A stretch of 38,338 bases of DNA from Syntrophobacter sp. SbD2 (lineage in GTDB: Bacteria > Desulfobacterota > Binatia > UBA9968), in contig CAMDBU010000046.1 in the NCBI GenBank assembly GCA_945889495.1, positions 1-38,338 on the forward strand, written 5' to 3'. The notes below the pieces were generated by a model, which saw only the letters and a program-made list of their open reading frames with translations, had not been told where the DNA came from and ran no database searches. The position numbers and the translations under genes were made by a program. Position 1 is the stretch's first letter, and each line of letters opens with the position of its first letter. This document shows positions 1 to 38,338 of the stretch, piece by piece.

Positions 1-53
1 AACAGCCGGGTTACCCAGCGTCGCTTAACTCATCGACTCAACCCCTGCAGAGG

Positions 54-145
54 GGGGCCGGAATGCTCCGAAACGACCGGCCGGAATCGAGCGAAACAGC
101 CGGCCGGAATGCTGCGAAATGACCGGCCGGTTTGGTGCGAAATAC
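54..145. repeat. Four tandem 23-bp repeats, possible mobile-element end
   Basis: Four consecutive 23-bp units lie at 54-76, 77-99, 100-122 and 123-145. The shared pattern is CCGGCCGGAAT, four variable bases, CGAAA, then three variable bases; the first unit starts GGGGCCGG and the last has TTT for AAT. The cupin-like coding sequence that follows begins abruptly just after the array, so the array may be the end of an inserted element. Multiple short terminal repeats of this kind are known for IS21-type elements, but no transposase is visible here and the assignment is a guess. Confidence 0.75.
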
Positions 146-334
146 CCAGTTGGAGATAAATTCGACACCGCGAAGGCTAAGGCTTATAAACTCGGCGACA
201 TTTTTATCGTTCCCTCCGGGACGCCGATGTACGGATACACCAAAACGGGTGAAACGATCGTTCAAATCCACGGCACCGGGCCGTGGGGGATTAGCTACAA
301 CAATCCGGAGGACGAACCGGGAAAAAAGAAATAA
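119..334 (+). pseudogene. Cupin-domain protein, C-terminal fragment
   Basis: The open frame encodes 71 residues. From about residue 12 (GDKFD) onward it reads like the last third of a small single-domain cupin: GDIFIVPSGTPMYGYTK followed by ETIVQIHGTGPWGISY and a short charged tail. This corresponds to the second cupin motif and C-terminal strand. The N-terminal strands and the first metal-binding motif (GxHxH type) are missing. The apparent ATG at 119 lies inside the last units of the tandem repeat, so it is not the ancestral start. The gene was probably truncated by insertion or deletion at about 146-150. Whether a short peptide is still made cannot be told. A strong hairpin follows at 387-418. 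Confidence 0.7.
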
Positions 335-386
335 TGCCGGAGCGGAGAAAAAGGCCAAGAGTCTTTTTGATGCCTAATTCTCGCTT

Positions 387-418
387 CAAGCCGCAAGCCC
401 GATTGGGCTTGCGGCTTG
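387..418 (+). terminator. GC-rich hairpin after the cupin fragment
   Basis: A perfect 14-bp stem (CAAGCCGCAAGCCC at 387-400, GGGCTTGCGGCTTG at 405-418) closes a four-base loop, GATT. It lies 53 bases after the cupin stop. No T-run follows on either strand, so it is a stable hairpin and a possible factor-assisted terminator rather than a textbook intrinsic one. The remaining stretch to 532 shows nothing else I can name. Confidence 0.5.
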
Positions 419-532
419 CGGCAGCAATTGTACTGAACTCTCAATCAATCGAATCCTAAGGCGTATGCAACACGCTTAAGTCACCCTCCGGCTCGACGAG
501 CGTACGGTCGAGTATTTCGAGGTGCTTTCTAA

Positions 533-1552
533 ATGGCTTCACCGTTACAGTTGACCCTCGCCGCCGGCGATTACGACAGCATCGCCGCGCTCAAAGATGG
601 CACCGTCAAGCCCGACGGCATCGAGCTGACCATCCCCACCGACATGACGGCGGAGGTGCGCCACGCGCGCATGCTGCGCGACCGCCACTTCGACATCGCC
701 GAGCTGTCCATGTCCAACTACATGGTCGCCAAGGACAACGGCTTGCCGTTCATCGCCATCCCGGTGTTTCTCCACCGCCGCTTCCGCCACGGCTTTGTCT
801 TCGTCAATACTTCGAAGGGAATCAGCAGGCCGACCGACTTGATCGGCAAGAAGGTCGGCGTCGGCAGTTATCACGCTACGTCAAATTTGTGGCTGCGCGG
901 CATCCTCGAACACGAGTTCGACCTGCCGCACAAGCAAATCCACTGGTTCAAACAGGTCGAAGAAAAAATTCCCTGGCAAGCACCGCCGGGGTTGAAGATC
1001 GAGAAGCTACCGCGCGGCAAAGACATCGTCGACATGCTGCTCGCCGGCGAACTCGACGCGGTCATCGATCCCGAAGTGATCCCGCCGGTGGCCAACAAGG
1101 ACCCGCGCGTGCGTCGCCTGTTTCCCAATTATAGAGAATTGGAAATCGACTACTTCAAACGCACCGGCATCTTCCCGATCATGCACACCACCGCGATCAG
1201 ACAAGAGATCGTCGACAAACATCCCTGGGTGCCGGCGAGCCTGATGAAAGCCTTCGAGCAATCGAAACAGCTTTCCTACAAACGCATGGAGAACCCGCGC
1301 ATCGTCCCGCTCGCCTGGTTCCGTTCTTTCGTAGAAGAACAGGAAGAAATCTTCGCCAGCGATCCATGGATCTACGGCCTCGGCGCCGCCAATCGAAAGA
1401 ACGTCGAGACATTGATGCAATACTCCCACGAGCAAGGGTTGATTGGCAGGAAGATGGCGCTGGAAGAAATCTTTATCGATACGACGGCACGACCGACTTC
1501 GCCGGCGGCGGTGTCGCTGGCTGGAATGACGCCAGCGAATCATTCAACGTGA
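533..1552 (+). CDS. 4,5-dihydroxyphthalate decarboxylase-like / binding-protein-fold protein
   Basis: This 339-residue protein resembles the 4,5-dihydroxyphthalate decarboxylase (Pht5-like) family, which has the two-lobed periplasmic-binding-protein fold. Typical stretches are LTLAAGDYDSIAALKDGTVK near the start (substrate-lobe opening), FDIAELSMSNYM (about 61-72), the FVFVNTSKGI / GKKVGVGSYHAT region, and the tail NPRIVPLAWFRSFVEEQ. There is no signal peptide, as expected for the family. The ATG at 533 has GAGGTG about nine bases upstream. The true family C-terminus is reached near IFIDTT (about 1485). The last ~20 residues (RPTSPAAV onward) come from reading a fused M19 dipeptidase remnant out of frame, so the tail is a by-product of a rearrangement. 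Reaction and substrate are unproven; many homologues are labelled simply as ABC substrate-binding proteins. Confidence 0.88.
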   Translation: MASPLQLTLAAGDYDSIAALKDGTVKPDGIELTIPTDMTAEVRHARMLRDRHFDIAELSMSNYMVAKDNGLPFIAIPVFLHRRFRHGFVFVNTSKGISRPTDLIGKKVGVGSYHATSNLWLRGILEHEFDLPHKQIHWFKQVEEKIPWQAPPGLKIEKLPRGKDIVDMLLAGELDAVIDPEVIPPVANKDPRVRRLFPNYRELEIDYFKRTGIFPIMHTTAIRQEIVDKHPWVPASLMKAFEQSKQLSYKRMENPRIVPLAWFRSFVEEQEEIFASDPWIYGLGAANRKNVETLMQYSHEQGLIGRKMALEEIFIDTTARPTSPAAVSLAGMTPANHST

Positions 1553-1689
1553 TTCTAGAACTCGTCCACCGCGGCTACACCGAGGAACAAATCGCAAAAC
1601 TCTGGAGCGGCAACTTGCGGCGAGTCATGGACGAAGTGCAGCGGGTCGCGCGGGAAATTTGGGAGATTTCGGAACAGTCGTGGTCCTGA
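1484..1689 (+). pseudogene. Membrane dipeptidase (peptidase M19) C-terminal remnant
   Basis: In the frame one base behind the preceding gene, about 68 codons read DGTTDFAGGGVAGWNDASE, then ELVHRGYTEEQIAKLWSGN and LRRVMDEVQRVA before a TGA. This is the conserved C-terminal end of renal/membrane dipeptidase family proteins (the GTDFDGG...DASE segment and the final RRGYSEEDIRKILGGNFLRV helix). The zinc-binding and catalytic N-terminal domain is absent. The fragment overlaps the end of the decarboxylase-like gene, so a deletion has probably joined the 3' ends of two unrelated genes. It has no start codon or ribosome site of its own. Confidence 0.7.
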
Positions 1690-1698
1690 AGGGCCTGG

Positions 1699-1744
1699 TG
1701 AGCCCTTCGGCGGAGTTTACCCTGAGCGCAGTCGAATGGGCTCA
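1699..1744. repeat. Intergenic inverted repeat (TGAGCCC...GGGCTCA)
   Basis: TGAGCCCTTCG at 1699-1709 pairs with CGAATGGGCTCA at 1733-1744 with one bulged base. The centre reads GGAGTTTACCCTGAGCGC. The word CCCTGAGTTTATCGAAGGGC at 26201-26220 has the same flavour, so this is probably a dispersed intergenic palindrome of the genome. It could form an RNA hairpin after the dipeptidase remnant. Confidence 0.5.
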
Positions 1745-1822
1745 AGACAAGCTCCGCATTGCACCACAGTCAGATTCCGTCCTCTTGACCAATATTACTT
1801 CGAGACGTACCCTTCAGCCATT

Positions 1823-2050
1823 ATGGATTACCGAAACTTCATTACCATTGACCCCAACAAACGCGGCGGCAAACCCTGTGTGAGGGGATTGCGCATAACG
1901 GTCTATGAAGTGCTGGAATACATAGCCTCGGACATGACAGAGAAGGAGATACTGGATGATTTTCCGGACCTCACGCGGGAAGACCTCAAAGCATGCATTG
2001 CATTCGCCGCTGACCGGGAACGTCGGCTTATGACAGTTCCATCCGCGTGA
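1823..2050 (+). CDS. DUF433 antitoxin-type protein
   Basis: This 75-residue protein is a canonical DUF433 member: a short N-terminal strand (FITIDPN), the GGKPCVRGLRITV signature (about residues 13-25), then a helix-turn-helix-like segment ending in FPDLTREDLKACIAFAADR. DUF433 proteins are usually encoded just before DUF5615 PIN-like proteins and are regarded as VapB-type antitoxins that bind the promoter and neutralise the partner. Here the stop overlaps the partner's GTG start by four bases (GTGA at 2047-2050), giving translational coupling. I chose the ATG at 1823 because homology starts there; an in-frame ATG at 1736 would add 29 residues without family character. Confidence 0.88.
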   Translation: MDYRNFITIDPNKRGGKPCVRGLRITVYEVLEYIASDMTEKEILDDFPDLTREDLKACIAFAADRERRLMTVPSA

Positions 2051-2379
2051 AACTGCTCTTCGATCAGAACTTGTCGCACAAATTGGCGCGACATTTAGCG
2101 GACATCTTCCCTGACTCGACACATGTACGAGAGGTTGGGCTAAAAGAGGCAGTCGACCCGATAGTCTGGGACTATGCCAAACACCAGAGTTTCATGATCG
2201 TCTCGAAGGACGCGGATTTTCATCAGCGGAGTTTTGTCTTTGGATTCCCGCCTAAGGTAGTGTGGGTTCAATTGGGAAACTGCACGACCGCTGATGTGGA
2301 GCAAGTAATTCGGAAAAACTTTGCAGTGATCAAAGACTTCTACGAGGATGCGGAGGCGGCGTTTCTTGTTCTCTCATAA
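2047..2379 (+). CDS. DUF5615 PIN-like toxin-type protein
   Basis: This 110-residue protein has the DUF5615 (Mut7-C/PIN-like) layout. An N-terminal acidic strand (LLFDQNLS, D6) is followed by the DSTHVREVGL segment, the second acidic strand IVSKDADF (D55, D57), then a strand reading KVVWVQLGN and a C-terminal helix. PIN-like proteins are metal-dependent ribonucleases and the conserved aspartates suggest the site is intact. The start is GTG, inside the stop of the DUF433 gene. The family usually acts as the toxin of a two-gene module, but few members have been tested, so toxicity is inferred. The pair sits between two decarboxylase-like sequences and next to a defence gene pair. Confidence 0.87.
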   Translation: MKLLFDQNLSHKLARHLADIFPDSTHVREVGLKEAVDPIVWDYAKHQSFMIVSKDADFHQRSFVFGFPPKVVWVQLGNCTTADVEQVIRKNFAVIKDFYEDAEAAFLVLS

Positions 2380-2466
2380 CATGGTGAGCTAACTCAGCCG
2401 TTCCATCCGCCACCGTAACTTCGGCAACGCGATCGATGCGGTTCCCTTCGCTCACCACATCCTCCG

Positions 2467-2731
2467 ACCCTGGGTGCTGGCAAGCCTGATGAAAGCCTTC
2501 GAGAAATCACTTTCCTACAAACGCATGGAAAACCCGCGCATCGTTCCGCTGGCCTGGTTCCGTTCCTTTGTCGAAGAACAGGACGAAATCTTCGCCAGCG
2601 ATCCGTGGATCTACGGCCTTGGCGAGGCGAATCGAAAGAACGTCGAGACCTTGATGCAGCATTCACATGAGCAAGGGTTGATCGGCAGGATGACGGCGCT
2701 GGAAGAACTGTTTATAAATACGGCAACATAG
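2467..2731 (+). pseudogene. C-terminal relic of a second decarboxylase-like gene
   Basis: About 85 codons match the last quarter of the gene at 533-1552 almost word for word: ASLMKAFE, SYKRMENPRIVPLAWFRSF, FASDPWIYGLG, NRKNVETLMQ and HEQGLIGR. It ends with FINTAT and a TAG. Homology at DNA level begins near 2467 (CCTGGGTG). Upstream there is only unrelated non-coding sequence, and two codons are missing relative to the first copy (FEQSKQLS versus FEKSLS). It is therefore a diverged paralogue that has lost its N-terminal three-quarters. A GTG at 2474 could start a short peptide, but without a ribosome site it is unlikely to be functional. The relic preserves the expected natural end of the family, which the upstream copy has lost. 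Confidence 0.8.
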
Positions 2732-2816
2732 TCGGGATAGTCAAACCACCAAGGTTGCGGGTTTATACAACACTCGAGACGTGCCGGACCATTAGATTCG
2801 CGATCAGTTAAAACAC

Positions 2817-4604
2817 ATGCAACCAACAGAAATTGAACTGACTAACTTTCGAACGTTTTCGCAAGGAACGGTGTATTTCCAACCGAAACTCACCGTCCTC
2901 GTTGGAGAGAACAACGGCGGGAAGAGCAACATTATCGATGCTATTCGCCTGATCTCGACCCCACTTAGTGGCCGACGTGAGATTTATTGCGAGGAGTCTG
3001 ATGTTCGGTTTGGAAGTACCGAGCGTGCGTTTGAAATTGCCGCAACCTTTTCTGGGTTGTCCGCACCTCAGCAAGGAAGGCTTCTGTCGGCCACGACAGA
3101 TGATTCTATGACTGTCGCGAAGTTCGGTTTGAAATACGATACCACAGGGAAGCGCCCGCCAGTCAGACCGACACTTTGGGCTGGACGTTTTAAGTCCGTA
3201 CCCGAGCCCGGCTGCCAGGAGATGATTCGACATGTCTATCTACCTCCACTTCGGGATGCGAAACGCGCTCTGGCCTCCGGCAACCCAACCCGTATAAACG
3301 CTCTTCTCAACCACTTTCTGGCCGGACGCGATCCCGACGACGTTGCGAAAAGTCTCGCACGCGAAGCCGATGATCCGATTCTCACAAACGTGGACGCTGC
3401 AGTCACACTTGGGCTGGATGCCCTAACAACAGGCGTCCGTCAACAAAGTGCATCCCTCGGATTCAGCACTGAGGAAAAGCTTATCGATATCGCTAGAGAT
3501 CTTCGCTTCAAACTCTCCGATTACGGCATTAAACCCGAAGATCTTCGATACTCCGGACACGGGTTCGCCAACCTCCTCTATATGGCCACAATCGCAGTGG
3601 AATTAGAGAAGGTTGATAACGCGGACTTAACACTCTTCCTCGTCGAGGAGCCCGAGGCTCATCTTCATCCGCAGCTTCAAGCCGCAGTCCTCAGCTTTCT
3701 TGAAGAACGAGCAACAAAGTCGCTCACGCCAAAATCGGACCCGAACGCGCCTGCTGGACACATGCAGGTCCTCGTCGCTACTCACTCTCCAAATCTTTCT
3801 GCTTGGGTCGCCAGTAGTGAAATTGTCGTCATTCGCTCGACGTTTCCCGAATCATTTCAAGAGACGGAAGAACCCCCAGCAGTTTTAACGCCTCGGCGTC
3901 GCGAAACTCGCTGCATTCCGATCGCACGATTGGATTTGACGGACGCGGAGCGGAGAAAAATAGATCGCTATCTCGACGTGACGAAATCTGCCCTTCTTTT
4001 CGGAGGCCGTGTCATACTGGTCGAGGGTATTGCCGAGTCGCTATTAATACCAGTCATAGCAAAACACTATGTTTTGAAAAACAGGATAGATGATCTTCGA
4101 AAATTCCGTTCCGTCGCATTCGTGCCAATTGATGGTGTTGATTTCACGCCTTACGTGAAAATATTATTGATGACCTTCAATGGCGCACGCATCGCTGATC
4201 GGCTGGTAGTTTTGACAGACGGCGACAAAACCACAGTAGCGGTTGGCAATGATCTTCCAGGCGACAAAAGGAAATCGGCTCTTAACGCTCTCGCCGTAGC
4301 GAACGATGCTCGGCAGGTTCTTGACGTTTTTGTGAATACGTACTCTTTGGAGGCTGAGATCGTTGCCGCGGGGAATGTGTCAATAATGAAAAAAGTTTTC
4401 CTCGATCTTCACCCGCAATCCGAACAGAAATGGGAGGCTGCAATCAGCCTGACAGGCGACGATCAAGCAAAATCCATCCAAAATCTATTCACGACTACGC
4501 GAAAAGGCGACTTCGCTCAGGTACTAGCCGAACAAATAAACAGAAGCGCCCATTTCATCGTTCCAGATTACATCGGCAAGGCCATTGAAGCTTTGGTAAA
4601 ATGA
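2817..4604 (+). CDS. OLD-family ATPase/TOPRIM nuclease (class 2 OLD, GajA-like)
   Basis: This 595-residue protein has an N-terminal ABC-type ATPase and a C-terminal TOPRIM nuclease. Walker A is GENNGGKS (30-37), the signature-like loop is RYSGHGF (244-250), Walker B is FLVEEPEAHLHP (274-285), and the switch histidine is in ATHS (H323). The TOPRIM part has LVEGIAE (E403, E407), the DxD pair in LTDGDK (D468, D470), and the OLD-typical YSLEAEI (509-515). All metal-binding acidic residues look intact. It overlaps the downstream UvrD-like helicase gene by four bases (ATGA), the arrangement that defines class 2 OLD proteins. Gabija (GajA/GajB) anti-phage systems belong to this arrangement. No good ribosome site precedes the ATG. 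Base composition is clearly lower in GC than the flanking metabolic genes. The role in phage defence is inferred from family and layout. Confidence 0.9.
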   Translation: MQPTEIELTNFRTFSQGTVYFQPKLTVLVGENNGGKSNIIDAIRLISTPLSGRREIYCEESDVRFGSTERAFEIAATFSGLSAPQQGRLLSATTDDSMTVAKFGLKYDTTGKRPPVRPTLWAGRFKSVPEPGCQEMIRHVYLPPLRDAKRALASGNPTRINALLNHFLAGRDPDDVAKSLAREADDPILTNVDAAVTLGLDALTTGVRQQSASLGFSTEEKLIDIARDLRFKLSDYGIKPEDLRYSGHGFANLLYMATIAVELEKVDNADLTLFLVEEPEAHLHPQLQAAVLSFLEERATKSLTPKSDPNAPAGHMQVLVATHSPNLSAWVASSEIVVIRSTFPESFQETEEPPAVLTPRRRETRCIPIARLDLTDAERRKIDRYLDVTKSALLFGGRVILVEGIAESLLIPVIAKHYVLKNRIDDLRKFRSVAFVPIDGVDFTPYVKILLMTFNGARIADRLVVLTDGDKTTVAVGNDLPGDKRKSALNALAVANDARQVLDVFVNTYSLEAEIVAAGNVSIMKKVFLDLHPQSEQKWEAAISLTGDDQAKSIQNLFTTTRKGDFAQVLAEQINRSAHFIVPDYIGKAIEALVK

Positions 4605-6349
4605 CTGGAGCGCAATTCGATCCCACATCGGAGCAGCAGCAGATCATCTGTCAAGATGGATCATTGTTCGTAACCGCCTGCCCGGGCGCTGGCAAAACCC
4701 GTGTGATGGTAGCGCGAGCCCACCGCATCTTCACGAAGATGCCAATCGGCAATGGGATAGCTTTTTTATCATTCACTCGAACTGCGGTTTCCGAACTAGA
4801 AACGTGCCTTAGGCGACACTCACTTGTGCCCTCACCTGTATTTCCGAACTTTATTGGGACTTTCGACAGTTTCGTTTGGCAGTTCCTCGTTGTTCCATTC
4901 GGACTACCCGGCTCAGATATGCGCCCTCGGTTAATCCCCGACATGAACGATTGGAAAGTATCGCCTTACGATGGGGCACGGCCCTTGCCTCTGTCATGCT
5001 TCTCCAGGTCCTCTGGCGCGATCGACGAAGTTGCTGCAAAACGGCTTGGGTTCGACACATCGGAAAAGACCAAGACAACTCTTCAAAGCTACTCTACAGC
5101 TGCAAACCGCCTCCGAACGCGCTTACGTGAACAAGGAATTTTGGGATTTGATGAAGCTAGAGCTGTGGCACTGGAGCGAATCGATGACTCCATGTGGTCG
5201 TCACGCATAGCCGCCGCGCTTTCCGCGAGATTCTGTGAAGCGATTATTGACGAAGCACAAGATTGCAATCCGGATGACCTTAGAATCATTTCCTGGATTC
5301 GCGACGCCGGCATTCCTACAAAAGTAATTTGTGATCCCCATCAGTCTATCTACGCGTTTCGCGGCGGTATAACCGATCAGCTTTTCGCGTTTAAAGAAAA
5401 TTACAAGGAACACGAGCGCAAAAGTTTGCAGGGAAACTTCCGATCCAGTCAGAACATCTGCAAAGCTATCGCAATGATGCGGCCTCCACCTGATCAACAT
5501 CAAGCGGATGAGCCACTCGGACAGTTCAAAGATATTAACTATCCAGTTCATATCTTATCGTACCGTGGAACTGCCGTCCCATCCTCTATCGGGGCTACTT
5601 TCTCAGAGTTAGTTCAAAATATCGACGAGGATATATCCGGCTGCCCAGTACTAGCGGCCACTAAACTAAGTGGAGCCGCCGCAGTCGGGCAACAACGCGG
5701 GAGAGGTAAGGAAGATGCGACTTTCCGCCTAGCGCAGGCAGTGATGGCCTTCCATTTCCCATCGGGCTTTGACGATGTCAGGTTTGCCATTGAGGAGGCG
5801 CACCGAGTCATTCTGGAGATCGAAAATGTCCTTTCGACATCTTCGTATCACAAATACTTATCGGACAATGACATTAAACCAGAATCCTGGCGACCAAAGG
5901 TGATTCAGATCCTTCGTGAGTTACGATTCGATCCAGCCGCGTTCCACGATGCTCGATTTTGGCATAATCATGCCAAGCCCATCATCGAGCGCAATGTAAA
6001 AACGACGGATCGAATCTTAATAAACCAGAAGCTCAAATGGAATGTAGGTATCGAGACAATACTTTTAAAAGCGCCGACAGGAGGTGCGATGGCCCGAACC
6101 ATACATTCCGTCAAGGGGTTGGAGTTTGCAGCCGTATGCGTTGTAACCACCCCCGGAACGCTTACGGGAGTTCTTGATTATTTGGAAAACGGCTCGCCAC
6201 ATGATCACGCTGAAGACGCACGAGTGTTATACGTCGCAGCATCCAGGGCTCAGAAGCTCTTAGTGTTTGCCTCTCCAAAAAGCCAAGCAAACCGTTTCAG
6301 CTCACACCTTCGCAAGCAAGGTGCAAAAGTGATATTGACCGAAATCTAA
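4601..6349 (+). CDS. UvrD/PcrA-like superfamily 1 helicase (GajB-like)
   Basis: This 582-residue protein carries the SF1A helicase motifs in order: Q-motif TSEQQQII (9-16), Walker A CPGAGKT (27-33), motif Ia FLSFTRTAVSEL (55-66), Ib GTFDSF (86-91), motif II IIDEAQD (215-221), motif III CDPHQSIYAFRGG (244-256), motif IV GNFRSS (278-283), motif V HSVKGLEF (502-509) and motif VI VLYVAASRA (542-550). All are intact. It is shorter than housekeeping UvrD or PcrA (about 700 residues or more), as expected for the GajB-type partner. The start overlaps the nuclease gene's stop, so the two are translated together. In Gabija the helicase partner associates with the OLD nuclease; the same is assumed here. 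A sampled line at 5281 has 27 G/C in 60 bases, against 43 in a line at 6841 in the next gene, consistent with horizontal acquisition. Confidence 0.9.
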   Translation: MTGAQFDPTSEQQQIICQDGSLFVTACPGAGKTRVMVARAHRIFTKMPIGNGIAFLSFTRTAVSELETCLRRHSLVPSPVFPNFIGTFDSFVWQFLVVPFGLPGSDMRPRLIPDMNDWKVSPYDGARPLPLSCFSRSSGAIDEVAAKRLGFDTSEKTKTTLQSYSTAANRLRTRLREQGILGFDEARAVALERIDDSMWSSRIAAALSARFCEAIIDEAQDCNPDDLRIISWIRDAGIPTKVICDPHQSIYAFRGGITDQLFAFKENYKEHERKSLQGNFRSSQNICKAIAMMRPPPDQHQADEPLGQFKDINYPVHILSYRGTAVPSSIGATFSELVQNIDEDISGCPVLAATKLSGAAAVGQQRGRGKEDATFRLAQAVMAFHFPSGFDDVRFAIEEAHRVILEIENVLSTSSYHKYLSDNDIKPESWRPKVIQILRELRFDPAAFHDARFWHNHAKPIIERNVKTTDRILINQKLKWNVGIETILLKAPTGGAMARTIHSVKGLEFAAVCVVTTPGTLTGVLDYLENGSPHDHAEDARVLYVAASRAQKLLVFASPKSQANRFSSHLRKQGAKVILTEI

Positions 6350-6412
6350 GATCACTCGCTGGAAGATTAATGACTCTCATAAGCGGCAGTTAACGTGGGG
6401 AGAAGCGAAGTA

Positions 6413-7360
6413 ATGAAGCTGACACTCTTGTTCGCACTGTTTGTTCTCGCGCTAACTTTCGTTTCCTTCACCGCCCACGCCGAAGTCGTCAACATCGGCA
6501 TCTCCACCGTGGGCCTTTACGAGCTACCGACGGAGATTTCCAAGCGGCGCGGCTTCTACCAAGAGGAAGGGCTCGAAGTGCGCAAGATCGCGGTGCGCTC
6601 GCCGCTGCATGTGCCGGCGCTGCTCGCCGGCGAGCTGGATTATTCCACCGTGACCGGACTGATCTTGAGCGCCAGCGTCCAAGGCATGCCGCTCAAATCC
6701 GTGATGGGCTGGTTCGACAAACCGCTGCACATGTTGATCGCCCGGCCCAATATCAAGCGGCTCACCGATCTGAAAGATAAGCGCGTCGCGGTCAGCGGCT
6801 TTGGTTCGATCCCCCATGTCATGCTGCGCGAGGCGCTGGCCGGCGCCGGCATGAATCCGGACAAGGACATCACCGTGCTGGCGCTGGGCGGCTCGGGCGA
6901 CCGGCTGGCAGCGTTGATCAGCGGCATCGTCGACGCGACGCCCCTCGATATCGCTTACATCCAGCGCACCGAAAAGCTCGGCTACAACAACCTGCTTTAT
7001 TTGGGCGACGTGGTGAACCTGCGGTTGGGCGGCTTGGCCGCCAGCAACGACAAGATTCAGCGCAATCCCGAACAGATCACCCGGGTCATCCGCGCCACGC
7101 TCAAAGGCGTGCGCTTTATGAAAACCAACAAGCCGGAAACCCTGGCGATCATGCGCGACTATCTGAAAATCAGCGGCGACTACGTCGAGAAAATTTATTT
7201 ATTCGCTCTCAAATCGCTCAACGAGGACGGCCTGGTGGCGAAAAGCAGCCTGGACAACGAGATTCGCCTGGCGCGCGAGCAGCTCAAAGTGAAGGAAGAA
7301 GTCGCCGAATCAAAAGTCGCCGAGTGGAAATTCATCAAAGACATTCTCGCCAAGCGATAG
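6413..7360 (+). CDS. ABC transporter substrate-binding protein, NMT1/SsuA-like
   Basis: A 315-residue exported binding protein. The signal peptide runs to about AHA|EV (residue 23). It is followed by the family pattern: ISKRRGFYQEEGLEV (ligand-domain entry), LLAGELDYST, the LTDLKDKRVAVSGFGS hinge strand, and MNPDKDITVLALGGSGDR. I chose the ATG at 6413 because GGGGAG lies ten bases upstream; a GTG at 6395 would add six residues before the signal peptide. It ends with EWKFIKDIL rather than the VD(S/N/A)S tail of most paralogues here, and in this it resembles the protein at 36052. No permease or ATPase gene is adjacent. The ligand is unknown. Confidence 0.88.
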   Translation: MKLTLLFALFVLALTFVSFTAHAEVVNIGISTVGLYELPTEISKRRGFYQEEGLEVRKIAVRSPLHVPALLAGELDYSTVTGLILSASVQGMPLKSVMGWFDKPLHMLIARPNIKRLTDLKDKRVAVSGFGSIPHVMLREALAGAGMNPDKDITVLALGGSGDRLAALISGIVDATPLDIAYIQRTEKLGYNNLLYLGDVVNLRLGGLAASNDKIQRNPEQITRVIRATLKGVRFMKTNKPETLAIMRDYLKISGDYVEKIYLFALKSLNEDGLVAKSSLDNEIRLAREQLKVKEEVAESKVAEWKFIKDILAKR

Positions 7361-7675
7361 TCGAAGACTTTTTCCCACAAAGTGTTTTATGATCTTGCCC
7401 ACACCCACAGATAACGAAAATAACCGATTAGGCCTCCAAGGCTCATTTTCTCGATCCGTCATTCCCGCGCAGGCGGGAATCCAGGTTTGTTCGCCGCCGA
7501 ATTAGCCTGGTTACCCGCTTTCGCGGGTATGACGGAACCTTGGTGCCAATTTGTTGGGAGATCATTCAGGCACAACTATTTTTGAAGGAGGATAGAAAGA
7601 GCACGAACTTCGGAAGTTCGGCAAACTGAACCCGTCTTGCGGGTTTTGCGTTCTTTGCGGCTAATTTCTTAATCC
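7361..7675. other. Convergent intergenic region, 315 bp
   Basis: The space between two convergent genes holds no credible coding sequence. It contains an inverted pair of REP-like elements (listed separately), a small hairpin CGAACTTC/GAAGTTCG near 7603-7619, and a weak AACCCG/CGGGTT stem at 7629-7645 followed by TTGCGTTCTTTGCGG, a phrase that recurs near 8718-8740. It probably stops transcription from both sides. Confidence 0.5.
7455..7536. repeat. Inverted pair of REP-like elements
   Basis: TCCGTCATTCCCGCGC and AGGCGGGAATCCAGG (7455-7485) is one small palindromic unit. GCCTGGTTACCCGC and TTTCGCGGGTATGACGGA (7505-7536) is a second in opposite orientation. The two halves pair with each other over about 32 bases with roughly six mismatches. 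The word 'cgtcattcccgcg...gcgggaatccag' is a dispersed repeat common in many proteobacterial genomes. Such paired elements often sit in 3' regions and can stabilise transcripts or act as terminators. Confidence 0.75.
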
Positions 7676-8704
7676 CTACTCCCCCAGCAACTTTCTCACC
7701 CGCTCGATCACCTGGGAGTTCTGCGACGCGATCACCTGCTTCGCCAACCCTTCCAACTCGTCGCCGCTGCTCGGCGTGATTTCGAGATTCTGCGATTTGG
7801 CGTCGGCGAGCAGTTCCGGGTCGGCCATCGCCTTCATGAACGCGGCGCGGAGGATTTTCGTCTTATCAGCCGCCACGCCGGGCGGCGCGATGATTGGCCG
7901 GCCGAAGTCGGTGGCGGCGAGGATCATGGTTAACAGCTGCCGCGCCGGCGCCGGCGTATTGGCTTCCTTCATCAGTTCATAAATCGTCGGCGTATCGGCG
8001 AACTGCGGATCGCGGCTCTTGCCGGTCTGGACTAAGACACGGGCGAAGCCGGTCTTGCGCCAGGTGTGGTAGGGCTCGCGCGCCAAATAGGCCGCCGTGG
8101 TCATGGCGCGGCAGTGCAGTTCGCCGCGCTCGACGCCGAGATCGATCTCGCGCACGCCCTGGTAGCCGGCGACGACGTTGAACTTCACGCCGACGGTTTC
8201 TTCGAGCAGTTTTAGAATGTAGACGCCGGAAGTTCCCGCTGCCGTGGCGCCGCAGCGTGGCAGCTCCTTGGCTTTGCGCACGTCGGCCAAACTCTTGAAG
8301 CCCAGATCGGCGCGAATATAGAGCATGTGATCGGTCTTGTCGGTGCTGCCGATCCAGGTGAACTTGCCCCAGTCGAATTTGATTTCCTTCTGCTTTAGCA
8401 GCTGGTGGAAATAAATCGCCGGCTGCACAGCACCGATGGTCAAGCCGTCCGGCTTGCTGACGTTGTAAACGTAATTGGCGCCGACCACCGAACCGGCCCC
8501 GCCCATATTCTGCACGATAAAGTTGGGATTGCCGGGAATATGCCGGCCGATATGGCGCGTGATCAGCCGCACGTACAAATCGTAAGTGCTCCCGGCATTT
8601 GCCCCCGCCACCACCGTAACCGTCTTACCCTGGTAGAAGTTCGATTGTGCGTTCGCGGCAGAAGTGAACGCGAGCGGCAGCAAGAGCCAGAGAAGCGGTG
8701 TCAA
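7676..8704 (-). CDS. Tripartite tricarboxylate transporter-type binding protein (TctC/Bug family)
   Basis: This 342-residue exported protein belongs to the Bug/TctC family of extracytoplasmic receptors, which bind carboxylates and similar small molecules. The signal peptide ends near ANA|QS (residue 19). Family features include FYQGKTVTVVAGANAGSTYD at the mature N-terminus, the HIPGNPNFIVQNMGGAGS segment and the KPDGLTIG strand. The start is a TTG at 8704, supported by GGGGAG five bases upstream. The family normally works with TctA/TctB membrane proteins, but neither is in the window, so this is an orphan receptor like thousands of Bug proteins in Bordetella-type genomes. The ligand is unknown. 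Confidence 0.9.
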   Translation of the reverse strand: MTPLLWLLLPLAFTSAANAQSNFYQGKTVTVVAGANAGSTYDLYVRLITRHIGRHIPGNPNFIVQNMGGAGSVVGANYVYNVSKPDGLTIGAVQPAIYFHQLLKQKEIKFDWGKFTWIGSTDKTDHMLYIRADLGFKSLADVRKAKELPRCGATAAGTSGVYILKLLEETVGVKFNVVAGYQGVREIDLGVERGELHCRAMTTAAYLAREPYHTWRKTGFARVLVQTGKSRDPQFADTPTIYELMKEANTPAPARQLLTMILAATDFGRPIIAPPGVAADKTKILRAAFMKAMADPELLADAKSQNLEITPSSGDELEGLAKQVIASQNSQVIERVRKLLGE

Positions 8705-8752
8705 TGAATCTCCCCTTTGCGTTTTTTGCGTTCTTTGCGGTTAAACAATCCG

Positions 8753-8784
8753 AAAAAAAGGGGCGATCCCATGACCGCCCCTTT
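8753..8784 (-). terminator. Intrinsic terminator for the LLM oxidoreductase gene
   Basis: AAAGGGGCG (8757-8765) pairs with CGCCCCTTT (8776-8784). Read on the minus strand the hairpin is followed directly by a run of seven T residues, a good Rho-independent terminator. It lies 50 bases after the stop of the minus-strand gene ending at 8835 and upstream of the TctC-like gene, so it should separate their transcription. Confidence 0.8.
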
Positions 8785-8834
8785 CGTTTAACCGGGCGCA
8801 GCATGCTGCGCCCCTATTGCCTCATGCCTATTGC

Positions 8835-9833
8835 CTACGAGTTCCCCCACGCCTCGAAAAACCGCCGAGCATCGGCAACCGGCTCGGTCACCGGCACGTA
8901 GGGAATCACCATACGCGTCACGCCGACGGCCTCGAAGGCTTTCATCTTTTCCTTGATCTCGCTCACATCGCTGGCGGGCACGACGGGGAGCTTGTCCATG
9001 TACTCATCAGTGAGCGCGCCCATGGCGGCTTTGAAGCCGCCCTTTTGAAACGCTTCGTGAATCGCGCTCACCTCGGCGTCAAAGCCCATGCCGCGCAGCA
9101 TGTCGCTGTAGTGATCGGCGATGTTGTAAAAGGTCAGCACCTGGCGCAGCTTGGCGCGGGCTAAATTTTTATCGGGATTGAGCGACACCCGCGACTTGGC
9201 GATGATCTCGATCTTGCTCGGGTCGCGGCCGGCTTCGCGGGCGCCTTCATGAACCCGGCCGACGATCTCTTTGACTTTCGCCGGCGTCGCCATGTTGATG
9301 ACGATGCCGTCGGCGATCTTGCCCACCAGCTTGGTCATCTGCGGCCCCAAGCCGGCCAAATAAATCGGCACATCGGGAAAACTCGGCTTCCACGACAACT
9401 GAAAGCGCTTGCCGGTCTGGTAAATCTCGCCCTCGTACTCGACCCGTTCGCCGCGCGCGACTTTGCGCGTGACCTCGATATATTCGCGCGCCCGCTTCAG
9501 CGGCCGGTCGAAGACGCCGCCGTGCCAGCCAGCGATCGCCTTGTTGGCAACACCGAGCCCCAGCAGCAAACGGCCGCCGGACAAATCTTGCAGCGTGGCG
9601 GACTGAATGCCCAAGGTCACCGGGCTGCGGCCGTAAATATGGTAGATCGCCGTGCCCAGCTTGATCTTCTTGGTCCGGCTCGCCACCGCCGACAGCATAA
9701 CGAAAGGATCGGTGCTGTTGGACTCGCCTTTCCAAAACGCGCCGAAGCCGGCCTGCTCGGCGATCTCGATCAGCCCCGGCACTTCGGCCGCCGGATAGTG
9801 CGCCGCGGAATTTATTTCTACGTCAAATATCAT
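8835..9833 (-). CDS. LLM-class flavin/F420-dependent oxidoreductase
   Basis: This 332-residue luciferase-like monooxygenase-fold protein is close to the F420-dependent methylene-tetrahydromethanopterin reductase-like subfamily. Visible features are the EIAEQAGFGAFWKGE N-terminal helix-strand, the KIKLGTAIYHIYGRSPVT strand with the non-prolyl cis-peptide region, LSGGRLLLGLGVANKAIAGWHG (flavin-contact segment, split here for length), and PIYLAGLGPQMTKLVG followed by DGIVINMA. AGGGGAC precedes the ATG. The substrate cannot be predicted; members oxidise or reduce many organic compounds with FMN or F420. It is a single-gene transcription unit by appearance, with a clear terminator after it. Confidence 0.9.
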   Translation of the reverse strand: MIFDVEINSAAHYPAAEVPGLIEIAEQAGFGAFWKGESNSTDPFVMLSAVASRTKKIKLGTAIYHIYGRSPVTLGIQSATLQDLSGGRLLLGLGVANKAIAGWHGGVFDRPLKRAREYIEVTRKVARGERVEYEGEIYQTGKRFQLSWKPSFPDVPIYLAGLGPQMTKLVGKIADGIVINMATPAKVKEIVGRVHEGAREAGRDPSKIEIIAKSRVSLNPDKNLARAKLRQVLTFYNIADHYSDMLRGMGFDAEVSAIHEAFQKGGFKAAMGALTDEYMDKLPVVPASDVSEIKEKMKAFEAVGVTRMVIPYVPVTEPVADARRFFEAWGNS

Positions 9834-9896
9834 GCAGTCCCCTTTACCAATCGCTCAATTCGCCGGATCGTTTTGCGACAGTACAAACGCTCAAAA

Positions 9897-10952
9897 CTAG
9901 CGCCCGTAGGGTCCCAAAATATTGACCGCCGATTGGACGAATCTCAAGTCGACCATCTTGTTGACATCAACTTTGCCTTTTATCAAGCCGCGCTGAAAAT
10001 ACCACTCTTGGTCTTCGGAAAGTTCCTTGACATTGACTTCGCCGTTGGGCGCCAAGTCTTGCAGGCTGAGGCCGGCGCGCAGTTGTTTCTTGTCTTTGAC
10101 CCGCAAATACTTGGCGACCACGTCGACGATGTCATCGAGAGATCCCTTTTGCCGGACCACCGCGTCGTTGAACAGCCGTTGGCCTTTGAGCAGCGCGGTC
10201 ATAAAGCGCTCCGCCACCCGCGGCCGATTGCGGATAAAACTATCGGCGTAGAATAAATTGTTGGTCATATGGCCGAGGAACACATCGGCCAGATCGATCA
10301 GCGCCACGCCAATCCCCTGTTCTTCGATTTGGGTGGCGAAGGGTTGGACCATGAACGCCGCGTCGACCAGCCGATTGGCTAATGCATTGGCCATGTCGCC
10401 GAAGGGCATCACCCGGGTGGTTACGTCGGCCTCGCTCAAGCCGCCGCGTTTGAGAAAGCCGTCGAGATACATGCGCGAGGTGCCCACCGCGCTGTTGAGC
10501 GCAATGATCTTGCCTTTCACGTCTCGAATGGCGAACGGCTTACCTGACTCGATCAGGCTCGAGCGGACGATGAATTTGCCGCTGCCCTTGGGTCCGACCC
10601 GCGACTTGGTGGCGACCACTTTGAGGCCAACCCCGCCGGCCACCGCGTTGTAGATTCCCGGACTGACGCTGCCGCTGCCGGCATCGAGATCGCCGTTGGT
10701 AAGCGCCAACATCTGCGGCCCGCCGGAGGAGCTAAAATAAATCGGCTCGACGGCCAGCCCTTGCTCCTTGAACAAGCCGCGCTCCAGGGCGATGAACACC
10801 CCAGCATCGGCGTTGATCATCAGTATGGCGATTTTGACTTTGTCTTCCTGCGCCCAGGCGCCGCCGGCGCCAAGAAAGAGAAGCCAGAGCAACGCGGCAA
10901 CAAAGCGCATCGACAGGAATCCCATGGAGTAAAATTTTCGTCGCGTCATCAT
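9897..10952 (-). CDS. ABC transporter substrate-binding protein, NMT1/SsuA-like
   Basis: A 351-residue exported binding protein with a long n-region and signal peptide ending near AWA|QE (about residue 34). The family pattern follows: FIALERGLFKEQGLAVEPI, LTNGDLDAGSGS, the VKGKIIALNSAVGTSRMY hinge and GGLSEADVTTRVMPFGDMANAL. The tail MVDLRFVQSAV is a variant of the VDxS tail seen in most paralogues. I took the ATG at 10952; a TTG at 10964 would add four residues and another ATG follows at once. No ribosome site is evident. It stands alone after the LLM gene's 5' end, with a row of hairpins upstream. The ligand is unknown. Confidence 0.88.
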   Translation of the reverse strand: MMTRRKFYSMGFLSMRFVAALLWLLFLGAGGAWAQEDKVKIAILMINADAGVFIALERGLFKEQGLAVEPIYFSSSGGPQMLALTNGDLDAGSGSVSPGIYNAVAGGVGLKVVATKSRVGPKGSGKFIVRSSLIESGKPFAIRDVKGKIIALNSAVGTSRMYLDGFLKRGGLSEADVTTRVMPFGDMANALANRLVDAAFMVQPFATQIEEQGIGVALIDLADVFLGHMTNNLFYADSFIRNRPRVAERFMTALLKGQRLFNDAVVRQKGSLDDIVDVVAKYLRVKDKKQLRAGLSLQDLAPNGEVNVKELSEDQEWYFQRGLIKGKVDVNKMVDLRFVQSAVNILGPYGR

Positions 10953-10974
10953 GGACGAGTTCAATCAATAAAAT

Positions 10975-11065
10975 CCCGCAGCTTGCTGCGGGCACTGATA
11001 AATGGGGTTACCAAAGGGGGCCGAGCATCCCCTTTGGACGTGAACGGGGTTCAAACCCCGCTCAC
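10975..11065. repeat. Row of three hairpins
   Basis: Three separate perfect or near-perfect stems lie head to tail: CCCGCAGC/GCTGCGGG (10975-10992, loop TT), CCAAAGGGG/CCCCTTTGG (11011-11037), and GTGAACGGGGTT/AACCCCGCTCAC (11040-11065, one A-C mismatch). They fill the gap between two minus-strand genes. None is followed by a T-run. They may act together as a transcription or RNA-processing barrier between the beta-propeller gene and the binding-protein gene. Confidence 0.65.
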
Positions 11066-11069
11066 GATA

Positions 11070-12089
11070 TTAAGATTGATACGCCACCCGCAGGCTCATC
11101 ACCTGGGGCAAGCCGCCGATGATTTGGCGAAACGATTCGCCGCCATCTTCGGTCAGCCAGATCGCGCCGTCGGTCATGCCGACGTAAAAATGATTAGCCT
11201 CGGCATCGTCGCTCACCACCGTGCGCGGCGCCGCGGTGAAATGGTCCGGCAGCCCGCCGGTGAGCCGCTGCCAGCTTTCACCGCGATCAACGCTGCGGTA
11301 AAAGCCCGTGTCGGCGCCCTCCGGCCGGCGCCAACCTGGCGGCGGCACCGCCGCCGCCGCGGTCATCAACATGCTCGGCCGCGACCGATGGAACGCCACC
11401 GGCGCCATGTAGCAGCGGTCAAGTCCAGAGTTGCGCACAGTAAAATGATCGCCGCCATCGGTGCTCTTGCAAAACCATTTGCCGGAGGCGGCAATCACGA
11501 TGGCGGGATCGTCGGGCATGACGTAGACATAATGCGAGTCGAATTCCGTCCCCTGCTGGATGTTCTGCCAACTCTTACCGCCGTCGCGGCTGCGGATGAG
11601 CCAGCCTTCTTCAATCGCGCCGAAGATTAACTGCGGATCGCCGGCGCATAGCGCCAAACCTTTGACGTGGCTGATATGGGGCGGGTTAGGAAAGGTCCAG
11701 TCCTTGGTTTCTCGCAAGCTGCGCAGCTGTTCGCACTCGGTCCAGTGATCGCCGCCGTCGCGACTTTTGAATATCGCCGTCGGCCCGGTGCCGAGAACCA
11801 ACTCACCGGTCACGGCATGTTGCGCCAATGACCAGGCCTCTTTAAATACGATGCCATTATTGATCTCGCGCCAGCTCTGACCGCGGTCGTCGCTGCGGAA
11901 AACCCCGCCGCGGCTGGTCGCCGCGTAAAGCCGGCGCGGATCGCGCCCATCGACCACCACCGGCGCTCGGAGCGCGCCACAGTTTTCGAGCCCCAGCGGT
12001 TTGGCCTCATAGCCGCCGTTACGGCGCGCGACCTGCAACAAACCCTCAGCCGTGCCGACGTAAAGAATCGGATCTGCGCCATTCGCCAT
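11070..12089 (-). CDS. Asp-box (BNR) beta-propeller protein
   Basis: This 339-residue protein has six Asp-box motifs (S/T-x-D-x-G-x-x-W/F): SDDRGQSW (66-73), SRDGGDHW (109-116), SRDGGKSW (167-174), STDGGDHF (209-216), SVDRGESW (266-273) and TEDGGESF (313-320). This indicates a sialidase/YCF48-like six- or seven-bladed propeller. There is no signal peptide and no sialidase catalytic FRIP motif, so an enzyme role is not supported; a binding or scaffold role is more likely. AAAGGAG precedes the ATG. It lies downstream of the protease-FHA pair on the same strand, but a 126-base hairpin region separates them. Confidence 0.85.
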   Translation of the reverse strand: MANGADPILYVGTAEGLLQVARRNGGYEAKPLGLENCGALRAPVVVDGRDPRRLYAATSRGGVFRSDDRGQSWREINNGIVFKEAWSLAQHAVTGELVLGTGPTAIFKSRDGGDHWTECEQLRSLRETKDWTFPNPPHISHVKGLALCAGDPQLIFGAIEEGWLIRSRDGGKSWQNIQQGTEFDSHYVYVMPDDPAIVIAASGKWFCKSTDGGDHFTVRNSGLDRCYMAPVAFHRSRPSMLMTAAAAVPPPGWRRPEGADTGFYRSVDRGESWQRLTGGLPDHFTAAPRTVVSDDAEANHFYVGMTDGAIWLTEDGGESFRQIIGGLPQVMSLRVAYQS

Positions 12090-12138
12090 GATAGACTCCT
12101 TTCGCGATTCGCCGAGCGCGGCAGCGCCGCAAAAAAGT

Positions 12139-12264
12139 TTCGGATTATCTCTCGCAAAGGCGCAAAGACGCCAAGTTCGGAAAGGTTAAAACAATTATCA
12201 ACTGCCTTACCTCCTAGTCTCCGAACTTTGCGCACTTTGCGCCTTTGCGAGAGAAAAATCCGAA
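12139..12264. repeat. Long inverted repeat with 43-45-base arms
   Basis: The left arm 12139-12181 starts TTCGGATTATCTCTCGC and contains GCAAAGGCGCAAAGACGCC. The right arm 12220-12264 is its near-exact reverse complement (TTTGCGCCTTTGCGAGAGA followed by AATCCGAA). The loop is 38 bases. The arms are built from a repeated GCAAAG word. It lies between the FHA gene's 3' end and the propeller gene's 5' end. It is the most perfect member of a class of word-built palindromes in this window. Confidence 0.85.
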
Positions 12265-12320
12265 TCCGACTTTCTTTCCGTACTCCTACATTTACCCAAG
12301 TCGCGCCACAAGCTGTCGTG

Positions 12321-13310
12321 TTAGGGTTGCGACGATTTGGCTTTTTGCGCCAGCTTGTCCAATTCCTTTTTGATTTTTTCCGCGCCGGCGAAGAATTCAT
12401 CCACCGAAGTCGCGGGCAGCCAGGCGGCATCAATCGGTTTCACCACGCCGGTGAATGCCATGACCGTGGAGAATTTGCTGCGCGCGGCGTAGTCGCTGAT
12501 GGCGCTGGTGCCGACGACCACCAAGCTGATCGCGCCGGCGGCCCAGAGCCGCGAGCGGCGGCGCAGCGGCGAGGCGGCGCCGAGATGACCGTAGAGCAAC
12601 GCCGCCAGCACTGCGCCGTAACCGAACAGCCCGGCGATCCAGAGCATCGGCACCCGCGGTAGAAAAAATTCCGTCCACTCGGCAACCACGCCGAGAGCGC
12701 TAATCGTCAACAGCGCCAAGCAAGCGATGGTCACATGCGCGGCGAAATTGAAACGGCTGACGATGATCCGGCTGGCCAACGCCCACATGCCCGCCCAGGT
12801 CGCCAACATCGACACCGTGATCCAGGGCTCGCCGATGATGCGCGCGAAGCTCACCCGCTCGACACTGGAGAGATAGGCGTCCAAACAAAGTAGCAGTACC
12901 AACACCACGCCGGCCACCGCCGCCGCGTAAGGCGAAGCCAAGGGCGAAGCCAAGGGCGAAGCCTTCACCGCGCGATCGACCTGCGTCGGCGCCAGCGGAT
13001 GATCGACGCTGACGTAGCGCAAAGTCGTATGGCCGATGCGGAATTGGCTACCGGATTGAAGTACCAACTGGGCGACACGATCTTTGCTAGAAGCCGAATA
13101 AATGCCGTTGACGCTATCCAAATCGCTGGCGAGCAAGCGCCCTTGCTCGTCCTGAAAAATTTTTAAATGGAGCGGACAGACAAACGGATCGTCGACAATC
13201 ACCTGATTGCCGTAAGCCCGGCCGATGGTTAGCGGAAAACTATCGACGGCGATGCGCTCGCTGACCGCGCCCTTGCCATCGAGGATTTCCAGATAGCCTA
13301 ACGCTGCCAC
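12321..13310 (-). CDS. FHA-domain multi-pass membrane protein
   Basis: A 329-residue protein with an N-terminal FHA domain (about residues 5-100) and about five transmembrane helices (near 126-148, 163-183, 189-209, 220-241, 254-274), then a lysine-rich tail. FHA domains bind phosphothreonine. The GR (30-31), H48 and NG (68-69) positions are kept, but the usual serine-arginine before the histidine reads C45-P46, so phosphopeptide binding may be altered. I start it at GTG 13310, where homology begins and GGAG lies upstream; the open frame extends 132 codons further but only as an out-of-frame shadow of the protease gene. The start overlaps the protease stop by 13 bases, so the two are probably co-translated and may act together at the membrane. 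Confidence 0.82.
   Translation of the reverse strand: MAALGYLEILDGKGAVSERIAVDSFPLTIGRAYGNQVIVDDPFVCPLHLKIFQDEQGRLLASDLDSVNGIYSASSKDRVAQLVLQSGSQFRIGHTTLRYVSVDHPLAPTQVDRAVKASPLASPLASPYAAAVAGVVLVLLLCLDAYLSSVERVSFARIIGEPWITVSMLATWAGMWALASRIIVSRFNFAAHVTIACLALLTISALGVVAEWTEFFLPRVPMLWIAGLFGYGAVLAALLYGHLGAASPLRRRSRLWAAGAISLVVVGTSAISDYAARSKFSTVMAFTGVVKPIDAAWLPATSVDEFFAGAEKIKKELDKLAQKAKSSQP
12931..12963. repeat. 12-bp tandem repeat inside the FHA gene
   Basis: GGCGAAGCCAAG occurs nearly three times in a row. On the coding strand it encodes the repeated SPLA unit in KASPLASPLASP, a short linker between the FHA domain and the first membrane helix. Copy number is likely to vary by slippage without breaking the frame. 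Confidence 0.7.
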
Positions 13311-14578
13311 TTGATGTTCTCCATGTAGCGCCGGCTCAAGTTCTGGACATTGTCGAAACTGACCCCGGAGAGCGACAGCGTTGACACCAAGCCGGCGTTG
13401 CGCGAACCCAAGGTCGCGGCGCGAAACACCGCGTCGTAGAGCGCCGGCAGTTTCACGTATTGGCGCGCGCACAGGACGCCCTTGAGCTTGCCATGGGCGG
13501 TGGCGACGTTGCGCGTCTGGCAGCGAAACGGTGTGACTTCCTCTTCGTTGCCGAACATCGCCGCGTTGCCGCCCTGAAACTGGCCGGAGTAAAGCGTGAA
13601 GAAGCGCACCGGATTGAGCTCGCTGGTGGACAGCAGTTGATGATAAAAACGCACGATGCCCAAAGACTGCTCGCTGGAGACGAAAATATAATCGTCGGTC
13701 GAGCAATCATGGGTCACCGAGACGTAGGGCAACTCCTTGCGCCGCACGGCGTCGGCCCAGCAGCGAAAAAACTCCGTCGGCTTGGTCGGCAGATCGTAGG
13801 GCGCGAGCGCCACCCGGGGCGTCTTGGCGTCGAACATGCCGGCGAGATAGCGCGCCTGATTGTCAAAAATCTGCCGGCCGACATCGGCGAGAAAACTCGC
13901 CGCCGGCGGCGTTTCGCCCTTGGCGGTCTTGTCGAGCAAGATCATCGCGCGCTCAGCGGGGACCAGAAAGCTGATCTGATTGCCCTCGGTGGCGACGTTG
14001 ATGCCGACGACTTTGCCGGCTTGGGTCAAGGTTGGCCCGCCGCTCATGCCGGGGTTAAGCGAGCCGGTGAAATGCACTTTGGGATAGAGCGTATGTTTGA
14101 GCAGGCCGTTATGCGTGCCTTCGACGATGGACAGACCGAGATCGCGCGGGTGGCCGAGGGAATAAAGCCGCGTCCCCTGGGCCACCGCTTTGGACTCGAA
14201 GACTAGATGACCTTTGGGCTGGCGATTGGTGCGCAGCACCGCCAAGTCAAAGACCACATCGACACCAAGCACCGTCGCAACGGTGGTAGCACCAGCCACA
14301 TCGATGACATCGATGCGATAACGCTCCGGCGAATGGACCAATTTTGAGATCACATGGTAGTTGGTAACGATCCGTCCGCTGGCGTCGGCGAAAAAGCCCG
14401 TGCCGGTGGCCGCCTTGGCCGACGAACCGGTCTCGACAACTTCGATCTTCACCACATGTTCGGAAAATTGTTTGAATATCTCCGGCGTGGTGCCGGGTAT
14501 AGTTTGCGCCCGCGCCGTCCCAACCGCCGCGAGAGCGAACCAGAGCAGCAAGGCAATCGATGTAAGCAGTCGTGTCAT
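13298..14578 (-). CDS. Secreted trypsin-like serine protease with extra C-terminal domain
   Basis: A 426-residue exported protein; the signal peptide ends near ARA|QT (residue 24). The N-terminal half is a chymotrypsin-fold protease of the HtrA/DegP type with an intact triad: H75 in VTNYHV, D111 in FDLAVLR and S179 in NPGMSGGP. Residues 130-160 (YSLGHPRDLG) and 187-200 (GKVVGINVATEGN) fit that fold. There is no PDZ domain. Instead, about 200 C-terminal residues of unrecognised sequence contain several cysteines (for example the CSTDD, FRCQTR and LCARQY contexts). The downstream FHA membrane gene overlaps its stop. A role in periplasmic proteolysis or regulated cleavage is likely; targets are unknown. 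Confidence 0.9.
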   Translation of the reverse strand: MTRLLTSIALLLWFALAAVGTARAQTIPGTTPEIFKQFSEHVVKIEVVETGSSAKAATGTGFFADASGRIVTNYHVISKLVHSPERYRIDVIDVAGATTVATVLGVDVVFDLAVLRTNRQPKGHLVFESKAVAQGTRLYSLGHPRDLGLSIVEGTHNGLLKHTLYPKVHFTGSLNPGMSGGPTLTQAGKVVGINVATEGNQISFLVPAERAMILLDKTAKGETPPAASFLADVGRQIFDNQARYLAGMFDAKTPRVALAPYDLPTKPTEFFRCWADAVRRKELPYVSVTHDCSTDDYIFVSSEQSLGIVRFYHQLLSTSELNPVRFFTLYSGQFQGGNAAMFGNEEEVTPFRCQTRNVATAHGKLKGVLCARQYVKLPALYDAVFRAATLGSRNAGLVSTLSLSGVSFDNVQNLSRRYMENIKWQR

Positions 14579-14596
14579 CGGCGGGTGGGAAATTTC

Positions 14597-15808
14597 TCAG
14601 CGCAAGATTTGCGAACTGGGCGAACTCTTAGTGACGCCTTGGCTTAGCAGCTCAGCCACGGCGGCGGGGTTATAACCCAATTCACGGAGCAGCTTTTCGC
14701 TCTGCTCGCCGACCAGCGGTGGCGGCGCCGAGTTGTGTTTAGCAAAATCGTCGAATCGCACCGGTCCGCCAACGAACTTCATCTTGCCCGCCTGGGGATG
14801 CGTCACTTCTTCAATCAAGCCGAGATGTTTGACCTGCGGATCATCGAGCACCTCGGCGACATCGTAGAGCGGCACCGCCGGCACGTCGTGGGCATCGAGG
14901 ATTTTCAACCAGTCGCCGCGGGATTTGGTTTTGAACGTCGGCGCCAACGTTTGTTCCAGTGCTTCATAATGCTGTCGCCGGCCGTCGCGGGTCTTGAAGC
15001 GCTCGTCAGCGGCGATGTCCATGCGCTCGGTGGCTTTGAGCAGCGCCAACCAAAATTTCTCTGGCACCGAACAGTGAATCGCCAACGGTTTGCCATCCTG
15101 GCAAACTAAAGCGAAGGCGTGAGCATTCTTCACCCGCGCCATGCGGTTGGGCACGTTGCCGGTGCGCAAGTAACCCGCCGCGGTCTCGCCGATGAACGAC
15201 AGCGTCGCCTGCAACAAGGAAGTCTCGACCCGGCAGCCCAGACCGGAATTGGCCCGCGCCAACAGCGCCGCGAGAATGCCGTAGCCGGCGGAAAGTCCGG
15301 TGACGTAATCCGACACCGCCATGCCCATGACCTTGGGATCGTTGGGATCGCTGAGCAGGCTCAACAAACCGCTCATCGCCTGCCCTAAAGTATCGAAGCC
15401 CGGCTTTTCCGCATAGGGTCCGCTCTGGCCGAAGGCCGAGATCGAGCAGTAGACTAATTTGGGATTAAGCGCTTTCAGGGCTTCGAACCCAATGCCCAAG
15501 CGATCAGCCGTACCGGGGCGAAAGTTCTCCACGAAGACATCGGCTTTGTTCACCAGTTCAAGGCAAATCTCTTTGCCCCTTGGCGCTTTGAGATCGAGTA
15601 CCAAGCTCTCTTTGTTGCGATTGAGATGAGCGAAGTTGAAACTAAACGCCGGATCGGGCGCGAAGTAGCGATAGGGATCGCCGTCCGGCGCCGACTCGAT
15701 CTTGATCACCCGCGCGCCGAGATCGGCCAACAACGCCGTGGCATAAGGCCCGGTGACAAAAGTCGCGCACTCGATGACCGTAATGTTGTCGAGGATTTTA
15801 ACCGGCAT
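14597..15808 (-). CDS. CaiB/BaiF family (class III) CoA-transferase
   Basis: This 403-residue protein is a full-length class III CoA-transferase. It has the N-terminal Rossmann segment LLADLGARVIKIE, the NRNKESLVLDLK motif, DVFVENFRPGTADRLG, and the catalytic aspartate in GMAVSDYVTG (D167), which forms the acyl-aspartyl intermediate in formyl-CoA transferase relatives. Family members move CoA between carboxylic acids in the cytoplasm, for example in carnitine, oxalate, bile acid or aromatic acid breakdown. GGAAG precedes the ATG. It is divergent from the amidase gene and ends 18 bases before the protease start. The specific substrate cannot be inferred. Confidence 0.93.
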   Translation of the reverse strand: MPVKILDNITVIECATFVTGPYATALLADLGARVIKIESAPDGDPYRYFAPDPAFSFNFAHLNRNKESLVLDLKAPRGKEICLELVNKADVFVENFRPGTADRLGIGFEALKALNPKLVYCSISAFGQSGPYAEKPGFDTLGQAMSGLLSLLSDPNDPKVMGMAVSDYVTGLSAGYGILAALLARANSGLGCRVETSLLQATLSFIGETAAGYLRTGNVPNRMARVKNAHAFALVCQDGKPLAIHCSVPEKFWLALLKATERMDIAADERFKTRDGRRQHYEALEQTLAPTFKTKSRGDWLKILDAHDVPAVPLYDVAEVLDDPQVKHLGLIEEVTHPQAGKMKFVGGPVRFDDFAKHNSAPPPLVGEQSEKLLRELGYNPAAVAELLSQGVTKSSPSSQILR

Positions 15809-15895
15809 GAATTTCTTCCCGCGTTAATCTTCCACGGATCAGCGCGGCTTGCAATGTGGATTGCGATGAATCCCCCGACGCATTGACTTGACCGA

Positions 15896-15925
15896 TTGCA
15901 TCCGCCAGTGGCGGTTTGTTAGGTT
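15896..15925 (+). promoter_or_regulatory. Possible promoter of the amidase gene
   Basis: TTGCAT (15896-15901), an 18-base spacer and TAGGTT (15920-15925) lie about 34 bases before the amidase ATG, with GGAGG between (15946-15950). Only partial matches to sigma-70 consensus; offered as a weak candidate in the divergent space. Confidence 0.25.
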
Positions 15926-15958
15926 GACGACGCTCTATTCGTCCTGGAGGATTGAATC

Positions 15959-17974
15959 ATGCACTCACCGCGAAAATCCAAAGTGACAAAAACAACCGCA
16001 GCGAAGAAACCCGCCTTCCGTCTCGAAGAAGCGACGATTGCTGGCGTGCATCGCGCGTTCCGCGCCAAGAAGCTTACGGCGGCGGAGCTGGTCACTCGCT
16101 ATCTCGACCGCATCAAGGCCTACAACGGCGTCTGTGTCGCCGGCCCAATCGACGCCGCCACCGGATTGCAATTGGGCGATATCACGCCGATTCCCAACGC
16201 CGGGCAGCTCAATGCGTTCATCACTTTGAACCTGAAGGAAGGCAGGCGCATCAAGCTCGGTTTTGCCGACAAACTGAAACGAACTCATCGCAGACACGAC
16301 GACACGAAATACCCTGACGCCCTGGATCGAGCGCGCGAGCTCGACCGTTACTTTGCCCGCACCGGCAAGTTGGCTGGCCCGCTGCACGGCATCCCGATGG
16401 CGATCAAGGACAACTACGACACTTTCGACATGCGCACGACGGCGGCAGCGGCGGCCGATTACGCCGACGATCGCCCGCCCGACGATGCCACCATGGTCGC
16501 CAAGCTACGCGCCGCCGGCGCGATCTTTCTCGGTAAGACCAACATGGACGAGTACGCTCCCGCGGGCATTGCCCGCAGCGCCTTTGGCGGCCAGACCTGC
16601 AATCCCTACGACACGACGAGGATACCCGGCGGATCGAGCGGCGGATCGGCCGCGGCGGTGTCGGCCAACCTCGCGATGTGTGCCTTGGGCACGGACACCT
16701 CCGGCTCGGTGCGTTTTCCGGCAACTTGCTGCAATCTGGTCGGCCTGGTCGCCACCCAAGGGTTGGTGAGCCGCGACGGCATCGTGCCACTATCGTTTAC
16801 CCGGGACCGCGGCGGTCCGATCTGCCGCACCGTCGAAGACACCGCGATCCTGCTGGAAGTACTGGCCGGCTACGATCCCAAAGATCCTGTGACCGCGGCC
16901 TGTGCCGCGCAGCCAAGAATTTCCTACTCGCGCCACGCCGCCAGCAAATCGCTGCGCGGCAAAAGGCTCGGCGTCCTGCGCGATTTGATGATCGAAGCGA
17001 GCCTGGCCGATCGCGACAACATCCGCGTCGCCAACGCGGCGCTCGCCGACATGAAAAAGGCCGGTGCGACCATCGTCGATCCAGTGAATATCGACAAAGC
17101 CATCGCCGAGGTGCTCCCAAATCTCGAACCCGGCTGGCTGGCGAAGAATTTTCCGGCGGCGTTTCCGCAGTCTGACAGACCCATCGACACAATCGTTTCG
17201 ATGGCCTTGGCTCACGGTCTGATCCCCACCGGTACTCGCGGCGTGAACTTGCGCATGCTGGCGGCGCAGACGCGTGGCCACGAAGCGCACTACGCGATCA
17301 ACCGCTACTTGCGCGAGCGCGGCGATGCCAAGTTCAAATCACTAGAAGACATACTCGCCATGCCGCTGTTTTCGGGCAACCTGGATAATCTCAAAAGAGC
17401 GTTCGGCAGCGATGCCACCAGCTTGGACTCACCAGCGCAGACCGAACATTTGGTAAGAATGCAGACCCTGCGTCAAATCGTCCTCCAAGTCATGGCGGAA
17501 AATAATCTCGACGCCCTGGTGTACGCCTACACGACGATCCCGCCGCATATCATTTTGACCAACCGCCAGGCGAAAACCCTGGAGACCCACACCGAACCGA
17601 GAGTACTAAAGGCCGGCACGGTCATATCCGATCCGAGTCTGGTACCGGGCGAGCCGGTGCTGAAATCCGACCTCGACACCTACCGAGGTTCCGGCTTGAG
17701 CTTCGCCGTGAATTTGAGCCCCATGACTGGCTTCCCGGCCATCGTCGTGCCGGCGGGATTCACCCGAGAAGTCTACGACCGGGTGCCGGACGATAAGGAT
17801 CCAAACGGTAGTCGTTTGGAAGGCCCGAAAAAAGTCGAGCTGCCGGTCGCATTAGAATTCCTCGCCCGCCCATTTGACGAAGCAACCCTCTTCGCCATCG
17901 CCTCCGCGTTCGAAAACCTCAAACGCCATCGCCGGCCACCGCCGGGATTCGGACCGCTTGCCGGTTCCAAATGA
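15959..17974 (+). CDS. Amidase signature family hydrolase
   Basis: This 671-residue protein is an amidase-signature enzyme with the Ser-cisSer-Lys triad: K150 in AIKDNYD, S226 in GGSSGGSAAAV and S250 in GTDTSGSVRFPA. The substrate-loop NMDEYAPAG (195-203) is typical. It hydrolyses amides in the cytoplasm; no signal peptide is present. It is much longer than the usual 450-500 residues. Extra segments lie near 58-83 and 93-120, before the LDRARELD helix, and the region 330-600 is expanded. The ATG at 15959 has GGAGG eight bases upstream. It could be an aryl- or alkyl-amidase or a relative of GatA, but without gatB/gatC nearby a tRNA amidotransferase role is unlikely. Confidence 0.92.
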   Translation: MHSPRKSKVTKTTAAKKPAFRLEEATIAGVHRAFRAKKLTAAELVTRYLDRIKAYNGVCVAGPIDAATGLQLGDITPIPNAGQLNAFITLNLKEGRRIKLGFADKLKRTHRRHDDTKYPDALDRARELDRYFARTGKLAGPLHGIPMAIKDNYDTFDMRTTAAAAADYADDRPPDDATMVAKLRAAGAIFLGKTNMDEYAPAGIARSAFGGQTCNPYDTTRIPGGSSGGSAAAVSANLAMCALGTDTSGSVRFPATCCNLVGLVATQGLVSRDGIVPLSFTRDRGGPICRTVEDTAILLEVLAGYDPKDPVTAACAAQPRISYSRHAASKSLRGKRLGVLRDLMIEASLADRDNIRVANAALADMKKAGATIVDPVNIDKAIAEVLPNLEPGWLAKNFPAAFPQSDRPIDTIVSMALAHGLIPTGTRGVNLRMLAAQTRGHEAHYAINRYLRERGDAKFKSLEDILAMPLFSGNLDNLKRAFGSDATSLDSPAQTEHLVRMQTLRQIVLQVMAENNLDALVYAYTTIPPHIILTNRQAKTLETHTEPRVLKAGTVISDPSLVPGEPVLKSDLDTYRGSGLSFAVNLSPMTGFPAIVVPAGFTREVYDRVPDDKDPNGSRLEGPKKVELPVALEFLARPFDEATLFAIASAFENLKRHRRPPPGFGPLAGSK

Positions 17975-18064
17975 CCCGAACCTGGGCTAATTGACATCCC
18001 AGTGTAGGAGCCATACGATCCACCCTAATTACGGGACCATTCAGCCCAGCGACCGGGGTATTCT

Positions 18065-18340
18065 ATGAGCAACCTAGCCGAGAAACTTGACCACCCATAT
18101 ATCGCCATCCACAAGGACTTCTGCGGCGGCAGTCCGATCATTAAGGGAACCAAATTCCCGGTTCGGTCGGTGGTGCGCTACGTGCTGCACCAAGGCTTAT
18201 CCCCTGAAGAGATCGTCGGTGAGTTTAGCCACTTGACCCTCGCGCAGATTTACGACGCGCTGTCTTATTATTACGATCACAAAGAAGAGATTGACCGGGA
18301 TCTGCGGGACAATTCAGAAGCGATGCTACACACAAAATAG
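18065..18340 (+). CDS. DUF433 antitoxin-type protein (second pair)
   Basis: This 91-residue DUF433 protein has the family core CGGSPIIKGTKFPVRSVV (about 20-37), then GLSPEEIVGEFSHLT and a helix ending in DALSYYYDHKEEID. It is longer at the C-terminus than the copy at 1823 and clearly a different subgroup (GGSPIIKGT versus GGKPCVRGL). A GGGG stretch precedes the ATG. The DUF5615 partner follows after an 8-base gap. The two are expected to form an antitoxin-toxin type module; function not tested. Confidence 0.86.
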   Translation: MSNLAEKLDHPYIAIHKDFCGGSPIIKGTKFPVRSVVRYVLHQGLSPEEIVGEFSHLTLAQIYDALSYYYDHKEEIDRDLRDNSEAMLHTK

Positions 18341-18348
18341 GCAAATCG

Positions 18349-18696
18349 ATGGCCAATATCGCCCTGCTGCTGGATGAGGATGTCCGGGTGAAGCTCGGCG
18401 AAATTCTCCGGCAACGAGGCTATGATGCCATTCATGTTTTGGAAGTTGACCGGGGCGGGATGTCTGACCCAGAACAACTTGCCCACGCTACCAGCGAGCA
18501 ACGGGCAATCCTAACCCACAACGTTCGCCATTTCGTGCTGCTGAACAAGCAATACCACGACGAAGGCAAAGAACATTTCGGCATCCTGGTCTCTGACCAG
18601 GTCCCATTGAGAGAATTGCTGCGCAGGACACTCCGGTTCCTCAGCCGCTACACGTCGGAAGATATCAAGAACAACACGTTGTGGCTGAACGATTAG
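18349..18696 (+). CDS. DUF5615 PIN-like protein (second pair)
   Basis: This 115-residue DUF5615 protein has the first acidic strand LLLDEDV (D9, D11), the YDAIHVLEVDRGGMSD segment and ILTHNVRHFVLLN. In the third, asparagine (N58) stands where the copy at 2047 has the aspartate of KDADF. This Asn form is frequent in one DUF5615 subgroup, so it does not by itself mean inactivity. It follows the DUF433 gene closely. It probably acts as the nuclease-like partner of a toxin-antitoxin-type pair. Confidence 0.85.
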   Translation: MANIALLLDEDVRVKLGEILRQRGYDAIHVLEVDRGGMSDPEQLAHATSEQRAILTHNVRHFVLLNKQYHDEGKEHFGILVSDQVPLRELLRRTLRFLSRYTSEDIKNNTLWLND

Positions 18697-18883
18697 CATT
18701 TCGGCACTGCCAACGTTTCGCTCGCGACAATTGGAGGACGCGATCACGTAAATATTAAACCATCCACATGATCTCAATTCCGTAGCTGCGCACGTCATTT
18801 CGTCGCTTACGACAATAGTTAAGCAAGTATCGACATGTGTTGCTCATGTGGTGCAGGTCCGACGATCCGTTTCAAGACGATTG

Positions 18884-19600
18884 TTAGGCTTCAAGGCGCC
18901 CCCAGGAATGGCGAGCCGACCACACATCGGGACGACGATGTACTCGATGGGTAAGATAATAAACGTAATCAGCAAGCTGCTCTTTACGCTCGGGAGACAA
19001 AAACCCAAACTCAGCGAGAAACCGCTCGACCGCCTGAGAGGTTGGAACATTCGAGATACCACCATCACGCAATGCGTTCCAAGCGACCATTGTCGTCGGG
19101 TCGGTCTTGGTGGGAATGGTAGAGCCCCCAAGTATGAAATGTACGTAGTCAAACTCTACTACTCGATGCCACTCAACAAGAGTTGCCTCAATTTCGATCT
19201 CTGAGACTTTGATCTCTCGAAGAACGGAAATGAGGTTATTTTTGATCTGATCCTGCTCGTGATCTGAGTAGCCGCCAAATCGGCCACTCCGCTGTACCAG
19301 CGAGAGGGAAAGTTCCGTGATCCTCTGAGCTAGCAGCTGAAGTTCTCGAAGAGTGCTTTCTGCTCGTGCGACAACCTCTCGCGTCTTTGCCTCAACTCCG
19401 CTTCTCGATGCTTTGAACTCCGATATCCGGTCGAGATTTCCCGCCAGCAGGCAGCCAACAAAACCAAGAAAAGCAACGACCATTACCCAAGATCCTCCCC
19501 AAAAGCCTGCTGCCAGGCCGCCAATCAGAATAAGCACCGCTACTATGCTGAGAAACACTTTCACGATTTTCTCCAGTCGCCCAACTACAAATCGCACCAA
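18884..19600 (-). CDS. Hypothetical membrane protein with coiled coil
   Basis: I do not recognise this 238-residue protein. It has two closely spaced transmembrane segments (about 14-33 and 36-54), then a heptad-like helix (about 60-100, with VEAKTREVVARAESTLRELQ, then ITELSLSLVQ), and a soluble C-terminal part rich in acidic residues with YVHFILGG and FGFLSPERKEQL. The frame opens at GTG 19600. A second GTG at 19564, six bases after GGAG, is an equally good start and would give 226 residues. Its GC content is lower than its neighbours and it lies beside the toxin-antitoxin-type pair, so it is probably part of an accessory patch. Confidence 0.75.
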   Translation of the reverse strand: MVRFVVGRLEKIVKVFLSIVAVLILIGGLAAGFWGGSWVMVVAFLGFVGCLLAGNLDRISEFKASRSGVEAKTREVVARAESTLRELQLLAQRITELSLSLVQRSGRFGGYSDHEQDQIKNNLISVLREIKVSEIEIEATLVEWHRVVEFDYVHFILGGSTIPTKTDPTTMVAWNALRDGGISNVPTSQAVERFLAEFGFLSPERKEQLADYVYYLTHRVHRRPDVWSARHSWGRLEA

Positions 19601-19762
19601 CCTGAATCGCGATACTCAAGCAGTTTGTCGGCATGTCCAACAGGAAAGCACTCCCCAAACCCACACGCTAAAATCTTTGACCCTGTACGCCCTTTTCGAA
19701 TAACAGCTCCGAATCTTCAGGTGATCTCCGGCCTCAAGCCTCGCGCCCCATGACTGCCGCCC

Positions 19763-21010
19763 TCACCGCGGCGCCACCGAGATCTCCTCGCGCGGAAAGT
19801 AATCCATGATCTCCGCGCCGTTCTTCGTCACCACCAGCATGTTCTCCAAGCGCGCGCCGCCGATACGAGTTTCGCCTTCGCGCGATTCGACGGCGAGCGT
19901 CATGCCTTCCTCGAAAACCTGTGGATGATCGAAGGACCATAAGCGGTTGACGATCGGGATGTCGTAGCCGGTGTTGGTGCCAAGACCGATGCCATGGCCG
20001 ATTTCGCTGGCGAGGATCTCCACTTCACTCTTGTAGCCCCACTTGGTCGCCGGCGGGAAATGTTTGGCCGCGTCGGCGGTGGTCTTGCCCGGTTTGATTT
20101 CCGAGATGACGAGATCGAGCCGATCGCGCACTTGCTTGTACCAGTCTTGTTCCTTGGCCGTCGGCTTGCGGCCGACGATGAAGGTGCGGTAGGTGCAGCT
20201 GCCGTAACCCATGTAGGTCGCGCCGCAGTAGGAGCCGTAAACCATATCACCGAACTGAATCACCCGGCTGGTGGCGTGGGGACCGCGGTCAAAGGTCGTC
20301 GGCCCGGTGCGCCAACCGCCGGGCACGGAACCTTCGAGGCCCATTTCCCAGCCGGCGTTGGATGCAATGCGCATGAGATCGGTGTCGCGAAGGCCGGGTT
20401 TCAAATTTTCCCACACCCGGTACCAGACGCCGTCGACCATGGACGCGCAGGTTTTGAGGCAATTGATCTCATCCTGGTTTTTGATCATGCGCGCTTCGAG
20501 CATGAGATTGCGCGCATCGACGAGGTTTTTCACGCCGGCGTTAACCAACGCTTCGCGAGCGGTGCCGTCGAAACTGCCCAACGCCAGCTTCTCGCCCAAC
20601 AAGCCGCGCTTTTCCAATTCAAATTTAATTTCGCCGGCGAACGCCTTGGCCTCGTCGGCGCAAGCGCCTGGCCCCGGCGCGCCACTGAGCCAAGAATGCG
20701 CCGGCCGCCATTCTTTAATCCACGGGCACTGGTCCGGCATCTGGTGAAAATAACCATTGTGCTCGTACATCACCGGATCATGCTCGGCGAAAAACAGCAC
20801 GTAACGGCACATCGGATAGGTAAAGCCGCGCAGCGCGGTGAGATAACGAATGTTATGATGATTGGCTTCGAGCAACGCGGCGACGCCATGCTTTTTCATG
20901 ATCATCTGCGCCCGTGCCATGCGCTGATTGCGCATGCGCTCGGTATTGAGCCGCTCCTGCCAGTCGGCGGTTTCCGGACCGAAAGTAAGTTTGGGAGAGT
21001 ATTGAACCAT
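19763..21010 (-). CDS. M24 (aminopeptidase P/creatinase-fold) protein lacking metal aspartates
   Basis: This 415-residue protein has the two-domain creatinase/prolidase layout: an N-terminal domain with NIRYLTALRGFTYP, then a pita-bread domain with ARMIKNQDEINCLKTCA. The C-terminal ligands are present: H339 in SEIGHGIGLG, E375 in VESREG and E389 in ARLENMLVV. The strand that normally carries two metal-binding aspartates (pattern GDxVxxDxG...GYxSDxTRT) reads GDMVYGSYCGATYMGYGSCTYRT: the first is S/Y and the second is C272. The usual di-metal peptidase site therefore looks incomplete, as in metal-free creatinase-type members. AGGAG precedes the ATG. It may be a non-peptidase C-N hydrolase or lyase. 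Confidence 0.88.
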   Translation of the reverse strand: MVQYSPKLTFGPETADWQERLNTERMRNQRMARAQMIMKKHGVAALLEANHHNIRYLTALRGFTYPMCRYVLFFAEHDPVMYEHNGYFHQMPDQCPWIKEWRPAHSWLSGAPGPGACADEAKAFAGEIKFELEKRGLLGEKLALGSFDGTAREALVNAGVKNLVDARNLMLEARMIKNQDEINCLKTCASMVDGVWYRVWENLKPGLRDTDLMRIASNAGWEMGLEGSVPGGWRTGPTTFDRGPHATSRVIQFGDMVYGSYCGATYMGYGSCTYRTFIVGRKPTAKEQDWYKQVRDRLDLVISEIKPGKTTADAAKHFPPATKWGYKSEVEILASEIGHGIGLGTNTGYDIPIVNRLWSFDHPQVFEEGMTLAVESREGETRIGGARLENMLVVTKNGAEIMDYFPREEISVAPR

Positions 21011-21085
21011 GATCGCGCTCCTGAAAATTATTGCTGCGAACTTACCCGGAACGGCGCAACCCTACAACCGTTTTCACCGGTAAAC

Positions 21086-21114
21086 TTGCGTCGCTACGGC
21101 GAATACGCTGTAAT
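21086..21114 (+). promoter_or_regulatory. Weak promoter candidate
   Basis: TTGCGT (21086-21091), 17 bases, TGTAAT (21109-21114) lies just before the binding-protein gene at 21123. The -10 is good but the -35 is weak. The start site would fall almost at the ATG, implying a leaderless message. Low confidence. Confidence 0.22.
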
Positions 21115-21122
21115 GACTAGCC

Positions 21123-22103
21123 ATGAAAAAGCTCCTTCAACTGTTCAGCCTGGCGGCGCTCGCGCTGCTACCGTCGACACCCTTCGCCGCTGAGCGCATC
21201 ACCGCCGCCTACACTAGCATCGCCGCCGCCTACGCGCCCTTCTGGGTGGCCAAGGACAAAGGCATCTTCGACAAATACAACTTCGACACGCGCTTGATCT
21301 ACATGCGCGGCACGGTGCCGACGCTGGCGGCGCTGGCCAACGGTGAGCTCGACTTCGTCCAATCGGGCGCCTCGCCGTTTATACCTTACGCTGCCAGAGG
21401 CGGTGATGTGGTTTTGCTCGGTTGCCTGGCGAACAAAGTGATCGACTACGTGCTCATCGCCCAACCGTCGATCACGCGCATCGAGCAGCTGCGCGGCAAG
21501 AACATCGGCATCAGCCGCGTCGGCGACCAGACCCATCACTACGTCAGGGAAATCCTCAAGCGCTACGGCATCGGGTTGAAGGACGTGCGCCTGGTACAAA
21601 CCGGTCTACAACCGGAGCGCGTCGCGGCATTGCGCCAGGGGCTCACCAACGCGAGCATCTTGAACCGGCCCAACAATCTGCCGCTGGAGCAAGAGGGTTA
21701 TAAACGGCTGCTCGATATCGAAGACTTGAAACTGCCCGCCGGCGTGCGCTGCTTGATCACGACTAAAAAGATAATCAAAGCCAAACCGGCCATGGTCGAC
21801 AATTTCGTCATGGCCTGGTTGGAATCGGTGCGCTACATCCTGACGCAAAAGCGCGAGACCAAACAGGTGATCGCCAAATACACGTTGAACAACGATGACG
21901 TGCATCTGGAAGAAGCCTGGAACACGCTAGCGACGCAGACCGAAATCCCGCCCTACGCCTCGGTCAGCCAGCTCCAAGGCCAAGCCAACATGATGGCCGA
22001 AGACCAGCCCGACCTGGCGAAGTTCGACGCCAAAGTGATGGTCGACAACAGCGTGATTAAGCGACTGGAAGATTCCGGCTGGACCAAGAAACTGTTCCGG
22101 TAA
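21123..22103 (+). CDS. ABC transporter substrate-binding protein, NMT1/SsuA-like
   Basis: A 326-residue exported binding protein; the signal peptide ends near PFA|AE (residue 22). It has the family pattern PFWVAKDKGIFDKYNF, LANGELDFVQSG, IEQLRGKNIGISRVGDQTH and YGIGLKDVRLVQTG, and ends with MVDNSVIKRLEDSGW, the common tail of these paralogues. It is divergent from the M24 gene and convergent with another binding-protein gene. No transporter membrane gene is adjacent. The ligand is unknown. Confidence 0.9.
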   Translation: MKKLLQLFSLAALALLPSTPFAAERITAAYTSIAAAYAPFWVAKDKGIFDKYNFDTRLIYMRGTVPTLAALANGELDFVQSGASPFIPYAARGGDVVLLGCLANKVIDYVLIAQPSITRIEQLRGKNIGISRVGDQTHHYVREILKRYGIGLKDVRLVQTGLQPERVAALRQGLTNASILNRPNNLPLEQEGYKRLLDIEDLKLPAGVRCLITTKKIIKAKPAMVDNFVMAWLESVRYILTQKRETKQVIAKYTLNNDDVHLEEAWNTLATQTEIPPYASVSQLQGQANMMAEDQPDLAKFDAKVMVDNSVIKRLEDSGWTKKLFR

Positions 22104-22104
22104 G

Positions 22105-22204
22105 TCGAGAAAGAATATTTCACCACAGAGCTCACAGAGACCACAGAGAAAGGCTTCGTGAAAAACCTTCCGAACTCCGTGCCCTCTGTGGTGAAAAAAT
22201 TCGA
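22105..22204. terminator. Word-built inverted repeat between convergent genes
   Basis: TCGAG...TTTCACCACAGAGCTCACAGAG (left arm from 22105) pairs with CTCCGTGCCCTCTGTGGTGAAA...TCGA (right arm to 22204). The arms repeat the word CACAGAG. A long imperfect hairpin fills the whole gap between two convergent genes, ending in GTGAAAAAAT on one side. It probably works as a two-way transcription terminator. Confidence 0.65.
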
Positions 22205-22207
22205 CTC

Positions 22208-23179
22208 TTAAGGCACCGCCTTCGCGACTTCGGCAAGAATGCTCGCATCGATCAGCGCCTCGGCTTTCAAATTTTTCGCCGCCGGCACCGTCGGCACCAG
22301 GGAATCGATGGCGTAGCGCAGGCCGTCCAACGGCAAGGTCGGAAACGGTTCGAGAAATTTGCCCGAGTTGAACCGATAGTTCTCCTCGATGATCGCTTTA
22401 TCCTGCAAGCGCAGATTTTTCGCCAAGACCTTCTTGCTCAACTCCGGATCGTCCTGAATTTTTTTCATGCTCGCCACCAGGGCGCGCACGAAACGCACGG
22501 CCACCGGCCGGCGATCTTTCAAAAACGCCCGGCGCACCGCGCTCATGTTACCGACTACTGGAAAATTCAAACTTTCAATATCGAGGACGGTTTTGAAGCC
22601 GTCTTTTTCCAGCGTCATGGCGAAGGCCGGATTCAAGATCGTCGCCGCCACCCGGCCATTTTTGAGCGCCAGCGTGCGGTCGGCTTGGCCGCCGGTGGAG
22701 ATCACCCGGACATCGGTGTCGGGATTCATACCGAGTTTCTTGAGCGCCAGCCGGAGATAAAAATGCGACACGTCATGGAGTCGCGCGATGCCCACCACTT
22801 TGCCCTTCAACTGCTCCATCTTGTCGATGCCCGGCGCGGCGACGATGCGGTACTGCATGCGGTTGTAGACGCTGGCGATGAATTGCAAATCGGCGCCGCT
22901 GGCCATGGCGCCGATGACGTTGTGCGGAATGCAGTAGAGCACGTCGATCTCGCCGGCGACCAAGGACGACACCGCCGGATTGCCCTGAATCCAAATCAGC
23001 TCGACGTCCAACCCTTCGCGGGTGAAAATACCGGCGTCCTTGGCCAACCAAAGCGGCAGGATCGCGCCGCCGATGTAGCAATTGCTGACGCGCAGTTTGT
23101 CGGCGCCATGCACGGTCCACGCGAATAGTGGACAAACCGCCAGCAGCAACAGCATCCAATATCTTTTTCGCTTCGCCAT
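22208..23179 (-). CDS. ABC transporter substrate-binding protein, NMT1/SsuA-like
   Basis: A 323-residue exported binding protein. A basic n-region (MAKRKRYW) and hydrophobic core lead to cleavage near VHG|AD (residue 25). Family features: LPLWLAKDAGIFTREGLDVE, LVAGEIDVLYCIPH, MEQLKGKVVGIARLHDVSHF and LGMNPDTDVRVISTGG. It ends with LIDASILAEV. I took the ATG at 23179; a GTG at 23191 would add four residues. It is most like the protein at 21123, its convergent neighbour (YNRMQYRIVAAPGIDKMEQL versus CLANKVIDYVLIAQPSITRI layout). The ligand is unknown. Confidence 0.88.
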   Translation of the reverse strand: MAKRKRYWMLLLLAVCPLFAWTVHGADKLRVSNCYIGGAILPLWLAKDAGIFTREGLDVELIWIQGNPAVSSLVAGEIDVLYCIPHNVIGAMASGADLQFIASVYNRMQYRIVAAPGIDKMEQLKGKVVGIARLHDVSHFYLRLALKKLGMNPDTDVRVISTGGQADRTLALKNGRVAATILNPAFAMTLEKDGFKTVLDIESLNFPVVGNMSAVRRAFLKDRRPVAVRFVRALVASMKKIQDDPELSKKVLAKNLRLQDKAIIEENYRFNSGKFLEPFPTLPLDGLRYAIDSLVPTVPAAKNLKAEALIDASILAEVAKAVP

Positions 23180-23273
23180 ATGGCCCGACACTAGCGTGGA
23201 GTCATGATCGTATCAAGCATCGCTTGCTATCTGGGGGCGGCCTGGTTACAGAACATAAATAGTGATTTTGCTC

Positions 23274-24206
23274 ATGACAAAACTTGCGGCGCTGCTGCTC
23301 TTCGTGGCGCCCTTGCCGCTAGGTTTCGCCGCCGAACGGCCGCCGGAAAAAGTTCGCATCGCGGTGTCGTCCAAGTCGCTGGGATTCCTCGACACCTGGG
23401 CGGCCAAGGAGCGCGGTTTCTTTCGCAAGCATGGCCTCGACGCCGAGATCATCGCCATGCGCCCGCCGCTCACCATCGGCGCGTTGCAAGCGGGCGAAAT
23501 CGACTACGCCATCGGCGCCAGCACCACTTCGCGCGGCGCCATCTCAGGCGCGCCGGTGCGCATCGTCAGCCTGGCGCTACGCTCGTCGTTTCACACTCTG
23601 GTCGCGCGGCCAGCGATCAAAACCATCACCGATATGAAAGGCAAGACCATCGCGGTCACCATCGGCGCCGCCGATGATTTCGTCGCACGCCATCTGTTGC
23701 GCAGGGGCGGCGTCGATCCGCGCGATGTTCATTTCGTCAACATGGGCGGTTCGGACACGCGCTTTCCGGCGCTCTACAACGGCACCATCGACGCCTCGCC
23801 GTTGTCCCTGCCGTTCTTCGTCGTCGCCAAACGGCAAGGCTACAATCTGCTCGGCACGGCGTCCGACGTGCTCGACATGGCCACCGTCGGCATCGGTACG
23901 TCGCTCAAGAAAATCGCCCAGGAACGCGAGCAAGTGAAAAAAATGATCCGCGCCCAGCTCGACACCCTGCGCTGGATCAAGACGCAGAAAGCCGAGGTCG
24001 TGACGTTCTTGCAAAAATTTTACGGCCTCGACGAAGCCATGGCGGTGGAATCCCACGCCATCTATGCCAAACTGATCATCGACGACGCCCGCCCGTTGGC
24101 CGAGGCGGTCAAGACCGTACTCGATCAACAGGGCAAACCAGATTTGCCTCTCGACCGCGTGGTCGACGCCTCGGTGGTCGAAGAAGTGCTGCGCGAACGG
24201 AGATAA
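23274..24206 (+). CDS. ABC transporter substrate-binding protein, NMT1/SsuA-like
   Basis: A 310-residue exported binding protein; the signal peptide ends near GFA|AE (residue 19). Features: TWAAKERGFFRKHGLDAEI, LQAGEIDYAIGAST, ITDMKGKTIAVTIGAADDF and VDPRDVHFVNMGGSDTRF. It ends with VVDASVVEEVL. I took the ATG at 23274; a GTG at 23262 adds four residues. Its TAA shares one base with the ATG of the following amidohydrolase gene, so the two are co-translated. This links the binding protein to that enzyme and makes the amidohydrolase substrate, or a precursor, the best guess for its ligand. Confidence 0.9.
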   Translation: MTKLAALLLFVAPLPLGFAAERPPEKVRIAVSSKSLGFLDTWAAKERGFFRKHGLDAEIIAMRPPLTIGALQAGEIDYAIGASTTSRGAISGAPVRIVSLALRSSFHTLVARPAIKTITDMKGKTIAVTIGAADDFVARHLLRRGGVDPRDVHFVNMGGSDTRFPALYNGTIDASPLSLPFFVVAKRQGYNLLGTASDVLDMATVGIGTSLKKIAQEREQVKKMIRAQLDTLRWIKTQKAEVVTFLQKFYGLDEAMAVESHAIYAKLIIDDARPLAEAVKTVLDQQGKPDLPLDRVVDASVVEEVLRERR

Positions 24207-25309
24207 TGATGGCTGACAATGGAATCCGCATCATCGACATCGACGGCCATGTGCGCGAAGCAGATGACCTATTCGAGAAATATTTAGAACCGCCGTTCCG
24301 CGCCCGGGCGCCGAAGATCGAGAAAGTCGCCAACGGCCAGCTCTTGTTTCGGCTCGAAGGTGAGCGCCATCACCGCCGGCCCGACGAATCGCCGTTCCGC
24401 GTCAAGGACGACGGTTCGCCGGTCAACGAAGGGCGGCATCTGGCGACTAATCCGAAGCAACGCTTGGAAGCCATGGATCGCGACCGCATCGAGCGCGGCC
24501 TGTTGTTTCCCTCCGCCGGCTTATATCTCGCATCGGTTGAAGAAGACGGTTACGCGGCGGCGCTGTGCCGCGCCTACAACAACTGGCTCTATGATTATTG
24601 CGGCGGTGACCGCAAACGTTTGCTGGGCGTGGCGGCGGTGCCGACCCAGGACGTCAATCTCGCCATCGCCGAAGCCAAACGCGCGGTCAACGAGCTCGGC
24701 TTCAAGGGCATCTTCGTCCGGCCCAATCCGGTCAAAGGCCGCAACATCGACGATCCTTACTACGATCCGCTGTATCGAACCGTCGTCGAGCTCGGCGTGC
24801 CGCTGTTGATCCACGAAGGCTCCGGCGCCTTCATGCCCACCGCCGGCGCCGACCGCTTCGCCGGCCAATGGTTTTTTACCCACACGATTTCCCATCCGTT
24901 GGAACAGATGCTGGCGAGCTTGAGTTTGATCTGCCGCGGCGCCCTGGAGCGCAATCCGGAATTGCAGTGCGTGTTTCTCGAAGCCGGCGCCGGCTGGCTG
25001 CCCTACTGGCTCTGGCGCATGGACGAGCACTACGAAGTGCTGCCCTTCCAAGTGCCCTGGCTGAAAATGAAACCGAGCGACTACTTTCGCCGCCAATGTT
25101 TCATCTCCTTCGAAGCCGACGAAACCCGCCTGGGCGAAGTGATCGCATCCATCGGCGCCGACCGCGTGGTGTTCGCGTCGGACTACCCGCACTGGGACGC
25201 GACCTTCCCCGGCGTCACCGATATGATTTTGAACCGCAAAGATTTGGACGCCGACACCCAGCGCAAGATTATGGGCGAGAATGCCGCGAAGTTACTGAAG
25301 CTGGAATAA
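24206..25309 (+). CDS. Amidohydrolase-2 (ACMSD-like) family hydrolase/decarboxylase
   Basis: This 367-residue TIM-barrel protein belongs to the amidohydrolase-2 family. The first metal strand reads IDIDGHVRE (D11, H15), H203 lies in PLLIHEGSG and D326 in VFASDYPHWD, the usual near-C-terminal catalytic aspartate. Relatives hydrolyse cyclic amides or lactones or decarboxylate aromatic acids such as aminocarboxymuconate semialdehyde and resorcylates. Helix RLEAMDRDRIERGLLFPS is typical. The ATG overlaps the previous stop; another ATG follows three bases later. It is likely one step in breakdown of the compound imported by the neighbouring binding protein. Confidence 0.92.
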   Translation: MMADNGIRIIDIDGHVREADDLFEKYLEPPFRARAPKIEKVANGQLLFRLEGERHHRRPDESPFRVKDDGSPVNEGRHLATNPKQRLEAMDRDRIERGLLFPSAGLYLASVEEDGYAAALCRAYNNWLYDYCGGDRKRLLGVAAVPTQDVNLAIAEAKRAVNELGFKGIFVRPNPVKGRNIDDPYYDPLYRTVVELGVPLLIHEGSGAFMPTAGADRFAGQWFFTHTISHPLEQMLASLSLICRGALERNPELQCVFLEAGAGWLPYWLWRMDEHYEVLPFQVPWLKMKPSDYFRRQCFISFEADETRLGEVIASIGADRVVFASDYPHWDATFPGVTDMILNRKDLDADTQRKIMGENAAKLLKLE

Positions 25310-25317
25310 TACTAATC

Positions 25318-25376
25318 GTCTCGTGTCCGAAGTCTCGAGTCTCGGGTTTGTAACTCGGGACGCGAGACGCGAGACC
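25318..25376. repeat. Word-built inverted repeat (GTCTCG)
   Basis: The region reads CGTCTCGTGTCCGAAGTCTC, GAGTCTCGGG, a short centre, then CTCGGGACGCGAGACGCGAG. Arms built from GTCTCG/CGAGAC pair imperfectly around 25350. It fills most of the 85-base gap between the amidohydrolase and lyase-like genes, which run in the same direction. Confidence 0.6.
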
Positions 25377-25394
25377 GCAAACTGGAGGTTTATG

Positions 25395-26174
25395 ATGGCC
25401 GACATACCGAAACTAGTTTCATCCATGGGCCGCGCCGAGCATGACAAGATTTTCGTGCGCGATTATGACCTGAACAAAGACCTGCTCGGCAAGATCAGCT
25501 TCTCGCAGATGGTCTGCCTGATGCTCCAAGGCCGGCTGCCGACCGCCGATGAAGGCAAGATGATCGACTCGATGTTGATCGTCTTGGTCGATCATGGCAT
25601 GACCACCGGCGCCGCCGCGGCGCGCATGACCTTTCACTCGGCGCCGGAAGCGATTCAGGGCGCCGTGGCCGCCGCCATTCTCGGCGCCGGCAGCGTTCAT
25701 CTTGGCTCGTCGGAATATTGCGCGAAAATGTTGCACGACGCGCTCAGCAAAGAAGCCAAGGACGCCGACCTCGACGCCGTGGCGTTGAAAACCGTCGAGC
25801 GCCGCTTGGCCAACAATCAATTGATTCCCGGCATCGGCCATGGCATCCACACCGACGGCGACCCGCGCGCCGCGCGGCTGTTCGAAGTCGCCCAGGAAAC
25901 CAAAGTCCATGGCCGCAACTGCGAGCTATTGAAGAAGATCGGCAAGATCGCCGACCAGAAAGTCGGCCGCCATCTGCCGGTCAATGTCACCGGCGCTATC
26001 GCGGCGATCTCCCAGGACATGGGCTTTCACTGGCAGATGTCGAAGAGCTTCGCGATCCTGGGCCGCGCGCTCGGCGGTCTCGCCCATGTCGGTGAAGAAA
26101 TCCGCCGCCCCATCGCCCGGGGAATTTCGAATATGATTCGGGATAATTTGGTGTACGAGCCGGAATCGAAGTGA
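25395..26174 (+). CDS. Citryl-CoA lyase / citrate synthase-like protein
   Basis: This 259-residue protein corresponds to the citrate synthase-fold lyase module as found in citryl-CoA lyase and the C-terminal part of ATP-citrate lyase. It has H102 in GAGSVHLGSS, the IPGIGHGIHTDGDPRAARL motif (H149), and a C-terminal HVGEEIRRPIARG. Where citrate synthase-type enzymes have a catalytic Asp, the text reads VNVTGAIAAISQDMG, with T199 in its place. Some annotated citryl-CoA lyases seem to share this form, so it may be a subfamily trait. I use the ATG at 25395, six bases after GGAGG. It could cleave or form a branched acyl-CoA; the substrate is unknown. Confidence 0.87.
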   Translation: MADIPKLVSSMGRAEHDKIFVRDYDLNKDLLGKISFSQMVCLMLQGRLPTADEGKMIDSMLIVLVDHGMTTGAAAARMTFHSAPEAIQGAVAAAILGAGSVHLGSSEYCAKMLHDALSKEAKDADLDAVALKTVERRLANNQLIPGIGHGIHTDGDPRAARLFEVAQETKVHGRNCELLKKIGKIADQKVGRHLPVNVTGAIAAISQDMGFHWQMSKSFAILGRALGGLAHVGEEIRRPIARGISNMIRDNLVYEPESK

Positions 26175-26273
26175 TTCAAGGTTCCGGGTTCACGAGCCGG
26201 CCCTGAGTTTATCGAAGGGCATAAAGTTTTCGGCCGCTTCAAGCGAACCACGGCGGACTTCGAAGGTTCAACG

Positions 26274-27266
26274 ATGAAATCGAACTTTATTCTGGGACTT
26301 GGTCTGGCGTTGGCATTATATTTTGCGAACCCAGCCGACGCACAGTTGCGCAAGCTCAACATGGCCTACACCGCCACGAGCCCTTATCAAGCCGTGGTGG
26401 TGATCGCCAAAGACGCCGGCTTTTTTAAGAAGTACAACCTCGACGTCACTTTGATCTTCATGGGCGGTGGCTCCCTCGGCATTCAAGCGATGATGGGTGG
26501 CGACGTGCCGATGATCATCGCCGATGGCTCGGCGGCGGTGGGCAGCCGGTTGGCCGGCAGCGATGCGGTGGTGATCGCCAGCTTTCTCAATACATTTCCC
26601 TATAGCCTGGTTTCGCTGCCGGAGATCAAAAGAGTGGAGCAGCTCAAGGGCGGGCGCATCGCCATCAGCCGCTTCGGCAGCGCCGCCGATACCGGCGTCA
26701 AGATGGCGTTAGCGAAAGCTGGGCTCAATCCCGATCGCGACATGACACTGCTGCAGATTGGCGCGCAAACGGCTCGCTTCTCAGCGTTGCAAGCGAAAAC
26801 CGTCGAAGCGACGATCATCACGCCGCCATTTACGCTGACGACTAGAAAGCTTGGCTATCCAACGCTGCTCGAAATGGCCGATCAGAACATCCCTTTTCAA
26901 ATGGGCGGTCTGCTGTCGACGCGCGGATATTTGAAGTCCAATCCCGACACGGCGCAATCGGTCATGCGCGCGCTCGCCGAGGCGATTCACTTTTACAAAA
27001 AAGAAAAAGATGCGAGTCTAAAAATCCTCGCCCGCTATCTGAAGATCGATGATCGCGACGCCTTGGAAGAAACCCACCGGGAGGTGGCGTTGAAAGTCGT
27101 GCCGGAAAAGCCCTATCCGACGCTGGCGGGCATTCAAACCATCCTCGACGAACTGGGCCGAAGAAATCCCAAAGCCAAAGCCATGCGCCCGGAAGAGTTC
27201 GTCGATTCGAGCTTAGTTAAAAAATTGGACGACGAAGGGCTCTTCGACCGTCTCTACAAGAGGTGA
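26274..27266 (+). CDS. ABC transporter substrate-binding protein, tandem copy 1
   Basis: A 330-residue exported binding protein; the signal peptide ends near ADA|QL (residue 23). Features: AYTATSPYQAVVVIAKDAG, MMGGDVPMIIADGSA, VEQLKGGRIAISRFGSAADT and ATIITPPFTLT. The tail is EEFVDSSLVKKLDDEG. It is roughly 70% identical by eye to the next gene, which starts ten bases after its stop, so a tandem duplication is clear. The mature termini start identically (QLRK, AYTATSPYQAV). The pair follows the lyase-like gene and probably shares its operon. Confidence 0.92.
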   Translation: MKSNFILGLGLALALYFANPADAQLRKLNMAYTATSPYQAVVVIAKDAGFFKKYNLDVTLIFMGGGSLGIQAMMGGDVPMIIADGSAAVGSRLAGSDAVVIASFLNTFPYSLVSLPEIKRVEQLKGGRIAISRFGSAADTGVKMALAKAGLNPDRDMTLLQIGAQTARFSALQAKTVEATIITPPFTLTTRKLGYPTLLEMADQNIPFQMGGLLSTRGYLKSNPDTAQSVMRALAEAIHFYKKEKDASLKILARYLKIDDRDALEETHREVALKVVPEKPYPTLAGIQTILDELGRRNPKAKAMRPEEFVDSSLVKKLDDEGLFDRLYKR

Positions 27267-27276
27267 GCTCAATCCT

Positions 27277-28275
27277 ATGCGCGATCTAAGAATGGTTCTG
27301 TCGGTTGTGGCCGTAGCCGGTTTCTTTTCCGCCGTTGAATCCGCCAACGCGCAACTGCGCAAGATCAACATCGCCTACACCGCGACTAGCCCCTATCAGG
27401 CGGTGCTGATCGTCGCCAAGGAAGTCGGACTGTTTAAAAAACACAACCTCGATCCGACCTTGGTCTTCACCACCGGCGGGTCGTTGGGCATTCAGGCGAT
27501 GCTCGGCGGCGATGTCGCGATGACACTGTCGGACGGTTCATCGTCGGTGGTCAGTCACCTCGCCGGCGTCGATGTTGTGGTCATCGCTAGTCTATTGAAT
27601 ACGTTTCCCTATAGCTTGATCTCGCTGCCGGAGATCAAGAAAGTCGACCAGCTCAGGGGAACGAAAATCGCCGTCAGCCGGTTCGGCAGCGCGACGGATT
27701 TGAGCGTCAAGATGGCCTTGGCGAAAGTTGGTTTGAACGCCGAGAAGGATGTCACGCTGCTCCAGATCGGCGTGCAAACCGCGCGCTACACGGCGATGCT
27801 GTCAAAGAATGTCCAGGCGACGATCATCACGCCGCCCTTCACGCTGACCGCGCGCAAGGCCGGCATGAATACCTTGATCGACATGTCCGAACTCAACATC
27901 CCGTTTCAACTGACCGGCCTATTGGCCCTGCGGCCCTATTTGAAAAGCAATCCCGACATGGTGCTGTCGGTGATCCGGGTGCTCGCCGAAGCCATTCACT
28001 TTTACAAGCGGGAAAAAGAACCGACGTTGAAAATCCTCGGCAAGTATTTGAAGACCGATGACCGCGACGCGCTGGAAGAAACCCACCGCGAGATCGCCAT
28101 CAAGTCGCTACCGGAAAAGCCCTATCCAACCCTGGCCGGGATCAAAACCATCCTCGACGAAACCGTCTTGCGCAACCCCAAAGCGCGCGGGCTCAAGCCG
28201 GAAGAGTTCGTCGATTCGAGCTTCGTGAAAAAAGTCGACGACGAAGGCTTGTTCGAGCGGTTGTACAAACGTTAG
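27277..28275 (+). CDS. ABC transporter substrate-binding protein, tandem copy 2
   Basis: A 332-residue exported binding protein; the signal peptide ends near ANA|QL (residue 25). It shares long blocks with the preceding copy, for example PEKPYPTLAGI, DDRDALEETHRE and FVDSS, but differs around the expected ligand cleft (TLSDGSSSVVSHLAGVD versus IIADGSAAVGSRLAGSD). The two may therefore bind different but related ligands, or bind one ligand with different affinity. It is followed after 30 bases by the secreted-protein pair, with TAGGAGG between. Confidence 0.92.
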   Translation: MRDLRMVLSVVAVAGFFSAVESANAQLRKINIAYTATSPYQAVLIVAKEVGLFKKHNLDPTLVFTTGGSLGIQAMLGGDVAMTLSDGSSSVVSHLAGVDVVVIASLLNTFPYSLISLPEIKKVDQLRGTKIAVSRFGSATDLSVKMALAKVGLNAEKDVTLLQIGVQTARYTAMLSKNVQATIITPPFTLTARKAGMNTLIDMSELNIPFQLTGLLALRPYLKSNPDMVLSVIRVLAEAIHFYKREKEPTLKILGKYLKTDDRDALEETHREIAIKSLPEKPYPTLAGIKTILDETVLRNPKARGLKPEEFVDSSFVKKVDDEGLFERLYKR

Positions 28276-28305
28276 TGCGCAAAAATCTTTTCTTAGGAGG
28301 CAGAC

Positions 28306-28890
28306 ATGATCGGTAGAATGGCCGTTTTCATCCTACGCGCGTTCTTCAGTATCGCCGGCTTGGCCGCTAGTGCTGCCGGCGCCAGCGCGCAGGACGTAAC
28401 CGCCTGTGCCATCGTTACTGGCGACGTCGCGCAAAAATTCGTCGGCGGGCCGCTCGACGTCAAGGAACAGGCCAAGGTGCCCATCGACAACGCCCCGGGT
28501 GCTTACAATTCGGTCTGCACCTACATCGCGCGCGGCCTGGCGGTCGACAAGGCGCTGACGGCGCCCCGTTTGCTGGACTTGACCTTGCACTTTCTCGACA
28601 CCCCGGAAGCGATGGCGAAAATCTACGAGAACTCCGTCATCAACTATTCCCAGGTGGTTAATATTCCCGATGAGCGATTCAAAAACCCTACCGTCAACTT
28701 CCTCCCGGGTTTCGGCGACAAAGCCTTTGTCTTCGAAGCAGTGACCGATCCGCAGAGCAATTTCAAATCAGCGCTGATCGTTTTCTACAAGGGCCGCATC
28801 GGCGGCAGCATCGCCGCCTGGCAGCGTCCCGAGCCCAGCGCCGAGACCACCAAGGCGGTTTTGAAATACATCCTCAGCCGACTGCCATGA
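28306..28890 (+). CDS. Secreted two-cysteine protein, tandem copy 1
   Basis: I cannot name a function. This 194-residue protein has a signal peptide (cleavage near ASA|QD, residue 28) and a mature domain starting DVTACAIVTGDVAQKFVG. A second cysteine lies in NSVCTY (C71). The layout Cys-x-x-(V/L)-T-x-x-(D/E)-A...G-x-P-L...S-x-C-x-Y recalls DUF3558-like extracytoplasmic proteins; a C34-C71 disulfide is likely. It has TAGGAGG before the ATG. It overlaps the next gene by four bases (ATGA) and that gene encodes a clear paralogue. Expression with the binding proteins upstream suggests a periplasmic accessory role. Confidence 0.85.
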   Translation: MIGRMAVFILRAFFSIAGLAASAAGASAQDVTACAIVTGDVAQKFVGGPLDVKEQAKVPIDNAPGAYNSVCTYIARGLAVDKALTAPRLLDLTLHFLDTPEAMAKIYENSVINYSQVVNIPDERFKNPTVNFLPGFGDKAFVFEAVTDPQSNFKSALIVFYKGRIGGSIAAWQRPEPSAETTKAVLKYILSRLP

Positions 28891-29465
28891 AGCGAACTAT
28901 CCTACGACTGCTATCCATCGCCGTGACTTTGATCGTCGGCTCTAACGCCCAGGCGGCGGAACCGGTCGACATCTCCGCCTGCGCCACGGTCACCATGGCC
29001 GACGCCGAGAAATTTATCGGCGCGCCGCTGGACGTCGCCAAGATCGACAAGAAAATCATGATCAACGCGCCCTGGAGCCATGACTCGCTGTGCACCTACA
29101 TGCCCCAGGGAATCAAAACCGACGACCCCACCGAGATCCCCCGCTTCCTCGACGTCAGCCTGCGATTTTTCCCCACCACCGAAGCGGCCCAGGCGATTCA
29201 CCAGGCAACCATCGAGCAATTTCGCAAGATGGCCGCCAGCCCGGAAGCGCCGATTAAAATCATCGCCATCAATCCCCTCGACGGACTAGCGGCCAACGCG
29301 TTCTACGTCGAGATGCAAACCGACGCCAACTCGGATTTCAAATCCGCCATGATCATGTTCGTCAAAGATACCGTCGGCGGCGCGGTGAGCGCGTGGAAGA
29401 AACCGCAGTCGTCGTTGGAACTCAGCAAAGCCGTGCTGCAGCAAGTCTTGATGAAATTACCCTAG
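28887..29465 (+). CDS. Secreted two-cysteine protein, tandem copy 2
   Basis: A 192-residue paralogue of the preceding protein. The signal peptide ends near AQA|AE (residue 23), followed by ISACATVTMADAEKFIGAPL with C32 and DSLCTYMPQG with C69. Shared later blocks are SDFKSAMIMF versus SNFKSALIVF, VGGAVSAWKKP versus IGGSIAAWQRP, and similar final helices ending in KLP/RLP. Similarity is moderate, so the duplication is old yet the genes remain fused by an ATGA overlap, suggesting a hetero-complex. No catalytic motif is visible. Confidence 0.85.
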   Translation: MKRTILRLLSIAVTLIVGSNAQAAEPVDISACATVTMADAEKFIGAPLDVAKIDKKIMINAPWSHDSLCTYMPQGIKTDDPTEIPRFLDVSLRFFPTTEAAQAIHQATIEQFRKMAASPEAPIKIIAINPLDGLAANAFYVEMQTDANSDFKSAMIMFVKDTVGGAVSAWKKPQSSLELSKAVLQQVLMKLP

Positions 29466-29505
29466 AACCTCGTCAGCGCAACCCCGGCAAGTAGATTTCC
29501 CGTAG

Positions 29506-29525
29506 GGGCGAAAAAATTTTCGCCC
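29506..29525 (+). terminator. Hairpin after the secreted-protein pair
   Basis: A perfect palindrome GGGCGAAAA / TTTTCGCCC (29506-29525) lies 40 bases after the operon's last stop. The following CTCCCCTTCGTGCCCTTCG repeats a TTCGTGCC word. There is no clean T-run beyond the one inside the stem. It is a plausible terminator of the 23274-29465 gene run. Confidence 0.5.
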
Positions 29526-29671
29526 TCCCCTTCGTGCCCTTCGTGCCTTCGTGGTAAGTCACGGCTGGCTCGCAAGACGCGGTTATTCACAATTGCACAA
29601 TGGCTGTAGAAAAATCCCGCCGCCAGTGTTAGGACCAGTAAGTTTTCCAGCAACGAACAAAGGACGCCAAC

Positions 29672-30469
29672 ATGCTCACACCGATCAAGATCGACAATCG
29701 CATCGACGCCCATCTCGGCATCCCCGAAGGCATCGGCAAACGGCCGGTGGTCATTCACATGCACGAACGCTACGGCATCGTGCAGCACACCCTGGACTTG
29801 GGCGAGAAGTACGTCAAAGCCGGCTACGTCACCATCGTGCCGGATTACTTTTCCCGCTTCACCGGCGACCGCAAGGCGCTGGCTGACGGTAACGACCGTT
29901 GCGAACTAGACGACGAAGTCGTCCTGTCGGACACCGACGCGGTTATGACCTACCTGCGCACTCTGCCCCAGGCCGACATGACCAAGGTCGCCATGTCCGG
30001 GGTTTGCCAAACCGGCCGCCAACCGATCCTGGTCGGCGCCAAGCGCGACTACCTCAGCGCCGCCGTGGTGCTCTACGGCGCGGTCTACGACGCCGATTGG
30101 AAGTCCCATCCGATGCGCCCCGAGTCCATCGAAGCGTTGATGCAAAAGCTCCAGTGCCCGCTCACCGCCGTGTTCGGCGAGCTCGATAATTTGATTCATC
30201 TCGACAACATCGTGCGCATGACCGCGGTGCTCGCCGCGGCCAAAAAAAGCTTCGGCATCCGCGTCTACCCCGACGCGCCGCATGGTTTTTTGAACGACAC
30301 CATGCCCGGCCGCTACCGCCAGCCACAAAGCGACGCGGCGTGGAACCAGATCACGTCATTTTTGAAATCGGTATTCGCCGGCGAGTGGAAAAAAGAGCGC
30401 GCCACCTGGCGCTTCGAGGCCGACAGCTCGCTGGATTACGATTTCAGCGCCATGAAGCGCTGGGAGTAG
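29672..30469 (+). CDS. Dienelactone hydrolase family protein
   Basis: A 265-residue alpha/beta-hydrolase of the dienelactone hydrolase family. The triad is C112 in MSGVCQTGRQ, D172 in FGELDNLIH and H204 in DAPHGFLND; the E32 in HMHERYG matches the glutamate that holds the cysteine in the resting enzyme. These enzymes open dienelactones in chloroaromatic breakdown or act on other esters. It has a longer C-terminal tail (ATWRFEADSSLDYDFSAMKRW) than the 236-residue classical enzyme. There is no signal peptide. It starts 206 bases after the secreted-protein pair, so it is probably a separate unit. The exact substrate is unknown. Confidence 0.92.
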   Translation: MLTPIKIDNRIDAHLGIPEGIGKRPVVIHMHERYGIVQHTLDLGEKYVKAGYVTIVPDYFSRFTGDRKALADGNDRCELDDEVVLSDTDAVMTYLRTLPQADMTKVAMSGVCQTGRQPILVGAKRDYLSAAVVLYGAVYDADWKSHPMRPESIEALMQKLQCPLTAVFGELDNLIHLDNIVRMTAVLAAAKKSFGIRVYPDAPHGFLNDTMPGRYRQPQSDAAWNQITSFLKSVFAGEWKKERATWRFEADSSLDYDFSAMKRWE

Positions 30470-30492
30470 CGCGCGGGGCGCGCCGCTACGCG

Positions 30493-30573
30493 GCGCATCT
30501 CAAATTTCAAATCTCAGATCTCAGAAATTTCCGATCCGAGTTTGAAATCTGAGATTTGAGATCTGAGATGCGC
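30493..30573. repeat. Word-built inverted repeat (ATCTCA)
   Basis: GCGCATCTCAAATTTCAAAT and CTCAGATCTCAG (left arm, 30493-30524) pair with CTGAGATTTGAGATCTGAGA and TGCGC (right arm, to 30573), with about 28 of 32 positions complementary. Arms are made of variants of ATCTCA/AATCTCA. It lies between the dienelactone hydrolase stop and the promoter of the ABC permease gene and may act as a terminator for the former. Confidence 0.75.
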
Positions 30574-30599
30574 ACAGCGCACCGGCGCCGCGCAACACC

Positions 30600-30628
30600 T
30601 TGACAGCCACCCCGTTGGCGCATAGATT
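30600..30628 (+). promoter_or_regulatory. Strong sigma-70-like promoter of the ABC permease
   Basis: TTGACA (30600-30605), 17 bases, TAGATT (30623-30628): a perfect -35, ideal spacing and a four-of-six -10. Transcription should start near 30635. The TTG that would open the permease frame furthest upstream is part of this -35 box, so it cannot be the translation start on this message. Confidence 0.6.
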
Positions 30629-30656
30629 CGCCTCACCATTAGCTAAGGAGCGCGCC

Positions 30657-31502
30657 ACGTCCAAGCAAGAGCAAGAAGCCTTCGATCTGGTCTCCGTCGA
30701 CGAGTCCAATCCGCTCACCACCAACCGGCTGTGGCAGCGCACCCGCGAAGTCTTGTCCAACTGGTTGGGGGTCATCGGCATTGTCGGTTTTTTCTCGGGC
30801 TGGGAGCTATCGACCCGGCTGGAGATCATCAATCCTTTTTACTTCCCGCCTTTTAGTAAAATCATCATCAAGGGCTACGAGCTGTTCGCCAACGGCTCCA
30901 TCTGGGAGCATATGTGGTTCAGCCTGACCAATTTTTTGATCGGCTTTGCCATCTCGGTGGTGTTCGGCGTGGTCATGGGCGTGCCCATGGGCTGGTACCG
31001 CACGCTACACAAGACCTTGGACCCGCTGCTCTCCGGCATCTACGCCACGCCGCTGATCGCTCTCCTGCCGCTGATCATCATGATGTTCGGCCTAGGCGCG
31101 GTGTCGAAAATCATCATGACCGTGCTCGCCGCGGTGTTCCCGATTTTGATCAACACCATGGTCGGCATCGCCAACACAGATAATCGCTTGATCACCATGT
31201 CGCGCGCCTTCGGCGCCCGCGATAGCCAGATCTTCATGAAAGTGTCGTTGCCGGGTTCCTTGCCCTACATCGTCGCCGGCATGCGCGTGGCCCTGGGGCG
31301 CGCGCTGGTTTACATCGTCGTCGCCGAGCAATACGGCGCCGCCACCGGGCTCGGCTACTTGAGCTCAGTGGCCGCCCAGCGCTTTCAAATGGCCGCCATG
31401 TTCGTCCCCATCGTCATCATCGCCGGCCTGGGCGCCGGCTTGAACGAGACCCTCAAAGCCATCGAGCGCCGTCTCGATAAGTGGAAGCCGCAAAAATCTT
31501 AA
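30657..31502 (+). CDS. ABC transporter permease (SsuC/TauC-like), probable ACG start
   Basis: This inner-membrane permease is about 281 residues from the start proposed here. It has about six membrane helices and the BPD_transp_1 signature: the EAA loop SRAFGARDSQIFMKVSLPGS (about 182-201) that contacts the ATPase. It belongs to the nitrate/sulfonate/taurine family, the natural partner of NMT1/SsuA-like binding proteins. The frame opens at TTG 30600, but that codon is the -35 box of a good promoter. TAAGGAG at 30644-30650 sits six bases before ACG TCC AAG at 30657, which suggests initiation at ACG or a former ATG. No in-frame ATG or GTG precedes the first membrane helix. It is the only ABC membrane subunit in the window; no ATPase gene is present. 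A binding-protein gene follows after 23 bases. Confidence 0.88.
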   Translation, partial: TSKQEQEAFDLVSVDESNPLTTNRLWQRTREVLSNWLGVIGIVGFFSGWELSTRLEIINPFYFPPFSKIIIKGYELFANGSIWEHMWFSLTNFLIGFAISVVFGVVMGVPMGWYRTLHKTLDPLLSGIYATPLIALLPLIIMMFGLGAVSKIIMTVLAAVFPILINTMVGIANTDNRLITMSRAFGARDSQIFMKVSLPGSLPYIVAGMRVALGRALVYIVVAEQYGAATGLGYLSSVAAQRFQMAAMFVPIVIIAGLGAGLNETLKAIERRLDKWKPQKS

Positions 31503-31525
31503 GCCCATCGTTTCGGGAGGATGCC

Positions 31526-32515
31526 ATGAAGTTGACTGGAAAAATCGTCGCGTTCTGTTTCTTTGTCCTGGCGCTGGCCGGCGTCGGCCACGGCGGCGAA
31601 GCCTTGCGAAAAATGACCGTCGGCCAGGCCGGCGTCAACCCCGGCGCGGGCTTGTTTTCCATCGCCGTCAATCAGGGTTTTTATAAAAAGCATGGCCTCG
31701 ACGTGGAAATCATCAAGACCAACACCACCGCCGCGGTGCAGGCGATGCTGGCGAAGAAAATGGACATGGCTACCGGCGCCGGCATGGCGGCGTTCATCAC
31801 GGCGAATCTCGAAGGCGCGCCCGGCTTCACGCTGGTGGGCTCCTGGGTCAACGTTTTTCCCTACAAGATCATGGCGCAGAAAGGCATCCGCAAGGTCGAA
31901 GACCTGCGCGGCAAGACCGGCCATGTCGGCGCCCCCTTCGGCACCATCCCCGACACCGCCCTGCGCTTCGCCCTAGGCCGCTTGAAGATCGACGCCGAAA
32001 AAGATGTGAAGCTCGTGCAGCACTCCAACGCTGATCCGGCGAGCATTTTGGCCGCCATGGAAAAAGGCGAGGTGCAGTTTGGCATCCTGGCGCCGCCCTT
32101 CGACTTGATCGCCGAGCGGCGCGGCTATGAGATGCTTTTGGCGCTTCCCGGCTTGGGCATTCCCTGGCAGCAAAACGGCGAGATCGTGCCGACCGCGTAT
32201 TTGAAAGCCAACCGCGACAACGTCCTGCGCTTGATGCGCGCCACGGCGGAAGCGTCAAAATTCTATTTCGACAACAAGGACAAGACGTTGGAAATCTTGA
32301 CCGAGTATCTCGGTCGGCCGCGCGACGAAGCCGAGTACGCCTACAACCAATTCAAACGCTGGGCCGACAAGAACCACCGGCCCCAGGTGGAAACCATCAA
32401 GACCACCTTGGAAGCGATCAAGAAAAACACCCCCAAAGCCGCCGGCGCCAACGCGGCATCCTATGTCGACGCCAGCATCGTCGACCAGCTGGTGAAAGAA
32501 GGGTACTACAAGTAA
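31526..32515 (+). CDS. ABC transporter substrate-binding protein, partner of the permease
   Basis: A 329-residue exported binding protein; the signal peptide ends near GHG|GE (residue 23). Features: SIAVNQGFYKKHGLDVEII, MLAKKMDMATGAG, VEDLRGKTGHVGAPFGTIPD and LKIDAEKDVKLVQHSNAD. It ends with YVDASIVDQLVKEGYYK. I chose the ATG at 31526, five bases after GGGAGG; the frame is open upstream to 31481. It is the only binding protein here next to a permease gene and is probably co-transcribed with it, so the two most likely form one importer together with an ATPase encoded elsewhere. Confidence 0.92.
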   Translation: MKLTGKIVAFCFFVLALAGVGHGGEALRKMTVGQAGVNPGAGLFSIAVNQGFYKKHGLDVEIIKTNTTAAVQAMLAKKMDMATGAGMAAFITANLEGAPGFTLVGSWVNVFPYKIMAQKGIRKVEDLRGKTGHVGAPFGTIPDTALRFALGRLKIDAEKDVKLVQHSNADPASILAAMEKGEVQFGILAPPFDLIAERRGYEMLLALPGLGIPWQQNGEIVPTAYLKANRDNVLRLMRATAEASKFYFDNKDKTLEILTEYLGRPRDEAEYAYNQFKRWADKNHRPQVETIKTTLEAIKKNTPKAAGANAASYVDASIVDQLVKEGYYK

Positions 32516-32516
32516 C

Positions 32517-32585
32517 AAGGATGAAGTTCGAAGGATGAAAGTCGGAATCTTTGAATCTTAACTTCATCCTTCCACCTTCATCCTT
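32517..32585. repeat. Word-built inverted repeat (AAGGATGAA)
   Basis: AAGGATGAAGTTCGAAGGAT (from 32517) pairs with CTTCATCCTTCCACCTTCAT (32562 on, to 32585), 21 of 24 positions. Both arms repeat the word AAGGATGAA/TTCATCCTT, which continues as a short CATCATT tandem array to about 32606. It lies just after the binding-protein stop and before the promoter of the LLM gene. Confidence 0.75.
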
Positions 32586-32616
32586 CATCATTCATCATTC
32601 ATCCTTTCAAGTTGGT

Positions 32617-32645
32617 TTGACCCATTCCACCCTGAGTGTTAGCAT
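32617..32645 (+). promoter_or_regulatory. Promoter candidate for the second LLM gene
   Basis: TTGACC (32617-32622), 17 bases, TAGCAT (32640-32645): five of six and four of six consensus positions. The ribosome site TAAGGAG (32661-32667) and GTG start (32676) follow at sensible distances. Confidence 0.5.
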
Positions 32646-32675
32646 CCGCGCAGTTTTGCTTAAGGAGTACCATTC

Positions 32676-33809
32676 GTGAAGCTTTACAATTTCGATCTCC
32701 TCGCCTATCCCCATGTGCCCACCGATGCGCCGCGCACGCCGGTGCCGAGCAGCTATTTCGATCCGATCAAAGGCGCGGCCAACTATGCCGAGCATTTGGA
32801 CGAGATGACCTACTGCGAGGAGCTGGGCTTCGACGGCGTGGTCTTCAACGAGCATCACTACAGCGCCTACGGCACCATGCCGTCGCCCAATCTAATCGCC
32901 TCGGCGCTTAGCCAAAGAACCAAGCGAATCAAGATCGGCGTCCTCGGCAACATTTTGCCGCTGCGCAACCATCCGGTGCGGGTCGCCGAAGAGTACGCTA
33001 TGATCGATTGTCTCAGTAACGGCCGACTGATCGCCGGCTTCGTGCGCGGCATCCCGCCGGAATATATTTGGTACGGCGTCAATCCAGCGGAATCGCGCGG
33101 GCGTTTTACCGAAGCTTTCGACTTGATCATGACCGCCTGGACCCAGCCGGTGTGGAGCCATGAGGGGAAGTTTTTTAAATTGCACGACTGCGCTATCTGG
33201 CCACGGCCGGTGCAGCAGCCTCACCCGCCGATCTGGATCGCCGCCCGCAGCGCGGAATCGATTGAATGGTGCGTCGAGCGCAAACTCCCCTGCGCGCAGG
33301 TCTACCAGACCACCGACCAGATCGAAGACACTTTTAACTATTACCGGACCAAGGCCAAGGAAGCAGGCTGGGACGCCAAGACCGATCAGTTCATCCTCTG
33401 CCGCCACATCTATATCGACGACACCGAGGACAAAGCGCGGGCAAATATTCAGGAAGCGATGGCGTACTTTTTCACCGTCTTCAACCGCGGCTTCAACGAA
33501 GCGATCAATAAAGACGCGGTCGACAAGCAGCTCCAGGCCGCGCTCACCAGCGAACGCTCCTTCAGCTACTTCCGCGCTGGCAGCCGCGAGCGCTTCGATT
33601 TTTCCAAGATGGACTTCGACGGCCTGGTTAAAAGCGGCTACCTGATCGCCGGCAATCCCGACAGCGTGGCTAAGCAGATCCAAGCCCAGATGAAACAAGT
33701 AGGCGCCGATCACTTCATGGGCATGTTCCACATCGGCAACTTGAAGCATGAAAAGGTCGTCAACTCGCTGGAGCTCTTCACCAAAGAAGTGATGCCCCGG
33801 CTACGCTAA
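32676..33809 (+). CDS. LLM-class flavin-dependent oxidoreductase (second)
   Basis: A 377-residue luciferase-like monooxygenase. It has MTYCEELGFDGVVFNEHH (active-site histidines in EHHYSAYG), IKIGVLGNILPLRNHPVRVA, EYAMIDCLSNGRLIAGFVRG, and RPVQQPHPPIWIAARSAE. This is the larger, bacterial-luciferase-alpha-like type, distinct from the F420-type protein at 8835. Such enzymes oxygenate organic substrates with reduced FMN supplied by a separate reductase, which is not present here. The start is GTG with TAAGGAG eight bases before. A promoter lies upstream and an intrinsic terminator downstream, so it is a single-gene unit. Substrate unknown. Confidence 0.93.
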   Translation: MKLYNFDLLAYPHVPTDAPRTPVPSSYFDPIKGAANYAEHLDEMTYCEELGFDGVVFNEHHYSAYGTMPSPNLIASALSQRTKRIKIGVLGNILPLRNHPVRVAEEYAMIDCLSNGRLIAGFVRGIPPEYIWYGVNPAESRGRFTEAFDLIMTAWTQPVWSHEGKFFKLHDCAIWPRPVQQPHPPIWIAARSAESIEWCVERKLPCAQVYQTTDQIEDTFNYYRTKAKEAGWDAKTDQFILCRHIYIDDTEDKARANIQEAMAYFFTVFNRGFNEAINKDAVDKQLQAALTSERSFSYFRAGSRERFDFSKMDFDGLVKSGYLIAGNPDSVAKQIQAQMKQVGADHFMGMFHIGNLKHEKVVNSLELFTKEVMPRLR

Positions 33810-33834
33810 GAATTACTTCAATCGCATCGGACCC

Positions 33835-33867
33835 AAACGCCACGCAGGCTCGCCTGTCGTGGCGTTT
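33835..33867 (+). terminator. Intrinsic terminator of the second LLM gene
   Basis: AAACGCCACG (33835-33844) pairs with CGTGGCGTTT (33858-33867), with an inner AGGC/GCCT stem (GCAGGCTCGCCTGT). It is followed by GTTTTAC. It lies 25 bases after the stop codon. Stem strength and the T-rich end make this a good Rho-independent terminator. Confidence 0.8.
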
Positions 33868-33891
33868 GTTTTACGGTCGGCGATCGCTTGC

Positions 33892-33918
33892 TTGACAGAC
33901 CGATGACCGTCCCATAAT
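33892..33918 (+). promoter_or_regulatory. Promoter candidate for the ornithine cyclodeaminase-like gene
   Basis: A perfect -35 TTGACA (33892-33897) and a -10 CATAAT (33913-33918, five of six) are 15 bases apart, a little short. TAATGC at 17 bases is the alternative. GGAGG (33951-33955) precedes the ATG at 33961. Confidence 0.5.
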
Positions 33919-33960
33919 GCTGCAAGCAGCTCGTTCAACGCCACTAACCCGGAGGACATC

Positions 33961-35043
33961 ATGACCCTGTTACTCAGCAACGAAGAAATCGATTCCATGC
34001 TCGATGTTTCCATGGTGCTCGACGCGGTGGAGAAATCCCAGCGCGCGATGGCGTCGGCGGAAGCCTTGAGCAGCCCGCGAGTCGACACGCTGGCGCCGAC
34101 CGTTACCGGCGAAGCATCGGCGACTTACAGCTTGAAAAGCATGAGCGGACTGTGGCCCGAGGCTGGCGTGGCGGCGTTGCGCATCAACAGCGATGTGCTG
34201 GTGTGGCCCACCGTCGCCGGCAACGTCAGACGCGACCGCTTGCCGAGCAGCACCGGCCGCTGGACCGGCATGCTGATCCTCTACAGCATGGCCACGGGCG
34301 AACCCTTGATGATCTCCCCCGACGGCTACATCTCGCGGCTGCGCGTCGGCGCCACCAACGGATTGGCGGCGCGCTACCTGGCGCGGACCGATGCGCGGGT
34401 GATGGCGCTGCTCGGCACCGGCTGGCAAGCCGGCGGCCAGCTCATGGCCCATTGCGCGGTGCGGCCCATCGAGACGGTCAAGGTATTTAGTCCCAACCCA
34501 GCCAACCGGGAAAAGTTTTGCCGCGAGTTACAGAGCCGCGTGAAAGCCAAGTTGATCGACGTCGATTCGGCGCAGGCGGCAGTTGAGGACGCCGACATCG
34601 TCGTCACTGCCACCAACTCCATGGAACCGGTGCACCGTAAAGAATGGCTGCGCCCCGGCGTCCACTATAGCGCGGTGAAGGTACAAGAGATGGATCAACC
34701 CTTTCTCGACGCCGTCGACCGGGTCTTCATGTTCTCGAAAAATCCGCTCACCACGCGACCGCAAACGGTCAAGCTCGATTCGGTGATTACGCCGGAAGCG
34801 GATGGCGGTTGGTGGCAAAACCGCCAAGGCCAGTCTTGGGATCGGCTGCAAGAGCTGCCCAATCTCTTTATCGGCAAAGCTCAAGGCCGGGAAAACGACC
34901 GGCAGACCACGGCATTCGTCAACAACGTCGGCCAAGGTTTGCAGTTTTGCGCCGTCGCCAAACGGGTCTACGACGAAGCCTGCGCGCGCAAACTCGGCCG
35001 CGAGTTGCCCACCGAGTGGTTCACCCAGGATGTCCATCCGTAA
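33961..35043 (+). CDS. Ornithine cyclodeaminase / mu-crystallin family protein
   Basis: A 360-residue NAD(P)-binding protein of the ornithine cyclodeaminase/mu-crystallin family. The N-terminal half carries the substrate-lysine motif YSLKSMSG (K59) and the dimer strand PLMISPDGYISRLRVGATNG. The Rossmann half has the dinucleotide loop LLGTGWQAGGQ (151-160), with SPNPANREKF at the strand 2 end and ADIVVTATNS further on. Members deaminate ornithine or reduce ketimines and imino acids. A longer C-terminus than the archetype contains GGWWQNRQGQSWDRLQEL. It begins a three-gene plus-strand run with two binding-protein genes, 27 and 18 bases apart, so the importers may supply its substrate or a precursor. 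Confidence 0.92.
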   Translation: MTLLLSNEEIDSMLDVSMVLDAVEKSQRAMASAEALSSPRVDTLAPTVTGEASATYSLKSMSGLWPEAGVAALRINSDVLVWPTVAGNVRRDRLPSSTGRWTGMLILYSMATGEPLMISPDGYISRLRVGATNGLAARYLARTDARVMALLGTGWQAGGQLMAHCAVRPIETVKVFSPNPANREKFCRELQSRVKAKLIDVDSAQAAVEDADIVVTATNSMEPVHRKEWLRPGVHYSAVKVQEMDQPFLDAVDRVFMFSKNPLTTRPQTVKLDSVITPEADGGWWQNRQGQSWDRLQELPNLFIGKAQGRENDRQTTAFVNNVGQGLQFCAVAKRVYDEACARKLGRELPTEWFTQDVHP

Positions 35044-35070
35044 ACCCAACCGACGAGGAGAACCCACCCA

Positions 35071-36033
35071 GTGTCACCAGCGCGAATCTTTATCGTCATC
35101 GTTAGCCTGCTGATCCTAAATGGCGCGCCGTCCGCCGCCCAGTCCCTGCGCATCGCCATCGGCGCCGTCAGCGTCGCCCATGTGCCCGGACTGATGGCCG
35201 TCGAAGGCGGTTACTTCGCGCGACAGAATTTGCAACCGGAGTTGATCATGATCCGCGGCGGACCGCAGACGGTAGCCGCGCTACTCGGCGGCGACGTCGC
35301 CTTCGCCCAGGTCTTCTCCGTGCCCATCGTCAGCGCCAAACTGGGCGGCGGCGACGCGATCATCATCGCCGGACTAGTCAACGAGCCGCTGTTTTCATTG
35401 ATGACTGTGCCCACCATCGAAAAACCGCAGGACCTGCGCGGCAAGAAATTCGGCATCACCACCTTTGGCTCCGCCTCGGATATCGCTCTGCGCTTGGCGC
35501 TGAACAAGTGGGGGCTCAAAGCGGAAACCGATGCGACGATCCTGCAAGTCCGCGGCATCCCAGAAATCTTGACCGCCATGCAAACCGGCGCGGTGCATGC
35601 CGGCATGGTTTCGCCGCCGACCAACATCAACGCCATCAAAGCCGGCTTCCGCGAACTCGCCTTTCTGCCCAAACTCGGTATTTCGTTCCAGCACACCACG
35701 TTGTCGACGACACGCCGCTACCTGGCGAAAAATCGCGAGACCGCCGTCAAAACGCTGCGCGCCTACGGCGCGGCGATGCGGCGCATCAAAGCCGACAAAC
35801 CGTTCACGCTTAAAGTGCTGAGCAAATATTTTCGCACCAACGACCAGGAGATCCTCGATCAAACCTACAGCGCGGCGGTTTCGGTGTTTCGCGAGATACC
35901 CCATCCGACCTTGCCCGGTATCCAATCGACCCTCGACTTTCTCGCGCTTACCGACGCAAAGGCGAAACTGGCGAAACCTACGGACTTCGTCGATTCTTCG
36001 CTGCTCGACGAGATCGAAAAAAGCGGATTATAA
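35071..36033 (+). CDS. ABC transporter substrate-binding protein, NMT1/SsuA-like
   Basis: A 320-residue exported binding protein; the signal peptide ends near SAA|QS (residue 23). The start is GTG with GAGGAG upstream. It is related to the tandem pair at 26274/27277 (ITTFGSASDIALRLALNKWG versus ISRFGSAADTGVKMALAKAG; HPTLPGIQSTLDFL versus YPTLAGIQTILDEL) and has the tail FVDSSLLDEIEKSGL. It lies in a probable operon after the ornithine cyclodeaminase-like gene and 18 bases before another binding-protein gene. The ligand is unknown. Confidence 0.9.
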   Translation: MSPARIFIVIVSLLILNGAPSAAQSLRIAIGAVSVAHVPGLMAVEGGYFARQNLQPELIMIRGGPQTVAALLGGDVAFAQVFSVPIVSAKLGGGDAIIIAGLVNEPLFSLMTVPTIEKPQDLRGKKFGITTFGSASDIALRLALNKWGLKAETDATILQVRGIPEILTAMQTGAVHAGMVSPPTNINAIKAGFRELAFLPKLGISFQHTTLSTTRRYLAKNRETAVKTLRAYGAAMRRIKADKPFTLKVLSKYFRTNDQEILDQTYSAAVSVFREIPHPTLPGIQSTLDFLALTDAKAKLAKPTDFVDSSLLDEIEKSGL

Positions 36034-36051
36034 TTCGGGCGAAAAAACTCC

Positions 36052-37023
36052 ATGACGCCATCTAAAAAATCGCACTTCACCGTCGGTCTGATTGTTTGCC
36101 TAGCATGGCTGCTACCGGCACTAGCCGGTTCTTTCGCATCAGCCCAAGAGCGCATCACGCTCGGCTTGACCACCCGCAACGGCAGCACTTCCCTGCCCTA
36201 TGTGGTCGCTGAGGAGAAAGGGTTTTTCAAAGCCGAGGGACTCAACGCCATCGTCGTCATCATGCAAAACCAAGTGGTAGTCAACGGCGTGCTCAGCCGT
36301 CATGTCGACTACGGCGGGACGTTCTCCAACTTCGTCGGCGCGGCCATGTCGGGGGCGCCGGTGAAGATCGTCATGTCGGTGATGGACGGCGCCGATCATT
36401 TTCTCGTCACCAGCCCGAACATCAAGCGGGTCGAAGATTTGCGTGGCAAGACCTTCGGCATCAGCAGCTTCGGCGGCACGCCGCATAGCGAAGCGATCGC
36501 GATCCTGCGCAGGTATAATTTAAATCCCGACAAGGACGTGACGTTCATGCAGGTGGGCGGCAGCTCGGCGCGCTACCTGGCGCTGGAGAGCGGCTCGATT
36601 CAGGCGGCGATGATCGTGCCGCCGTTTAATCATCTGGCGAAAAAGCGCGGCTTCAACCAGCTGCTCGGCTTCAACGACATCATGGCCATGCCCGTCGGCG
36701 GCCTGGCGGTACACACGCAAAAGATGAAAGAGAAGCCCGACGAGATCGTCAAGATGATCCGCGCGCTAATCAAAAGCCTGGAATACATCCGCACCCGCAA
36801 AGCCGATATCCTGGCGATCATCGACAAGCAATGGGGCGTCAAAGAGCCAGAAGTCCGCGAAGAGATGTACAAGGAAATGATCGGCCTGTTCAGTCGCACC
36901 GGCATCGGCCCCGACGAAGCGATGAAGAACGTCATCCAGCTCGTCCGCGAGACCAGGAAGAACGCGCCGCCGACGACCATCGCCGATGTCGCGGATTGGA
37001 GTTTTGCGCGCAAGGCGCAGTGA
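36052..37023 (+). CDS. ABC transporter substrate-binding protein, NMT1/SsuA-like
   Basis: A 323-residue exported binding protein; the signal peptide ends near ASA|QE (residue 31). Features: YVVAEEKGFFKAEGLNAIV, VEDLRGKTFGISSFGGTPHS and NLNPDKDVTFMQVGGSSARY. It lacks the VDxS tail and ends in ADVADWSFARKAQ. In this and in the NPDKD...GGS block it resembles the protein at 6413 rather than its neighbour at 35071, so adjacent genes here are not simple tandem copies. Last gene of the plus-strand run; a word-built hairpin follows. Confidence 0.9.
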   Translation: MTPSKKSHFTVGLIVCLAWLLPALAGSFASAQERITLGLTTRNGSTSLPYVVAEEKGFFKAEGLNAIVVIMQNQVVVNGVLSRHVDYGGTFSNFVGAAMSGAPVKIVMSVMDGADHFLVTSPNIKRVEDLRGKTFGISSFGGTPHSEAIAILRRYNLNPDKDVTFMQVGGSSARYLALESGSIQAAMIVPPFNHLAKKRGFNQLLGFNDIMAMPVGGLAVHTQKMKEKPDEIVKMIRALIKSLEYIRTRKADILAIIDKQWGVKEPEVREEMYKEMIGLFSRTGIGPDEAMKNVIQLVRETRKNAPPTTIADVADWSFARKAQ

Positions 37024-37102
37024 AAGGTCGTGCTCGTCGCTCGTGATCGTGCTCGTAGGCCGGTCAGGACCGAACACGAGTCACGAGCCACGATCACGAT
37101 TC
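37024..37102. terminator. Word-built inverted repeat (CTCGTG) between convergent genes
   Basis: GGTCGTGCTCGTCGCTCGTG and ATCGTGCTCG (left arm from 37026) pair with CACGAGTCACGAGCCACGAT and CACGATTC (right arm to 37102), about 24 of 30 positions. The word is CTCGTG/CACGAG. It fills the gap between two convergent genes, as does the CACAGAG hairpin at 22105, and is likely a two-way terminator. Confidence 0.65.
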
Positions 37103-37109
37103 TGAGTTC

Positions 37110-38096
37110 CTAGCCACCGAGTTTTTTAAAGAACCCTTCCTTCTCCAGCTCATCCATAAACGAGTTATCGACGAACTCTTCGCCGGTTTTGCCGCGCAGG
37201 TCGGCTTCTTTCTCGGCGTAGAAGCCGTAGGTGTCGCGCACGCCGGCCATATTGATGCGCGGCGGGAAGGAAAAGCGCGGCGCGAAGTAGTCGTAGGTAG
37301 CGTTGAGCATGTCCTTGTCTTCCATGCGCATGCGCTGGCTGAAGACTCTCTGGGTACGCGTCTTGTCGGTGCGGATCGCATGGACGGCTTCGGCGTAGGC
37401 GCGCACGAAGCGTTTAACCTTGTCGCGATTTTCCTTGATCAGGCTGCCCTTCACGTAGAGCGAGGACTGGGGAAAGTTAGCGGTCATTTCGCCCATGTCG
37501 GCGAGCACCCGGTGGCCGGTTTGCAACGCCTTGGTCAAATGGGGCGGCGCCAGGATCGCCGCGTCGATACGACCCAGGAGCAGCGACTGCAAGCGCGTCG
37601 GCGCGTCGCCGCCGAGCAGGATGGTAACTTCGTTCAACTTGATGCCCCATTCCTTGAACGCCAACTGTAGCGCCAAATCGTTGGAGCCGCCGAAGTTGAG
37701 AATCCCGACCTTGCGCCCGCGCAAATCCTTGGGCGAGCGAATATCCGGCTTGACGACGAAAGAGTATGGGAACTTGTTGTACGACGCGGCGAGCACGCGG
37801 ATATCGGAACCGCGCGCCGCCGCAAATAGTGGCGTGGTTGCCGAGCCGGTGGCGAACTGCGTCGCGCCGCTCATCAGCGTCGCCACCGAGCGCGCGCCGC
37901 CGGTGATCATCACCAACTCGACCTCCAACCCATGCTTCTCGAACAACCGCAGATCCTTGGCCACCCAGCTGGCGCTTTGAAAGCCCGACAGGCCGCCGTA
38001 GTCGGCGATGACTTTGTCGAGCTTGTCGGCGGCGAACGAACCCACTGGAACCATCGACACCATCACCGCGAGAAAGCTGATAACTCGTTTAAACAT
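37110..38096 (-). CDS. ABC transporter substrate-binding protein, NMT1/SsuA-like
   Basis: A 328-residue exported binding protein; the signal peptide ends near SFA|AD (residue 22). Features: SASWVAKDLRLFEKHGLEVE, TLMSGATQFATGSAT, PKDLRGRKVGILNFGGSNDL and KLNEVTILLGGDAPTRLQSL. The tail is FVDNSFMDELEKEGFFKKL. AAGGAG lies five bases before the ATG and a promoter candidate further upstream. It stands alone, convergent with the 36052 gene. The ligand is unknown. Confidence 0.92.
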   Translation of the reverse strand: MFKRVISFLAVMVSMVPVGSFAADKLDKVIADYGGLSGFQSASWVAKDLRLFEKHGLEVELVMITGGARSVATLMSGATQFATGSATTPLFAAARGSDIRVLAASYNKFPYSFVVKPDIRSPKDLRGRKVGILNFGGSNDLALQLAFKEWGIKLNEVTILLGGDAPTRLQSLLLGRIDAAILAPPHLTKALQTGHRVLADMGEMTANFPQSSLYVKGSLIKENRDKVKRFVRAYAEAVHAIRTDKTRTQRVFSQRMRMEDKDMLNATYDYFAPRFSFPPRINMAGVRDTYGFYAEKEADLRGKTGEEFVDNSFMDELEKEGFFKKLGG

Positions 38097-38117
38097 CGAA
38101 ACTCCTTCCGCGCCGCG

Positions 38118-38146
38118 ATAGTAAGAGTTTAGCGAGCGTGCTTCAA
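38118..38146 (-). promoter_or_regulatory. Promoter candidate for the last binding-protein gene
   Basis: On the minus strand TTGAAG (38146-38141), 17 bases, TACTAT (38123-38118): four of six positions each with ideal spacing. It is 22 bases upstream of the ATG at 38096, so the leader would be short but includes the AAGGAG ribosome site. Confidence 0.4.
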
Positions 38147-38338
38147 GGTAGCCGGCGCGGCTAGGAACTTTTCCACCAATTGGCTGGCGCGCCGCTGTCG
38201 TAGCAACGTCAATCTGTCATGTTAACGGCAAGGCGAAAATGTCAGGTCGGTTTGTTGGTAGCAGCCTCCAAGGTAGAAATCGGACCGTAGCGGAACCCCT
38301 GCTTCTTAGCTGGCGTTCGGTATAGGCCAAGTGTGTGC
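38147..38338. other. Right-end non-coding sequence, repeat-like
   Basis: No coding sequence is credible here. The words CTGTCATGTT (near 38213) and AATGTCAGGT (near 38239) recur 26 bases apart, and the style resembles the outer edge of an insertion element. No transposase is visible before the window ends. I can only say that a mobile element may begin beyond this edge. Confidence 0.3.

Follow-up and report, generated by a model that had tools for sequence, protein, structure and literature searches.

An intact Gabija-type gene pair, very probably gained horizontally, in Syntrophobacter sp. SbD2

Two overlapping genes of low GC content near the left end of a contig raise the question of whether they form an anti-phage system of the Gabija type, how the genome came by them and whether their long helicase marks a separate subtype. 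The window, which is the whole stretch of DNA that was analysed, corresponds to the entire contig C46 (38,338 bases) of a 5.64 Mb genome in 239 contigs, so the left context stops 2.8 kb before the pair. The features of the locus are the following:

2817 to 4604, forward strand: gajA, class 2 OLD-type ABC ATPase plus TOPRIM nuclease, 595 aa (PADLOC, Pfam, XccOLD 6njv)
4601 to 6349, forward strand: gajB, UvrD/PcrA-like SF1A helicase partner, 582 aa (PADLOC, solved GajB chains)
4601 to 4604, forward strand: ATGA overlap between the gajA stop and the gajB start (ORF coordinates)

Profile searches with GajA and GajB models, the check proposed in the preliminary description for its class 2 OLD-UvrD (Gabija-like) pair, gave very strong PADLOC matches to both. 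Specifically, GajA matched PDLC00100 at 6e-293 and PDLC00073 at 3.5e-243, while GajB matched PDLC00149 at 4.1e-231, with its residues 4-582 lying on model positions 3-577 of 577. Each protein aligned to its PADLOC Gabija models (PDLC00100/PDLC00073 and PDLC00149/PDLC00112) along all or nearly all of its length, and the genes were adjacent; ordinary sequence divergence was the only difference. Pfam assigned AAA_15 (5.3e-26), AAA_21 (4e-18) and OLD-like_TOPRIM (1.9e-6) to the first protein and UvrD-helicase (4.7e-24) plus UvrD_C to the second. The nearest solved sequence to GajA was the TOPRIM domain of XccOLD (6njv, 2.7e-12), followed by the class 2 OLD nuclease BpOLD (6nk8, 2e-8). These are the closest solved TOPRIM domains, both solved as isolated C-terminal domains only, and the acidic TOPRIM residues and the lysine of GajA aligned with those of the two structures. 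As a single query, GajA showed no match to the founder BcGajA chains (phmmer, E<=0.001); the founder chains were reached by profile (3.1e-8) over the N-terminal 75 positions. GajB matched the solved GajB chains, with E-values from 3e-13 to 8e-13, and UvrD/PcrA as well. AlphaFold monomers built from three-row alignments were poor (mean pLDDT of 42.7 for GajA and 45.6 for GajB) and were not used.

Membership of other families was also considered. Against the NCBIfam repair-helicase equivalogs, the best score was 71.4 bits (PcrA) for a cut-off of 911, well below the level required for the housekeeping UvrD/PcrA/Rep or AddA families. A class 1 OLD protein is encoded by a single gene without a helicase partner, whereas here gajB overlaps gajA. 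Class 3 OLD proteins belong to retrons, with a reverse transcriptase and an ncRNA alongside; the neighbour proteins scanned (DUF433, DUF5615, substrate-binding proteins and a dipeptidase scrap) included no reverse transcriptase, in a protein-only scan with the left contig end 2.8 kb off. According to the excerpted text of a review, all GajA proteins are treated as class 2 OLD proteins (PMC10568477). The profile matches and the alignment with solved OLD domains support the assignment of the pair, at the sequence level, to a class 2 OLD nuclease with a UvrD-like helicase, i.e. Gabija.

We then considered the catalytic residues, using an eight-row GajA alignment (window, Azospirillum, Paraburkholderia, Methylocystis, Sphingobium, Ensifer, Sinorhizobium and Prescottella) and a GajB alignment with the matching eight rows. 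The ATPase and TOPRIM motifs reported earlier for the first gene were intact and conserved. The Walker A motif of GajA (GENNGGKS, residues 30-37) was invariant in 8/8 rows except at residue 34, and the Walker-B-like motif (FLVEEPE, residues 274-280) was invariant throughout, as were H323, E403, D468, D470, E512 and K563. The TOPRIM active site (invariant Glu, Gly and DxD) was complete, with G440 present in the window protein and in seven of the eight aligned. These residues were judged against the BcGajA site, as given in excerpts of PMC10781630, and the XccOLD alignment. The SF1A helicase motifs described for the second gene were likewise present and invariant in all eight rows: motif I (ACPGAGKT, 26-33), DExQD (217-221), Q248, R281, IH..KG (501-506) and R549. 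The ATGA overlap noted in the preliminary description is shared by the ORFs 2817-4604 and 4601-6349, and a four-base gajA/gajB overlap was also found in several relatives, in annotated or mechanical ORFs. This overlap suggests that the translation of gajA and gajB may be coupled.

The length of the helicase had been taken as a sign of a possible distinct subtype. We rejected this candidate, since the best PADLOC model has 577 positions and was matched end to end, and the GajB ORFs of the four closest plasmid relatives measure 574-576 aa, which makes 582 aa ordinary. The short form is the solved B. cereus GajB (493-499 aa), and about 575 aa is normal in the branch of the window. With the Gabija system of B. 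cereus VD045 (the founder, solved as a 4:4 complex), the pair has in common the domain layout, the ABC ATPase, the TOPRIM residues and the SF1A motifs, but it is distant in sequence and its GajB is longer than the solved chains. The plasmid relatives from Azospirillum, Paraburkholderia, Methylocystis and Sphingobium are closer (GajA 53-55% identical, adjacent GajB 41-44%). Their GajA proteins measure 648-671 aa, compared with 595 aa in the window, owing to shorter linkers before the TOPRIM domain and after DxD in the latter. The locus is thus an intact new example of a very common, already known defence system and not a new kind.

As a background for the base composition of the pair, we took 236 ORFs, each 250 aa or longer, from 400 kb of its own genome in 20 stretches; their mean GC was 0.596 and their mean GC3 0.748. 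In this sample, gajA (GC 0.508, GC3 0.503) stood at the 2.5th percentile for GC, GC3 and codon fit, and gajB (GC 0.502, GC3 0.503) at the 1.7th, 2.5th and 2.1st percentiles, respectively. The lower GC reported from the window alone therefore held against the genome sample, within its lowest 2.5%. Sliding-window GC was 48-54% over the pair and mostly 55-63% further along, and composition was normal for the genome in the next three genes on the right-hand side (6395-9833). A 238-aa ORF on the reverse strand (18884-19600) had a GC3 as low as that of gajAB (0.50) and no Pfam or PADLOC match.

The pair had been described as embedded in metabolic genes, which is loosely right: the flanks encode mostly transporter substrate-binding proteins, NMT1-like by Pfam and TctC-like by eye, with a DUF433-DUF5615 pair just upstream. 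NMT1-like proteins are much expanded, with 80 matches to one query genome-wide (E<=1e-30), and in the window they occupy 21123-38096. The DUF433-DUF5615 pair (1736-2379; Pfam 2e-24 and 3e-34), also of low GC, is presumably toxin-antitoxin-like; our search found no paper that named DUF433, DUF5615 and toxin-antitoxin systems together. Further upstream, a substrate-binding protein gene (533-1552) has its C-terminal part (1223-1483) duplicated at 2468-2722 with about 87% DNA identity, and the two copies flank a C-terminal scrap of an M19 dipeptidase (about 1495-1680) and the DUF433-DUF5615 pair. Copies of a short segment upstream of gajA (2431-2469) lie at three positions around 32-33 kb of contig C52 of the same genome (88-91% identity), which makes it a dispersed repeat, and the start of contig C46 has a degenerate 23-base tandem repeat (56-147). 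No tRNA genes were found in the window. The scanned window proteins around the pair included no further recognised phage-defence protein, the contig ending 2.8 kb upstream.

Relatives of GajA were rare in the host lineage. In the class sample, 2 out of 148 genomes carried one, own genome included (E<=1e-20), and the GajA of the other genome was 32% identical and had its own adjacent UvrD-like ORF. None of the four congeners, one of them only 67% complete, carried a relative at the same threshold, and an even draw of the phylum gave 7 out of 395 genomes, own included, the others being 29-34% identical. Plasmid records matching GajA numbered 348 at 1e-5, of which 80 covered at least 80% of the query and 197 were predicted to be conjugative. 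The best four plasmid relatives, all pseudomonadotal, were 52.8-54.9% identical, and a GajB ORF adjoined GajA in the eight relative loci checked. A single-sequence scan of the viral collection found no relative. With profiles, 7 GajA and 50 helicase loci came up there, most of them weak or incomplete matches, and only the two best of the GajA loci (L072 and L073, with about 24% identity) were taken further.

Both trees grouped the window GajA with the plasmid-borne relatives from Pseudomonadota, at moderate support values. The first tree (88/93) had very long branches and contained Ensifer and Sinorhizobium rows shortened to 359 aa, because ORFs had been picked from ATG starts only. The rebuilt tree (82/94) had full-length rows and fewer distant ones; L134 failed the motif filter, and L136, L137, L072 and L073 were omitted. 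A search for an empty site, comparing 15 window ORFs with 11 stretches of own and related genomes, chosen around matches to the flanking genes, gave single flanking-gene matches and no synteny across the pair (matches of at least 50% identity). The claimed horizontal acquisition is thus well supported by the foreign composition of the pair, the rarity and low identity (at most 34%) of relatives in the class and phylum versus 53-55% on pseudomonadotal plasmids, and the tree placement, all of which point to a gain from other bacteria.

Several relatives lie among other defence genes. Nine of the other genes at the Ensifer, Sinorhizobium, Sphingobium and Paraburkholderia loci were scanned with PADLOC, and three of these four neighbourhoods contained clear defence neighbours. 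The Ensifer pair (L009) is preceded by a CBASS cyclase (1.8e-155) and a 2TM/Cap15-type effector (4.1e-89). Lit (7.7e-26) and an Avs1b-like protein (9.5e-31) were found close to the Sinorhizobium pair (L038), and AbiGi (2.5e-9) next to that of Sphingobium (L037). The Paraburkholderia locus (L035) yielded only weak PADLOC matches, but it encodes a STAND NTPase domain and has a gene annotated as an integrase. By annotation, the neighbours in Methylocystis (L036) and Prescottella (L039) include recombinases and, in the latter, a restriction endonuclease; the Azospirillum record carries no annotation.

By analogy with the B. cereus and P. aeruginosa systems, GajA would form an oligomer whose TOPRIM domains act as Mg-dependent DNA nucleases, and GajB would dock on it as a UvrD-like partner. 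Invading phage DNA would be nicked or cut by the GajAB complex, or have its linear ends blocked. The trigger may be falling host nucleotide pools, or phage DNA ends that the host RecBCD/AddAB-type enzyme has left unhandled. That this pair forms a complex, responds to such a trigger, cleaves DNA and protects against phages is inferred from published work on other Gabija systems. In one study, BcGajB had no helicase activity (PMC10681800). The excerpted preprint on the P. aeruginosa system proposes that Gabija targets linear DNA that lacks RecBCD and prevents phage genomes from circularising (PMC12407980). The genome of the window encodes an AddAB-like pair on contig C68 (adjacent 1087- and 1143-aa frames with PDDEXK_1, of which the second also has a UvrD domain) as well as a separate 701-aa UvrD-type frame (2.9e-74). 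The proposal that Gabija guards DNA ends would therefore at least be compatible with this host. In the table of the excerpted review, BcGajA is site-specific and strongly inhibited by ATP, unlike BpOLD, which is non-specific with a negligible nucleotide effect (PMC10568477). The branch of the window, nearer in its TOPRIM domain to the Xcc and Bp class 2 OLD proteins than to the founder GajA, might differ in trigger or cutting mode (non-specific, end-acting and not restrained by ATP) and read the AddAB rather than the RecBCD status of DNA ends, a proposal that we regard as rather doubtful.

Other explanations of the pair were weighed. UvrD and TOPRIM/OLD folds are also found in repair, and the archaeal OLD protein Cran1 has, in the excerpted account, a role in the cell cycle (PMC12796447), so that the two genes could encode a housekeeping repair nuclease-helicase pair and not a defence system. 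However, a repair function fits poorly with the occurrence of GajA relatives in so few genomes of the class and in no congener, with the foreign composition of both genes and with equivalog scores of 71 bits at most, far under the cut-offs; the profiles did not place the proteins firmly in a housekeeping repair clade, as the preliminary description had allowed they might. The separate UvrD-type and AddAB-like genes of the host also argue against it. We therefore rejected repair as the main reading and consider it extremely improbable. A pair that was acquired intact but is now silent or incompatible with the host, and hence without current function, would agree with the low codon fit (lowest 2.1-2.5%) and with the adjoining scraps of host genes, namely the dipeptidase C-terminus and the duplicated substrate-binding-protein fragment. 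Decay would be expected to break ORFs, whereas two long ORFs have kept every catalytic residue and the overlap, which makes such silence improbable.

The target of the pair could also be mainly plasmids or other mobile DNA instead of phages, and the many plasmid-borne relatives, over half of the matching records being predicted conjugative, are compatible with competition between elements. However, plasmid carriage is common among phage-defence systems in general. In the presence of certain phage genes, plasmid transduction was also sensitive to the P. aeruginosa system, as excerpted from PMC12407980, but the characterised Gabija systems act on phages in the excerpted accounts (PMC10781630, PMC10568477), and a main role against plasmids seems decidedly improbable. 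The locus is very probably a horizontally acquired Gabija anti-phage operon, the expected protection from phages being drawn from other Gabija members.

The value of this finding lies mainly in a correctly named defence locus: one more Gabija, apparently gained horizontally, in a transporter-rich genome whose class almost lacks this system. In addition, an Xcc/Bp-like Gabija branch in a host with AddAB-like enzymes would offer a different repair background in which to test the idea that Gabija senses the absence of RecBCD.

Follow-up and report, generated by a model that had tools for sequence, protein, structure and literature searches.

The genome studied here encodes far more NMT1-type receptors (substrate-binding proteins) than transporters that could serve them: at least 251 receptors were seen directly, versus 70 permease domains (PF00528) and 72 ATPase domains (PF00005) of every kind in the whole genome. 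Many of these permease and ATPase domains are Opp-type or Fbp-type, and the loci that we read contained only about 10 complete SsuABC-like cores; matching membrane transporters number about a dozen in all. We slightly favor (with a probability of roughly 0.55) the explanation that a small number of shared cores serve many soluble receptors, which are each encoded in a catabolic operon and dock in trans.

The window (the whole stretch of 38,338 nucleotides that we analyzed) is one contig of a draft genome, probably from Ca. Binatia, with 239 contigs and 2.7% estimated contamination. A preliminary description of the window had listed eleven NMT1/SsuA-like receptors, and all eleven are real. Ten of them match PF09084 in direct Pfam scans (E = 1.1e-15 to 1.4e-24), and the eleventh (last row of Table 1) was confirmed by the whole-genome search. 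Their start codons lie at most a few codons from the positions given earlier. The single Bug/TctC receptor and the single ABC permease also held up, as did the absence of an ABC ATPase and of TctA, since genome-wide searches with PF00005 and PF01970 had no matches on this contig. An AAA protein at 2817-4604 was considered as a hidden ABC ATPase and rejected: it is GajA, and Pfam identifies no ABC ATPase in the window.

Table 1. Receptors, the permease, and associated enzymes in the window.
Feature	Position	Strand	Evidence
NMT1-fold protein, probable cytosolic 4,5-dihydroxyphthalate decarboxylase	533-1552	+	PDB 9jp7 E 2.3e-61; PF09084 23.8 bits
NMT1-type periplasmic receptor, expanded clade	6395-7360	+	PF09084 E 4.4e-23; tree; start 6413 favored by coding score
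TctC/Bug-type receptor, TctA not nearby	7676-8704	-	PF03401 E 1.5e-9
NMT1_2-type receptor, outside expanded clade	9897-10964	-	PF13379 E 3.6e-22; groups with binding protein of core C108 in tree
NMT1-type receptor, expanded clade	21123-22103	+	PF09084 E 1.1e-15; tree
NMT1-type receptor, expanded clade	22208-23191	-	PF09084 E 5.5e-16; tree
NMT1-type receptor, expanded clade; first gene of partly conserved catabolic operon	23262-24206	+	PF09084 E 1.4e-24; 87% identity in G002
Amidohydrolase_2, operon enzyme	24206-25309	+	PF04909 E 9.4e-45; 75-95% identity in relatives
Citrate-synthase-like enzyme, operon	25323-26174	+	PF00285 E 1.8e-29
NMT1-type receptor, expanded clade, tandem pair 1	26274-27266	+	PF09084 E 2.5e-19; AlphaFold2 model, pLDDT 95
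NMT1-type receptor, expanded clade, tandem pair 2	27277-28275	+	PF09084 E 3e-20; 68% identity to pair 1
Dienelactone-hydrolase family enzyme, immediately upstream of permease	29672-30469	+	PF01738 E 7e-34; 69-89% identity in relatives
SsuC/TauC-type ABC permease, neighboring ATPase absent	30600-31502	+	PF00528 E 2.8e-24; coupling-loop motif FGARDSQIFMKVSLP intact
NMT1-type receptor, gene overlaps permease gene; conserved linked partner	31481-32515	+	PF09084 E 1.2e-17
Luciferase-like monooxygenase, operon enzyme	32676-33809	+	PF00296 E 1.4e-54
Ornithine cyclodeaminase/mu-crystallin family enzyme, operon	33961-35043	+	PF02423 E 7.9e-42
NMT1-type receptor, expanded clade	35071-36033	+	PF09084 E 1.4e-16
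NMT1-type receptor, expanded clade	36052-37023	+	PF09084 E 2.6e-19
NMT1-type receptor, expanded clade	37110-38096	-	PF09084 E 6.8e-26 (genome search); 67-69% identity in relatives

The imbalance between receptors and transporters had been called large for 32 kb, which understates it, because the same imbalance is found across the rest of the genome. A first-look search of the whole genome gave 482 candidates for PF09084, and all 150 that were scored were significant. In a sample of 1.53 Mb (27% of the genome), there were 146 NMT1-type genes, and extrapolating from this 27% gives an estimate of about 535 (95% interval, 409-675), or about one in ten of all genes. The cluster in the window is not due to chance: NMT1-type genes are about three times denser there than in the genome as a whole (about 0.1 per kb). 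We rejected the idea of an island that is local to the window, as receptors are spread along the whole genome. Just 7 of the 129 sampled members of the expanded clade have an SsuC/SsuB-like gene at most three genes away.

Nearly all of the orphan receptors form a single clade. In a tree, 117 sequences, including nearly all of the orphans from the first sample, separate with a local support of 0.85 from the binding proteins that belong to nine complete cores. The only core-linked receptors inside the clade are those of core C136 (which is complete, with two permeases, one ATPase, and three receptors) and of the window permease, and only at these two places are clade members linked to SsuC-type permeases. 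The clade is not the TctC family: its members belong to PF09084 (48 of 48 tested; 47 of these 48 also match PF13379), and in the window only the Bug/TctC receptor belongs to PF03401. The receptors are highly diverged, with a mean identity of just 23%. They score 60-105 bits against the SsuA subfamily model TIGR01728, below its cut-off of 163.5 bits. An AlphaFold2 model of the first receptor of the tandem pair has the Type II periplasmic-binding fold and matches 3qsl, CmpA, SsuA, NrtA, and TauA with Z of 25-30 (27.8 for SsuA, 2x26; 28.7 for CmpA, 2i48). By a crude rule, 82 of 104 receptors have a Sec-like signal, and some of the others likely have start-codon errors; one of the 104 has a lipobox and one has a Tat motif. 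The fold is shared with Thi5, yet most members have export signals, so we rejected the possibility that these are Thi5-like enzymes.

The enrichment is a trait of the whole family: it is present in 17 of 17 genomes, all of which saturate the search, including genomes that are 98-100% complete with 1-4% contamination. The four family genomes that were counted fully have 79-124 receptors, versus 12-37 in other members of the order.

Across the family, two types of permease lack an adjoining ATPase. The window type is found in 11 of 17 genomes (69-90% identity), with no ATPase alongside in any locus that we read. In all of those loci it is followed by a receptor (61-88% identity for complete syntenic copies). 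The second type (C85) is in 16 of 17 genomes (74-95% identity), with neither a receptor nor an ATPase alongside; the ATPase is absent from the two nearest genes in each case except for one separate cluster in L183. Homologs of the C85 permease from the same order (about 43% identity) are in operons of the form ATPase-permease-permease, and for some of these a receptor is in view. Both types belong to PF00528 and contain the coupling-loop motif FGA....F..V.LP; their best NCBIfam matches are SaoP, SsuC, and TauC, all below the equivalog cut-offs. A permease that we considered as a third orphan SsuC (C106) was rejected because the motif is missing and it aligns poorly. As a natural experiment, a family genome that is 100% complete (G009) has 82 receptors alongside just one permease that comes within E = 1e-30 of either query, and this permease is of the C85 type.

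As for the ATPase, an SsuB-like protein (C184) is confined to the family, where it is found in 13 of 17 genomes (74-90% identity). Its Walker A, signature, and Walker B motifs are readable and it has no SsuC neighbor. It sits in an Fbp-type operon, to which it may belong. One genome that is 96% complete (G014) has neither the C136 core nor the C184-type ATPase and would have to rely on a different ATPase partner. Draft genomes can hide genes.

We propose that the window is a sample of an expansion that runs through the whole family and consists of soluble substrate-binding proteins of the NMT1/SsuA type (ABC class) with Sec export. Each receptor probably recognizes a different ligand, a small organic acid or something related, and many receptors are co-transcribed with catabolic enzymes. 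A loaded receptor, with no transporter of its own, would use one of a small set of SsuBC/TauBC-type cores, docking in trans. The candidate cores of this genome are the complete C136 core, the ATPase-less window permease, and the stand-alone C85 permease, and the permeases that lack an ATPase would be energized from elsewhere, for example by the C184 ATPase or the ATPase of C136. We infer the receptors' ligands, the docking on shared permeases, and the pairing of ATPases with permeases. A common docking surface would be demanding, given how low the mean identity of the receptors is. More tentatively, and we consider this form somewhat doubtful, a fully split ABC importer might consist of the stand-alone C85-type permease, an SsuB-like ATPase that is encoded separately (of the C184 type or from C136), and several hundred soluble receptors that are interchangeable. 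With each receptor in its own catabolic operon, uptake specificity would then evolve by adding receptors only.

The preliminary description had put forward, as one reading, a shared core whose genes lie elsewhere and, as the other, sensing or periplasmic trapping. We favor the shared core because the receptors group in one clade, ATPase-less permeases are conserved, and an SsuB-like ATPase stands alone. It is rather unlikely that the receptors instead feed a non-ABC transporter, or that they serve in the periplasm as buffers or as carriers to proteins of the envelope. TAXI-GltS is described as a case of substrate-binding proteins adopted by unexpected carriers (PMC12344293), and TctC-type receptors are in excess here too (23 in the sample, or about 85 by extrapolation, versus 8 TctA). 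However, there was no recurrent membrane-protein family among the commonest operonic neighbors, the fold and nearest solved relatives are those of SsuA/TauA/CmpA/NrtA-type ABC receptors, and at C136, as in the window, clade members are linked with permeases of the SsuC type.

The operonic neighbors also fail to support sensing. The 57 same-strand neighbors of receptors are diverse and catabolic enzymes dominate; no histidine kinase was among the 25 commonest families (we saw these kinases only in a distant control set), and hundreds of receptors seem far beyond any plausible number of sensors. That most orphan receptors touch histidine kinases, chemoreceptors, or regulators of nutrient genes, with transport left to other carriers, is therefore improbable, even though sensing by orphan substrate-binding proteins is known, an AioX structure is among the structural matches to our receptor model, and 14 of 22 histidine kinases in Rhodoplanes are near TctC genes (PMC5994714).

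Artefacts of binning or gene calling might be suspected in a draft genome of many contigs with some estimated contamination, but we consider it very improbable that they inflated the receptor numbers: every family genome saturates the search, the open frames lack internal stops, all of the tested clade members match PF09084, and we saw no identical copies (the closest pair of paralogs in the sample is 74% identical). Finally, the genome-wide counts exclude unlinked permease and ATPase genes that match the receptors one to one, a reading for which we found no support, unless most permeases are unrecognizable by Pfam.

The closest parallel is the expansion of Bug/TctC receptors in Bordetella, Cupriavidus, and Rhodoplanes sp. 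Z2-YC6860, which has 434 such genes, or 6.2% of its coding sequences (PMC5994714) versus an estimated 10% of genes here. Those expansions also feature hundreds of orphan periplasmic receptors with highly divergent paralogs, tandem arrays, few membrane components, and a soil organism, and for them, too, it was proposed that receptors share a single membrane component. In contrast, TctC receptors serve secondary transporters (tripartite TctABC) rather than ABC importers, while here the enrichment is in every genome of the family and is accompanied by conserved ATPase-less SsuC-type permeases. This genome, at two thirds the size, probably matches or exceeds that earlier expansion of a different class. 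In the open-access literature that we searched, we found no earlier description of an NMT1-type expansion, although such work may exist; the main text of the Binatota genome paper does not mention transporters (PMC8262859).

The SsuABC, TauABC, NrtABCD, and CmpABCD importers share the receptor fold and, by profile, the SsuC/TauC-type permease and the SsuB/TauB-type ATPase. Here, however, scores are far under the NCBIfam cut-offs for SsuA, SsuC, TauC, and TauB, and the three components are for the most part unlinked, with an extreme imbalance in their numbers. MsiK is an ATPase that is encoded apart from the permease it powers. The same principle applies to FhuC in Staphylococcus, which is described as governing heme acquisition by another system (PMC10147376). 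The difference is that here the permease, too, appears to be common to hundreds of receptors.

If the fully split importer exists, then this receptor family would be among the largest prokaryotic gene families described, relative to genome size. The conserved permease with neither ATPase nor receptor is a concrete candidate for the missing hub, with which the role of orphan receptors, a long-standing question, can be put directly to the test. The receptor-enzyme operons also provide a list for predicting ligands in an uncultured soil lineage.

The window encodes a twelfth NMT1-fold protein (first row of Table 1) that was overlooked in the first reading. Because of its match to 4,5-dihydroxyphthalate decarboxylase (9jp7) and the lack of an apparent signal peptide, we consider it to be probably a cytosolic enzyme and not a receptor. 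The decarboxylase shares its overall fold with the receptors (9jp7 aligns to our receptor model with Z = 16.1) but, unlike them, is an enzyme.

NMT1/SsuA-type (PF09084) periplasmic binding proteins make up the largest paralogue family in the sampled part of the source genome (5.64 Mb in 239 contigs, 95.6% complete; the window is its contig C46). In an all-against-all BLAST of the sample, these receptors had 137 members versus 40 in the next family. The sample comprised 80 stretches (1.53 Mb, or 27% of the genome), whose called genes we screened against a profile made from members in the window and the sample; both the profile and the gene caller were home-made. The profile recovered 44 of the 45 Pfam hits within the sampled part, and all 48 members checked match PF09084. 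We found 146 receptors among 1,407 called genes, which, by stratified extrapolation from this 27%, gives about 535 in the genome (95% bootstrap interval 409–675; about 480 exceed 180 bits), including a few decarboxylase-like enzymes with the same fold. In the PF09084 search of the genome, 482 first-look candidates were found and 150 of them were scored, all of which were significant. Together, the sample and the Pfam hits outside it contain at least 251 distinct receptor genes, again with a few of those enzymes among them.

The preliminary description had asked for receptors and transporter genes to be counted across the genome. Besides the receptors, there are 72 PF00005 hits and 70 PF00528 hits; judging from location and flanking genes, we assigned about 20 of the latter to Opp/Dpp pairs and took about 30 for halves of two-domain Fbp-type proteins. 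When we inspected the loci of single-domain permeases, we identified about ten complete SsuABC-like cores (on contigs C1, C189, C136, C108, C65, C53, C126, C130, C162, and C80) and, in the window and on C85, two SsuC-type permeases that have no ATPase beside them. The C136 locus is itself a minor example of one core with several receptors.

Within the window, the inventory first drawn up from the sequence stands. Direct scans with Pfam NMT1 recovered ten of the eleven NMT1-like receptors (E = 1.1e-15 to 1.4e-24), the genome search recovered the eleventh, and the one TctC receptor and one permease are present as described. The window lacks an ABC ATPase and TctA, because whole-genome searches for PF00005 and PF01970 gave no match on its contig. 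We also looked for tRNAs and Rfam families in the window and found none.

Features of the window and the C136 locus
Location	Strand	Feature	Remarks
533-1552	+	Extra NMT1-fold protein, probably a 4,5-dihydroxyphthalate decarboxylase by sequence, not a receptor	Matches 9jp7 (E = 2.3e-61); four further low-scoring relatives in the sample
2817-6349	+	Gabija anti-phage system of two overlapping genes, GajA (OLD-type ATPase-TOPRIM) and GajB (UvrD helicase)	PADLOC E = 6e-293 and 4e-231; codon usage differs from remainder of window
9897-10964		Orphan receptor (no linked transporter)	Outside main receptor clade
11070-14578	-	BNR/Sortilin-like, FHA-domain, and trypsin-like proteins in a row	
26274-27266		Modelled receptor	pLDDT 95
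28306-29465	+	Two adjacent, mutually similar small exported proteins	No Pfam match; fast-varying (37-74% identity in relatives)
30600-31502	+	SsuC-type permease	
31481-32515		Partner receptor of the permease	
37110-38096		Eleventh NMT1-like receptor	Pfam E = 6.8e-26
C136, L060:9995-13036		Permease-permease-ATPase genes, then three consecutive receptors	

Receptor enrichment is a family-wide trait: it was found in all 17 family genomes (82, 124, 106, and 79 receptors in the four with full counts), and order-mates have 12–37 and two class-mates 2–3. We saw no parallel rise in PF00528 counts.

A FastTree of 135 sequences separates 117 from the other 18 (local support 0.85). The large clade holds nearly all orphans, the C136 receptors, and the receptor of the window permease; among the remainder are a few orphans, the decarboxylase-like enzymes, and binding proteins from nine of the complete cores. 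The divergence is old, since pairwise identity averages 23% and the median identity to the closest paralogue in the sample is 36%. Receptor genes are mainly single; the first sample also had 15 pairs, four triples, and a single run of five. Of 104 receptors, 82 have a crude Sec signal and one has a lipobox. The closest structures to the modelled receptor were the Bordetella exported protein 3qsl (Z = 29.9), followed by CmpA, SsuA, NrtA, and TauA, and a profile search of solved sequences again placed 3qsl, TauA, and SsuA at the top; the predicted fold is that of a common ABC receptor class, also found in Thi5 and several enzymes.

Both ATPase-less permeases keep the coupling-loop motif and are conserved. 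Relatives of the C85 type (74–95% identity) occur in 16 of the 17 family genomes, each with one to five copies. The genes next to them have no role in transport and include UPF0182 and a B12-binding radical SAM protein; except for a separate cluster in locus L183, no receptor or ATPase lies within two genes of this permease in the family loci. Its order-mate homologues (about 43%) are in ATPase-permease-permease operons, several with a visible receptor. The window type is present in 11 of the 17 (69–90%). Its close relatives (71–90%) belong to genomes that carry the label Deltaproteobacteria or Candidatus Binatia, and several of these have isolate names referring to soil depth, which makes Ca. 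Binatia the probable lineage of the source genome. In the loci read, a receptor follows this permease and an ATPase never does. The C136 core is in 10 of 17, and none of the family genomes lacks all three. In G009, a family genome rated 100% complete with 82 receptors and many permeases of other kinds, only one permease matches either query at E = 1e-30 or better, and it is of the C85 type.

The observed counts, phylogeny, conservation, and linkage are best read as many receptors served by few common cores, with some core parts encoded separately; we infer that receptors dock on these cores and that unlinked ATPases and permeases pair. The obvious candidate to power a solo permease is an SsuB-like ATPase on C184 (58% identical to the C136 ATPase, motifs intact, no SsuC neighbour), found in 13 of 17 family genomes at 74–90% and never above about 60% outside the family. 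It lies ahead of Fbp-type genes and could instead serve that adjoining permease, and family genome G014 has neither this ATPase nor the C136 core. Expansions of TctC/Bug receptors (PMC5994714) are a known phenomenon of this kind; new here are the receptor class, the genome proportion, and the conserved ATPase-less permeases.

Among 57 same-strand receptor neighbours within 150 bases, raw counts were small: five amidohydrolases, three enoyl-CoA hydratases, three glyoxalases, and two arylmalonate decarboxylases, besides TPP enzymes, UbiD, CoA-transferase, amidase, and MmgE/PrpD. No histidine kinase was among the 25 commonest neighbour families; such kinases turned up in the distant control set only. 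The window operon runs receptor, amidohydrolase, citrate-synthase-like protein, dienelactone hydrolase, permease, receptor, luciferase-like monooxygenase, and ornithine cyclodeaminase. It is partly conserved in relatives, where the permease and partner receptor are retained and other receptors vary.

TctC-type receptors are also in excess (loci L009-L068 and L260-L279), with 23 in 1.53 Mb, or about 85 by extrapolation, versus 8 TctA genes.
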